Assembly (NCBI GenBank): GCA_004335835.1
Contig: RWJK01001206.1
Span: 101,344 to 165,343 of the forward strand
Length of the DNA: 64,000 bases
DNA from: Scenedesmus sp. ARA3
Lineage: Eukaryota; Chlorophyta; Chlorophyceae; Sphaeropleales; Scenedesmaceae
Reading direction: 5' to 3'
Part shown: positions 1 through 64,000 of the stretch, in pieces
Layout of the letters: each line of letters opens with the position of its first letter
How positions within the stretch are numbered: position 1 is the stretch's first letter
Notes under the pieces: model-generated
Database searches by the model: none
Told to the model about the DNA's origin: nothing
The model's input: only the letters and a program-made list of their open reading frames with translations
Made by a program: the position numbers and the translations under genes

Positions 1-59
<59 letters not shown>
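1..59. repeat. (CTG)n/(CAG)n trinucleotide tract
   Basis: About 19 uninterrupted CTG units at the window edge. They read as (CAG)n on the minus strand inside exon 2 of MYND paralog 1, where sister copies also carry homopeptide tracts. Confidence 0.9.
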
Positions 60-61
<2 letters not shown>

Positions 62-845
62 TCAGTGGCTTGAGCCAAGCAGTGCCTGCCATGCAGGTTG
101 CGCCACACTTCGTGCAGCACTTTACTGATGTTCGGCAACCCCCTTTCCATGCTAAGGGCTGGCCTCTCCGTGATGCTACCTGGTTCAGCAACGGCAGCAG
201 CCAGGGCAGCTGGGGATGCCAGCACCTGCTGAAGCTGCGGGAAGCCAGCCGCCTGCAGCAGCAGCGCTGTTGCGCTGCTGCGAGCTTCCCCACTAGCCCA
301 TGCTGCTGCTGCTCCTGCTGCTGCTGCCCCCGCGGCTGCTGCTCCCGCCCTCAGCTATAAGTCGCTACTGCTTGCAGCCTGAACACTACAAACGCTGCCG
401 CTGCTGCTGCTGTCAGCCAGCAGGCATGACAGGCGCTGTAGGTGCAGAGCATGTGCAGCAGCAAGAAGCCGCAGCAGCTGTGGTGACTGCAGCAGCTGCT
501 GCACTGCTGGTGTTTGGCTGCCTCCAACTGACACCCCGCTAGTCCCCGACACACCGACGACTTGCGACTCTGCAGCCAAGCTTCCACACAGCTGCATGGT
601 AATGAACACAGCCCAACGGATGTCCTGCTGCTGGGCTGTGGGGTTGGCCAGCACTGCTACAGCCAGGCGGGCAGCAGGCAGCGCTGCACTGCACAATGGC
701 ATGCTGCTGTTGAGGTAAGGGCTTGTGATGCTGCTGCTGCTGCTGGTGGTGGTGCTCCGCTGCCACACCGCTGCAAGGGATCAAACCAAGTTGAGCTCTG
801 CAGCTGCTAGCGCCATCATAGCATGCGCAAGATTTGTGTCTGATA

Positions 846-888
<43 letters not shown>

Positions 889-1370
889 AAGCACGCGGGC
901 TGTTGAGTTGCAGGCGGCAGGCAGCACTGCTAGCAGCCCTGCACAGCAAGAAACATGCGCGGCATTGAGGCTGCCAAAAAGCAAAGTGTGTGGATGTGAA
1001 TCACCTACGCATGTGATAAGCATGCAAACGACGCGTTGCAAGGACGTTGGTTGAGTCACGATGCAGCAGCTGGATTGCTGCAGCTGCATGCTTTCAATGC
1101 ATTTAGATGCAAAAATTTGATCCACCTGTGGATGGTGGCACAGATACAATGAAGTGACCTGGCAGCAGCTGCTGCCTATCACAGCTCCAAGCTGCTGCAG
1201 CCGTGCTGTCCTGCGCACCTGATGATTGAACCGCCACAGCAATCTCCACATTTGCGTGCCTGCTCATGCTGATGGAGGCACGGCTCGTGTGTAAGGCTGC
1301 TAAACCTGCAACTGCCTCACAGCAGCGTGCTATGCACAGCAGCCCCTGCCTGTATGCTGTCAAGCCATTG

Positions 1371-1410
<40 letters not shown>

Positions 1411-1669
1411 CGATGCTGCTCGGCGCCTTTGGAGACACAGTTAAGCCTCTGCTAGACGCTTCTGCCGCAGCTTTCAGCAGTTCTACTTCGTCGCATGGGC
1501 TTAGATCCATCACAATCATCGCAGGCCGGTCTTGGGCTCTGTTCTGCACCTTCGGCAAGGCTTTGAACAGCCTCGGCTGCAGCTTGCAGAAGACATCGAT
1601 GTCTCCATCTGCTAGTTCCTTTAGCAAGCTGCATATATTTGCAGGAGGCGCCGGTTTGAGGCGCTCCAT
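1..1669 (-). pseudogene. MYND-family paralog 1, 5' part, runs off the left edge
   Basis: Exon 1 (1669-1219) starts MERLKP and carries the family signature: an acidic GDIDVF/KLQPRL block, a variable poly-Ser tract, then GLLCIARCCE. It ends at CAG|GTGCGC. Exon 2 starts at 938 (GLLAVLPAAC, then poly-Gln) and continues with AAELNLV, ALPAARLAVAVLA and LLRLLAAAHAL to the window edge. Homology to the other copies continues past an in-frame TGA at 783-781, where the aligned paralogs have Glu or Asn, so the copy looks disrupted. In its sister copies the family ends in a MYND zinc finger, a protein-interaction domain; that end lies outside the window here. The biochemical role is unknown. A sequencing error at the TGA is possible. 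Confidence 0.6.
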
Positions 1670-2436
1670 GCTGCTGTTGATGCTGCGGGTCTGCTGCTAT
1701 GCGAAGTGAAGCGGAGCTCCGGTCGGGCGAAATTGAATGCCGCTTTTGTCAAGGCGAGCCATCGCATATACAGCTAATGGATGGCTCTGTTGATTGTTTG
1801 CCGTAACACAGTGAAGCTCTTACACCGTTCAAACCAGTTTGTATTCAAACGCGGCACTGTAGCTGACAACCTTGGACGTGGCAGTCCTGGCCATGGCATT
1901 CAATTGGTACAACGTGCAAGCAGGTCAATCATTTCAAGTATGATGCATGGCATCTCAGGAAGAATGCGATAACACTTTCAGCATAGTAAAAGCAAACCTG
2001 GATTTGCCACAAGACATGCATGAATCACCGCTGCCAGGTACTGCTGGCCAAGCACTGCATGTTGGCTGGCTCAACAACACTGCAGCTGCACTGTTCAACA
2101 GTTGCTCAGCGGTGGATGCAGCGCTCCACCCTGCCACTCATCAAACACATCATCATCATTCACTTACCAAGCACATGTGCCTGCAGCCACTAACTTCTGC
2201 CCGCAATTGCCCTGCCAGCCAGTAGGCCTGGAAAAAAGCGTGACAACTATCCGCAACCCAACATGAGCAGCAACGCCAGCTCAATATCACTGCAGCCCGC
2301 AGCCAAAGAGACCTGCTTGCGGCTGCAAAAGACATGTTCGTGTGAACCCTCAAAGACAAGCAACCACCGCTGTGCACCGTCAGAAGTAGCTTCGATAGCC
2401 CGAAACCCTCACCAGCTGCCAGTGTGTGCCTCACTT
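1670..2436. other. Intergenic, MYND paralog 1 to cyclophilin
   Basis: It holds the upstream region of MYND paralog 1, including the motif at 1864-1877, and the 3' flank of the cyclophilin gene. No further gene is supported. Confidence 0.6.
1864..1877 (-). promoter_or_regulatory. Conserved upstream motif of MYND paralog 1
   Basis: On the gene strand this reads GTCCAAGGTTGTCA and lies about 195 bases before the ATG. Near-identical motifs lie 176-190 bases before the ATG of the other three paralogs. The flanking CAAACGCGGCACTGTAGC block is shared with the copy starting at 26999. It is either a core promoter element or conserved 5' UTR left over from duplication. Confidence 0.5.
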
Positions 2437-4392
2437 TCACTCTCCCTCTTGGCTGCTGCTGCCGCCATCTTCACTGCTGCTGCTGCTGCCGCTGCTGCCA
2501 CCTTCCAACTCGTCCAGTAAGCTATCTAGCACCTTGCTGCGCTTACTAGGGCCCCCAGCTGCTGCTGCTGCTGCTGCCGCTGCTGCTGCTGCTGCAGGCA
2601 TGGCTTTGCTTGTACCCGCCGCATCCTTCTGCTGCGCGGCCCGCTCTGCTGCTGCTTTGCTGCTGCCTGCAGCTGCACTGCTGCCTGCGCCGCCTGCTGC
2701 TGCTGCTGCAGCGCTGCTGCCGGGGCCTAAGCCTGCTTCTGTGGCGCTGCGCTTGTGGCTCATGCCTTGCTGCAGCGCCTCCCTGCATGCATAAATCGAA
2801 TGCAACAAACAACACAAAGCACGGCAGGTCAGCACCTTTTCGTCAGCATTTGCGCATGTTGCCTGTGGGGCTTGTTGCGTGCATCGCGACAGGCTGCGTC
2901 GGTGCACATACCATCAGCTGCATTAGCAGCTTTTTTTTACAACAAAGCGCAGCATTGGTGCAGAAAAGCAGCAGGCAAAGCAGCAAGCTAGCAGGGCACT
3001 GCATTCACGTGACTGCGCTGCGCTTGCCTGCTGACAAGTCTCATGTTATCCGCCATCAAACTCGTGGATTAATATAAAGCATGCATCAGACGACACCAGC
3101 GCTCACATGACTGCGCTGCGTGTGTCTGCTGACTGCTGCTTGAGGCGTGCCGCTGCAGCCTCTGGAGTCTCTTTTGCTAGGGCCTCATCCAGGGACTCGT
3201 GGCTGCCCTGTAAACCAGGAAAAACAGCAAAGTCCACAGCCGATGCCGCAGCACAGATCAGCAGATAAGCATGTAGGTGCATGCAGACAGCACAGCAGGC
3301 AACAGAGGCGTGTCACTAGCCAGGCGTGTCACCAGCCGCAGCACTGTGTCACTAGCAGAAGATGTACCGCCCTGCCCCTCCATTCCCCACACACCTGCGC
3401 ATTGGTGTTGCCGCACTTGACCACTTTGATGGCCATGAGTGGCGTGTCACTAACAACAGCAGTGTGTCACTAACAACAGCAGTGTTTCACCATGCCCCTC
3501 CACCCCCCACACACCTGCGCATTGGTGTTGCCGCACTTGACCACCTTGATGGCCATGAGTGGCGTGTCACTAACAACAGCAATGTGTCACTAACAACAGC
3601 AGTGTGTCACCCTGCCCCTCCACCCCCCACACACCTGTGCATTGGTGTTGCCGCACTTGACCACTTTGATGGCCATGAGTGGCGTGTCACTAACAACAGC
3701 AGTGTGTCACTAACAACAGCAGTGTTTCACCCTGCCCCTCCACCCCCCACACACCTGTGCATTGGTGTTGCCGCACTTAACCACTTTGATGGCCATGAGT
3801 GGCGTGTCATCAGGCGAGCGCGGGATGTCGTCCAGCAGGTCTAGCAAGTCCAGGCCCTGACGCACCACACCCACCACCTGCACAGCGCAGCAAAGCAGGT
3901 ACGAAAGCCATGTTAAAGCATGTGTGTAGCAGCTTGTTCATCACATCAGCAGGTCAAGCAGGTCCAGGCCCTGCCGCACCACATCAACCACCCGCACACA
4001 AACAGTTGCACACATGCAGCAGCAGTAGCAGCTATGGCAGCAGCAGTAGCAGCTATGGCAGCAGCAGTAGCATTGACTGGGGTTGCAGCAGCATGTCAAC
4101 CAGCTAGTCTAGTATGTCCAGCCCCTGTCTCACAACACCCGCCCCTTGCACAGATATACAGTGCCTTTATGTATGGCGGCAGATGTTTTGACATTCACAC
4201 TTGGAAAGGGCCGACGCAAGTCACAAATAGCGCACCTGGTGTGTCTCGTCCATGGTGAGGCACTTGCCCAAGCAGATGGCAAAGTCCGAGCCGTCACGCG
4301 ACACCGACACCGCGCCGCGCATCATGTGCTGCAGCCGGCTGTTGAGCGGCACGCCTTGGCCGCCAGGAAAGGAGGCAGCAGCGCTGCAACAA

Positions 4393-4442
<50 letters not shown>

Positions 4443-6371
4443 GCTGTTCAGAGCATGGTCTGTAGCTGTACAGCCTGATAGGTTGCAGCATCATGTGCTG
4501 CAGCCGGCTGTTGAGCGGCACGCCCTGGCCGCCGGGGAAGGAGGCGGAAGCACTGCACCAGCAGCAGCAGTAGCAGCAGCAGCAGCAGCGAGGTGAAATA
4601 CATGGTTTCGAGGTTGTGCCAAAGGCCACGTGCAGGCGCCAGGCTGCTGCTGCACATATCTCCTATGGTCGAATAACAAAACAGGAACCTGCAAGCAGTG
4701 CTACGGACGGTACAGCTCTCACCTCTTGCCGCCGTACAGCGCGTAGTATGGCAGCAGCTTGTGGAACTTGCAGTTGTGCAGGGAGGCAGATGCGCCCTGC
4801 TGCACCCTGCACAGCACAAGCAGGTCAAGTCAACTCAGCATGCCAATATGATAATGTGTGTCCAGCTAGACGCATCTGTCTGGGCAGCTGTGTCCATGTA
4901 CTAGGCACATCAAGGAACCAGCAGAAACTGGATTGCGCCTGAGGTAGGTGTCTGGTGACAGAAGCAGCAGCACCAAGCTGAGCGACTGGAAGCTGCCAAC
5001 AGCTGCCCTTGTCATTCAAGCATGATGGCCAGCAGGCAAACCCTCGTTAACATACGCCACTGCAGCAGCGCTGCTTCTGCTGCTGCTGCTGCTGCTGCTG
5101 ACGCCGCTGCTGTGCCTGTTGACGAGGAGCCGCAGTGCTACTGCTGCTGCTGCTGCTGCTGCCGCACCTGTTGATGAGGTGTCGCGCTGCTGCTGGCGCC
5201 ACATCCTCAAACATCTCCACCACCAGACGCCCTGCAGAACACGAAGCAAATGGGGCGGCAGCAGCAGCAGCAGTGAGGCAGTGAGCAGTGGAAGGAGCAG
5301 CAGTGTTAGTGGCAGCAGCATGTCCTCAAACATCTCCACCACCAGCCGCCCTGCAGCGGGCACCAGCAGGAAAGTCACGGGATGGACAGGCAGAAACAGC
5401 AGCTCCTTGCCGTTTCTGTGACCATCCTTGCAGTGGCTGCATACGTGTGAACGTGTCATAATCCGTGACGCTCTGGATTTTCTTCTGTGCACACACCCCG
5501 GTGGTTGCAGAGCGCATCCTCTGCTGGATGATGATGCCATACAGAAATTTAGCTCCGCTGTCAGAGACGTGGTGCCGCTGCTGCGGCTGCCCTTGCTGCC
5601 GCCGCTGCCGCTCACCCACAGTCCTATTGTCCACACTGAGGTCCAGGAAGAAGCGCGGCCGCTGTCTCCAACGCCCCAAACACATGCACGAAGCAGCTGC
5701 TGCTGCTGCTGCTGCTGTTGCTAGCACTCACCCACGCTCCTGTTGTCGACCGACAGGTCCAGGAAGATGTGCGGCCGCTGGCTGTCGGGGTCAGGCAGCG
5801 CCACCACCACACCAGACGAAGCAGACTGCAGCACCAACAGCGGGAGCACAAGAAGAGCACAAGACGAGGGGTTACAGTGCATAAAAAGGGGTTAAATGGC
5901 ATGTAGGCTCAGTCAATGCCAACACCACACCGGATGAGGCAGATGCATGCGGCAGGAAGAGGGTATCAGCTCAAGCACCAGCATGCAGGCTGCACAGCTA
6001 GCTGGACTGGACTCAAGTAGCTGATGCTGCCTACGCTGGGAGGCATCGGGCTGCAGAGTTCACGGTCTAAGATGTTATAACTGCTGCTATTTGAGTCACT
6101 TCACGAGCACAGGAACCCACAGCCATGTGTATAGGCAACACTGCGTCTGCAGCAGCAGCAACAGCAGCAGCTGGAGCACAGTGCCCAGCCTGCCTGCTCT
6201 GCTACACTCTCCTATTCGCACCTGCTTTGCCCGCTCCAGGTCGGGGTGCACGCCAGTCTCCAAGAACTTTTCCATGTTCTTCTTTAGCTCCTTGCTGGTG
6301 TAGCTTGTCTTGGCACGCCCGCTCCGGTGCGCTATCGCTTCCCCGACGAACCGAGTGCCGCCTTTACCCAT
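2437..6371 (-). CDS. Divergent cyclophilin-type peptidyl-prolyl isomerase
   Basis: Eight exons (6371-6222, 5825-5732, 5231-5168, 4806-4723, 4383-4236, 3877-3755, 3207-3107, 2782-2437) join in phase to 369 residues. An N-terminal extension of about 65 residues (MGKGGTRFVGEAIAHRSG start) precedes the cyclophilin fold: FLDLSVDNRSVGRLVVEMFE, then FHKLLP, then SVSRDGSDFAICLGK. A C-terminal tail follows with Ala-rich tracts, a basic KRSK and an acidic Ser-rich end. Cyclophilins isomerise Xaa-Pro bonds. Aligned to cyclophilin A, active-site Arg55 is Lys, Phe60 is Tyr, Met61 is Ala, Gln63 is Tyr, Phe113 is Ala and Trp121 is not Trp, while His126 is kept. Catalysis is therefore doubtful and a binding or scaffold role is possible. 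Nearly every exon has an echo in a neighbouring intron. The family is clear; the function is inferred. Confidence 0.85.
3008..3042 (-). repeat. Echo of cyclophilin exon 7 end
   Basis: A partial copy of the exon 7 donor region (compare 3103-3137), lying downstream of it in the intron before the last exon. Confidence 0.6.
3374..3815 (-). repeat. 120-bp tandem array of cyclophilin exon 6 end
   Basis: Four units start near 3374, 3494, 3614 and 3734, spaced exactly 120 bp. Each holds the last ~55 bases of exon 6 (reading TPLMAIKVVKCGNTNAQ on the minus strand), its GTGTGTGG donor and intron sequence. The rightmost unit is the genuine exon end. The other three differ by only a few bases, so the expansion looks recent. 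The intron part contains a smaller repeat of about 17 bases. Confidence 0.9.
3941..4008 (-). repeat. Echo of cyclophilin exon 6 start
   Basis: A partial copy of the first ~45 bases of exon 6 with its acceptor. It reads VVRQGLDLLDLL and then a stop, and lies upstream of the true exon. Confidence 0.75.
4095..4150 (-). repeat. Second echo of cyclophilin exon 6 start
   Basis: An older, shorter copy reading GVVRQGLDILD and then a stop, further upstream of the true exon start at 3877. Confidence 0.65.
4399..4440. repeat. (CAG)n tract in a cyclophilin intron
   Basis: About 14 CAG units. On the gene strand they are (CTG)n lying a few bases before the acceptor of exon 5. Confidence 0.85.
4497..4553 (-). 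repeat. Echo of cyclophilin exon 5 start
   Basis: It copies the acceptor and the first ~55 bases of exon 5 (SASFPGGQGVPLNSRLQHMM), upstream of the true exon at 4383, and breaks off into unrelated sequence. Confidence 0.85.
5112..5148 (-). repeat. Echo of cyclophilin exon 3 end
   Basis: A short degenerate copy of the LIN codons and donor region of exon 3, downstream of it and next to CTG tracts. Confidence 0.5.
5316..5353 (-). repeat. Echo of cyclophilin exon 3 start
   Basis: A copy of acceptor plus RLVVEMFED codons, upstream of the true exon 3 (5231-5168). Confidence 0.8.
5557..5665 (-). repeat. Echo of cyclophilin exon 2 end
   Basis: A copy reading RPRFFLDLSVDNRTVG followed by a GTGAGC donor, downstream of the true exon 2 (5825-5732). 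Confidence 0.8.
5926..5950 (-). repeat. Echo of cyclophilin exon 2 start
   Basis: A degenerate copy of the first codons of exon 2 (SASSGVV), upstream of the true acceptor. Confidence 0.5.
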
Positions 6372-6931
6372 GATGAATACGAAAATGCAAAAGTTTGTTT
6401 GTTTGTCGTGTGACGGGCTGCAAGCGGAGTGCACGAGCAGCTGTGCTTGAACTTCTCAAGTAGGGTTGCTGCTGCTGCTGTTGATGTCTGGTGTGTCCGT
6501 GTGTGTGGGCTCACGGCTGTGATCTTGTATACATCAACAGAGAAGTCATTAGGCAGGGTCTAGCACAGTGGTCTACATGCTGCAGCACTCCAAGCCAAGT
6601 GACAGACGCACTGCATGTGAACCCCTGAACCTGACACCAGTTCAAAAGTAACACAGTTACACCTGGAACTCGGAACACCGCACTGAACCAATGCACGCCA
6701 ACCGTCTGCCTAACCACTTTTGTACATGGCTGTGCTGACTCACCCAAAGCAACAAATCTTTGCATATAGGCTCTGTCCTCAGCGCCGCAGGCATGTCAGG
6801 CTGGGCACAAGCTGGTACAGCACTGCTGCACAGCTCAGCAGGACAAGCATCCTCAACACCACGCCGTGAATCAAGCCATAACCAAGACACACAGGCTAGT
6901 AAGGCCAGCAACAGCTCCTCTAGCAGGCTCT

Positions 6932-6979
6932 GATACAGCACTTGATACAGCACTTGATACAGCACTTGATACAGCACTT
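6932..6979. repeat. 12-bp tandem repeat, four copies
   Basis: GATACAGCACTT repeated four times without variation. Confidence 0.9.
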
Positions 6980-7020
6980 GATGTTGACAATGGATGCAAA
7001 CCGACTTGTAGAATTGCACA

Positions 7021-7060
7021 GCTCGTGAGGCCGTGAGAGGCTCCTCCAGCTGCCGCTCAT
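7021..7060 (-). repeat. Distal echo of VPS20 terminal exon
   Basis: A copy of the QLEEPLMAS/stop end of the gene with substitutions, about 240 bases downstream of the true stop. Confidence 0.8.
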
Positions 7061-7144
7061 GATTAGCCGCAGCGCCTGAGAGACAGCAAGTCACTTTTTC
7101 CCGATTTCCCGTCATATCTGCCATCTGAACAAACAAGCGGCGCA

Positions 7145-7184
7145 GCTCATGAGGCCATGAGGGGCTCCTCCAGCTGCCGCTCAG
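7145..7184 (-). repeat. Proximal echo of VPS20 terminal exon
   Basis: A close copy of the QLEEPLMAS/stop end, about 114 bases downstream of the true stop at 7259. With the distal echo it forms a three-unit array of about 115-120 bp period that begins inside the exon and extends past the stop. Confidence 0.85.
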
Positions 7185-7258
7185 CTGCCCCTGACAGCAG
7201 TTGCAAAGGGAAAAAACTTCTCTAGTGTAGTTGATCTGAAAACAATAAGCTGCACCGC

Positions 7259-7696
7259 TCATGAGGCCATGAGAGGCTCCTCCAGCTGCCGCTCAGGCTC
7301 CTCCTGTGCTGCTTCCTCGGCCTCCACCTGCAAAACAGCAGCAGAAGCAGCAGCAGCAGCAGTTGCAATGGTGCGCTTACCCGGCTACCCGGCTACGCCG
7401 CAATACACTCATGTCATAAGCAAAATCTCTGTCAACACCTGCTGCTTCCACAACCTCCACCTGCTGGCAGGTTAAACAGCAACTTACGACATGCACGGCA
7501 TGTACGTCGAGCATGTGGCGCATCAGCAACTTGTGTCATGCGGGAGCTCTCTCAACGGAAGCTACATGAAGTGACTGCGTAGCAGATATCACAACTCTGA
7601 CGACTTCTCTTTAGCCAGAAGCGTCTCAGTGCTCACCTTGGTTTGTGGTACATCTGGCAACTCTTCCAGCTCTGCTTCTGCTGCTGCTGCTGCCGG

Positions 7697-7736
<40 letters not shown>

Positions 7737-7904
7737 TCTGCTGCCGCCTTCTGCTGCTGCTGCTCCTCTGACACTGGTGGACTGGGCAGCTCTGCAGCCT
7801 CTTCTGCTGCTGCCATCTCCTCAAGCATGCGAAGCTCATCCTGCACTGCTTTCTGGTCAATGTCGTCAAGTTGACCGCTGATGACGTCCTGCACCTTGTC
7901 CTGC

Positions 7905-7936
<32 letters not shown>

Positions 7937-9611
7937 TCAGAGGAGCAGCAGAAGCAGTAACAGCAGGACTTCAGCAGCAGTGACAGCAGTGTAGTGTGCT
8001 GGGCGTGCATGAGCCTGCTGCTGCTGCTGCTGCTGCTCCGCACCTGGTACTCCTTGGCCTCTGCTGTCTCATCCATGAGCTTCTGGATGTCATCCAGCGG
8101 CATCTGCAGCAGCAGCACAGCAGCAGCAGCAGCAGCAGGTACGCAAGCAGTTGTGACCGGCTGCTGGGGCAGTAAGTGCTGTCGAGTCCGGCAGGCGCCA
8201 CTCAAGGCATCATGCGCAAATGTGACGCAACATTGCCAGCTGCAGCTTTGTTGCAACAGCGGCAGTGACCCAACCTGCATGCTCTGCCCTGTTGCTGCTA
8301 CTGCTGCTGCAGCAGTCAAGAGGCTTGCCCCGCACCTCCTGCTGTGCCTGCTTGAGTGCGTCGTTCCCCTGCTTGAGTGCTGCCATGACGTTGCCCTGCT
8401 GCTTGGTCAGCTCCATGTTGGACAGCTGCGCAGCAGCAGAGAGTGAAAGGTTGAAACGAGCACGGCGGCACACAGGTATTGCGGTTCAACAACATTCATC
8501 ACCAGAGTGCCTGCTATTCAACTCCCTCAACTCAGCCATTCCAAAACTGTTGCTGCATACGCTAAGCAGCAAGCACGTGACAGCATCCCAAGACCACCAC
8601 AAACCTTAAGCCCCATGTAAACCCCCATGAACCAAAACCCCAGCAACCCCACCATGTCCTCCACATTCATCAGGTATGCTTGCATGCTGGCCAGCTGGTG
8701 CTCGCTCAGCCGCTTCTTCTTCAGCGCCAGCAGTGCCCGCTCCTTTTTGTTTTGGGCCACCAGCTCCCGGGCCACTGCTACATTGGCTGCAATGCGCTGC
8801 TCCAGCTGCAGCAGCGGCAGCAGCAGCAGCGGCAGCAGCAGCGACAGCAGCAGGGACAGCAAGGAATGAATGCAATGGTTGTCCATAGTGTACGCAAGCA
8901 GGAGCAGCGCTGGGTGTGCACTTTGATGTGCGCTGCATGCATGCTGTGCTCGCAGGCAATACTATGCATGTGCAGCAGCATGTGCAGTAGCGAGGTGCTT
9001 CTGTTTGGCCTGTACTGCGCTTGGGATCTCAGAACGGCCACTGCTGCTCATGCTGATGTAGGGCTGGAGATTTGTTTGTGCTGCTGCTGCTGCTGTTGCC
9101 ACTGCTGCTGGTCCTGCAGCTGCTGCTGTTGGAAAGCAGAGCAGACAAGCTTGACCCCTTCAACGGCAACTGTTCTGATGCATCTGCGGCAGCAGCTGTC
9201 CAGCATGCTGTGTGCTATTACCACCACCTTGCAGGAGTCTGAGCTGCAATGCACAACCTACCAGCTTTGACTGGTCCTCCATCTTCTTCCGCTGCGCTTT
9301 GAGTGACAGCACGGCTCTGTCATGGTCTGTGATGGTGGCCCTGCAGACACATCAACAGCAGGAGGCAATGCAATGGCAGCAGATGCGTGAGCAGGACCTA
9401 TGCTGTTGAGCAGAGCAGCTGGTGCAGCTTGTGATGGGTGGAACTGCAACACACACCAATAGCGGCAGGTGGCAGTCCTGCAAGTTGAACAGGGCCTCTG
9501 CTGTTCTGTCATGCAGCTGCTGCAGCTTGAGTCTTTGACCAGAAGCAGCAGTAGATGCCGTTGACCGGCGTACCTGTCGTTCTGTTTTGAGCTACTGATG
9601 AGGTTGCCCAT
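7259..9611 (-). CDS. VPS20: ESCRT-III subunit VPS20 / CHMP6
   Basis: Seven exons (9611-9574, 9340-9262, 8805-8653, 8425-8336, 8103-8044, 7900-7637, 7327-7259) give exactly 250 residues. The start MGNL is the N-myristoylation signal typical of CHMP6. Then come the basic first helices (SLKAQRKKM; KKERALLALKKKR) and an acidic C-terminal half (MPLDDIQKLMDETAEAKEYQ; LDDIDQKAVQDELRMLEE) ending in an ELPDVP motif, as in CHMP6. VPS20 recruits SNF7 to ESCRT-II at endosomal membranes for multivesicular body sorting and membrane scission. An Ala/Gln-rich insertion of about 30 residues (CAG tract) lies before the C-terminal motif and is unusual. The start codon is set by the myristoyl signal. It lies 517 bases from the divergently transcribed allantoinase. 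Confidence 0.92.
7901..8043 (-). other. VPS20 intron with complementary CAG/CTG ends
   Basis: On the gene strand this 143-base intron starts GTGCGG followed by about eight AGC units (8037-8013). It ends with about ten CTG units (7934-7906) and CTTGCAG. The two arms could pair in the transcript and bring the splice sites together. Confidence 0.7.
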
Positions 9612-10128
9612 GTTGAGCTTTGTCAGCAGAAGTCAGGGGCCTAGTCACTTGCAGTGCTGTACGCCTGTAGCAGCTACTGATCCAGAGCTGGAGGGTCTAA
9701 AAGAAGTCTAAGACGTTTGAAAGCACCGTTGAGCTGTCAAGAGGCGAGTAGTGAGGCGCAGCTATGAGCAAGCCAACTTTGCAGCTTGGGACTGGGACTG
9801 GAGAACCTCAGACAACGCATGCATCACATCAGCCGGCGATAGGGACTTCATTTGAACCAGCTGGAACGTGAAAGCAGCTCTTTGTGCTTTGCAGTATGCG
9901 GATGACAAGTGTCAGGCATTCTGTCAGAACATGTGCGCATTCTCGGTGCATGCACGCCCTGCAAACGGCACATGTTCGTTGATTCACAGCAGACATCAAA
10001 GCTCGTGCAAGCTTGTGTTGGCTGCTTACGTGTGTGTGCGTCTCTGGGGAGCTAATCACGTGGCCCAGCACTACAACCAGTGCACCCGTCTCCGTTCACA
10101 TCTGCCTGCACTGAATTGATCAGGACCG
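9612..10128. promoter_or_regulatory. Divergent upstream region of VPS20 and allantoinase
   Basis: 517 bases separate two divergent start codons, so both promoters should lie here. I see no clear TATA box or other named motif. Confidence 0.45.
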
Positions 10129-10961
10129 ATGGCGCTGGATACGCATATGATCCTCATCATCCTGGCAGCGAATGTCATAGCTGCTGGCGTCCTGTATCAG
10201 CGCTTGGACAGCCTGGGATACACCGTGCCCTTCAAACATAGCGTAGAAGCGATATATGAGAAGCTCGGAATATATCATGCAGCGTATCCGCAGTGCGGGC
10301 AGCTGCAGGACACCATGTTCATCCTCACCAGCAGCAGGGTGGTGCACCCTGATGGAGTGAGGCCCGGAGCAAGTAAGGATCAGAGCAGCCTATGCAGCTT
10401 CGCAATTGATGTTACGTAAACTGATGAATCAAGCAGTTGCACGGCTTGCATGGCTTAACGACAGGATGTAGTGCATGTCGCTTGCTGTTGCGCAGCTGAG
10501 AGCAGTTTGAATTTTATGCCTCAAGGAACCGCATGCGCAGCAATGCCTGCGCTGCTTTGACACCCATACCTGATAAATCTGATGGGACTTTGCAGTCTGC
10601 CACGCGAGACGTGCCACCACCACCGTTGCATCACACCGCATCAATGCTGTCCAATGCCTGTGTGTCCTGCAGTCATTATACGGGGCGGCAAGATCGTTGA
10701 TGTGTCTGATAAGCTTCTTGCAAAGCCCCAATCCCGCTGTTGCTGCTGTTGCTGCTGCTGTTGCTGCCGCTGACTGTGATGCCTCACCATTTGATGTGCC
10801 ATGCAGTCACCATCCGGGGCGGCAAGATCGTTGATGTGTCCGACAAAGTTCCTGCAAAGCCCCGCTACCCAGTTATTGACTACAAGTATGCGGTCATATC
10901 GCCGGGCGTCATTGACGTGCATGTGCACATGAACGAGCCGGGACGGGAGCACTGGGAAGGT

Positions 10962-11008
<47 letters not shown>

Positions 11009-14000
11009 GCTGTGCTCGACAGACTATGATGTGCGGTGTTTGGCAGCAGATGCAGCCAGCATACATGAGCTGGCAAGCAGCAGGGTGTGCTTGCAACGTC
11101 AGTTGGGTGCGACTGACTGCTACAGCTGTGCAAGGATACTTTTGGCCGGCCTTGCGCAGTGGCTGTATGCTTTGCATACTGCATTAAATGCAGCCGTTAT
11201 CATCTGGTTAAGATCAAGCAGCAAGTCTTTTGCTATGCCGGTGCGTTTGGTGCTTTTCTGCAGGCATGGAGACAGGAACAGCAGCGGCGGCGGCTGGTGG
11301 CAGCACCACAGTGGTTGACATGCCGCTCAACAGCAAACACAATCATTCTAGTGTCACGCGTCTACTCACTGGATGTGCTTAAGGTGTATTGTTTGTAAGG
11401 GCGCTTTTGTTAGTGCCAGTTAGCACTGAAGTGTCACAATGACTGTGCTCTATCTGCTGGTATGCAGGCATGGAGACAGGCACAGCAGCAGCAGCGGCTG
11501 GTGGCAGCACCACCGTGGTTGACATGCCGCTCAACAGCAACCCCTGCACCACCACTGCAGAGCTGCTGAAAGAAAAGATGAAGATTGCAGAGGTGTGGCC
11601 GGGCAGTGACAAATAACATATGACAGCATTCATGTGACAAATGACATGTAACAAACAACATGTGTTGGTTGTTTGCATAGGAAACAGAGGAAGCCAGGCA
11701 ATGCAGCAGGAAGAAGGTGGATGTAATGCTGTGCTTGCTGGTACTCCAGGGAATGCTGCAGCTCTTCACACTGCAGGAGTTGCCCTTACGCTGTGCAATT
11801 CATAATCGCTGATTTCAATTGTCATATGTGTTGCAGGCCAAGGCCAAAGTCAACGTGGGGTTCTGGGGCGGCATAACACCCGGCAACGCACACAACGACG
11901 ACGTGCTCTGGGGCATGCTCAAGGCAGGAGCCCTGGGCTTCAAGAGCTTCCTGGGCACCTATCTGACCTCTCATCTTCTTGTCATTTCTTGACTGTCTAA
12001 AATGCTTGCAGGCCAAGGCAAAGGTCAACGTTGGGTTTTGGGGCGGCATAACACCGGACAACGCACACAACGACGAAGTGCTCTGGGGCATGCTGAAAGC
12101 AGGGGCCCTAGGTTTCAAGAGCTTCCTGGCTCCCTCAGGGATCAATGATTTTGCGAACGTCTCGCGCAGCGATGTGGCGGGCGCGATGCACTTTCTGCTG
12201 AGCAAGGGTGCGCCCTTCTTCGTGCACGCTGAGCTGGTCACTGATGTGGAGCAAGCAGAGGTGAGCCAAGTATTTCAGGAGGGGCTGCAAGCAGCATGAC
12301 AGGCTGCTTACCTGTTATGCGGAAGTCCTGCCTCAAGCCGTCTTAACCGAATACCTTGTTCCTTGTCAACATTTGCATCCACCCTGTGTGCTGCATGGCC
12401 AGCCTAGTGGCGGAAGCTCTGTATCCGTAGCTTCTGCTCTCCGCCTACTCCCGGACTGCCACTGTCATCATCATCTGCTAAACCACACTTGCATAACAAA
12501 TCACGCTTTTGCAGGAGAACCCCGACCCCCGCAAGTACTCCACCTACCTTGCAACCCGCCCCGCAAAGTTTGAGGAAGACGCAGCACACATGCTGATTGA
12601 TGTGCTTGTCGAGGAGCACATCCCGCCAACGCGCGGCTTCTTCCTCCACATTGCACACCTGGGGGATGCCAAGAATATTGAAGCATTCAGGGTGAGCAGC
12701 AGCAGCAGCAGCAGAAGAGCAGCATAACGCTGACGCATTCGAGTTAAGCAGCAGCATTAGCAGCAGCCGTCATGTCAGGCAGTGAAGCGTCGGCTGCCGC
12801 TGAGTATGGAGACGTGCCTGCACTCTTCGGTTTTTTGCAAGGCATAATTGCTGCTGCTGCTGCTGCTGCTGCTACCTCAACAGGCTGTGAAGCGCCGGCT
12901 GCCCCTCAGTGTGGAGACGTGCCCGCACTACCTGCTGTTTGCTGCGGAGCAGATCGCCGATGGCGACACAAAGTTCAAGTGTGCGCCACCCCTGAGGGAC
13001 GAGGCCAACAGGTGTGAGAGCCGGGTCTTTCAATTGCTATTTGCTGGTGTATCCAGAGACAATTGTTTGTAGTTCAAGTGTGCTCTTCCCTTGAGGAACG
13101 AGGCCAACAGGTGTGAGCCGCCTTAGATGTGTGCCTCATTTGCAACAAGGGCTGTTGGCAGCGGTCAGCTCTGGTGACATGTGCCACAAATGGCTCTGCT
13201 TGTCTGCCTCTCTCTGAGGACTGTACGACAATAGCGGGTATGTGCTGCTGGTTTGACCTGTCCATGTCATGACCACGTCAGTGGCAAGTGTCTGAATGCA
13301 CAATCCATCTGGTGTCTGCCATGGTGTATAAGCCGTGTTGCATCTGCTGCGAGGCGTGGGCTGCTGGAGGCGGTTGCATTCTGTGACACTGACATCAGCA
13401 GCACTTGCTCATGTGTCTGGATCTGTCACGTGGCTGTGAAGTAACTGTCATGTGAACGTATCTGCAGGCGTGGGCTGTTGGAGGCAGTTGCATCGGGTGA
13501 CGGCGACACCATCAGCCGCACTCATCTGTTTTGTATGTTGTACTTCTGCTGTGTGAATGTGTCTGTCAGCGCGAGCTGCTGGTTCCGGTTGCCTCTGGTG
13601 ACATCAGCATCAGCAGCAGCGACCACTAATGTCCTTCGTGTGTTTTCAGTCGTGTTTTGCTGCGCAGGCGCGGGCTGCTGGAGGCGGTTGCATCTGGTGA
13701 CATCGACATCATCAGCAACAGCTGCTCATGTGTAAGTAACTGTCTCGTGGCTGAAAGTAACTGTCATGTGACTGTTGCAGGCGCGGGCTGCTGGAGGCGG
13801 TAGCCTCTGGCGCATCGACATCAACATCAGCAACCATGCATGTGTGTCTCATGCCTTCCTTGTGTGTTGCGTCTGTCATGTTCTGCTGCGCAGGCGTGGT
13901 CTGTTGGATGCAGTTGCATCCGGTGACATCGACATCATCAGCAGCGACCACTCCCCAGCACCCGCAGACCTGAAGGAGACGCAGAGTGGGGACTTCCTGA

Positions 14001-14221
14001 AAGCCTGGGGCGGCATTTCAGGTGAGAGCCAAGCGCTGGCCTAGTCAACGCGCTATGTGCCGTGTTAACAGGCCATGTTTGACTAATACATGTACATGTG
14101 CCCCCCCATGCAATGCTGCTGTGTGCACTTGGATCGCTGGTACATTTATCACTTTGGATGGTGGTGTGCTGGTTGGCCAGTGCTAGACTTATGGCAGCAT
14201 GGCTCTCAGCACACCCTGGAA

Positions 14222-14263
<42 letters not shown>

Positions 14264-15242
14264 AGGCATGCAGTACCTGCTGCCTGCCACCTGGACTGCC
14301 GTCAAGGCTGCTGGGGTTGACCTGTTTCAGCTGTCGCAGCTGCTCAGCACCAACCCTGCACACCTGGCCAGTCTGCAGCACAAGGGCCTGATTGCTGCAG
14401 AGATGGATGCGGATATCGTGGTGAGTAAAGCCGCAGTTTACTGTTCTTTTTATTGAAAATGACATTGAAGTTAGTACTTGAGATATAGATAACAAGGCTG
14501 CTAGCGACAGAAACAGGCTAAGGTGCAGGTGTGAGTCACAGGGGGTGCTGAGCATCGTGCATGCTGTCAGCACCAACCCTGCGCACCTGGCTGAGCAGCA
14601 GCAGAAGGGGCTGATTGTGGCAGACATAGACACATATGTAGTGGGGAGTTATGGCGCTGCTGTGCTGCTCAGCAGCTTGAAACAGCGTAAACGTTATGTG
14701 TCCTGTGTGTGATGCGGCACTGTCTGCATGGAGGGAGTGGTCATGCATGTTCTGGCGGCGCAGGTTTACGGATTATGCAGTGCATGCAGTGAGCTGACGC
14801 TGCGTATGGCATAGTGCGGGAGTGCTGCATGGCTGGGTATTGCGGCCAGGATGTTTGTGGTTTGCTGATGTGTACTGGCTTGGCTGTCTGCTGACGTGGC
14901 TTCTAGACATGTGAGTGAGCATATGATGCATTCAAATATTGCAAATGCGTTTCCTGCAACTCTAAACAACGTCTGCTGGTGTGGCTGTCCAATGGTGCTT
15001 GCGTGCAGGTGTGGGACCCAGAAGCAGATGCAGACACCAGCGCTGCCCACAACCGCCACCAGCACAAGCTGTCTCCCTACACGGACATGAAACTGAAGGG
15101 CAAGGTTCTCGCTACGTTTGTGGGAGGGCACAAGGTGTTTGATGAGCAGCAGGGCGTCTTCGATGGACAGTGCGGGAAAGTGCTGCGGAGGAAGTGGCTG
15201 GACATCATCCGGGACAAGAAGCAGAAGAGCGTCGAACTTTAA
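10129..15242 (+). CDS. ALN: Allantoinase
   Basis: Nine exons (10129-10372, 10807-10959, 11468-11592, 12012-12260, 12515-12691, 12884-13011, 13894-14021, 14266-14420, 15009-15242) join in phase to 530 residues, close to plant allantoinase. The enzyme hydrolyses allantoin to allantoate in purine catabolism and nitrogen salvage. Visible landmarks are the metal-binding HxH in [26 protein letters not shown], the Lys in GFKSFL (expected carbamylated ligand), [20 protein letters not shown] and the catalytic [12 protein letters not shown] followed by [10 protein letters not shown]. The N-terminus ([17 protein letters not shown]) is a hydrophobic anchor, which fits ER targeting as in plants. Exons 2, 3, 4, 6, 7 and 8 all have echoes in adjacent introns; only the listed copies continue into full exons. 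Confidence 0.95.
10672..10740 (+). repeat. Echo of allantoinase exon 2 start
   Basis: TGCAG acceptor plus codons [13 protein letters not shown], then a run into CTG repeats. The true exon starts at 10807 with [14 protein letters not shown]. Confidence 0.9.
10965..11008. repeat. (CAG)n tract immediately after a donor site
   Basis: The intron after exon 2 starts GTGAG and runs straight into about 14 CAG units. Confidence 0.85.
11264..11335 (+). repeat. Echo of allantoinase exon 3 start
   Basis: CTGCAG acceptor plus about 70 bases nearly identical to the start of exon 3 at 11468 (GMETGT ... VVDMPLNS), then divergence. Confidence 0.92.
11837..11954 (+). repeat. Echo of allantoinase exon 4 start
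   Basis: TTGCAG acceptor plus about 118 bases matching exon 4 ([20 protein letters not shown]...), ending inside GFKSFL. The true exon starts at 12012. Confidence 0.92.
12771..12832 (+). repeat. Echo of allantoinase exon 6 start
   Basis: Acceptor-like TCAG plus about 55 bases matching the start of exon 6 at 12884 ([15 protein letters not shown] region), with substitutions. Confidence 0.85.
13073..13115 (+). repeat. Echo of allantoinase exon 6 end
   Basis: About 38 bases matching the [13 protein letters not shown] end of exon 6 plus the GTGTGAG donor, downstream of the true end at 13011. Confidence 0.88.
13353..13893 (+). repeat. Array of five echoes of allantoinase exon 7 start
   Basis: Copies of acceptor plus about 50 bases of exon 7 ([15 protein letters not shown]) start near 13353, 13469, 13568, 13668 and 13781. 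The true exon is at 13894. Spacings are 116, 99, 100, 113 and 113 bases. Most keep a (T/C)GCAG acceptor; the first has GCGAG. The fourth copy (13668) resembles the true exon closely. Confidence 0.93.
14223..14262. repeat. (CTG)n tract forming the 3' splice region of allantoinase exon 8
   Basis: About 13 CTG units run directly into the CAG of the acceptor, taking the place of a normal pyrimidine tract. Confidence 0.85.
14555..14646 (+). repeat. Echo of allantoinase exon 8 end
   Basis: About 90 bases matching [20 protein letters not shown] and the end of exon 8, with the donor decayed to GTGGGG, downstream of the true end at 14420. Confidence 0.9.
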
Positions 15243-15470
15243 ATCAACTATAAACTGTACAGCATTGTCGCTGCTTTTTTGTTTGGTTGGACCTTATGGG
15301 ATGTGGCCTGTTTACCGAGTGGCAATGGGCGGGCCGCGGCCCGCCAGTATTTGCCTGTAACACCCATGTCGCGTGTAGCTTGTGCTAAAAGCCTATATAG
15401 AAAGTTTTACCTGATACGTAGTTCCGATGTGCACGTGACGGCTCTGGACGTAAGAGAAATTGATGCCAAG

Positions 15471-17143
15471 ATGGCGGGCAGCGACACAAACGTGCGAAGG
15501 CCTCCTGCGATGTACTACAACTCAGACTCGTCTATTTTTGAAGATGAGGATTCTTCTGTGTGCGGAGTCGTCTACATTGCGTCCGAAGGCGGTGCATACC
15601 AACCGAAGTCCAGTCAAAACAAGGTCCTGCAGCAGAGCGAGCCATATGCCCAAACATGGCAAGAGAAATGCAGCAGCAAGCGACTGCTGCTCAAAGTAGC
15701 ACTTGCAGTTGGAGCATTGCTGCTGGTGGCCCTTGGCATTGGCATTGCAGTAGGTGAGGCATCAGCGTAGTGCCGCAGCTACAGCTGCTGCTGCAGCACA
15801 TCACATGCATCTGTACCGCATGGGCAAATCAACATACAACCCATGTTGCAATTGCTTTGCAACATATGCAATCACTTCAAGAACTGGCATCACCATCGCA
15901 GACACACCGCACTATATACATGCTACGTGCTAGTACCACTTATGACATGCTGCTTGCTGGCGGCACAGGCGTATCGAAGCAGCGGCAAGCACACCATGCC
16001 CAGCAGCAGCAACAGCAGCAGCAGCCGCAGATGCCGCCGCGGCTGCCAGGGCTCAATGCAACTGGTGCGGTGGAAATGACCATACCCTTCAGTGTGGCAG
16101 CAGCAGTGGAGCCACCAGCTGGCACTGTCAGGGAATACACCTGCGACATGCTGTTCAGCACAGACCAGGTACGCCCAAGCATCGGTTCATGATGCAACAC
16201 CCTGAGATTATCCAGCAGTGAATGATGCTACACACTGGGTGTAGTTGTCGGAGGGGAAAGGAGTTGTCATGTGTATGCAGCGATCCATCCTCTGGCGCAG
16301 AAGCAGCAGCAGCAGCAGCAGCAGCTGCAGTGCTGCTGGTAGCAAGGGTGAGCATGACTGACGTATGGAATTGCAGTAGAACTCTGCGTTTGCTGTTAGT
16401 CCTGCCTGCCTACATGTGCTGCTGCTGCTGCTGCTGCTGCTTTGCTGCCTGTTATATTGTAGTCGATCCAAGCCTTCACCAGCAGCCTGCAAGCAGCATA
16501 CACAGCGCAGCTGCTACCCATGGGCATGGACAGTGTCAATGTCACACAGCTGATCTGCAACGGCATTAGCTATGGGCTGCTTACAAAGCCAGCACAATGG
16601 GATGGATGGCCCGGTGCAGCAACAGGTCACCGACGGCTGCAGCAGCTGAGCGTAACAGTAACAAGCAGCAGCAGCAGTGGTGCGGTGCAGGGATTTAGTT
16701 ACAACTCTCAAACCCTAGATCTCTCAGTAGATCTGGAGATCCACCGGCATGATTATGTTACTGACATCAGCACTGTAGCAGCCTGGGGTGGCTGGGTTGA
16801 TCAGACACGACGGGAGGCGGCAGCAGCAGCGATTGTTATTTTGCCAAAGCTGCTGGGTGACCTTTTCAGAGTGACAGTTGTTAGTGACAGCCTGCTGGTG
16901 ACGCAGCTGCCGACTGTGGTTGTCACTAGTAGAGCTGTGCCGGCAGGTGTCACTGGCCAACTGGAAGTCAACCGCACAATGACAGATGCGGTAACTGGAG
17001 CAGTGCTGGATTCGCAGAGCATGGCGGTGACGGCACCAGCAGCAGATGATGACAGCAGCAGCAGCAGCGACACCAGCAGCAGTGTGCCTACTGCCGAGCC
17101 TGACACCCAGGGTACAGACGCCACCAAAACAGACGCCCAAGGA

Positions 17144-17204
<61 letters not shown>

Positions 17205-17254
17205 NNNNNNNNNNNNNNNNNNNNNNNNNNNNNNNNNNNNNNNNNNNNNNNNNN

Positions 17255-17313
<59 letters not shown>

Positions 17314-19318
17314 CATCTGGCTCAACATCAGCAGCAGATGGCAGCTCTGTCACAGGTGATGCTGCCTCAGCCTGTGGTGGCAGTTGCTCACTGAGGAATG
17401 CTGTGTCAGCATGCGTGGCTGGCAGTTGTGTTATAACACGCTGCCTGCCAGGCTGGCAGGACTGTGATGGGCTGGCTGCAACTGGCTGTGAGGCTGATGT
17501 GCTCAGCTTTTTCTCAAACAGCGCCCACTGTGGCGGCTGCCACAAGATATGTTTGGCCCCTTTGAAGTGCAGCAGCGGCAAGTGCGGGCTGCCGCAGCCG
17601 TCTGGTGAGTGGAAGAAGTGTAGCAGACAGCAATCAGCATGCAGAGGGGCAACAGTTTCGCTGGTTTGAACCGTACGCCAGCAGTTTGTAACACCTGTTT
17701 TTTCAGCACTGTCATTAGCATCCTAAATGTATTGTTTTGCTTTCACTTGCTGCAGGTGACGGCGGCAAAGCTGCCCCTCCTGCACAGCAGCCGCAGCAAC
17801 AGCAGCAGCAGCCAACAGAGCAGCCAGCAACAGCACAGCCGCCAGCAACAGACGTTGAGGAGGAGGAGCAGCAGCCGCCACCGCCGGCGCCCAAACAAGA
17901 TGATGTTGATGATGCACCAGCAACTGCTGCTGAGCCGCCGGCAGCAGCAGCGCCCCAGACGCCGCCAGCAGCAGCAGTGCTGCAGCCGACAGTGCAGCCG
18001 CCTGTGGTGCCGGAGTTGCCAGATGCTCAAGGTGGGCACTGCACTGCTGCACCAGGAAGGCAGGCATCCATTTTTAGATGACAAGTGACTGAGCTGCTTG
18101 CAGTATGGCATGCATCCGTGCCTCCTGGGTGACAGCTGGTCAGCAGATCAATTGCATGGGTGGCTTGTGGCAGCATGCATGTGCTTGAAAAGCCCCCACC
18201 TGGATTGATATGCCTCTGGCACCAACAACCACGCATTATCGGCTCTCACAGCTGCCAACAGTGGTGCCTTCCCCGCATTGGTGCGCTGCTGCCGTGCAGA
18301 CACAATTCTCCTCTACGACGATCTGCTGAGAATAACACCCTCCCAGCAGAGAATAACACTGGACGTGCTCAAAAATGACAACCTTGGAGGCGTCAACCCC
18401 GCTGATGTCAGCATCACAATCATCCCGCCTGGCCCTGCTGCTGGCTCAGCAGTGGTGCTCCCTGCCAGCAGCAGCAGCAGCAACAGGCAGCAGGTGCAGT
18501 TCTCAGCGGGAGATGCTCCACTGCTGCCAGGGCAGTCGCTGACGTTCTATTACGCGGTGGCTGTTGAAGGGCAGGCGGCGCCTGCGCCTGCTGCCGTCAC
18601 GCTCATAGGGGCAGGTGAGACACCAGGCTTATCACGTGCTGCAACGCCGCCCTGCCTTTGCAAGGATAATTGCAGATGCTGCCTCTGCTCCGCAACGCAT
18701 GCACATTCTCTGCAATACTGCTGTGTGCTACAGTCTGGCGGCACCTGCAATATGCTGGCACAGGTTTGTATGCAAATGTACTGTTAAAGAGCCCCTCTTT
18801 AAAACTCTTCTCAACCTTGATGCTACATTTTATATGCTGCACCTGCAGTTTCCAGCCCCAACCCCAGCCTTCTTGACTGCAGCCCAGCAGCAGCCGAAGT
18901 CCCCGGCACCCCATTAATCACAAGGGCAGATGACAAAGCCAAGGCAGTGGACCTGCCTTTTGCAGTTAGCCTCTACGGCAGCAGCTACACAACAGCCACT
19001 GTCTCGAGCAACGGCTGGGTGTCATTTGGGGACAGCGGGGCACAGGAGGTGTGCAATGTGGACACGGCGTGGCCCAATGGGCCCTGCTTGGGAGATGGAC
19101 CTGTGCTGGCGGTGCTCTGGGGTGAGCGGTCGGATATTACTCTTGTGCTGCTGCTGCTGCTGTCGCAGCACCATAAGGCTGCTGGTTATATATGCCAAGG
19201 TTACACCGGATTGGGGCTGGCTGCATCGGAGAACAGTACATCATGCATGTGAAATGCTTGCTGTATCGGCAGGTGATGTGTGTCACTCACTGCAGAAACC
19301 AAACATGAGTGCTGCTGG

Positions 19319-19352
<34 letters not shown>

Positions 19353-20489
19353 GTGCAGATGATTTGCTGTCTGATGCCGTGCTGACGCATCACGACAAGC
19401 AGCAGGACGCCTTCATCATCCAGTGGACCAACGTGATGAGCCCCAGCAGCCCCATGCTGCTCGGAACGTTCCAAGCGCAACTGTTCCGAAACGGCAGCAT
19501 CGCGTACATCTACCGGGACATGTTTGGCGCGGAGCAGGGCCTTGGCAGCAGCGCCATCATAGGTGAGCAAGCAGCAGCTACAGTACTAGGGTGTGTCGGC
19601 GGTTAAAATTGCCACTGTGCGCGTGACAGATCAGCGATGCCGTGGCGGATCTCTTTGGATCTGGCATGCAACCAGAGCGAGTCTGCATTGGCTGCCAAGA
19701 TTGTGAACAGCTCCTCGACTTGTCACTGTATGTGGTTGTCTGAAACCTGCAGGCATCCGTGGCCCCGCCAAAAACAGCAAGCTGATCACCAGCCAGCTGG
19801 AAAGCAAGCAGCTCAAAGCAGCAGGAGCACTGGCTGACCCGCATGGCACATGGCTGTTTGCTGCGCACCTTAGCGACCCAGATTACGTCATGACAGTTTC
19901 GGCTCAAAACCGCTTCCTGAACCCTGGGCTGGCACTGATCAGCCACCCTAAACCACGCGGCAGCAGCAGCAGTACTACACAAGCTGGCAGCACAGCGGCT
20001 AGCAGTTTAACCGTACCTGGCAGCTTCCAGCCATGGCTGCCGGGACCTGCTGCTGGCAATGCTGCTGTTGCTGCTTCGTCCTTCAACACTCTACTAGTAG
20101 CACCTGGCAGCCCTGCCCGGCCAGTACTGTCTCAGCCACAGACAGTTACCAAAGCAGCCAGCAGCGGCAATACCGCAGCGGCAGCAGCAAGTGTGCTGAC
20201 AGTATCGTGGAGTATGCCAGCTGGATCAGCAGCTGTAGATCAGTTCAGGCTGTTCGTGGCGGCTGATCCAATGTTTGCTGAGCTGCTCAGGCAGCCAACC
20301 GGCGATGCATTTGGCCCGCCAGATATACCTGGCAGTGCAAGGAGTGTTGATGTTGTGGTGGGAAGCAGGCTGGCTGGGGGTGAGGTGCATGTGCTGCTGC
20401 TGGCGTGCAACGCTGAGTCATGCCGAGCATCATGTGTGCTGCAGGTTGCACTGCGTGTGACACAGCCTGTCAGTGTGAAGCCGTCTTGA
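15471..20489 (+). CDS. Single-pass mosaic surface/matrix protein
   Basis: Eight exons join in phase (15471-15753, 15969-16168, 16463-17604 with a gap, 17756-18031, 18300-18614, 18849-19121, 19359-19562, 19753-20489), about 1,140 residues. A short acidic cytoplasmic N-terminus and one hydrophobic helix (VALAVGALLLVALGIGIAV) suggest a type II membrane or secreted protein. Then come a poly-Gln/Ser linker, a Cys-rich module (CVAGSC, GWQDCDG, TGCEADV, HCGGCHKIC, Stig1-like and also seen in bacterial surface proteins), a Pro/Gln-rich linker, a tandem cadherin-like segment (LDVLKNDNLGG) and a module with VSSNGWVSFG and FIIQWTNV as in nidogen-like surface domains. No catalytic motif is seen. A role in cell wall, matrix or adhesion is inference. 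The start could be earlier (15366 or 15279). No exon-edge echoes are seen. Confidence 0.65.
17150..17311. repeat. (AGC)n tract interrupted by an assembly gap
   Basis: Serine-coding AGC repeats flank 50 unknown bases (17205-17254). The reading frame before and after the gap differs by one, so the true gap length is not 50. The frame after the gap that codes the Cys-rich module is the Ser-tract frame. Confidence 0.85.
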
Positions 20490-21594
20490 GATTGTTGACC
20501 TATAGTGCCGATAGTGACTGCAGAGATGCTGAAGAGTTGGGTGTGGGTGTACTTCATGTAGCGGATGTTGTGTGTGTATATGCATCACTGGGTGTGGGTT
20601 AGCGATGTAGTCAGTTGCAGCAGTGCCTTGAACGCATGTTAAGGTTGGTGCCTTTTGTTTGTTACTAGGGCTACAGCAATGTGCCCAATGCAACACCAGC
20701 ATGACAGTGTCTATTATGGCCAGTACCGGGCGCTCTACTAGTAGGCCTGCTGCCTTGACACCTGTCGTGTACTGTCTACTATACACTTCCAGGACACTGT
20801 TGAGCGGCGCGCTGCACTGCAGTAGGCTTGGCACCGCACTCCAGCAGTCACCGATGCTTGGAAAATCCAATGGTTGATTGATATCTGATTGATTGTAAGC
20901 TGGCCTGGTGTACCTGGTGCAGCGTCATGTGCGACTATACTTCACTAGAAGCTTGGTTTGATGTATGTTATTGAGCATTGTATGGCTGCATCACGAGTGG
21001 AACTCACAGCTACGAGTTGGTCCTTGACTTGCAAGTCAACAGCTTGGCTGTTACACCTAGGGTGTGGCTGGCGTGCTGCCATGGTGTGCATGTAGATTTT
21101 CTGCTGTCGCAGCTCTGAGCCGACCGTCAAGCTCATAAGCTGCTGTCCAAAGAAATAATGCTGTGCAGCTGATTGCGTTTGACACGTGTGCTTAGTGAGT
21201 GGTGATGGGCGTCGCTGCAGCCAGCGCTAGGCAGTGATTCAGCTGCGGCGCTGTGGAGTCAGCCAACCTGCAGTGTCTGGCAAGCAGTACTGGCAGCGTT
21301 GCAGGTCTTGGTCGGACCCTACAACAATTATCTCTAAGATATCTTAAAGGTTAAATGGCTCTATAATCACGATGCTACGGCCAAGACCGCCCCGTCCAAG
21401 GTTGTCATTTACGAACCTGCCTTTGAGTACAAACTGGTTCAAATGCTGGAACATGTTCACCCAAAGTATCCCACAGCTCAGTTATCAATACGTTCTACTA
21501 TTGATACAATTTATCTGACAATAGCTTTGATGTCAGTGCTTTCAAAGTTTCGAAACCAAAGCTTCGCTGCAAGTCGCAGCACACCCACAGCAGC
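20490..21594. other. Intergenic, surface protein to MYND paralog 2
   Basis: It contains the upstream motif of the next gene at 21394-21407. Nothing else is recognised. Confidence 0.55.
21394..21407 (+). promoter_or_regulatory. Conserved upstream motif of MYND paralog 2
   Basis: GTCCAAGGTTGTCA lies 188 bases (motif end) before the ATG at 21595 and is identical to the motif upstream of paralogs 1 and 3. Confidence 0.5.
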
Positions 21595-21848
21595 ATGCAG
21601 CGCTTCAAAGTGGTCCAATTCGACGAAGTAAACAGTGTGCTAAAGACTCTTTCAGATGGCGACGTCGAAGCCTTCCGCAAGCTGCAGCCGAGGCTGTACA
21701 GAGCTTTGACATTGGAGCAGCACCGAGCTAAAGACGGGCCCTTGCTAACATTAGACTTCAACAGTTCAAGCAATAGACTGACACTGTCAAAAGTTGGAGC
21801 AGCAGCGGCTAGCAGAGGACTAGCCTTGCTCGTGCAGGTGGCCACCAC

Positions 21849-21888
<40 letters not shown>

Positions 21889-22029
21889 GACTCATTGTCA
21901 CGACGTGGCGCTAGGAGCAGCAGCAGCAGCAGCTGCAGCAACAACCGCAGCCGCAGCAGCAGCAGCAGCAGGAGCAGCAGCAACAACCGCAGCCGCAGCC
22001 GCAGCCACAGCGGCAGCGGCAGCGGCAGT

Positions 22030-22074
<45 letters not shown>

Positions 22075-22617
22075 GTGTCATTAGACAGCAAGGGGCTGCT
22101 GTGTGTAGCACGGTGTTGTGAGACAGCGGCAGTCATGGCGTCCTTGTACATCGACAGCATGCGCGGCGACAACGCTAGGCGTGCGGTCGTGGAAGTGTCT
22201 TTGGTAGCTCAGTCAACAGGTGCGTAACACAGCATGACTGCAGCAGCAAGAGCCACAGTAAGAGTGCTGCATCTTACCGCCCGGTACTGACAATGCAGTG
22301 AATCCTCCAGAAAGAGTGCAGATATGCACTCGTGATGTTAGCTTTGCAGGGCTGTAAGGTACACCTGTACCTGTTATTGTCAGGCTTTGCACTGGGCCGT
22401 CGAGTGCTGTGCCTGTACATGCCGCTGACAGTGTATCAACTATGCCGTGCAGGGCTGCTGGCAGTGCTGCCTGCCGCCTGCACTGAAACAGCATGCATGT
22501 TGGAGCAGCAGCAGCAGCAGCAGCAGCAGCGAGCACACCACGCATTGCCAGCGCTGTTATGGAGCTAGCAGCGGCAGAGCTTGAGCTGCTGTACGTGCTG
22601 GCAACTGTGCGGCCTTT

Positions 22618-22711
<94 letters not shown>

Positions 22712-22888
22712 TGGCTCAGCAGCAGCAGGCAGTTGTGCACTGGTCTGAGACTGGCTTTGCTGCATCACCGCCTAGCGCTGGCTGCAGCAATTCCAGCACT
22801 GCTGCTCAGCATTAAAACTTGTGTAAATGCTTTGGTCAGATGCAAGAATCTAACCAACACATCTGTTTCCATCTGCTTTACATGCTAA
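21595..22888 (+). pseudogene. MYND-family paralog 2, truncated
   Basis: Exon 1 (21595-22219) starts MQRFKV and has GDVEAFRKLQPRLYRA, a very long Ser/Arg tract and LDSKGLLCVARCCE, ending at CAG|GTGCGT. Exon 2 starts at 22453 (GLLAVLPAACTETACMLEQQ). After the Gln run the homologous sequence (IASAVMELAAAELELL) continues in a different frame, so a frameshift has occurred in or beside the CAG tract. After a 30-unit poly-Ser tract the similarity fades at SRQLC and the frame ends at 22888. The central region and MYND finger are missing. It converges on paralog 3. Confidence 0.65.
22620..22711. repeat. (AGC)n tract of about 30 units
   Basis: An uninterrupted AGC run inside MYND paralog 2, read as poly-Ser in the family frame. 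Confidence 0.9.
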
Positions 22889-23033
22889 AACACTCTGAAA
22901 ACTCCAAGTTATTGCGCAGCCATCTAAGTTATTGCGCAGCCATGCAATGCGGCATTGCAGCTTGACCCCTGTCCTGGGGCTGCTGTACTACTGGTTATTC
23001 AGTCACTGAGCAAGCTGGCAGCTTCCGCTGCTG

Positions 23034-23158
23034 CTACAGCTGAGCTGCTGCCGCTGCCGGCTGCGCCTTGCTTCTGCACAGCGCCTTGTGCCACTTCCAG
23101 TGCTCCACCTGGAAGGCCCTGCTGCAGTACCTGGCAGCAGCAGCAGCACAAGCAGCAG

Positions 23159-23206
<48 letters not shown>

Positions 23207-24569
23207 TCCAAGGATTACCCGCAGTGGCAGCAGCCGCATCCGTCATTGCAGGTAATGCCGGAATGACCATCACACATGGGCCTGAAACTAATGTCATCTT
23301 GCATCATTGCACAACACTGTCACGCTCGCCAACAAAACATGCCACATCATCATGCAGTACTGTCCAGCAGTTGCGGTAGCCATCATAAAAGCACACGCAA
23401 GAATAAGTTGTGTGCTTACCTGGCAGCCCTGCAGCGGCCACACCTGCAGCTCTTGCCTTTTGCTAGCAGCAGCTCACTGCGCTGCGCCAGGCTCACACAG
23501 CCAGGGTTGTTGCAGGCGCTGCTGATCGGGATGCGGCCCACCACTGCCTGCGCAAACGCGCGCAGCTGCTGCGGCAAGCCTGCCTCCTGCATGTCTGCCA
23601 GCAGCTGCTGCGCTGCGCTGCTGCAGTCTGCGTCAGCAGCGGCTGCATCCTCGCACACGCGATGCAGCAGTGCCAACGCTGATGCCTTCTGCTGCCTCAG
23701 TGGCAGCAGCACGTCTTCTGACATACCCATCAGAACCAGGTACCGTGACACTGCATCAGTCAGCCACACGCACCATTCTTCTGATTCGTTACGAACAGCT
23801 GCTGGGCTCTGTGGGCTGGCTTCTTCTGCGCCCGGCGTCGCAACGCTGCTTGATGATAAGGGCGTCTGAGGCGTGCATGCAGCAGCTTCCAGCGCACTTG
23901 CCACCACAAACAGGCAGCGGCTCAGCAGCACCACCCATGGCGCTGCAACCTCCCCAGCTGCTGCTGCTGCTGCTGCTTCAGCTGTTGTTGCTGGGTCGGC
24001 TAGGTGAGCTACCCAGGTTTGCTGCTGGCTGCCTGTCACTGCATGCTTACTGCTGCTGCAGCTACTGCTGCCGTTGCCTGCCACTTCGTGCTCGCTGCTG
24101 CTGCTGTTGCTGCTGGTGGTTCTATCAATGCTGCTGCCGCTGCTGCTGTTGCACACCTGCTGGTGCTGCGTCCAGATTGCATTGAGCACCCAACCACACG
24201 AGCTGCTGACATTGATTGCCAAAGCACGCACATGTTCAAGTGCTCCCGGCATATGTGCGTCACCGATGAGGCCCCACGCGTACTTCAGGCAGCTCACGTG
24301 CAGCGCAAACAGCTGGTCCAGCAGCTGCTGCTCACCAGCCAGCTGCTGCGGGGAGGTGACGGCTAGCTGCTGCAGGGACTCCTTGTTCTTGGCCATCATG
24401 CTGGCTAGGCATAACGCCCGCAAAACTCCCACGCGCCGCGCCAGCAGCTCTCCATGCACGTCCTGCCAGCAGCCGTGCCTCAGCGCTGCCTCAAAGGAGG
24501 ACAGTAGCATGCCGGGACTGCTGCTGCAGTAATCTATGGTGCGCTTCACTGCGGTGGTACTGCTGCCGG

Positions 24570-24653
<84 letters not shown>

Positions 24654-25172
24654 AGATAGTGGCAAAGAGGGCGGTGAGGTAGTATTCATCTGCAGGTGAA
24701 GAGGAACATGAAGATTTGGTTGAGGCTTTGAACTTGGTTGAAACGTGAGCAGTGGCTGCACTAAGGCATGCTGTGAGTAACTCCTGTTGCACTAGCAGCT
24801 GTTGGTAGCTGACATCGCAGCTAATCGCTATGCTGAGGCAGCAATGAGTGCCAACTTGAGTAGCCCTCACCTCCCTCTGCCATGTTCAGCAGCAGGCCGG
24901 CCAGTCCTCCTTCCAGCCAGCTGCGAAGGCTGCCTGTCTTGCTGGCTGGGTCAGCCAGCACTTGCTGCAGGTGTGGCAGCAGCTGCAGCAGCACAGGCTG
25001 CAGCAGGCTCTGCTTGATCTTCAAAGCCTGCAGCCGGCCGCAATGCGTCGACAGCATCCGGAGCTGTAGCAGCAGTGTGTTGAAGCCGCTTGCCTTGACA
25101 TTGACGTCGGCAGTTAGCAGCACAGACTGCACCAGCACCAGGGCCCACGGCTGCAGCAGGCCCTCAAGCAAG

Positions 25173-25262
<90 letters not shown>

Positions 25263-25571
25263 GCATGCGCCTGCTGCTGCTGCTGCTGCTGCTGTACCAA
25301 GGTGCGGCTGCTTGTTGGCTGAGGGAATCCTGCCGTTGCACAACTGATGCTGCCGTCCATGCCTGGCATGTTGCTGAGCACCCGCTGCAGCACCAGGGTC
25401 ATCTGCCCCAGTTTCCGTGCTGTGTCACTGGCTATGTAGCCTGCTGCCTTAGTGACAGCAGCCAGGGCAGCTGGGGATGCCAGCACACGCTGCAGCTGTG
25501 GGAAGCCAGCCGCCTGCAGCAGCTGCCCTGTTGCGCTGCTGCCAGCATCCTCACTAGCCCATGCTGCTGCC

Positions 25572-25604
<33 letters not shown>

Positions 25605-25633
25605 TGCCGCTGTGATTTGCCCCTCGCACCGTG

Positions 25634-25670
<37 letters not shown>

Positions 25671-26999
25671 AGCTGGCAAGCCAGGTGTTGCATGAACAGC
25701 ACATGTGCAGCAGCAAGCAGCCGCAGCAGCTCTGGTGACTGCTGCAGCTGCGGTGCCTGCAGAGTGGAGCTGCCTTGGTCCCTGGGAGGGTCTTGCACAG
25801 CATCTAACGCCCCGCTGGTTTCACTGGCAAGATCTGCTTCGGCCTCTGCAGCTAGGCCTCTGTAGAACACCACTGCCAAGCTCACTGCGCAACGGATGTC
25901 TTGCTGCCCTGTAGGGTAGGCCAGCACTGCTACAGCCAGTTGGGCAGCAGGCAGGGCCATGTTGCATAGCTGGCGGTTGCTAAGCCAGCGGGGGTTGCTG
26001 CTGCCCCTGCTGCTGCCAGCAGTGCTGCCCCTGCGGCTGCTGCTGCTGCTGCTGCTGCTCTTGCTGCTGCCAGACGGCCAGAAGACTGCCAGCATTTCCA
26101 CCAGCTTGAGCTCTGCCGTTGCTAGCTCAATCACAGCAGTTGCAAGCGCTGGATCTGACTGCTGCTGCTCAATCATGCGTGCTGTTGCACCGCAGGCAGC
26201 AGCAAGAGCTGCCGGCAGCCCTGCACAACAATGACAATCATCACCCGGAAGCGGCAGGCACGTAATTAAACACGATCCAGCTCATGGCTCTGCATATGTG
26301 CAATGTTTGCAAACAAATCCATGCGCAGCGCGTCCTCATGCAGCTGTTTGTGGCTGCAGTTGCATGCAGCGTTCAGCTGCAGGAAGCCCAACAAACAAAC
26401 TTGGCAGCTGCGCAGCTGCAGTGAAACGTGCATGGATGTGTGCAACAACCTTGGCTACCACAGCATGCTTGGATGCTGCGCTGATCAAGTGCAGGAAGTG
26501 CTGAGGCAGCTACTGCCCTCCACAGCTGGATTTGATTAGTCATCCATGACGCTGCTGCAACTGTGTTGTGCGGCGCACCTGCTGACTATACCGCCACAGC
26601 AACCTCCACCAGTGCAGCATGCGGCTTGGTGGAGGATGAGCTGCTTGAATGGAGATCTGCAAAAGCTATCATTGCCACACAGCAGCGTGCTATGCACAGG
26701 AGCCCTTGGCTGTCTGCTGACAGGAGGCCGCTGCTGCTGTTGCTGCTGGCTCCCTGTGAAACCAGAGTCAAGCCTCTGCTAGCCGCTACAGCCGCTGCTT
26801 CCAGCATTTGCCGTTCCTCGCTTGGGCTGATCGATGATTTGATGATGATCTTGGCCGGCTCTTCGACCCGCTTCTGGGTCATTGGCATGGCTGTGTACAG
26901 CCTCGGCTGCAGCTTACCGAAGACCTCGATGTCACCCTTTGCGAGATCATTCAGAACGCTGCGTATTTCGGCAGGAGGGACCAGTTTGGGGCGCTGCAT
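23034..26999 (-). CDS. MYND-finger protein, most complete paralog (copy 3)
   Basis: Exons 26999-26579, 26220-24871, 24689-23420 and 23130-23034 join in phase to about 1,045 residues. The start MQRPKL matches the other copies. It has the GDIEVFGKLQPRLY block, poly-Gln/Ser/Ala tracts, a Leu-rich region (LLQPVLLQLLPHLQQVLADP), SPGMLLSSFEAALRHG, and a C-terminal MYND zinc finger split by an intron: CNNPGC, CRCGRC, then RYCSRAFQVEHWKWHKALC. MYND fingers bind partner proteins. One zinc ligand is absent: the YCxxxC cysteine is Phe. An in-frame TAG at 26588-26586, where paralogs have a Gln codon, interrupts exon 1 three codons before its donor. Unless splicing or sequence differs, the product is truncated. 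Function is unknown; the family is expanded here. Confidence 0.65.
24570..24655. repeat. (CTG)n tracts in MYND copy 3 exon 3
   Basis: Two adjacent CTG runs separated by CTC, coding poly-Ser on the minus strand. Confidence 0.85.
25171..25262. repeat. (CTG)n tract of about 30 units in MYND copy 3 exon 2
   Basis: On the minus strand it reads as poly-Gln in the family frame. Confidence 0.9.
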
Positions 27000-27714
27000 G
27001 CTGCTACGCCTGTTGTTGGTCTGCTGTGATTTGAATTGAAGTTCAGCTCTCTGATACTCTGTATATCCAACAAAATTGCACCATCGTTTCCTTGCAGCAA
27101 TAGCATTTGAAGGCGCAACGGGCAAGTTAATGATGTCAATTGAAGCAGTCCAAATTCAAACGCAGCACTGTAGCTGACAACCTTGGACATGGTTGGAGGC
27201 CTCACAATCTCTTTCCCCTCTATAAATTAGCATTAAAAGCAGTTCCTCAGTGTGTGGGCGTTGTGTTGTAGGGCTGAAGACACGCATGCACCGCTGCCAA
27301 TCACGCCTTGCCACACACTGCCTGCTGGCCCACTTAACAACGCTGTAGATTGCATGTGACACGCATTTTGCCACTCTTAACAACATAACAAAGGCACATT
27401 GTCAAATGCAGGTACGATTAACGTGTCAACTGTTGGCAGGCCGCAGCATGCACACCAGCAGTGCAGCAGCTTCAGCACCAGCTGGCAGTCAGTCATCGTA
27501 GCAGCTGTGGCGCAGCGGCAACAGCAGCCGCCTTCAACAGCTCACAAGTGTTACAGGCATGCCTCGTCAGCACCAGCACCTTTCTCTCCTATGTCCTCAA
27601 GCTAACCAACACAACGGAGCATGCAACTTCATTTTGCTACAACGCGACCATTGACGTGGTCATCAACATTCTCAGTGCACAAGTGCCACCAATTGCAAGT
27701 CCCGCATCTGCTCC
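27000..27714. other. Upstream region of MYND copy 3 and spacer
   Basis: It holds the conserved motif at 27175-27188. The plus-strand reading frame from 27461 runs into the echo array of the next gene and is not credible as a gene. Confidence 0.5.
27175..27188 (-). promoter_or_regulatory. Conserved upstream motif of MYND copy 3
   Basis: It reads GTCCAAGGTTGTCA on the gene strand, 176 bases before the ATG at 26999, within a longer block shared with paralog 1. Confidence 0.5.
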
Positions 27715-28412
27715 ATATGAGCAGCCAACACCGCCGCAGTCACCGTGTTGTTGTGCCAGCTGTGCAGTTGGAGGCTGCTCAGGCCACCAACCAAATGCTG
27801 CGTTGATGCATTACGCATGGTCATCACTCTGGCTGTTAGAAGATAATCTGAAATAGCCGCAAGGAGCGATAGCATGGCCCACAAACACATGCTCTTGCTT
27901 CTTCTCCCATGTCAGCTGCCAGCAGCGCAGCCCCACCCCCCACCATGTTGCTCAGCGCCAAGAGCAACGGCAAGCTGCTCGACCCACCAACAATGCATTC
28001 TATGCATCACCAGATGCACACCAACATGCTTGATACCGGCAAGCCAGCTAATGCGCAACCATTGGTGCGCGTGTGCGTTCCAAAACACTGCCTCCTGCGT
28101 CTGCCGCAAAATCAGCTGCCAGCAGCGCCTCGTCCATCATGTTGCTCAAAAAGCCCAGGAAGCAGCTCAGCGGAGTCAGGCTGCCTAGCCCGCCAGCAAC
28201 CAACCCTGTTGCATGATACTACGCATGCATCAGCCAGACATGCTGCTGTACATCGGTGACACCAGCTACTGCGCACCCCATGGCGCGCCAGCATGCCCCG
28301 CAAACACTGGTGCTGCCTTCTTTTCTATCTCTGCCGCCAGTAGTGCAGCCCCAACCATGTTGCTCAAGCCCAGGAACCAATCCAGCAGCGGCAGGCTGCC
28401 TAAAGCCCGTCG
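27715..28412 (-). repeat. Array of echoes of the membrane-protein terminal exon
   Basis: Four degenerate copies of the GLSNMVGAALLAADIEKK end plus 3' flank. Their CCATGTTGCTCA anchors lie near 27741, 27942, 28136 and 28354, and the true one near 28569. The period is about 194-218 bases. Divergence rises with distance from the gene; the copy at 28259-28412 is the closest match. Confidence 0.85.
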
Positions 28413-28481
28413 ACCACCACTACAGTCACAATATCAACTGGTCTGGTGCACGCATTGACCACTCTTGCTGCTGGAAACCAG

Positions 28482-29798
28482 CTACTGCGCACCCCACGGG
28501 GCGCTAGCATGCCCCACAAACACTGGTGTTGCCTTCTTTTCGATGTCTGCTGCCAACAGCGCCGCGCCCACCATGTTGCTCAGCCCCAGGAACCAGTTGA
28601 GCAGGGGCAGGCCGCCAAGGGTGCCAGCCACCAGGCCGAAGCTGCGCAGCTCGCCTGAGCGCTGCTTTGCAACGAGTGAGCGCGAGTCTGCAATAAAACA
28701 GCAGTGCATTGTGAGTAAAGCAGCAGCAGCGTGGTTAAGCAGGGGCATGCTAGTGCAACTGGTGTTAATGCAAGCAGCCGAAGCTGCACAGCTGAGCGCT
28801 GCCTGGCCATCAGTGCGCGCAAGTCTGCTTTGCAGGATAGCCGCTGCGGCAGAGCATTTAGTTTATGGTGAGCAGGAGCTGATGCAACCATCAGGTTTGA
28901 CATCTGATGGCATATGGCTGTCAGGCCGATTGCAGGCAGAACCACAGGCTGCACTGATCTGCTGCTTCCATGCCGCTGTGCATTGTCATGGTAAAACACA
29001 CACGGAAGCTCCAAAAGCTGCTGCAAGGGGACACAGAGTCCGTACACTCAAAAAGAAAACAGAAAGCAAGAACCTTTCACCTGCATCGTGCGGCACGCCC
29101 TTGCGGTCCCAGTACTTGTACATCAGCCGCACCGCAGCAGCGCCGCTGTCACGCAGTGCCAGCAGTGGCAGCAGCGGCGGCAGCAGCGTGCCAGCAGCAG
29201 CAGTGATGAGGCTCCGTGCTTCACGCACCAACAGACCCTCTCCATGTGGCTGAGGCTTCAGCAGCAGCTGTGTTGCAAAGGATCCGATGTCTGTCACGCC
29301 GCCGAGCAGCAGCTGTGTTGCCTTGCTGGCGAGCCCGCCCTTACGCCAGGCCTCTGAAGCTGCTGCTTTTGCTGCTGCACGCTGCTGCTGCAGCTGGGAC
29401 ACTGCTGCTGCCAGTGCCTGCTGTTCTTTGGGCTGCATTGGGGAGATTGTGATGCCTTGCAGCTGCAGTGTGGCATCAAACAGCTGTCCCTGCAGCTGGT
29501 TGAACTGCCGCGAAAACAGTAGATATGTTGGCAGCGTTGACTCTGCCAGCACTACCACACCAGCTGCAAAGTGAGCCAGCAAGCCACCTCCTGCCATGCC
29601 AAATAGCTGGGAGATAAACTGCACGTGGCGGCTGTAGAAGAACCAAAGCCACGCTGCGCTGGTGGCAGCAGAGGTGGCTGTGATGCTGAGTAGGAAGTGG
29701 CTGACTTTGCTGCGGAGCTCGGGTGCTTTCGAGAGAACTAAAATGCCGCGGAAAGGGTACGTCCAACCGCTAATGAGGCCTGCTGTAGTGAGCGGCAT
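28482..29798 (-). CDS. Multi-pass membrane protein, possibly EI24/RRT8-like
   Basis: Two exons (29798-29081, 28687-28482) give 307 residues. An N-terminal WTYPFRGILVLSK motif is followed by hydrophobic segments (FLLSITATSAATSAAWLWFF; GGGLLAHFAAGVVVLAES), a Gln/Ala-rich middle that may form a coiled coil, a third segment near TLLPPLLPLLAL, and a C-terminal hydrophobic stretch (VAGTLGGLPLLNWFLGLSNM). The layout, with a PFRG-like start and paired helices, resembles EI24/RRT8-type fungal and algal membrane proteins, but this rests on general similarity only. The substrate or role is unknown. The stop TAG is conserved in position in the nearest echo. The start is the first ATG of the frame and precedes the first hydrophobic segment. 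Confidence 0.6.
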
Positions 29799-30268
29799 GT
29801 TTGCTGCGGAAGCCTGGAGCTGTGGTCACTGCTGTTGCTGCTGCCGCTGCTGCTGAGAAGTGCGATACGAGATTGTGTGAAAAAAAACAGAAAGCTTGCA
29901 GCACTGAGAATGCAGAGCTCGTAAATTCTGCGTGCTTATACTCGAAGAGCAGCATCGCAGGCAATGGCAAGTCATGACGTGGCTCGAAGGCAGTTGCAAA
30001 AGCAGCAGCCATGCATACTGCAAGGAACTATACAGAGTACAACATCGATGTTATTTTAATCCTACGTCCGTGATGCACCTGGCTAGCGGTGTCGCACGTC
30101 CAATGTTGCAGCCACGTGGCGGTGTGCACACACAGTACAACAAGTGCCTGCAGTCAGACGTTGAGTAGCACATGAATTGAACCGATGCTGCGATACTATC
30201 ATGATAATGGTCTAGTTACACAGCACCCGTGCTGTCTCCTGTTGACTATCTTCTGGTATGCAGCGGCA

Positions 30269-30312
<44 letters not shown>

Positions 30313-30844
30313 GGCCGCAGCAGCTGACAAACAAAAGGTTGGTTCGTCATGGAGTGTTTTGGCCCATCTGATTGTGGCATCTCAGCCCTGTGTTGAGATC
30401 ATGGTGCTGCAGGTAGCGTTTTGCTGCTCGCCCATGTGCAGATGCTGTTGTTCAACACATCAAATCGCCGTCTTGCAGCGGGCGGTGCCCTCAACTCCAA
30501 AGTTATCATCAACGGCTGCAACACTTGGACAACCTCAACACCAAAGATCTGTCACACCGCAGTGTAAACACAGACCAAGTGCGGCCCCCTGAGCACTTCT
30601 ACCAAGCCAAAACAGAACTGACACAAGAATACGCCCTGCATATTGCTGTAGTTTCTTTACTATCTAGCTGCAATTGAGTTATTCACGCACTCTATGCACG
30701 TGGCAGGGCGCGAAAAGTTGGGCGCTCACCTTGCCGCCTTGTCAGCATTGCTGCTCACACACGGTATACAGCGTATCTTGCTGCCCTTCTAGCTTAATTG
30801 TGAATAACAGATGGACATAAGCTGCCAAGCTTCCCGCTGCTCAC
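29799..30844. other. Spacer between membrane-protein gene and MYND copy 4
   Basis: It contains a (CTG)n tract near 30270-30310. It should contain the last MYND half-exon of copy 4, but I found no RYCS...HW...C sequence on the minus strand here. The plus-strand frames are not supported. Confidence 0.45.
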
Positions 30845-32526
30845 CTTGCTGCCCTGCAGCCACCACACACGCAGCTCTTGCCTCCCACCAGCAGCAGCTC
30901 ACTGCGCTGCGCCAGGCTCGCACAGCCAGGGTTGTTGCACGCGCTGCTGAGCGGGATGCGGCCCGCCACTGCCTGCGCAAAGGCGCGCAGCTGCTGCGGC
31001 AGGCCTGCCTCCTGGATGTCTGCCAGCAGCTGCTGCGCTGTGCTGCTGCCTGCAGCAGCTGCTGAATTGTCAAGCATCTCACCAAGCAGTGCTGCTGCTG
31101 CTGCCGCCTGCTCCCTCAGCTGCAGCAGCATGTCTGCCGGCATACTTGTTACATTCAAATAGTGGGCCAGTGCATGCACACTATCTTTCCACTTTACTGC
31201 ATTCAACCACGAGCAGGTTGTCCCCTGCAGAGTAGCTCGTTCTGAAGCAGCAGGTGCAAGTGCCTGCGCCCCGCAAGCAGCCTTCAGCGCACTTGCTGCC
31301 ACAAACAGGCAGCGGCTCAGCAGCGCCACCCACTGCGCTGCAGATGCACTCCCTGCTGCTGCTGATGCTTGTGGTCCAGCCTGGCGGGCCGCTGTTGTTC
31401 CTGGATGTTGTTCCTGGCTGCCTGCGGCTGCAAGGCTGCTGCTTGCACTGCTCGCTATACTGTTGCTGCTGCTGCTGCTGCCGCGGCCGTCAGATGCTGG
31501 CTGGAATGGGTCTATCAATGCATCAATCACCATACAGCATACATCCCTGACGCAGTCTGCCAAGATCTGCACGCTTTCGAAGGTTCCGAAGACGCTCATG
31601 AGGCACCATGCGTGCTTCAAACACGTCGCTTCCAGCGCAAAAAGCTGGTCCAGCAGCTGCTGCCCGCCACCCGGCTGCTGCCGGCAGCTGCGGACCAGCT
31701 GCTGCAGGCGGCTTGGAGTTTGAGCCATCGCGCTGGCAATGCCTCCTGCTGGAATAGCTGCCTCACAGCGACTTGACTGCTCCTCGGACTCTTTCGGCCC
31801 TCGACCGTGCCTCAGCGCTGCCTCAAAGGCCGACAGCAGCATGCCGGGACTGCTGCTGCTGCTGCTGCTGCAGATTGTGGCCAAGAGTGCAGTGGAGAAC
31901 GCGTCATCTGCAGCAGGCATACAAGGAATGTGACGAAGCAGGTGAGCAACAAGCATACTGCGGCAAAGTTAGATGGTATCGTTTGCTGTCTGGCTTGCAG
32001 CTTACTAAGGCTTGACTACTGTGGGCCATAGCAGCACCACCTGCCCCAGCTGATTTGGATGCGCGTTGCCTCACAAGACGCCAAATATAAATCTACAGTA
32101 TTGCAACAGCTTCAGCATGTGCCACATTGTTCACTGCACCACATGGAAACACGCCTAGCAAACCATGGCAGTTGGGTGTCCAGTTGAGCAGGCCTCACCT
32201 CCGTCTGTCAGCAGCAGCAGCAGCAGCAGCTTCGCCAAGCCCTCATCTAGCCAGCTGCCAACACTGCCAGCTTCGCTGGTGCGGCTGGCTGGGTCAGCCA
32301 GCACCTGCTGCAGGTGTGGCAGCAGCTGCAGCAGCACAGGCTGTAGCAGACTCTGCCCGATCGAGGCTGCCGCGTGGACGTCCTCCTCTTTTGACAGCAC
32401 CCCCAGCAGATGTATCAGTGCATACAGGCTGGATAACTGCCGAGTGGCCGGCCAGCCAGCCAGCAGCACGGACTGCACTGTAACCAGGGCCCATGGCTGT
32501 AGCAGGCCCCCAAGTAAGTACTGCAT

Positions 32527-32560
<34 letters not shown>

Positions 32561-32610
32561 GCAGAGTTGCAGCTGCCTCTGCAGCCTGGTATGCCGCTGC
32601 TTGCTGCGGA

Positions 32611-32647
<37 letters not shown>

Positions 32648-33396
32648 CTACTGTCTTGAGTGGACACAGGCATGCGTGCAATGCTGCCCCAGACTACCTG
32701 CAGCACTCCACTGACCCACTCAATCCCATGTCCGTTGCTGAACGGCCCATCCATGGCGGCAGCCAGGGCAGCTGGGGATGCCAGCAGCTGCTGCAGCTGA
32801 GGGAAGCCAGCCGCCTGCAGCAGCTGTGCTGTTGCGCTGCTGCCAGCAGACCCACCGACCCATGTTGCTGCTGCTGCTGCTGCTGCCTGTGACTGTGAGT
32901 CGCCCGCACTTGCATTAGTACCATGGCTGATGCTGGTGCGCAGCTGCCATGCCAGTTGCTGCAGGTACAGAGCATGCGCAGCAGCAAGCAGCCGCAGCAT
33001 GTCTATCGATGACAGCAGCTGCAGCACCAGGGTAGTCAGGCTGTTGTGATCTACAAGCACATGCCGCACAGCAGCGGCTGGCGCCCCATCAGTTACTATG
33101 GCAGGTCCAAGGCTGCTAGATGCCTCTGTATATATGGCTGTGCACAGCTGCATTGCAGTGGTCACTGCCCAGTGTATTTCCCACTGATCTGCTGAGCTGG
33201 CCAGCACTGCCACAGCCAGGCGGGCAGCTGGCAGGGCGACATTGGGCAGCTGCCTGCTGCTGCTGGGCCAGCTTTTGCTGCTGCTGGTGCTGCTGCTGTT
33301 GCTGCTGCTGCCGCCTGATGGCCACAAGACTGCCAGGCTGTTAACCAGCTGGAGCTGTGCTACTGCTAGCTTGATCCAAGCACTGGCAAGGCCTGG

Positions 33397-33440
<44 letters not shown>

Positions 33441-34167
33441 CAAGCATGCATGCTGTTGTGCTGCCAGCGGCAGGCAGGGCTGCCAGCAGCCCTGCACGGC
33501 ATGGCCAGGATGGCGCAGCATCGATCTTGATTTTGTTAGTCTATAGAAAACTACGCGACAAGAACATGTGCTGCATACATCAGCAAGAGAGCTGTGCATC
33601 TGGCGTTGTATTCAGCCGTGGATCAATGCCCATACATGCAGTACACCAGCTGCGCTGCCTGCAAGCTTGGCAGTTGCTGAATTGAACAAAAGGATACCAC
33701 AGCGGCAGCTGCCCACATGGCTCCATGCTGCTGCGATTGTGCTGTGCTGCTCACCTGCTGACTGTACAGCCACAGCTACCTCCACTTGCTCACGCCTGCT
33801 GGGCAATGTCCTCGATGAGTTTTTGATGTGTATGGTGGCAACAGCTCTCACTGCTTCGTGCTATGCACAGTACTTCCACTGGTAGTGTCTGCCTGTGGGC
33901 GGACAGGCTACTGCTGCTGCCTGCCTGTGCAACTAGAGCTAGGCTTCTGCTTGCCGCTCTGGCCGCAGCTTGCAGCAGCATTAAGCTTCCGCATGATGTA
34001 TCAGAGGTGACGAACAACTTGGGCCGCTCTTCAGCCTGCTGGTGGACTGTCGGAAAGGCTCTGTACACCCTCGGCTGCAGCTGGCCGAAGACTTGGGTGT
34101 CACCCTCAGCGAGAATATGCAGTAAGTCGCGAACTTCTGTAGCAGTTATCCTGATGACGTTCTCCAT
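30845..34167 (-). pseudogene. MYND-family paralog 4, lesioned
   Basis: Exons 34167-33755, 33491-32199 and 31907-30845 match copy 3 exon by exon: GDTQVFGQLQPRVYRAF, GLLAALPAAG, ALPAARLAVAVLA, LLQPVLLQLLPHLQQVLADP, SPGMLLSAFEAALRHG and the first MYND half (CNNPGC, CVCGGC). In exon 1 the frame shifts by one between CIARSSE and AVATIHIK. The family ending VEVAVAVQSAG lies in the shifted frame and the original frame stops at 33790. Exon 3 ends at a good AG|GTGAGC donor, but the second MYND half was not found downstream. It may be a pseudogene, a sequencing error, or a shorter expressed protein from exon 2 on. Confidence 0.55.
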
Positions 34168-35107
34168 GCTGCTTCGCTTGCTGTTCACTGTAGGAAGTCG
34201 CCAAGCCTTAGATTTAACAACTGACGGGCGTGAAGCACACTGCGTGTTTGCATAAGGACAAGCACAATACTGGTGAACGAGGCAGGTGGATGAGCAGCAT
34301 CCTCTTCAGCGGTGTCGTCGTGACAAGCAGCAGTGCAGCTTACATGCCAACCTTGGATGCATAACTCGCCAGGACTGTCTCACTGTCTCAGTGAGACCTG
34401 GCCGTCGTCTCTTGAAGGTGGAAGCTTGATATCAGCTGATCAAAGGCCCTGTTAGCATTAGGTGGACCTTGCCGTTGATGTTACCCCATGCCTGCTGTGG
34501 AGGAGCTGATTATCATGATGACATGCTGTCACAGCAACAGTTGTACTGCATCATCTTTCTTGTGTTCTACAGCATACTTATGCTGTCACGATCTCGATCT
34601 TTACCAATTGACCAACCCACCTCCCCCCTCTCTAGTTTAGAAAAAGGGGCAGTAACTGCCAGCAGTCAGGCAATGTCCGTGGTTGAGAATACCCGCCTGG
34701 GGAATACGCCCAGTATATCCAGTGATCAAGCATGCTCAAGGCCAGTAAACATCTGATGACAAAAATAATAGCATTAGAGGACGTCACACTTGTGACGCTA
34801 CATACCAGCGACCCAGCTGGCACAGCAGAACAAAGGGGCAGCTGCGGCAAGCTAAGCACAGCAGCCCTTACCTCAAGCAGCCATATCAATAATCAATGAA
34901 TGCACCATACAACTTGATTGCACTGCGCTATGCACGGTGCAGTAAGTGCTGTCCAGCAATACGCCATTGCCGCTCAGCGGCTGGCAGCAGTGCTGGGCCT
35001 CACTTGCCCGTACGCCCGTACGGCAACCGCTTCGACCCTATAGGGTGGTTGGCTAATACTGCAGACTTGCCCCTCTACAAACCACCTCACAAAACCCAGC
35101 TGCTACA
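34168..35107. other. Intergenic, MYND copy 4 upstream and dynein 3' flank
   Basis: Apart from the motif at 34345-34358 I see nothing recognisable. Confidence 0.5.
34345..34358 (-). promoter_or_regulatory. Conserved upstream motif of MYND copy 4
   Basis: It reads ATCCAAGGTTGGCA on the gene strand, 178 bases before the ATG. It has two differences from the motif shared by the other copies. Confidence 0.45.
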
Positions 35108-37378
35108 CTAGTCAGCCAGCGACAGCATGAAAGCAACGCCCCTGCGGATCCAGTGGTCCTGCGGCTGGTCACTTGGGATCATCAGCTCCATCACGAAATT
35201 GGTGCTGTGCCCTGTGGTGGCCAGCACGCCGCGCCGTTCAGGTGTGCGGTACAGCGGGCACTCGTAGGCGGGGAATTGCCGCTGCTTGCTGGCCTCACAA
35301 GGTTGCAGCAGCATCAGCGGCGCCTGAGAGAACAGCACCTGCAAACCCAACAACAGCAAGCACACAGCAGTAAGGGTTCAAGCCTGACCAGATCTGTGTT
35401 GCATCCTGTACACCGGCTGTGACTGCTGCACCAGCCAGCCCTGCGACTGCCACTTCAAAACACAAAGCTGCTGAGTCCAGCTGCACCCAACCACCCAACC
35501 CACCTTTGGCTCTGACTCTGCGAGCATGCCGGTGCTGCTGTCCCAGCGTGCGCTCTCCACGAACATGCCGCTGACGTATGCACTACTTATGCCAAATAGC
35601 TGCACATCCTGCGGCATTGCAACTCACCTTTGGCTCTGACTCTGCCAACATGCCAGTGCTGCTGTCCCAGCGCGCCCCTTCCACAAACATGCCGCTGATG
35701 TATGCACCCCCTTCAGCCGGCGGCTGCTGGGGCTCAGGGCCCGGCGGCAGGCAGGAGTAGTTGAAGGTGATGGCGTCGATGGGGATGCGGCAGCGGCGCG
35801 CGTAGTTCTGCTTCACACCTGCAAGCAGAGATGAATGATTGACAAGCAGGTGTCAGCTCAGGGTGCAGCAACATCAGCAGTATGGCTTGCTACTGTTTGG
35901 CTGAGTAGTGACTGCAGCGTGAACCTCAACAGAAGAACACCTGTGTCGGATTGCTCCAAGGGTCGACCCAACAGCTGCCCAGCAGCTGCCTGGCACCACA
36001 CCTGTCAAGGCGCGTTCAAAGTAGAAGGGGGCTCGTCCAGAAAACAAGCAGCACACTGAGGTGCATCATGGCAGTGCGCCTGTTGTTGATTACAAGTGAT
36101 GCACAACACAGCCATCCCACGACACACAATCTGCACTACCATCCGAGGCAAAGCCCACCTGTCAGGAAGGGGTGTGTGAAGTAGAAGCCGCTGATCCAGA
36201 ACACCGCCGCTGGCCCGTGCTCCAGCCAGCCGTCCAGCATCTCCAGCCGTGCCTCCAGGTCGGCCATGTAGCAATGCATGCAACACAAACTACAACACAA
36301 CAACCCGTGTAAAAACAATGTGCGTCTTGCAGTATTGCTCTTATTAGTAAAAGCCACCACCCACCTGTCAGGAATGCATGGGTGAAGTAGAAGCCGCTGA
36401 TCCAGAACACTGCCGGGGGCCCATGCTCCAGCCATGCGTCCAGCATTTCCAGCCGTGCCTCCAGGTCAGCCATGTAGCTGCCCAGCGGCTTCACGCTGGG
36501 GTAGCTGGCAGCCATCCATGAGGCAGGTACCCTGCGGCAATGCAGCACAAATTTTGGGTGATGGGGCAGCATTGGGCAGTGAGACAATACATAAAAAAGG
36601 ATGCCGAATCAATTGCTGCCCAGAGGCTTCACGCTGGGGTAGCTGGCCGCCATCCATGAGGCAGGCACCCTGCAATGACAGGATAGGATCAGCAGTATGC
36701 AGATGAAGGGCGCAGTGAGGCGATACAGGCCTGTATACAGACATTCAAAATGACTGTCAAAGACATTCCTTGGGCAGCTGGCAGCAGGCAGCCTGCAGTG
36801 GCACGGGATGCAGAAGGGCGGCGTTGCACTATGCACTCAAGACAGAGGCGGTTGCTTGTGGGTCATGAGGCCTTTCAAAGGCTAAACACATGCTACAAAC
36901 ATGTACAGGTTGCCGAACAGCATTGATTGACTGCTGTGAGTCTGTGTTTATCAGCTGCACAGCAAGATGGTGTTAGGTGCATTGCGCCAATCAAGTGCAG
37001 CTGCGCGCTCACCTGTTGTCGTACATCGCAGCAGCCACCTTTTCCAGGTCGTCCGACATCAGCACCTGGCCTGCAGACATGAAACAACAACAACAACGAC
37101 AACCTCCTTGTCAGCTGCGCCTACGCACGGCTAACAACCTAGGCTGCAAATTCAGCACCAAGCAGCAGAGTTACACATCAACATGCCGAAGCAGTTGCCC
37201 CATTCAGCATTCAGCATTCAGCAGGCAGCAGTCATCCGCCAGCAGCCCGCTCACCCTTGATGGCCTTCTGCAGCTGCACCAGGCTGCTGTGCATGGTCAC
37301 GATCAGCCTGTTGAAGCGCACCAGCTCCTGGCACAGCACCGTGTTGAGCGACTCGTGGTAGTCCACAGGGTACCTGGC

Positions 37379-37422
<44 letters not shown>

Positions 37423-40400
37423 CAGCAACAAGGTGCATACAGCCCACATTGTTGCCTGCTTGTTACAAAGGTGCAGTCAGAGAATAAGCACAGGTGCAGG
37501 TGGGCAAACAACTCTAGCATCCTATAGCACACTGCACATCTAGACCCTGCTGCTGCTGCTGCTTACTTGTATCGTGCCGCCTCGATGTCAAAGGGTGCCC
37601 GCAGCCTGCCATCAAGCTCTGCCGCCAGCTGCAGCAGCAGCGCGTCCCTGCTGGCTGCCGCATTGCCGCCGCCTGTCCCGCTGGCGCCACCGCCTTGTGA
37701 TGACAGCAGGCTGTCTAGCAGCAGGTTGGTCTCCTGCTGGTCCTTGGTGATGTCTGCATTGGGGTGCAGCCCGTACACCTGCATGATGAATGCAGCACAA
37801 TATTAGTCGGCAAAGCATGTTGAGAGGACCTGCAATGGCAGCAGGTTGGTTGCCTTTGGTCCTTGGTGATGTCTGAATTAGGGTGCAGCCCATATACTTG
37901 CATGCACATACACCATACGCACCAGCAGCACAGCAGCGTGCTTCAAGCGGCGTATTGCAAAGGCTGTCGCAAGTAGCGCCGTGGTGGTGCTGGATATACA
38001 CATGCCATGCAGCTGCAGCGTGTCCTCCCGGGGCACGATGCAGCTGGCCCTGGTGTCACCCACTGCCCATGCTTGACGGCTCAGCGCAGCTTGGTTTCCC
38101 ATACTTCCACTTGCTGCACAGCCGCACAGTATTTGAAATCCACTCACCTCTGGCGGCGCTGCAGCAGGCAGGCCCCGGATGGAGCTGATGTAGCTCTCAA
38201 TGGGGCCCTCACTCGGCGCGCAGTACTGCTCAACAAATGTATTAGCAAGTGCATTTTCATGCTACAAAAGTACGTTGCTTCCCTGGGCCCCTCTAGCCAG
38301 CTCCTGTGCCAAACCTGGGCTGCTTCCGCCAACTTCAACCAGCAGCACAACACAGAATCATGCTACGCCAAACCTACCTCTGGCGGTGCTGCAGCAGGCA
38401 GGCCCCGGATGAAGCTGATGTAGCTCTCAATGGGGCCCTCACTCGGCGCGCAGTACTGCTCGCAGCCAGGCGCAGGGCTGAAGGCGTAGCCCTCCTCAAA
38501 GATACTTTCATTGAGGAATATCTCCAGCAGCGAGGCCAGCGTGCGGCGGTCGTGTGCGTCAGTCACACGGCCGCCGTAGTTGCACTCGCCAGTCAGGTAC
38601 CGCAGGGCCTGAACAGTAGCGGCGTCGCAGTTGCAGGATGTGTGGTCAGCAGGCGCTGGTGACGTGCATGCAGTGCCGCATGTGTGCAAGCCCTGAATCA
38701 CTTTTGTAGGTTGCGTCTTTTGGTGCACCCGCACTCCAACCTGCTGCTGCAAACGACAACCAGCTATTGAAAGCCTGCTGCACCTCAGTACCACTCACCA
38801 CCAGTGGCATGGTATCGGCGACTCGTTGAGGAACATGAGCAGCTGCCGCGAACTGTGTGATGAGTGCAGTGCATGCAAGGGTGCGCCCTGGCAATTCAAC
38901 CCTGGCTGAGAGCTAGGTGTCTTATCTGCAGCACCACCTGCTAGATTCCACGCCTCACACATGTTGCACCCTTCCCCCAACTCACCACCAGTGGCATGGT
39001 GTCCGGCGACTCGTTGAGGAACATGAGCAGCTGCCGTGCACTGATGGAGAAGTCGGGCGCGGAGAACTGGTACGGCACATTCCAGCCCAGTGGGCCAAAC
39101 TTCAGCCGCTCCTACAGGGCACAAAGCAACAGCGTCAGATTGCAAATGCAGCATGCCTGGACAGCAGCACAGACCTTGCATCCAGGGCAGCTGCCAGTGC
39201 ATAAACAACATACGCTGCATGGTTCTGTGTGGGGCATGGTGTTGAAGCAAGCAGTGCAAACAGCAGCAACTGCAGTCAAACGTGTAACACGTACCTGCAC
39301 TGACGCGTGGAAGAAGCACAGCCCGAACAGCAGTTTCTTGAACTCCCCTGGCCGCTGGCAGCCGCCAAAGAAGGAGGGGTCGCTGATTGGATCCGTCAGG
39401 TAGCTGCCAAGCAGGTTCTGCAGCACCACAATGGCATCATGGTTGACAGCAGTTAGCAGCATCCATCACGCACGTTCCTACAGACTAGCACGCACCTAGG
39501 TCTCATCAGGTGCTGCTGCAAGCAACACTGCTCTACAAAGCAACTTCCAACAGCTGTCACCCCACCTGCTGCAAGCCCTTGGGAGGGTCATTGGCCCTTT
39601 TTATGCACACCTAGGTCACCAGGTGCAGCTGCTGCCTGATCCCCTGCTTCCTTCATAATGTTTCTGTTAGTGATCTCACCTGCCGCAGACCCTTGGGAGG
39701 GTCATTGGTCATCTTGATGCCGTTCTGCAGCACCGACACAGGGAACTCGTGGCTGGGGTAGCTGGACAGCCACAGCCTGAACCCTGGGTTTGTGTTTTCG
39801 GCGCTTAAACCCTCGCAGATGCGCTCCAGCGTGGGCATCCAGGATACCGCCAGGTGGCAGTTCTGCAGCACCACCCAGCCGCCACGGGCCTGTGCTGCCT
39901 CGATGAGCTTGGAGGCCTTGGGGCCCTGGCCCTGGCCCAGCGAGATGCTGTCAACCTGAAAGAAGAAAGACATACGTAACATAGAAAAAGAGAGACATTA
40001 CAGCATTAAATATGGTCACTTGATGAGCTTGGAGGCCTCGGGGCCCTGGCCCTGGCCCAAAGAGATGCTGTCAACCTGAAGTGACACGAGAAGTAACACA
40101 TGCTACCCAAGTCAGGACACTGGATACTGCACTGTTGGTTGAAAAGCAGGAGCCGTGCCAGTCGCAGTGCCTCTGATGTTCAGTGCGGTGTGGGCTGTGA
40201 AGCTGGCACATTACCATGTGGCTTGAAAGCGGAGCACTTTGAGCTGCAGGCCAGTGCAAGCAAGACTGCCCAACTACAAACACGCAGACAAGATGCCCCT
40301 GGGGTGCAGCAACAAAACCCGGTGCATGCAGTTCAAACACGCACCTGCACCTTCAGCCCCTCGGCATACTTCAACAGCATACTCATTGGGTCGCTGCCCG

Positions 40401-41463
40401 GCGACAGCACAAAGATCAGCGGCGTCATCGCACTACTATCCTTAAAGCAGCGGTCAATGTCCAGCGGTGGCGGCTCCACGAAGCGAGGCCCCATTGTGGC
40501 TTTTACAAACTCGGTGATGGCTGTGGTGAGCTTGTCGGGCCGCAGCACGCGCAGCAGCAGCAGGCGCTGGAAGGAGTCTAGCTTTGAGGACCAGAGGCTG
40601 GGCAGTGGAGCTGAAACAGGGTCTGCTGCATCATACACAACCTACAGGGACAGGAGCAGAGCAATGCACAAGTAGCAGCAGCTGTGTGTGCAAGCTCAGA
40701 GCTGCTGCAGCTGCAGTTGACAGTGTGCACCATGGGCTGGGCAGCGGCGATGGCACAGGGTCTGCTGCACCATAGACAAACTGTCAGACTCCGCAATAAC
40801 AGAGTAACGCACAACGACAGCAGCGGCTGGTTGATGCTGTAGCCCAACCGCTGCAGCGTAAGCTGGCTGCAGAGCTGCACAGACCATGCTGTTGCATACG
40901 AGCATGAGCTGCCTACCTTGAAGCTGCCTGGGTCCTCCCTGAAAGCCGCCTCCAGCCCATCAAAGCCTGGCACGTCATTAGAGAGCCGCACCAGCTCGCC
41001 CCACAGCTTGTCGCTCAACCAGCTGCAAGGGTTGGCAGGAGGATCAGAGCTGCCGATGCCACCTGAATGAAGCCCAAGCAGACAGCCACAGCATGTCAGA
41101 CAGCCCGGCTGGCAGCTGCAGGGGTTGGCGGGAGGCCGAAGGAGCTGCTGACGCCACCTGGCCGCAGCAGGCACTGTCAACAGCCACAAGCAAGCATGGG
41201 CTTCAACGCTCTGCGCTCTTGCACTCTTCAGACAGCTTTAAGGCAGGCAAGCCGCATATTTGGTTGCGAGCATAACCTCTTGCTGTATATGGTTGTTTGT
41301 CGTGGTTGCCTCACCTGTGAGCAGGAAGCGCAGCTGGCTCCAGTCCAGGCTCTTGGCGATGTGTGCCTTGAGGTGCACTGTGATCAGGAAGGCGAACAGC
41401 AGCTTGTCCTTCTCAAACAGGCTGCGGCACACCTGCAGCGCAGCAAGTTACACCACAAGCAGA

Positions 41464-41494
<31 letters not shown>

Positions 41495-43615
41495 CATCAG
41501 CGTCTGAACGTGTGGGGACCAGCCTCAAGCAACAATTGCATATGCACGGATGCAAATCCAAACACCAGAACAAACATCACTGGGTAGCCTCAACTACGCA
41601 TGCTTTGCGACCACATTGCCTCACCTGCAGATACAGGCTGTACTGGAAGTGTGCCACCAGGTTGTCAATGCGCTTGCCCAGGTCTCTGGCTTTGTCTGCT
41701 TTTGCCAGGGTATCTTCAAACAGCGCCACAAACCAGGCCAGGCTATACTGGTACATGGGCTCGATGGATGCCAGCTCGCTGATCACGAAAAACAGCGCTG
41801 ACACCACCTGGGCCACGGGCTTGTAGCCTGCGCGGGGATTGAAGAGTAACATAATGGCCAACCATCACAGTGCCGCAGCAGTCTAGCCTGTACCATTGCT
41901 GACCTAACTCATCAGGCTAGCATGCAAGTGAGTGATTGGCTAACCAGGCCGCTCTGCAGCTTAGGTAAGTTGTAACGCTTGAGAGGGTGGGTGTGGCCAG
42001 GGGCACCGTGACTGGGCTCCATGCCCTCCACCTGACAGCAGGCTGCAACGTGTCCAAGCTCGCAGTCCAGCAACACGCCCACCTGCACGTGCTTCGTCGA
42101 TCTTCTTCTCCGTGCGCTCCGCGACCTGCTGCTTGTGGCTGATCTCCACCGACAGCGCCTTGCTGCTGCTGATCACGTTGATGGCGGTCTCGTCCTCCAG
42201 GATGTTGCCTTCGCTGGTGGACAGCACCGCAATAATCTTGTCCTGCAGCACACAGCAACACACATTGCAGCAGCATGCAGTGCCCATTAGGCTGTGACAT
42301 AACAGCCGCGTTGATGGCAGTCTCACCCTCCAGGATGTTGCCCTCCCTGGTGGACAGCACAGCAATGACCTTGTCCTGCAGCACACAGAGGAACAGGTAG
42401 CAGCACAACAAATCAGGGTTGCTCAATACGCCCTTTCAGGCAGCGTATCACGTATTTGAAACGTATAATACGTCGTACGAGGCAAAAAAAACTCCAAAAA
42501 TACGCCGTTTCCAGTAAGAGGTTGACGTATTGGTCAAAGCCCCGTGCTAAAGTGACAACTGACGGCTCACAGCATCGTGCATACCACGTATTAGCAGCAT
42601 GTATGATTCAATAATAATATTTAAAACTTCAGTTTGTCTCGGAAGCGATGTTGTGGCTTCCAAGTGTCCCTTGGCTGATCAGCAGCAGCTGCCCAAAGTC
42701 GTACAGCAGTGTGCTCGATCACGTCAACATATCATCGTTCAGCAATGACAACAACAAAGCCAAAACGTTTTGTTCAAGCTTTCAACGGGGCACGTGCAGC
42801 TACGTGCACTTGCTGCAGGGGATGTTCATCTGTCAGTCACCAGAAGCGCCGTCACCAGCAGGGCCGTCACGTGGTTGTGTGCGCGCGTGAGCCACGTTGT
42901 AGTGTATCATTGTGACAGGCTGCCTCCACCAAGTGCAAGAGGTGGCTGTTTTTGAGCGGTGTAACATCATGAGCATCCTAGGACATGCAGGCTGACGGCG
43001 GCGCTGCCGCCATGGCTGCGGTACTGCAATGCAGTGTCAACCGTGTCATGGGCTAACCACAGCACACCACGTACTGGCGCGTATTTGGGCAAGTACTCTC
43101 CAGGCAGCGTACTCTCCAGGCAGCGTATTGCGTATCGCGTACCGCGTCTCCATTACCATACGTATTGTGTATTGAGCAACCCTGTGACAAATCATGTATG
43201 CATACACCATGCAGCAGCACACATACTGCAAATGTCGCCAATAATGGAGCAGACTGCAACATCTGAAGTAAACTGAGGCATCAACCTCAACCGCACCTCA
43301 ATCTCCTTGAGCTGCCACGCGTTCTCAGCACCCGCCAGCACCAGGCGCGCCTTCTCTTCCTCCAGCTCGGGCCGCTCCTGAGCCACCACATCAAGCCAAG
43401 CAGCAAGCCATACCCAGTGAAACATAAAGCCCGAAAGCCTTAGGCACCCTCAAAACGCACCTCGATCTCCTTCAGCTGCCGTGCATTCTCAGCACCCGCC
43501 AGCACCAGGCGTGCCTTTTCTTCCTCCAGCTCTGGCCGCTCCTGCGCCACGACCGTGCCCAGCAGCTGGTCCTCAAGGCCCTCGCGCGTGATGCCAAAGT
43601 TGAGCAGCGCCACCT

Positions 43616-43657
<42 letters not shown>

Positions 43658-46600
43658 GCAGTAGCAGCGGCAGCAGCAGCAGCAGCTTGTGAACGTGGCT
43701 GTGAGGGAGAAAGAGCCACCACCGTGCCTAGCAGCTGGTCTTCAAGGCCCTCGCGCGTGATGCCAAAGTTGAGCAGCGCCACCTGCAGCCACGCAACATT
43801 GAGCAAAATCATTGGCTGGTGCGGATGCGAAATAGCGGGGAAAGTGTAAGCCCTCGCGCGTGAAGCCAAAGGTGAGCGGCGCCACCTGTTCGCAACAGAA
43901 GCGGCATTGGTTTGTGTCTTTCAACAGATGGGTTGGGGTTGCAACTAAGTTTGGCAGGAGCAGCTAGTGCTGCCAGCAAGCTTGCCCCGGCACGGCTTAC
44001 AAACTGCTTGTGTGTGCTTATTGCTTCCTGCAAGCCAGCGTCTGCCCCAAGTGGTCACAAATTGCCTAGATTGCAGGCCATCGCTGCTGCTCACCTTGAC
44101 GCTGACTTCGGGCAGGTGGTGCGGGTTGCGCAGCTTGGTGGTCATGAACAGCCGGAAGTTGCTGCTGTACTCCAGCGTGGCGTCACCCAGCCGGATGCAG
44201 TTCACGCCACCCTGCAGCACACACCAGCCAAGTGTTTGCCGACGTGATCAAGCACTGCCATGAAAGCATTGAGCAAAGCATGCACAGCAATAGTCATGCT
44301 TGGTGTCATCAATTTTGGGCGCATTGTAGCATGTTCAGGGCACGCCAGCGTAAACTGCATCCCACCTGCTTGAAGATAGCCTTCAGCAGCAGGGGCTCCA
44401 GCACTGGGTCCAGCTCCTCACCCACATCCTGCAATAAGCGGGAGCACACGCAGCAGGACATGCACAGCTTCATGCTGACGTTTACTGGTTTTCACGGCCG
44501 CAGCAAGTAGCTGCAGGTTTGTAGCAGCCTGCAGTGCCGGCAGCGCCCGATCTGTCACAAACTGCTCAAGGCATTTGTTGAGCCAATTCAGGTTGCATGT
44601 TCGCCCAGAGAGCTGTGCACAGCTGGCACAGTTCACACCAACATTGATGCAAGCTCCGCACCTCAATGAGTACCGGGAAGCCAAACTGCACCGCATTCTC
44701 CAGCTGGCGCATGTAGGTGTCGGGGCCGCCTGACAGCTTGACCACCTCCAGCTGGTGCTTCTTCTCCATGATCTTCACCCACTTGTTGGCTTGGCCCTGC
44801 ACAGCACAAAGCATAGCAGCATGCACTGAGCAACAGCAGCGCCACAAGCTGGCCAAAAGAGAAGCCACTGCCCATTCATGTTAGTGCAGTCAGGCACTGC
44901 AACAGGAGATGCGGAAATTGAAAGCAGTGTAAAATCATCAAGAGAAACTGTCTATTTCTGTAGTGTACCCACGCACCTGTGGGTCGATCATGAGCGGCCA
45001 TCGCCGCGTCTTGCTGATGATGATGGCGTTGTCAATGCTGAGGGAGTCATTTGGCAGGCCGTCCAGCAGCCAGCTGCGGATGGTCACCGGCTCTCCCAGC
45101 ACACCCACCAGCCTGAAGTTGGCACTGCAGGGAATGGAGGCAGACCTGCAGCATGACAAACAAACAGATGCACACACATAAGCGTAAGAGAGGCAGCTGC
45201 GGATGGTGACCGGCTCTCCCAGCACTCCCACCAGCCCAAAGTTGGCGCTGCAGGAAATGGAGGCAGACCTACAGCAAAGGCAGGACAACAGCACACACAC
45301 AGAATATTGCAAGCAGGGGATACCAGACTGCATGCAGACAACTACCAAATGCTTGTGAACACTGCTGAGCTCCATGCTCGTGCTGAATAGACAGTTGCAA
45401 AAGACAAGCAAAGGCTTGTTTGCCAGTCCGCACCTGCACCGCTCGACCCACTGGTTGATGGCCCGCTCCCTGTACGCAGCTGTGAACGGCCCCAGGTATG
45501 CAATGCAACCTGCCGACAGCAGCACATCTCCAGTTAGATGCGTATAATCTGCAGCCAGCTTCTTGGCCACCTCCTGCCAGCGTGTCTTCTCCCCTCCAAG
45601 GCCTCCGATGAGCTTTGTGGCTCGCTCCAGCTTCTTCTGGCACAGGCTGACCTCTTCTTCAAGTTGCTGCTTGCGGGCCTGCAGGGAGACATGAAAAAGC
45701 CGTTAGCAGGGTCTCAGCAATAAAGCTGTGCGCTGTACCACAGTCTGCAGCACATCTTGAGCTTTGCAGCAGCCACACTGACTGCAAACACAAGCTACAG
45801 CTGATATTTCAAGCCAGAACCACTAAATTTTGCTTTCTTTGCCGCACCTGCATTGCTGCCAGCTTGTCATTCAGCGCATTCAGCGCTGCCACTACTGCTC
45901 CCAGCTCAGCTTTCTTTGCTGCCAGGCCCTCCATGAGCGTGCCGTACTCCGCCTCCGCCTGCTGCAGCGCCGCCTTCTTGGGCGCAACAACCTTGGCCAC
46001 CCTGGCGCAGGAACAACAGCACATAGTGCCACAAGTTATCAGCAAAGTAAAAACGGTTTGAGATTACATTGCATGTGCATTTCAGATTGCTGTACTCCGC
46101 CTCTGCCTCCTGCAGCGCTGCCTTTGTAAGCGCAACAACCTGGGCCACCCTGGTGGAAACAGTAGCAACGCACATTGAGTTATCAGCGCTACAACCACCA
46201 AGCTCAGCACCGTATTGTTTTCTTCCAGGAGCTTATCAATGTGCCAGGACTGCTGTGCAGTTGTCCCGCACTAGCAAATTGGGTAGCACTTGCGATGCAG
46301 CTGCAGCAATGATTCTGCCAAAGGTTACACTGACGGCCAGTGGGCGCCCTCAGCTGCTTGCCAGCGAGATCGAGAGGCTGCTGCTGGACAATAACCACGT
46401 CATGAGTCACCAGCTGCAGTGACACTCACTTGTCGTACGCCTCCATTGCCCGCACCCAGCAGCACAGCCCGTACGCAGCCTTGCTGGCCTTCTTCACTGT
46501 CTCAGCAGCAAACTCGGGCCTGTCCAAATACGGCTGCACAGCCACGATGCATGCTGGCGGGATGTGGTCCTTGTCATATTCTTGCAGCTGCGACATGAAG

Positions 46601-49600
46601 GTGGAGTCACCTAGCAAGGCCTGACTGGGGCCCCAGTAGTCGTCAATCTTCTTGGTGGGATTGGCGGGGTCATTCACCTGCAGGTAAGTGAGGCATGTGG
46701 TGATGTTGAATGTGAAATTGACGAGCTGATGTTGAGTGTGAATTTGACCAGCTGACAGCACCCTGCCACATCAAGCGGCCAGTATTCGCTGATCTTCTTG
46801 GTGGTGTTGGCAGGGTCGTTCAACTGCAGGCAAGTCAGAAGTCAAGCATGTTTGCATGTGGATGGCAAGAATGCGCCGACTACCAAGCTGATGGCACCTT
46901 GGTGTATCCTGTGCCCTGCTGCGTCCTCAACCTGGTACCGCTTTCACGCAATGCCTCGTGTAGGGCAGCAGCCATGTTCACCTTCTTCGCCTTCACGTTG
47001 AGCAGTTGACAGCCAGCCCAGATCACGCTCCACCCATTGCACCAAGCACACAACAGGTTTGACACTGCCGCTTGCTGCAGCTGAATGCCATACGCTCGTC
47101 CTGCTGCATCATCCACCTAGCGGCTCAAGAAAGCAAGAAGAGTATTGCAGCAGCCCTGCTCACCTTCTTTGGCTTGACGTTGAGCAGCTGGCAGACTGCC
47201 TCCGTGGTGACTTTCACGAGGCCCAGTCACATAAAGCAGATGAGGCAATCCGAGCTGCTGCTAGCTGCAATTGACGCCATACCTACACCCTGCTGCATCC
47301 GCATCTTGCAATTCACCACCCCAACCAGCACCGCAGCAGCCCTGCTCACCTTCTTGGGTTTGACGTTCAGCAGCTGGCAGACCGCCTCCATGGTGACCTT
47401 CACGGGGCCGGGCGGGTTCTTCATGCTGCGCACTTCAGTGATGTCTGCCTTGGTCAGTGTGTTGAGCGCAGCCAGCGCTGACTCCAGCAGCGGCATGGCC
47501 ACAGCCAGCTCACCCTCACACTCATCCTGCATGCATCATGCAGCAGCAATGCAGGCACAGAGTAGTGTGAGATAGGTGGCTTTGGTGAGCGTACTGTTCA
47601 GCGTGTTGAGCGCAGCCAGCGCAGACTCCAGCAGCGGCATAGCCACAGCCAGCTCACCCTCACACTCATCCTGCGGGGTGGTAAATTAACACATTAACAG
47701 TTTCGGAAAGATCAGATACAACAAGGCAAAAAGGATGTCAACAACCAGGCAAAGAGGGTAAGAATATGCTGCTAAGCCGGCAGTTGGGCAGCAAGCCATG
47801 ATGTCAGCACTAGCCAATGTGGCGCTCACCTTGATTGCCTTGGCTGCTGCTGCCTTCTCTGATGCAATGGCCTCCTCCCCCTCCACCACCTCCTTCTTTG
47901 CTGCCGCCTCCTTTGTCTGCGCATCCACCACCCGCAGCGTCTCCTCAACCTCCTTGCCTGCAGGCGCAGCACCAAAACGCTAACCGATTGGCAAGGCACG
48001 GTGCATTGCGGCAAGCTTGAATCCCTTGTGTTGTGCACACGCAGGGGGCTGTTTTTGAGCAACCCATCATGCACGTTAAGGATGTTGACCTCCCAGGGTC
48101 AGCATGCATGCAGTGCACAAACTTGCATGAAACGCAAAGCTGCCGCTGCCCTCACCTGTTTCAATCAGCTTAGGCTGCAGGTCGATCAGCTCCTGCTTCA
48201 TCACATTGACCTCGCCCTCAGCAGCAAGCAGCTTCTCCAGGCCAACCTGCAGCAACACAGCATGTATGCTTGGTTTGGACATGCTCTTGGCATACCTGTG
48301 ACAGGATGTGACGCAGATGCATCAGCAGTCGTATCGAAGCATATGGCGAAAGCAGTTGTGTGCTTGCAGCTGGGTGCAACACAGGTATATGCATGAAACA
48401 GCCACAGTCGTCCGTAACAGCCTGCCCACCTCGTAGCGCCGCCGCAGCTGCAGCACTGCTGCGCGCTGCTGTCCCAGCAGCTCCTTGTAGGTGTAGATGA
48501 GCTCCAGGTAGCTGGTGGGCGTCACGTACGTGTGGCGGCCCAGCTCCCTGCAAACAACAGCAAGCAGGCATTGAGGGGGTCACAAGCCCATCTGTACAAC
48601 CATTCGCAGGGTGGGTGTCACATACGTGTGGCGGCCCAGCTCCCTTTGTGCACATACACGCAAGCAAACGTCATGTTAGGAAGAGCCACATTTTGTCTAA
48701 CCTGACATTTTGTGCAAGAAGTGGCAGTGCCAGCAAGGAGACACCTGAACATGGGCCCACCTTGGCTAACAGCGTCATGCATTTGCGCATGTATCACATG
48801 CCGTCACAAGCTCACCTCCTGTAGTCCTCAGCAAGCGCCCTGATGCTGGTGTGGAACAGCATGCACGCATCCTCAACTGCCGAGCGCAGCATATCACCAT
48901 CTGCTGTGCTTCCATCAGCAGCAGTGCCTGCAGCAGCGGCCTCCATGCTCGGCAGAAACTTTTTTGCCACTGACTTGAGTGCATCGGCCGGCCACACGCT
49001 GAACCAGTCGATGGTGGTGCAGCTAACCAGCGAGGGGAACCTGCAGACAGCAGAGACATTAGCCAGTATTTAGTATCCAGCCATACACAAACTAGACACT
49101 GACAGCAGAACTGCAGACCAGCAGTACAGCAGCAGGACTCCGTTGCATCCAGTGCAGCGAGTAAAGTTCAAAGTTGCTCACAGCACGCTGAGCTGCAGCA
49201 CTCACTTCCGAAGGCGCTCCCTGAAGCTGCCGCCCACAGGGCTCATGGTCAGCACCAGGTGCAGGTTCACGCGCACGCTGTCCAGGAAGAACGCCCACAG
49301 CCCGGCTGGAGTCAGCGGCTTGCCGGCGCGCTTGGCGCGGGGCGTGACTGCCTCCATGATGCCCACCAGCTCATCCTTGGCAAACAGGTTGGGCACCTCG
49401 CCTGGTACATGCAGTAGTGCCATTAGAAACCAAAGCAGGACACATAGGAGGTTAGTGGCTTTACAGGTTGCAGCAGTGCGCCTCCATGATGCCCACCAGC
49501 TCATCTTTGGTGAATATGTTAGGCACCTCGCCTCGCGAACAGGAAACACGCACATGCCACAAGTACTTGAAGTTTGGGTGCAGCAATCCAGCAAGCAGCC

Positions 49601-52600
49601 GGGTGACGCATCGCCTGCTTCAGGTATGCCTGTGGTTCAGTTGATGGTTGCTACTGATGGAGGAAGGCCTGCACAGCAGGCCTGGCTGTCATGTGTGCAT
49701 CACAGAAGCACAAAACACAACTACTACAGCACACAGGCATCTGCAGCAGCGCTCTGGCGCCGCACCTGTGTTGAGGATGTTGTTGATGTCCTCCAGGAAG
49801 CTCTCCTCCTTCATCTGTTTGTCGCTGAACAGGAACACAGTCGGCTGCCCGGCACTGCCAGCCTGCAGCCGCCAAACACACAGCACACAGTTTTAGCCGC
49901 GCAGTAGTCGAGCCGCGCCTCAGCCACGCCGCAATAGCAATGCACACAGGTTGAACAGCAGATGATACACAGCTGCAAGCTGGAGAGGCGCTGGTGCAGG
50001 AAGCAGGATGCGGTGTTCAAATTTCTACACACCTGCACCAGCACTTTCTTGATGTCCTCACGCCACTTGGCCATGTTGTAGCCCTTGGTGATCTCAATGG
50101 TGAACAGCTTGTACTCGGCCATGAAGGCAGACAGCCGCGTCAGGCTCTGCCGACCACTGCCACCCACACCAACCTGCAAAGAGCAACACCAGCACGACAT
50201 GTGCTCTCAACTCATGCATCAGCCAACAAACACAACAATGGCAGGGCTGATGAAGCAAAGCAGGGAGGCGCATAGCGGCTGCTGCCACTCACCAGCAATG
50301 CGTTGCCGTATGGCTGCTTGATGATGCGGCTGATCCTGCAGATGTGCTCAGCGGCATATCTGAAGAGCACCAGGTCAAGGCGCGTCTTGACCTGCAGACA
50401 TAGCAGCCACAGCAAAGCACGACACGGTCAGAGCCACGCACAGCATCAGCGCCCCTGTGCCGCCAAGCAGCGTGCAGTCCACATCACCCATGCACTGCCA
50501 TTCATCGTCACCCTCCTGAGCAGAGTATAAACCTGCCGGGCACGCTCCGAAGACAGTATCATAGTAAGCATATCAAACTGCAGCCAGCTGCTGCAGCAGC
50601 AACCCCAATTGCGGCGGCCACTCACTTGAACATTGTAGTCTGCCAGAGCATCCTCCACTGCCTTGAGCAGCTTGCCAGTATCTGTTGCCTCCTGGTATTT
50701 TGCAGCCTCAGCACCACCAGGCTGCAAGAAGTCAGCAAACAGCACACCACGCAGCGCAGCAGCAGCTGCAGCCCTCCTGGCTTGCTCAGCCTCCCCATCA
50801 GCACCATCTGCTGGCAACCCAGCAGCAGCGTCTGCTGTGAATACGTCTGAGAACTGCATTCCCAGGTGCTGCGGCAGTTTGCTCGCAAGCATACCGCAGA
50901 ACCAGTCCCTGTCGGCATCATCAACAAGCCTGTCATGGAAGACACGCAGCGCCTCATGCGCCCAGAGGCGCACCAGGGAGCGGCTGTCTTGCACAGGCAC
51001 GCCAATAGATTGCATCCCCTGCAGATCACAGGCAGACACATGTTGCAACAGCAGCAGCGCTCAGCGCTTGTGTGTGGCAAGGCGTATCATAGCAGGGCCA
51101 GTCCAAGCATATACTATGCAATGCAGCCACTTGACTGAGTTACATGACAAACCAAATGCAGCCCCAGCTGCCATTCACCTGGAACACTTTGCTGAGGTCC
51201 CTCATGTTGTAGGTGTAGTGGCTCTTAGCAGGCGTGGGCAGCAGCTCGCTGCGGATGCTGTTGTAGATGTCAATGGTGGCAGCCACCACGCCTGCCAGCT
51301 TGCCAGCCACATCATCCTGCAGCCTTGCGCGCCGTACCCACCTGCCACACGATGCAACAAAAAGCGGAAAGCAGTGTGTCACTTTTGCACCCTATCAGAT
51401 GCTTGTGCTGGCTTTCATGGTAGCGTGTCTGTGCAGGTACATGGTGTCCCAACGTGCATTGCAGTGCAACAGCGCACTACAAGCAGACAGCAGCATGTCA
51501 TGTGATGCTGTGCCACAGGCTGGTCCCAGCATGGATCAGATGTGTTCGCCACAAAAGGCTGCATCAGGCAGGGAAGCAGTCAACAGCCTCTCACCAGTCG
51601 CTGATTGCGCTGTAGATGCGCGTGTACGTGGCGTCATCAAACTCGTTCATCGCAACCACATTGAAGTGGCGCAGGATGCGAGGCGTGATGGGGTTGCGGC
51701 CGCCGCCTGGTGGCCCCATGGCAGCCACCAGCTGCATGTCCACCAGCTGCCTGAAGGTGTTGTCGGCACGGTCATACCTGCAATTATTTGACATTGCATG
51801 CGTGAGTGTGCGTCCTACCAGCTGCATTGTTGATGCAAGCTGCTATGTTCAGTGACGCCACCAGCTGCATGTCCACCAGCTGCTGGAACGTGTTGTCAGC
51901 ATGGTCATAACTGCCGACGTTGCAAAATATGTGAATGCGACAGCTGGATGAGCACTTGCATACCCCACAACAGGCAAAAGAACATGTATGTTTAGGCTCT
52001 GAAAAGCGCTATCAACCCCTTGGGCTATTAGAACAGATCAGCCGCAGCACCATGCTAGACACCCTGCCAACGGCAGCAGTAGAGCCCTGCTGTTTGCTGC
52101 CCGCCCATTTTCAGTCAAGTATACTATCTCAGCAACTCACCAGCCGCCGTGGTCCAGGAACTGCCGCAGCAGCTCCACTGGCGGCTGCGCGCCATACACC
52201 TCCAACGCAGGCATGTTGAGGTCATCCACAAACACCACCGCAGCGCTGCCCAGTGGCGGCCCATACACACCCTTGCGGCGCTTGTCCAGCTTGGAGTCGA
52301 TGATGTCTTGAACCTGGCGATGTGTCGATACAACATCAGGGCACAGCTTCAGCAGATGCTGGTAGCATGTAGCTAGGCATGACAAGGCCACACGCAGGGG
52401 AAAGCATAGAAGTGTCTGTAAGTGCGTGCTGTGATGGCAAGGGTCATGGAGGCTGGCAGCAAGCTGAAATAGCCAGAGAGAGCTGTGCACACCTGGTTTG
52501 CGCTTGTTTGTGCGCTGAAGGCTGTAGGGATGATGTGGAACAGCCCCTTGCCCAGCTGGTCCAGGCTGCTCTTGACATACACGGTCTTGCCGGTGCCTGC

Positions 52601-55600
52601 AGACAAAACACATGCACACACATATGCAGAGTTGGCATCGACCACTGGCCTGACTGCATCACCTGTGCAATGTGCGTGACACGATTTCGAAAGATGAATG
52701 CATATCTTGTCAGCCAGACATTCGTGGTCAAGCTTGGGCAGCACCCACCTGTTGGCCCAACAAACAGCAGGTGCTTGTTGTGTGTGACCAGCAGCTGCAT
52801 GATGTGGCTGTAGCGCACGGTGTCAATTGTCGGCACGACAATGTCAGTGAATGCCAGCGACTCTGGGATGCTGACGGCGCCCACGCCAGCCATCCAGTGC
52901 ACCCAGCTGCAGGTGTCCTTGTCAAAGCTGTACTCAAACACAGTGCCCTCCTGCAGAACAATCACAAATGGAACACACAGTCGGGAGGAAGTTGCAAGCT
53001 GATTAACGCTATGCGCTGCTGCAGCATACACTGCTCAACGCACAGGGCAGCAGAAGCAGCAGCATGCAATGGTGCTGGAATTACGAGCGCTACTACACGC
53101 CCTAGCCGAGCGCAGCTTGTAGCACGCCCAGCACTCACCTGTGGTAGCTGCGTGGACAGCAGCTGCTCTGGGTAGCTGATTGTCAGGCCAGGGCCCAGGT
53201 CAAAGTCGCTGCGCTCAGCTGCTGCAGTGACCTTGCCAGCCACCAGCTGCCGCAGGAACGCATCAAACTTGACTGACGAGGGCCTGTCACAGGTGGCGCC
53301 GAGTGACCAGATCAAGCTGAACAGGAACAGCGAATCCAAGCATGCGCTGGTGTCGTCCAGCTTCACCTGCGGGCAGCCACCAGCAGTTGCAACGTCACAC
53401 ATGCCAAGGTGGCAGGCGCAACCAAGCGCCTTGATTATATAAAACTGCACGCCATGTTCTTAATCCTAGGGTGCACAGCACGCAAGTGGCTTCCAGGCAT
53501 GCGGGCATATTGGAGCTCACCGCTGTTTTGTTCTTGTCTGCTCCCCTCCACTCATCAAGCTGGCTCCACAAGAGGTTCATCAGACTGACTGGAAGGTTGA
53601 TGTCCCCTGTTGCAACCAGCTCCCTTTGGCAGCAACAGCAGCAGAAGCAGCAACACAGGCTCCAGTCACCTACAGTGCTACTGGCCCTCGGTGTGTTGCA
53701 GCAAATGCCTGTATACACTGTGTAACAGTTTCACTTTAATCAAAGAGCTGGACTTGAAGTGCACATCATAAAAACCAAATGACCACCAAGATCCCTCACT
53801 TGCAGTGCTTGCGGACGAATGCCACGCAAGGGTCCACCAGCCACTCAAACAGCTGATGCAGGCGCTGCCGCTGCTCCTCTGTCACGCTGCTTGGCAGCCG
53901 GTGGCTGAGCCAAGCTTTGACCAGCGGGCGCCAGCCCATCTGCACACAGGCAAGTTACAGCAGCGCGGTGTGCAGACAATGCTGACATCAGCCTGCTGAC
54001 ATGAGCATACCACTATGAGGTAGCATCACTGGATACATATGATATGGTGGGTTGGAGTCAACATATAGCAGCACGGGAAGTTTGAAGCTGGCATGTATGC
54101 AACCAGCACTCGAGCACCCTCAACATGCAACAGCGCACCTGTGATGGCTCCACGTACACCATGCCGCAGCGGCTGACTGTTGCTGGCGAGGCCACTGTGA
54201 GGTCCTGCACCTCAAAGATGAGGTTCATGCTGGCAGACATCTGGATGATTTCACCTGCACAACACCACAAAACATATGGTGGGGTCGCAGCTTACACAGA
54301 GTACAGCAGTGTAGCTCGATGTATGCTCTCAAATTCAGCCAGTGACGCCAACATACTGCAGCACAGGTCACGCCACGACTGCGGTCTTCATTGCACCAGG
54401 CAGCTATGCATCACAGCCATCAGTTCTGCCATGCAGCTGCACACTGAACCTCACCAGAGTTCAAGCAGAGCTTCTTGTTGTCATCCAGCACCGTGTTCAT
54501 GTTCTCAATCCACACCGCATCCACCGGCCCATCAAACAGCAGCCACTGCCGGTCTGTCCTTGTATCCACTGCCATCTCCCTGAAAGCCTTTGCAAGCACT
54601 CCATCCTTCCATTCGTGGCTGACTGGGTCAAACTGGCCATATAGCTGGCCCATGGTGATGGACTTGGGGTTGAGCACGCGTGTGTGCACCTTGTGCTCGC
54701 CCATGAGGTTTTGCGCCTCAAGCTCACCCAGCGCAGTAGCCAGTGTCCTGCAGCAGCGGCAGCAGCAGCAAGGAGGCATCACGCATCGGCGACCTGCCGG
54801 CGAGCCAGCACACACCACAGCCTACTGCATCATACCAGATTACATTGCTGCCTTCAGGTTGCAGGACAAGCCAAGGCCTGACGGCAACAGTGCACACACT
54901 TCGCCCTTAGACTTTGCATTTGTGCACTTACTTGTAGATGCTGGTCTTGGCGCTGTATGAGTAGCCCACAATCATGAGGCCGTGCCGCACCAGAATCATT
55001 TCGTACAACTGCAGCGCTTTTTCAATGAACACAGGGGTGGTCACCAGCTGCGCAGCTGCGCCAGCAGACTCCAGAGCAGACGTGAGGTGCGCATAGTCTG
55101 TCGGCGGCAGCTGTACACCTGCATAGCAGATAGCATGCAGTCTCAAGCCCTTCAATAGAGCCGCAATGCAGCACAGTGCAAGAAGATTCCGCGCGTTGAA
55201 GCTGCAGATGAGCACATAGCAGCTGCAATCCTGGCACAGACACAATGTGATGTGAATAAAGGACGTCACCACACCTGGGAAAAGGTCCGACAGGATGCCA
55301 TCGAACAAGGGGATATCAGGCGCCAGGAACTTTGGAGCATTGACGTCCCTTATGCAGCGCAGCATGAGCACCTCCTCATCAGTTGTGCTGTCCTTCTGCT
55401 TGTTGGCCGCCGCAGCACGCAGCACGCTGATCACAGCTCGCTGCAGCAGCAGACACATCAACAGGCACATCTTGAGCAAACCAAGCTAGGGTGTAACACG
55501 ACATCAAAAACAAACAGCCGGCTGCAAGAGGCGCAACGTGTGCTGTAGCAGACCTATCATTTGTCAGCCACTCACCATGCCATAGTCATAGTGTGACTGG

Positions 55601-58600
55601 CTGCTGAGTTGCTCGCTGCAAAGCCTGCAGATCAGCAGAAAGCAATGGGCATTTCGACGAGTGAGGCCAGACAGACTTGTGTGTAAAGGCTTCTATTTAT
55701 GGTTGGATGCAATAGGAGATGAAGTGATTCATGGAGCAATGAAGTGATTCATGGAGCGATGAAGTGATTCATGGAGCGGCTGCTGCTGCAGAAGTGCTGT
55801 CTCAGCCCTCTCACCTGTAAGTGGCGACCAGCTTGCGTGCCAAGTCCCGTGCTTTGAGGTAGCCGCTGCTGTAGAGCATGATCTCGCCGATTAGGGCGTA
55901 ATCAGGCACCATCATTGCCACAGACCTGCGCAAAACACATGAAGTTGATATTGATACTGGTAAAAGCTAGCTAGCAAGGTGTTCAGCTAGCAGGTACACG
56001 CATCAAACAAGCTGGTTGCTGCAAAGCAACCGTACCTGAACAGCGCCTTGAGGTTGTCGGGCAGCTCACTCCTGCCAGCATAGCCGGGGTTCATGGTGAT
56101 GAACACGCTGAAGGTGGGCCTGCAGCAGCAAGACAAGCAAGATGCATCTTAGTCGCAGTACATCCTACTACCTCACTTACATGTGCATATATCAACTGAA
56201 CATAGAAACATCTGTTTGCTGTGCTACAACTTGTTTGTGTACTCTACACCACAGAAACCAGACAAGCCCACCACCACACAGTGCAGCAACACCTGACATG
56301 CCCAACTCCTAACTCCTGCCAGAGCCTCACCTGAGAGCCAGGCGTGTGCCCTCAAACTCGAATATCTTGAGCCCCGCTGCCTTGGCGCGCTGCATTGTCA
56401 TGATCTGCTGCGCAATGACTGACAGCACCTCCAGGTCAATGCGGTTGAACTCGTCAAAGCAGGCCCAGGCCCCGCTGCTGGCCAGGCCTTTGAAGAACTT
56501 GCCCTGCAGGATGCAGGGTGGAGGTGAAAACAGGTGCATATGAAATTTAAAACTGAGTGCTTGCAGTGCCTATGCAGCAGCTGCAAAGCATAGTGCAAAA
56601 CATGTCATGTCTTTCTGTCCTGGCACATCTTCACTACAGCTTTGTTTGCCTCGATGCATTCATTCCTGCAACGCGCCGCTGCTGTTATGCAGGTTGTGCT
56701 GGCAATTCCTCACCATAGCCAAGTAGTCCAGGCCGTCACTGCAGTTGAACACCACACACTGCATGGCGATCGCCTTGGCAAGGTCCTTGGTGGTCTCAGT
56801 CTTGCCGGTGCCTGCACGAAGGATGAACACTGCTGAGCATCCATGCACTGAAGGCGCAATTGCAAATAGCAGGCACATGCCATGTGCTACAGCTTAAGCG
56901 GAAACTGTGTGTTGGTAATAGAACATGCAAGAATGGATGCACATGCACCCTGCAGCAGCTGCGAGCACATTTCTGCCCCACCTGCGGGCCCCTCTGGTGC
57001 GCCTCCGAGGTTGAGGTGCAGTGCGCCCATCAGCGTCCTGTAGCACCTGTCCGTGAGTGGTGTGATGACCAGCCTGCTGCTGTTGCCCAGGTACTCGTAG
57101 CCGTAGGTGATGGCGGCGTTGATCATGCGCACGACCACATCACCGCCCTCCCAACCGTACCTGCAATACATGGCAGCAGCAGCAGCAGCAGCGAAGATGG
57201 TTTACATATGCCTACAGCTGCCATATGTGTGCGGGCTGGGCATGAGGGATGGCCGCGTTGATCATGCGCACCACCACGTCACCGCCCTCCCAGCCGTACC
57301 TGCAGCGGCGACAGCAACACCTTTGTTTGGTTGTACATCTTCACAGCTGCCTTTTAAGAAAAACACAGCAGAATGCTTCAAGCCTTACACCTGTGTGGAG
57401 CTGGGCACGCATACAGCAGTTATGCTGCCAGCGCACCCGCAATCAAACCTAGCTGTGCCAGCTGTGACATCAACACCTGCAGCGCCCACCTGAGCTGGCT
57501 GATCCACTCAAAGTCAGTCTCGCTGGTCACGCCCTGCCTGGCAAGCTCAGCCGTCACATCGCGCGCGTGCACATCAATGACAATCAGCGCACTCAGCGTC
57601 TTGCGCTCCAGCTTGCTCAGCTCCCCACGCACTCTGTTCACCACCTGCACAAAGCATACATGGCATACACATTAGCCAGTAAGCAAAAGAATGACAGTGC
57701 TCATTTGACTTGCAGAAGCTGTGTGTGCATCCAGGAGCTTCCATTCCACCTAAGAATGAGTCGGTCAACCAGCAGCAGCAGCAGCAGCAGAGCTCCACAC
57801 CGCATACATCCTGGCTTAAGCCAGCTGACAACTAGCACAAATCCAGAATGCAGTGCTCCTGCAGCCCTTCCGTTTCTAAACTAAAAACCCATACACGCAC
57901 CTGCATGAGCTCCTGTGTGAGCTGGCTGGCATACTCCTGCAGCGTGCCCCGCACAATGGCAGCTGCTGTCCCCGCCGTCCAGTACATGCAGTCCACCGCC
58001 AGAACCACCTGCCCTGGCCACGCACTCATCCAGCTGCCGCGTGGCGTGCTGCTGTAGGCATCAAATGAGGCTTTGAGCACTGAGCGCACTGTGTCGCGCA
58101 TGGCTGCCTCGCAGTCGATGAGCCAGCGCTCGACTGCGCCACCTGCTGCAGCTGGGTTGAAGGGCCTGCACAGCAACGGAAAGCGAGCCACTTGGTTATG
58201 TCCAGGTTTTGGCAGCGCCTTGGCTGGCGCTTGGGCATGGAACAGCAAATTACTGTGTATGCCTCTTTCAGCAATGTGCAGTTGTAAGTTTCCCAGATGA
58301 TACATGTGCAAGTCGCAACAGCATGTGCAAGTCAAACAGCTCGAGCCAGCTGGCGCCAGCGATGCACTCACTTGGCAAATGGCACCTTCTCTCCTTCCTC
58401 GCTGATCATCGCATTGACCTCCAGATCAGGCCCAAAGTTCAGCGCTGCAATGCCCTCAAAGATCTTGCGCAGGTACGGCTGCACGCGCGCTGGGTCCTTG
58501 GTTTCGCTGAGGATCTCCAGCAGCTCGTCATTAGACAAGAAGTAGAAGCGTGGGAAGGCGAGGCGCTTTGTCTCCAGGTAGTCTGCAAGGCCCTTCTGGA

Positions 58601-61277
58601 CCTGCGGATTTGAAAGCAAGTCATACAGCGCGCAGTGGTCAGGCACACCATAGTTGAGCATATTGAGCTCCAGCAGAGGTGCACTTGCCAGCAAGATGAT
58701 GCGCATGGGTGGGAACCAAGCGCTGGGTGCTGCTTTACACGACAACATGAAATGCTGCTGATGCGAGCAGCTGCTGGGCACTGCTGTTGCTTCATACGCC
58801 TGTTGGTGAACCAGCAATCGCTGTTCAGCCAATCACATCGGTCGCCGTGCCTCCGCCTATCTTGATGTGTGATCACCTGCTCCAGCAGCCGGTTTGCCTC
58901 CCTGAGGCTCTTCAGCAGCTCCTCGTCTGCTGTGACTATCAGCACCTGCAGCAGCAGTAGCAGCAGCAGCAGCAGCACTCAGGTGTTGCTGCACGTGAAC
59001 CACACAATCCGCGTTCCCAGGCAGCTGCATACGACCAACATTGGCAGTCCCTGCTGCAACACGGACCAGAAGAGTCATATGCTTATGAGAGTACAACTCT
59101 GGTTAATCAGAACAGACAGCCAACCGTTGCATGGCACGCACCTCTGCCTAGTCATCAACCACAACCGCCTAGTCATCAACCACAAACCGCCCACGTACCT
59201 CTGACTGCTTCGCCAGCTTCTCCATGAGCCGCCGCCAGGTGGCATCCACTGCCTTGAACTTGCGGCCCTCGTTGGGCATCTGCTGCAGGATGTCGTCGCT
59301 GCCAAAGATGGGCTCCAGGTACAGCCAGCCCTGCTGGCACTTGAGCCACTCGTCCAGAATGTCCTGCAAGCAGAAATTGGTGGGAAAATCAGATGTCCAC
59401 ACAAGACTGGGGGTTTTCTCCTTGAATAGCTGACAGTGCATCAGGTTTAGATAAGCTTAATTTGGGCACACCCTCAAGGAGACACTTCCCATGCAAGCCG
59501 CACCTGTGTCTGGTTGAGCTTAGCCTCCCAAGTTTTAACCTGCTCTTCAAAGGGCCCGATGTAGGGGCTGGCGCGCATGGCCTGTGTTTTGACCACCTGA
59601 TCGTCCAGCAGCTGCTGGATGTCGTCCACGCCGCGCAGGATGCTACTGCCTGTGGCCCGCCAGGGCGCGCTGTCAAAGCAGACACCTGAAATGACATACA
59701 TACTTGCAGTGAGAGTGGGACGCATCACGCGGCAAGTGGAGCAGGATTGTTTGTATCATGGACGCCAGCATAGCTGCGACTGCTGTGCAATTGCTATGTG
59801 ACGTGCACGACCAGCAAGCATCTAGACAAGGCCAGTAGCGATAGTTGTCGAGGCTAGAGAGAATCACCTGCCCAATCAGCCTGCATCTTGTCCAAAGTAC
59901 GCTCCAAGGAGAACTCCTGCAGGCGGCAAGGCAGGACAGCATATGTTGGCAGGCACCATGTGCACATCTACTGCATCAAGTGCTGCTGCAAGGCAGCAGA
60001 CAAGCTGGAGAAACTTGCACAATGTTGTGTGCTGGTGCCGAAAGGCCTGTCGCCAGCAAGCACGTTTGGGACCTGAGCTTACCTTGCTTGCGTACTCGCT
60101 GACTTCCTCAATGGAAGCAACATGTGCTGGCAGGCCGATCTGCAGAGCTCTGCTCAAGCTGAACCCTGCACAGCATTGGCCATCCGCACAAAACGCACCA
60201 GTGTGATTGATCACCATCAGGCCACAGCGAAGTGTTTTGCAGGCCACATACGACAAAAAAATCAATAGCAAGATAATGCCCGCATGCTATGAGGGCAGCG
60301 CTACTCATCTTATACTCAGCCGTCGCACGCACCTGCATCTGCCTTGACTGGGCAGCCAACCGCAGCGCTGATCTTCTCCCAGTGCCTGTCACGCAGCCCA
60401 GGGTTCCTCAGCGCTGCAATCAGCGGCACATGCTGCTGGAAGTCCTGCAGCTGCTGCCGTACTGCCTCAGCCACCTCCAGCGGAGCGCCTGTCAGCTGCT
60501 TCAGCAGCTTGGCACTGCTGCGCCACCACCTAAAAAAAAAACACAGCAGCAAGCAGCATCGTCAGGTGGCGCACAGCTATTCGACCATATCAGGAGTGCT
60601 GGATGTGCTAAACAGTTGCACTGCTTGTTGCTGCACAGCAGTAGCGTCAGGCATTCTACAGCAGTATACTACCAACATAGTGGTGTGACAGCTACAGTGC
60701 AACACGAGCATATCCCATCCTACAGCAAAATCGCACTCACTTGTCCACGTCAGCTGATACTGCCTCAGCATCTATCTCTGTGAAGGGCCCATCCATCCAG
60801 TCAGGCAGCTGCCGGGTAAACAGCCCTGCCATGCGCCACATGCTGGCAGTGGGCTCAAAGGCGCGGCTGATGTCAGCAAGCAGGGGATATTCAGTGCGCT
60901 GCAGCTTGAAGATGTCCTCACGCGCCTGCAGCAAGGAGAAAAGGCACAGAGGCACATCAAGCAAATAGAATTTGATGGATGTGAAGCATGCACACCAGCC
61001 TTACAACTATCCTTGCGTAATGTTGCAATGCGTGTTCTGCTGCTATACACATGCCCAGCTCCGCAGCAAATCTGACTCGAGCAAAAACAGCTTTGCAGCA
61101 AACAAATGCAGCAGCATTGTGCCCAAAGCTGGTGCTGGCCCGCACCTGGTACAGCTCTGCTCTCTTGCCCAGCTCCTCCAGCTTTGCCTCAATGTCCTGC
61201 ACCCCAACCAGCCGCTCCTCAACAGCAGCCAGCCCACCAAGCTTGGTGAACTCGCCTATGTCAGACTGCGGCAGCAG

Positions 61278-61312
<35 letters not shown>

Positions 61313-64000
61313 CAAGGTTGGCAGCAATGACAAAGAGCTCCTCAAGTAACTGCACTGCATCCAAGGCAAATACCACATCCTGCTTGGCAGTGTTTGGTGC
61401 TTTGCTTGATGAAGAGCATGACGCTATGTACATTCATAAGCATAACATCACCTGCTGCTGAAACGCACCTGTAGCTGCTGCAGGTCCTGCTGCAGCTGCC
61501 GTTGGTCCTCCTGCAGCTGCAGCTGGTATCTATTCCTGTAGCCCCAGATGCGCTCCCTTGCTGCTGCTAGCTCATCCTGCACTGCACTGGGCCAGTGCCG
61601 CAGCTGCCAGAACACATCAGCTGACTCATCCAGCAATGGATGGTGGCTGCCCTCCATAACAGCAAAACTGCTGGCGCTGTCATCAATTTGCTGCTGGATG
61701 GAAGGCAGCTCCTGCAGGCAGTATGCAAAAGGCGAAGAGCAGATGACATGTCAGTTATTTGTTGGAATCCTGAACACCAAACTGTTTGCTAGGAATAAGC
61801 ACGCAGGTTCGGACGAAAAATGAAATTCCTGGTACGGAATCATTGTGCAGCAATCGCCCTCACGTAGCGTCACGAGCAGCCTTATTCCAAGCTCTNNNNN
61901 NNNNNNNNNNNNNNNNNNNNNNNNNNNNNNNNNNNNNNNNNNNNNNNNNNNNNNNNNNNNNNNNNNNNNNNNNNNNNNNNNNNNNNNNNNNNNNNNNNNN
62001 NNNNNNNNNNNNNNNNNNNNNNNNNNNNNNNNNNNNNNNNNNNNNNNNNNNNNNNNNNNNNNNNNNNNNNNNNNNNNNNNGCACTGCTACTCTCAGCTCT
62101 TCCTGCGAACTTGCAGCAAAAAGTGTGAGATGTGGTGGCCGGCACAGATTGAGAGACACCGCACACAACTCGCGGACTCAACCTGATTTTCGCGATCCAA
62201 CAACTTGGTCTGTATGCATGTCGCTGACTGCTGGTGCTTGAAGATGCGGTATATACTACTCGAACACCAGGTTTGCCAGAAGGCTACACGTTGATTGCTC
62301 AATTCAACAGTTGTATGTTGTGTGTCTGGCCTTGTGTCGTGTTTGTGATGTGTCAAAAGCATCCAGCGCGGCGAGGATTGCAGTCCGCGTGTCGGACTTG
62401 ATGAGCACAGCCAGGTCGCGTCATACTGCGTTCGCTGACGCACAAGCGCAGCATTTGCAGCTCAAATCGTTAATTACATTGCGTATGCATGCAGAGACAG
62501 CGTGCTTCACCAATGGGCCTAGCAGCAGCAGCAGCAGCAGCACCAGCAGCAGCAGCAGCAGCAGGGGGTGGGGATGGTGACCCTCCCAGCGTACCCCCAT
62601 ACAACTTTGCTCTATTGCATCTAGCATTTTGTGTAAAAAATATTGGCGCAGGCTGCTCGCGCAACAAATACTGGGAACTGTGTCCAAACAACTTTTTGAT
62701 TTTTCTTTTTTGTCCGTCAATAAGCACCTTTATAAAAATAAGCACCTTTAACAGGCATCATGCTGTCACAAAGCCAGCATGGGCAACTGTAGAGCATGGA
62801 GGGAAGAGAGGACAGGCGAGCAGGCAATGAGCCGGAGCAGTACAGTCAGCCGGATCCAGAGAAAGATGAATGCTGCAAGGACTGCAGCAGGATTTTACCT
62901 GCTCCACTGCTCCAAGGTATCGCTCCAGTGCGTCCATCTCTTCTGTAGTGGTTGGCTCCTGGTTGAGTGCTGCAGTGATCTCTTCAAACCTGCGCAGGGT
63001 GAAGCAACAGCACAGACCACAGGCAAGGCAGACAACTGGCTGGTTGGCAGCAGTGTTACTCCAAGCACAAGGTGCCACATAGTGTGGTAGCGTGTTGCAG
63101 TCTAGCTGACAACGCGTTACTTGTACAGGTGTACACCAAACAGCATGCAAACCCCATCGCCCTCACCTGGCAACAATGGCCTGGTTGCTGCTGTGCCACT
63201 GCTCCTGCACCCAGTTCTGCAATGCCTGCCGTGCTGCCAGCGCCTGCGCCACCAGCGCTGCCTTGGCCTGTGCCACGTCGATAGCCACCAGCCTGAACCA
63301 CACTGCGTCGTCTGACTTGGCATAAACAGACTTGGCCAGCTGCAGGAAACAGCAAGACAAAGATCGTCATGAGGGTGGGAGGAGCAATGCAGAGCTGTGT
63401 GGTCCTGCAGACTTGTTGCACTACAGCCACCGTCTGGCACAACCCGAGCATGCAAAAGCAACGGCCTACACCATCCGCACCTGCAGCAGCCGTTCAATCT
63501 CTGCTGCTGTCTCCTGCAGGCTGTGTTCTCCTGCAAGCCAGCCAACCAGGTGGCCGCCAGGCCCGCCTGTTGCATCCAGCTCCTGCTGCACCTCAGCAAA
63601 GCTGCTCAGCAGCGCTGCCGGCCCTGCCAGATTTGCAACCAAGATGGCACAGATGTTGCCACGCAGCTGCTCGGCCAGCGGGTCGTCCAGCTCCATTGCA
63701 CGCAGCGTTGCGTCAGAGGATGGGTTCTTGGCCTGCAACAACATGCCAGGCATCAAGCTTCAAACACCCTAAGGAAGCGCCTTCTGATGTTGAATTTTCA
63801 AACACGTCCCGGATACATCAGCCATGCGGAACCAGCACAGACGCCATAAGCCTGCCACCACAGCAAGAGTGAGCTGCAATACAGCAGGGTGTTGCCGCAC
63901 TAGACTGCTACCCAGCTGTAGGTAACACAGCACCCACCTTCTCTCCCAAGTCCTCCACTGACTGCCCCGCCTCAATCATGCCATCAAACACGCGCAGGAC
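35108..64000 (-). CDS. Axonemal inner-arm dynein heavy chain, 5' end outside window
   Basis: This ATPase motor drives ciliary beating. Its class is single-headed inner arm (DNAH3/7/12-like), judged from VNRxGVxxML and [21 protein letters not shown] at the C-terminus. About 67 exons give about 3,650 residues. In order: tail and linker (64000-57490), AAA1 with [17 protein letters not shown] and CFDEFNRID (57162-55816), AAA2 with GYSYSAKTS (55440-54141), AAA3 with [14 protein letters not shown] (53942-51594), AAA4 with [13 protein letters not shown] (51343-48816), coiled-coil stalk and microtubule-binding domain (48548-45434), AAA5-6 and C-terminal domain (45147-35108). I saw no stop inside any exon. 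The frame ends LAD-TAG. Approximate exons near the C-terminus: 35341-35108, 35821-35628, 36532-36365, 37075-37013, 37376-37252, 37783-37567, 38611-38386, 39114-38989, 39420-39296, 39957-39679, 40642-40345, 41060-40919, 41433-41311, 41830-41625, 42247-42083, 43617-43462. Many introns carry echoes. Confidence 0.95.
35501..35596 (-). repeat. Dynein echo: end of exon 35821-35628
   Basis: It reads [20 protein letters not shown] with ESEPK and a GTGGGT donor, downstream of the true exon end. Confidence 0.92.
36160..36270 (-). repeat. Dynein echo: end of exon 36532-36365
   Basis: A copy of [18 protein letters not shown] through [10 protein letters not shown] with its donor, downstream of the true exon. 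Confidence 0.92.
36622..36672 (-). repeat. Dynein echo: start of exon 36532-36365
   Basis: A copy of [18 protein letters not shown] followed by a stop, upstream of the true exon. Confidence 0.9.
37850..37905 (-). repeat. Dynein echo: start of exon 37783-37567
   Basis: A copy of [14 protein letters not shown], upstream of the true exon. Confidence 0.9.
38149..38232 (-). repeat. Dynein echo: end of exon 38611-38386
   Basis: A copy of [14 protein letters not shown] through LPAAAPPE with a consensus GTGAGT donor (the true donor is GTAGGT), downstream of the exon. Confidence 0.92.
38797..38851 (-). repeat. Dynein echo: end of exon 39114-38989
   Basis: A copy of [10 protein letters not shown] with a small deletion, then TMPLV and a donor, downstream of the exon. 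Confidence 0.88.
39563..39601 (-). repeat. Dynein echo: end of exon 39957-39679
   Basis: A short copy of NDPPKGLQQ plus donor, downstream of the exon. Confidence 0.8.
40019..40078 (-). repeat. Dynein echo: start of exon 39957-39679
   Basis: A near-identical copy of [18 protein letters not shown], upstream of the true exon. Confidence 0.92.
40735..40785 (-). repeat. Dynein echo: start of exon 40642-40345
   Basis: A copy reading [15 protein letters not shown] (true exon: [15 protein letters not shown]), upstream of the exon. Confidence 0.85.
41092..41160 (-). repeat. Dynein echo: start of exon 41060-40919
   Basis: A frame-damaged copy of the acceptor and [15 protein letters not shown] region, upstream of the exon. 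Confidence 0.8.
42305..42382 (-). repeat. Dynein echo: start of exon 42247-42083
   Basis: A copy of [20 protein letters not shown], upstream of the true exon ([20 protein letters not shown]). Confidence 0.92.
42414..43184. mobile_element. hAT-like non-autonomous transposon (MITE), 771 bp
   Basis: Terminal inverted repeats: the left end starts CAGGGTTGCTCAATACGC and the right end, reverse-complemented, is CAGGGTTGCTCAATACAC (17 of 18 match). The flanking 8-base target sites are CAACAAAT and TGACAAAT (6 of 8 match). The ends are rich in CGTAT/ATACG motifs, as expected for subterminal transposase sites. No transposase frame is present. It lies in a dynein intron between the exons at 43617-43462 and 42247-42083. 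Confidence 0.75.
43296..43390 (-). repeat. Dynein echo: end of exon 43617-43462
   Basis: A copy of [20 protein letters not shown] through QLKEIE with a GTGCGG donor, downstream of the exon. Confidence 0.92.
43618..43686. repeat. (CAG)n-rich tract beside a dynein acceptor
   Basis: On the gene strand it is a (CTG)n run ending in the CTGCAG acceptor of exon 43617-43462. Confidence 0.85.
43716..43788 (-). repeat. Dynein echo: start of exon 43617-43462
   Basis: A copy of [20 protein letters not shown], identical over most of its length, upstream of the exon. Confidence 0.92.
43847..43890 (-). repeat. Second dynein echo: start of exon 43617-43462
   Basis: An older copy reading [13 protein letters not shown], about 105 bases further upstream. 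Confidence 0.88.
45188..45275 (-). repeat. Dynein echo: start of exon 45147-44981
   Basis: A copy of [20 protein letters not shown], upstream of the true exon ([20 protein letters not shown]). Confidence 0.92.
46080..46156 (-). repeat. Dynein echo: start of exon 46006-45848
   Basis: A copy of [20 protein letters not shown], upstream of the exon. Confidence 0.9.
46770..46828 (-). repeat. Dynein echo: start of exon 46679-46436
   Basis: A copy of [14 protein letters not shown], upstream of the exon ([14 protein letters not shown]). Confidence 0.9.
46983..47012 (-). repeat. Distal dynein echo: end of exon 47527-47350
   Basis: A short copy of [11 protein letters not shown], about 340 bases downstream of the exon end. 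Confidence 0.75.
47157..47225 (-). repeat. Proximal dynein echo: end of exon 47527-47350
   Basis: A copy of [18 protein letters not shown] and a GTGAGC donor, downstream of the exon. Confidence 0.9.
47575..47674 (-). repeat. Dynein echo: start of exon 47527-47350
   Basis: A copy of [20 protein letters not shown] plus more, upstream of the exon, with a small insertion at its inner end. Confidence 0.92.
48607..48648 (-). repeat. Dynein echo: start of exon 48548-48432
   Basis: A copy of [11 protein letters not shown], upstream of the exon. Confidence 0.88.
49206..50392 (-). other. Dynein AAA4 module
   Basis: [14 protein letters not shown]-loop, then [37 protein letters not shown] and [12 protein letters not shown], all as expected for AAA4. 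Confidence 0.9.
49480..49537 (-). repeat. Dynein echo: start of exon 49402-49206
   Basis: A copy of [17 protein letters not shown], upstream of the exon ([17 protein letters not shown]). Confidence 0.92.
51594..52951 (-). other. Dynein AAA3 module
   Basis: FVGPTG and [14 protein letters not shown] are split by an intron at 52749-52600. Walker B is [16 protein letters not shown], followed by [15 protein letters not shown]. All are canonical. Confidence 0.9.
51850..51915 (-). repeat. Dynein echo: start of exon 51779-51594
   Basis: A copy of [19 protein letters not shown], upstream of the exon. Confidence 0.92.
54141..55120 (-). other. Dynein AAA2 module with variant P-loop
   Basis: The P-loop reads GYSYSAKTS; the usual Gly before Lys is Ala. 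The rest is standard ([32 protein letters not shown]). AAA2 in dyneins binds nucleotide without much hydrolysis, so the change may be tolerated. Confidence 0.8.
55719..55778. repeat. 20-bp minisatellite, three copies
   Basis: ATGAAGTGATTCATGGAGCR three times in a dynein intron. Confidence 0.9.
56332..56814 (-). other. Dynein AAA1 catalytic site exons
   Basis: Exon 56814-56714 supplies the Walker A lysine ([15 protein letters not shown]); its first Gly codon is split with the preceding exon ending GPAG at 56981. Exon 56504-56332 supplies Walker B ([19 protein letters not shown]). Both are intact, so the main ATPase site should work. Confidence 0.9.
57246..57306 (-). repeat. Dynein echo: start of exon 57162-56981
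   Basis: A copy of [17 protein letters not shown], upstream of the exon. It is the only clear echo found in the 5' 11.5 kb of the visible gene. Confidence 0.92.
61714..62896 (-). other. Large dynein intron with assembly gap
   Basis: The exons ending [11 protein letters not shown] and starting [11 protein letters not shown] flank it and appear to be neighbours in the protein. It contains 185 unknown bases (61896-62080), a CAG tract near 62521-62561 and AT-richer sequence at about 62590-62760. Confidence 0.6.
61896..62080. other. Assembly gap of 185 unknown bases
   Basis: A run of N inside the large dynein intron. Confidence 0.99.

Follow-up and report, generated by a model that had tools for sequence, protein, structure and literature searches.

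How introns gain length and how new splice sites arise is an old question, for which recent and datable events are rare. In a 64,000-nucleotide stretch of the green alga Scenedesmus sp. ARA3 (contig RWJK01001206.1, positions 101,344 to 165,343; hereafter the window), one gene carries about 20 copies of its own exon edges with graded divergence, so that a single genome shows how duplicated splice sites are born, expand into arrays and decay. Splice sites seem to be duplicated at unusual density as introns grow in this alga, and the spare copies seem to remain outside the protein and to decay. What generates these copies, which we call echoes, and why do they differ from their exons in the way they do?

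The gene in question encodes a dynein. Its exon set was curated by hand, removing 33 of the 87 predicted exons as echoes or spurious calls and leaving 54. Among the 108 edges of this set, 21 have a diverged copy, and all of these lie on the predicted side (exon starts copied upstream, exon ends copied downstream), with none on the wrong side. Echo scores range from 30 to 95, while the best score was 20 at the remaining edges and 18 in inverted orientation. The first exon base is present in all 14 upstream echoes and the last exon base in all seven downstream echoes; the edge query held just five intron bases per side, and this comparison therefore says nothing about match length into the intron. 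The following dynein echoes were identified:

35504..35583 (-): downstream echo of exon 35628-35818
36154..36272 (-): downstream echo of exon 36364-36531
36615..36673 (-): upstream echo of exon 36364-36531
37838..37904 (-): upstream echo of exon 37567-37778, with a 1-base deletion
38146..38231 (-): downstream echo of exon 38378-38746, 98% identical
38794..38855 (-): downstream echo of exon 38986-39111, with a 1-base deletion
39563..39606 (-): downstream echo of exon 39680-39947
40019..40080 (-): upstream echo of exon 39680-39947
40690..40782 (-): upstream echo of exon 40345-40641, diverged
42309..42405 (-): upstream echo of exon 42083-42242; the intron also matches in part
43282..43404 (-): downstream echo of exon 43461-43613
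43715..43888 (-): two upstream echoes of exon 43461-43613, at 43715-43789 (96%) and 43850-43888; by our reading, the outer one has three nonsynonymous changes
45191..45304 (-): upstream echo of exon 44977-45146, with a partial intron-part match
46088..46187 (-): upstream echo of exon 45848-46001, with a partial intron-part match
46779..46838 (-): upstream echo of the exon from 46430 to about 46677
46915..47223 (-): two downstream echoes of exon 47361-47526, the outer more decayed
47595..47674 (-): upstream echo of exon 47361-47526, 95% identical
48610..48645 (-): upstream echo of exon 48430-48547
49480..49533 (-): upstream echo of exon 49206-49401
51857..51914 (-): upstream echo of exon 51595-51777
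57245..57304 (-): upstream echo of exon 56982-57160; 4/4 codon differences synonymous

With the echoes omitted, a 540-residue dynein stretch aligned to Chlamydomonas 8glv_JG with a single two-residue gap, away from the echoes. In two dynein exons, upstream and downstream echoes meet at about the same point, as if a nested insertion had split the exon; this idea was discarded, since the coincidence is not significant over the seven exons with both kinds of echo (P 0.22 within 3 bp).

Further echoes were found in the allantoinase gene, in a cyclophilin-like gene (Pfam Pro_isomerase match) and around an exon whose predicted protein gave no Pfam match (28493-28687):

3385..3689 (-): three downstream echoes of the end of cyclophilin-like exon 3744-3877, within a 120-bp tandem array at 3323-3809 (4.1 copies)
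3947..4143 (-): two upstream echoes of the start of the same exon (3947-3991, 4101-4143)
10669..10731 (+): upstream echo of the second allantoinase exon start (about 10804 on), unlike mature protein P0001
11272..11336 (+): upstream echo of allantoinase exon 11476-11592, 94% identical
11837..11954 (+): upstream echo of allantoinase exon 12012-12260, 90% identical; codon changes 10 synonymous, 2 nonsynonymous
12779..12838 (+): upstream echo of allantoinase exon 12884-13011
13071..13110 (+): downstream echo of allantoinase exon 12884-13011
13346..13811 (+): five successive upstream echoes (an 11-residue form and decayed ones) of the allantoinase exon that runs to about 14021, spaced about 99-114 bp
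14559..14643 (+): downstream echo of allantoinase exon 14266-14420, decayed
27704..28828 (-): multi-copy echo array around exon 28493-28687, with a 216-bp period at 28151-28616

Is this pattern general? Based on an uncurated self-comparison of 590 predicted exons over 294 kb, with reading frames from a home-made gene finder whose training set was a single gene, we counted 123 right-side matches (57 exon-start copies upstream and 66 exon-end copies downstream) versus 19 wrong-side (10 + 9) and 13 inverted ones; 36 further matches covered whole exons and 40 were internal. The three wrong-side cases within the window come from echoes that had been predicted as exons. When the window was compared locally with itself, we obtained 52 direct pairs at most 800 bp apart versus two inverted pairs, which by our reading sit in low-complexity sequence; the corresponding numbers elsewhere were 165 and 4 (C867:1-100000) and 23 and 0 (C1548). 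Echoes are widespread but patchy across the sampled genome, and a single 100-kb stretch is nearly free of them. The simple gene finder called several echoes exons, and echoes thus mislead gene prediction.

These results confirm the first-pass annotation of the window in its description of real, diverged exon-edge copies in neighbouring introns and of their polarity, as echoes are not equally common on the wrong side of exons. Its estimate of about fifty copies was of the right order: 36 echo rows were listed in the window, of which three on the plus strand (27926, 28234, 45235) look like wrong-strand exon calls, and the allantoinase array near 13.3-13.9 kb adds further copies. It had also described the copies as usually exon bases plus the adjoining splice site, which holds for the edge base but only partly for the intron side: under free extension, many matches end close to the splice site, beyond which the intron sequence is in many cases much more diverged or unrecognisable.

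A narrow unit size of about 95-150 bp is a feature that had been missed. The distance to the nearest copy peaks at 100-150 bp and is almost never 30-90 bp. When two of the five stretches were scanned directly along their diagonals (a BLAST histogram can lose short offsets), spacings below 30 bp occurred five times in C867a and seven times in the window, those of 30-89 bp five times and not at all, and those of 100-159 bp in 86/151 and 27/55 cases, respectively. At least two echoes are present at 34 of 116 edges, and arrays of three to six copies have a near-constant period; in two of the four arrays inspected, the copies resemble one another over most of the unit, also in its intron part. Among 189 repeats with 80-300 bp spacing, 37 contain zero predicted exon bases, and random placement of units of the observed sizes would hit a junction in 55% of cases anyway, so that the duplication need not be specific for exon edges. 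Right-side polarity likewise follows automatically from tandem duplication and requires no targeting of exon edges, although it argues against copying in dispersed or inverted form. Recurrent short tandem duplication is the likely cause of the echoes.

The copies leave no trace in the mature proteins of relatives, whose strains need not carry the duplications: neither allantoinase P0001 nor the dynein piece P0237 contains a duplicated edge, and no altered exon edge was seen in them. P0001 must derive from a spliced form, because its 524 amino acids are encoded on a 1.8-kb contig. At the inner breakpoints, AG directly precedes 6/57 downstream echoes and GT directly follows 1/37 upstream echoes; with splice dinucleotides this rare, the idea of echoes as cassette exons was dropped.

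Next, we compared the codons of echoes and exons. The dynein set has 58 synonymous versus 28 nonsynonymous differences, where 57% nonsynonymous would be expected for a neutral echo and a constrained exon (P ~1e-5; two of the 19 pairs gave no count, and hand reading adds about 6 synonymous and 6-7 nonsynonymous differences). Twelve mutation models place the expected nonsynonymous share at 46-62%, compared with 0.33-0.39 in high-identity and curated dynein pairs. Over all 172 pairs, the share is 0.58 and equals the neutral expectation (0.57); the synonymous excess lies in the high-identity and curated dynein pairs, and the nonsynonymous share climbs as identity drops. The low-identity bins were not taken as evidence of age, as shares of up to 0.81 must reflect false matches or wrong frames. 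Low-divergence pairs of echoes (25 of 82 compared) also differ mostly at third positions (66/107). Echoes flagged as frameshifted have a share of 0.53, and in some outer copies the changes are mainly nonsynonymous. Internal frameshifts affect 11/99 echoes, versus three with in-frame indels only, or 27/99 if indels near alignment ends are counted, and seven echoes contain stop codons; at least these echoes are therefore dead and free of constraint. In recent copies, divergence is far greater on the intron side than on the exon side. Among 67 pairs with exon identity of at least 0.90, 34 exceed the 95th percentile of the control in intron-part similarity, and 33 do not. The dynein list had raised the suspicion that GC content shifts in one direction between copies, but this was not consistent over the sample. 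Gene conversion within a pair was ruled out by argument alone, since resetting the pair leaves the expected ratio unchanged.

The reading we tentatively prefer, at a probability of roughly 0.48, is that frequent tandem duplications of about 95-150 bp in gene bodies combine with copies derived from two diverged alleles, followed by decay. Direct repeats, unit size, polarity, arrays and, in relatives, mature proteins free of the copies form its basis. Gene bodies would undergo frequent duplication with this preferred unit, landing irrespective of gene structure. Units spanning a junction would survive, as the inner copy is still joined to the exon, while the outer exon fragment and its splice site would become intron sequence, and further rounds would enlarge the arrays. 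The copies would not be born identical: duplication or later exchange may join two diverged alleles, and a new echo would thus differ from birth at its synonymous sites and, to a much larger degree, in the intron sequence it carries, with nonsynonymous changes, frameshifts and stops probably following as it decays. The net result would be longer introns and spare splice sites.

The part of this reading that concerns alleles, namely that each copy stems from a different allele and that decay of one set in later, is what we infer from the divergence pattern. Against it stand the 33 of 67 pairs without intron-part similarity above the control, in which intron divergence exceeds what a synonymous divergence of 10-15% would suggest. 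Allelic divergence is also not seen directly, as no second allele turned up in the assembly for any of the four stretches queried, in a search that skips common words: three found themselves and short matches, which fall mainly on exons, as dynein paralogues would be expected to give, plus one 112-bp intronic match, and the matches listed for the fourth were mainly simple repeats. If the allele origin is true, past alleles are preserved in the copies as well. Candidates for what sets the unit size are replication slippage and the end joining of paired nicks. A rather improbable extension is that one active fixed-unit process (about 95-150 bp), at work across the gene bodies, itself joins homologues, a broken or nicked strand stepping back about one unit on the diverged homologue and then resuming; each echo would then be a natural allele switch and the introns a fossil record of past exon-edge alleles.

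Plain tandem duplication on one chromosome, with copies born identical and the outer copy decaying neutrally, was the model of the first-pass annotation. Its first half, duplication across junctions with a stranded outer copy, agrees with the direct orientation, the polarity, the arrays and the relatives' proteins without copies. Arrays with a well-kept intron part, the near-neutral share over all pairs, the value of 0.53 in frameshift-flagged echoes and the mainly nonsynonymous changes of some outer copies are also what neutral decay would leave. However, this model does not explain recent copies: nonsynonymous differences are too few in the high-identity and curated dynein pairs, third positions dominate between little-diverged echoes as well, and the intron parts are far more diverged than the exon parts. 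We consider it doubtful as a full account.

The bias towards synonymous differences, the divergence of the intron parts and the patchiness would be explained jointly if a short-read assembler had jumped back by 100-250 bp on switching between diverged haplotypes, in a culture that was diploid or mixed, and had recorded an exon edge in both versions. The spacing is close to the short-read scale, and the edges of a gap (17146-17313) resemble short-read assembly. Such an artefact is nevertheless disfavoured and, in our judgement, unlikely: it predicts only two versions per edge, whereas 34 of 116 edges have at least two echoes and arrays reach six copies; both versions should be coding-intact, which the internal frameshifts and stops speak against, even if contig-end sequencing errors could make some of them; no N runs occur at echoes; and the less similar copies look neutral. 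The synonymous bias of recent echoes could also reflect their use as alternative exon edges or cassette exons, kept by selection on the protein sequence. This appears very improbable given the scarcity of AG and GT at inner breakpoints, periods divisible by three without clear excess (34/87), the internal frameshifts and the absence of echoes from the relatives' mature proteins.

Returning to recurrent duplication between diverged alleles, the closest known process is internal gene or tandem genomic duplication (Rogers 1989, Gao & Lynch 2009), from which spare splice sites arise according to excerpts of PMC3443670 and PMC4974935. Both involve direct, adjacent copies of gene segments that may span exon-intron junctions, and in the alga the outer copy lies across the junction from the exon body. 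In contrast to the excerpted cases, the alga's exon set looks unchanged where tested, existing introns being lengthened and no new one found; use of a new GT/AG pair to make an intron, as in Rogers-type intron gain, is not seen, judging from the inner breakpoints and the relatives' unaltered exon edges. The narrow unit size and the mostly synonymous differences of recent copies further set the alga apart, and its density is high (21/108 edges in one gene, a figure from this genome alone). The exon-edge echo pattern is not reported among the literature entries listed, which are mostly beginnings of abstracts and include few subscription journals. In the potato RdRp gene, as excerpted in PMC4974935, the duplicated unit comprised the 3' side of an intron and the 5' side of an exon, as in the alga's upstream echoes, but this one event yielded a new intron, whereas the alga has dozens of silent events in this one window. 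The same excerpt describes an intronic tandem duplication of 83 bp that did not alter the gene structure. Patch-mediated duplications in rice (Vaughn & Bennetzen 2014, as summarised in part of PMC7407515) are likewise short and tandem or partly tandem, and are attributed to paired nicks and end joining; their insertions span 10-1000 bp, whereas the alga shows an almost empty range at 30-90 bp and a peak at 100-150 bp. Introners, as far as the listed entry for PMC9860276 describes them, also multiply intronic sequence across many genes. No dispersed echo family was seen among the matches listed for the four query stretches in the assembly search, and, unlike introners, each echo copies its own adjoining exon.

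The assembly that holds the window comprises 87.3 Mb in 1567 contigs. Pfam agreed with the cyclophilin-like, Snf7 (VPS20-like) and allantoinase identities of window genes, and returned no match for the predicted protein at 28.5 kb. The best named match of the allantoinase came from Scenedesmus sp. NREL 46B-D3 (77%), and a contig-derived protein matched at 90%; these matches suggest a member of Scenedesmaceae. The long minus-strand gene at 35-58 kb encodes an axonemal dynein heavy chain of the inner arm; its nearest counterpart is the Chlamydomonas chain 8glv_JG, followed by DNAH7.

Introns and 3' flanks of these genes hold diverged partial copies of neighbouring exon edges, here called echoes, and the first-pass annotation had proposed that start copies lie upstream and end copies downstream of their exon. 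Among repeat pairs in the window up to 800 bp apart, 52 were direct and two inverted. For the dynein gene, 54 of 87 predicted exons were retained and 33 were removed by hand; at 21 of their 108 edges an echo scored 30-95, compared with top scores of 20 for other and 18 for inverted matches. At all 21 edges the echo reaches the exon's end base: the first exon base is present in every upstream echo and the last in every downstream one. The query carried five intron bases per side, and the reach of matches into introns was measured by other comparisons. Because dynein echoes had been taken out by hand, the fairer polarity test is an uncurated survey, in which the best matches of 590 predicted exons (at least 60 bp; 294 kb) were classed. 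It bore out the proposed polarity with 57 start copies upstream and 66 end copies downstream, against 10 end copies upstream and 9 start copies downstream; 36 whole-exon, 40 internal and 13 inverted matches made up the other classes. The window's three wrong-side cases, out of these 19, are echoes that the gene finder predicted as exons.

Any tandem duplication produces this polarity, and since randomly placed units of the observed sizes include a junction in 55% of cases, targeting of edges is not needed. At least two echoes occur at 34 of 116 echo-bearing edges. Of four arrays examined, three on the window's contig (C867) hold 3-6 copies:
C867:40758-41347, period 129
C867:51830-52151, period 120
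C867:63454-64170, period 121
Adjacent copies in the first two are alike over most of the unit, including the intron part. When the window and C867:1-100000 were scanned directly along diagonals, nearest-copy spacing peaked at 100-150 bp in both, with 30-90 bp almost empty (0/55 and 5/151, respectively). Repeats without a predicted exon share the peak (25/48 at 90-160 bp); spacings below 90 bp were found in 12/48 of them versus 3/87 of those with one exonic copy.

The echo pattern is widespread yet patchy in the sampled part of the genome. Strong clusters numbered 51 in C867:1-100000 versus seven in 100 kb of contig C1548, with 237 versus 241 predicted exons. This C1548 stretch (140001-240000), with as many predicted exons and about sevenfold fewer tandem clusters, matches the dynein gene. 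Clusters were present in 9/17 short loci (L001-L018 without L009) and in each of the three 10-kb stretches from C1274 and C1523, and absent from the three C1301 and the two C1548 loci; several sampled loci overlap one another or longer stretches. Within the dynein gene, echoes are dense at 35-52 kb versus none detected in the 5' part (51.9-57.2 kb). A 112-bp dynein intron piece (window ~46280-46391) matches C162:70465-70576 at 95% and therefore recurs elsewhere in the genome.

Other repeats were also observed. CAG/CTG runs are abundant in the window and sampled contigs (up to 18 runs of at least six units per 10 kb). A 50-N gap has exactly 59 bp of (CAG)n on both sides (window 17146-17313), and (GCT)n fills the first 59 bp of the window (1-59); these edges look like a limit of short-read assembly. 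Large diverged repeats, whose predicted proteins are of low complexity (poly-Q/S/L), lie at 195-1900, 21.4-27.2 kb and 30.8-34.1 kb: two direct copies are separated by about 7.2 kb and a third lies about 25 kb upstream, with inverted pieces at 21.4-22.7 kb.

Comparison with proteins of relatives suggests that the copies are absent from the mature products. P0001, a 524-aa allantoinase whose 'lgn' source label probably stands for assembled public reads, carries every exon a single time, without duplicated edges; its 1.8-kb contig is too short for the 5-kb gene including introns. P0237, a dynein piece under what is presumably a transcriptome accession, showed no duplicated edge in the 49-45 kb stretch. 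With echoes omitted, 540 dynein residues aligned to Chlamydomonas dynein with a single two-residue gap, which lies away from the echoes. As these proteins belong to relatives or other strains, we infer splicing in the sequenced strain. One allantoinase exon now reads RRGLLDAV (~13892-13945), and several echoes retain the RRGLLEAV of P0001 and NREL 46B-D3.

The first-pass annotation had explained the echoes by tandem duplication across junctions. Direct pairs and arrays uphold this; its plain form, in which copies are born identical and the outer one decays neutrally, fits poorly. Dynein pairs (19, two without codons) differ at 58 synonymous and 28 nonsynonymous codons, with 19/9/69 changes at codon positions 1/2/3. 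The nonsynonymous share is thus 33% versus 57% expected if the echo evolves neutrally and the exon is under constraint (P about 1e-5; 46-62% over twelve mutation models). Plain decay would agree with the 58% share across all 172 survey pairs, but the bins under 88% identity (56-81%) must hold misframed matches. Survey pairs of at least 88% identity gave 37-38%, single- and multi-copy alike (43 pairs each), and one pair per edge at 86% identity or more gave 43% (bootstrap 36-50%). Among 82 echo-echo pairs compared, third-position changes were 66/107 in the 25 least diverged and 264/571 in 48 middle-bin pairs. Intron parts, moreover, are far more diverged than exon parts: at exon identities of 0.90-0.95 and at least 0.95, mean intron identity over 60 bases was 0.68 and 0.73, with 16/39 and 18/28 above the 95th percentile of random pairings.

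Internal frameshifting indels in 11/99 echoes (in-frame indels only in 3/99) and stops in seven show that at least these copies are now dead; synonymous differences therefore seem older than the stranding of the outer copy. A wider frameshift count of 27/99 includes indels near alignment ends, and the nonsynonymous share is 53% in those 27 versus 39% in the rest. Synonymous differences before stranding would be expected if the two copies derived from different alleles, and for one relative a probably diploid genome with separate haplotypes has been reported (PMC7955037). Such an origin is what we infer, since no second allele was found in the assembly for the four stretches queried. An assembly that wrote out both haplotypes could give the same facts, but arrays, frameshifts and stops argue against this artefact for the bulk of the echoes.

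Gao and Lynch, and Rogers, reportedly described tandem duplication across junctions, as cited by later papers. That such duplication spans exon-intron junctions is already known (PMC3443670, PMC4974935), and the literature matches listed, as far as their available text goes, contain no report of such echo density, unit size or synonymous bias. The echoes, with these three properties lacking a listed precedent, are probably a variant of the known tandem duplication across junctions.
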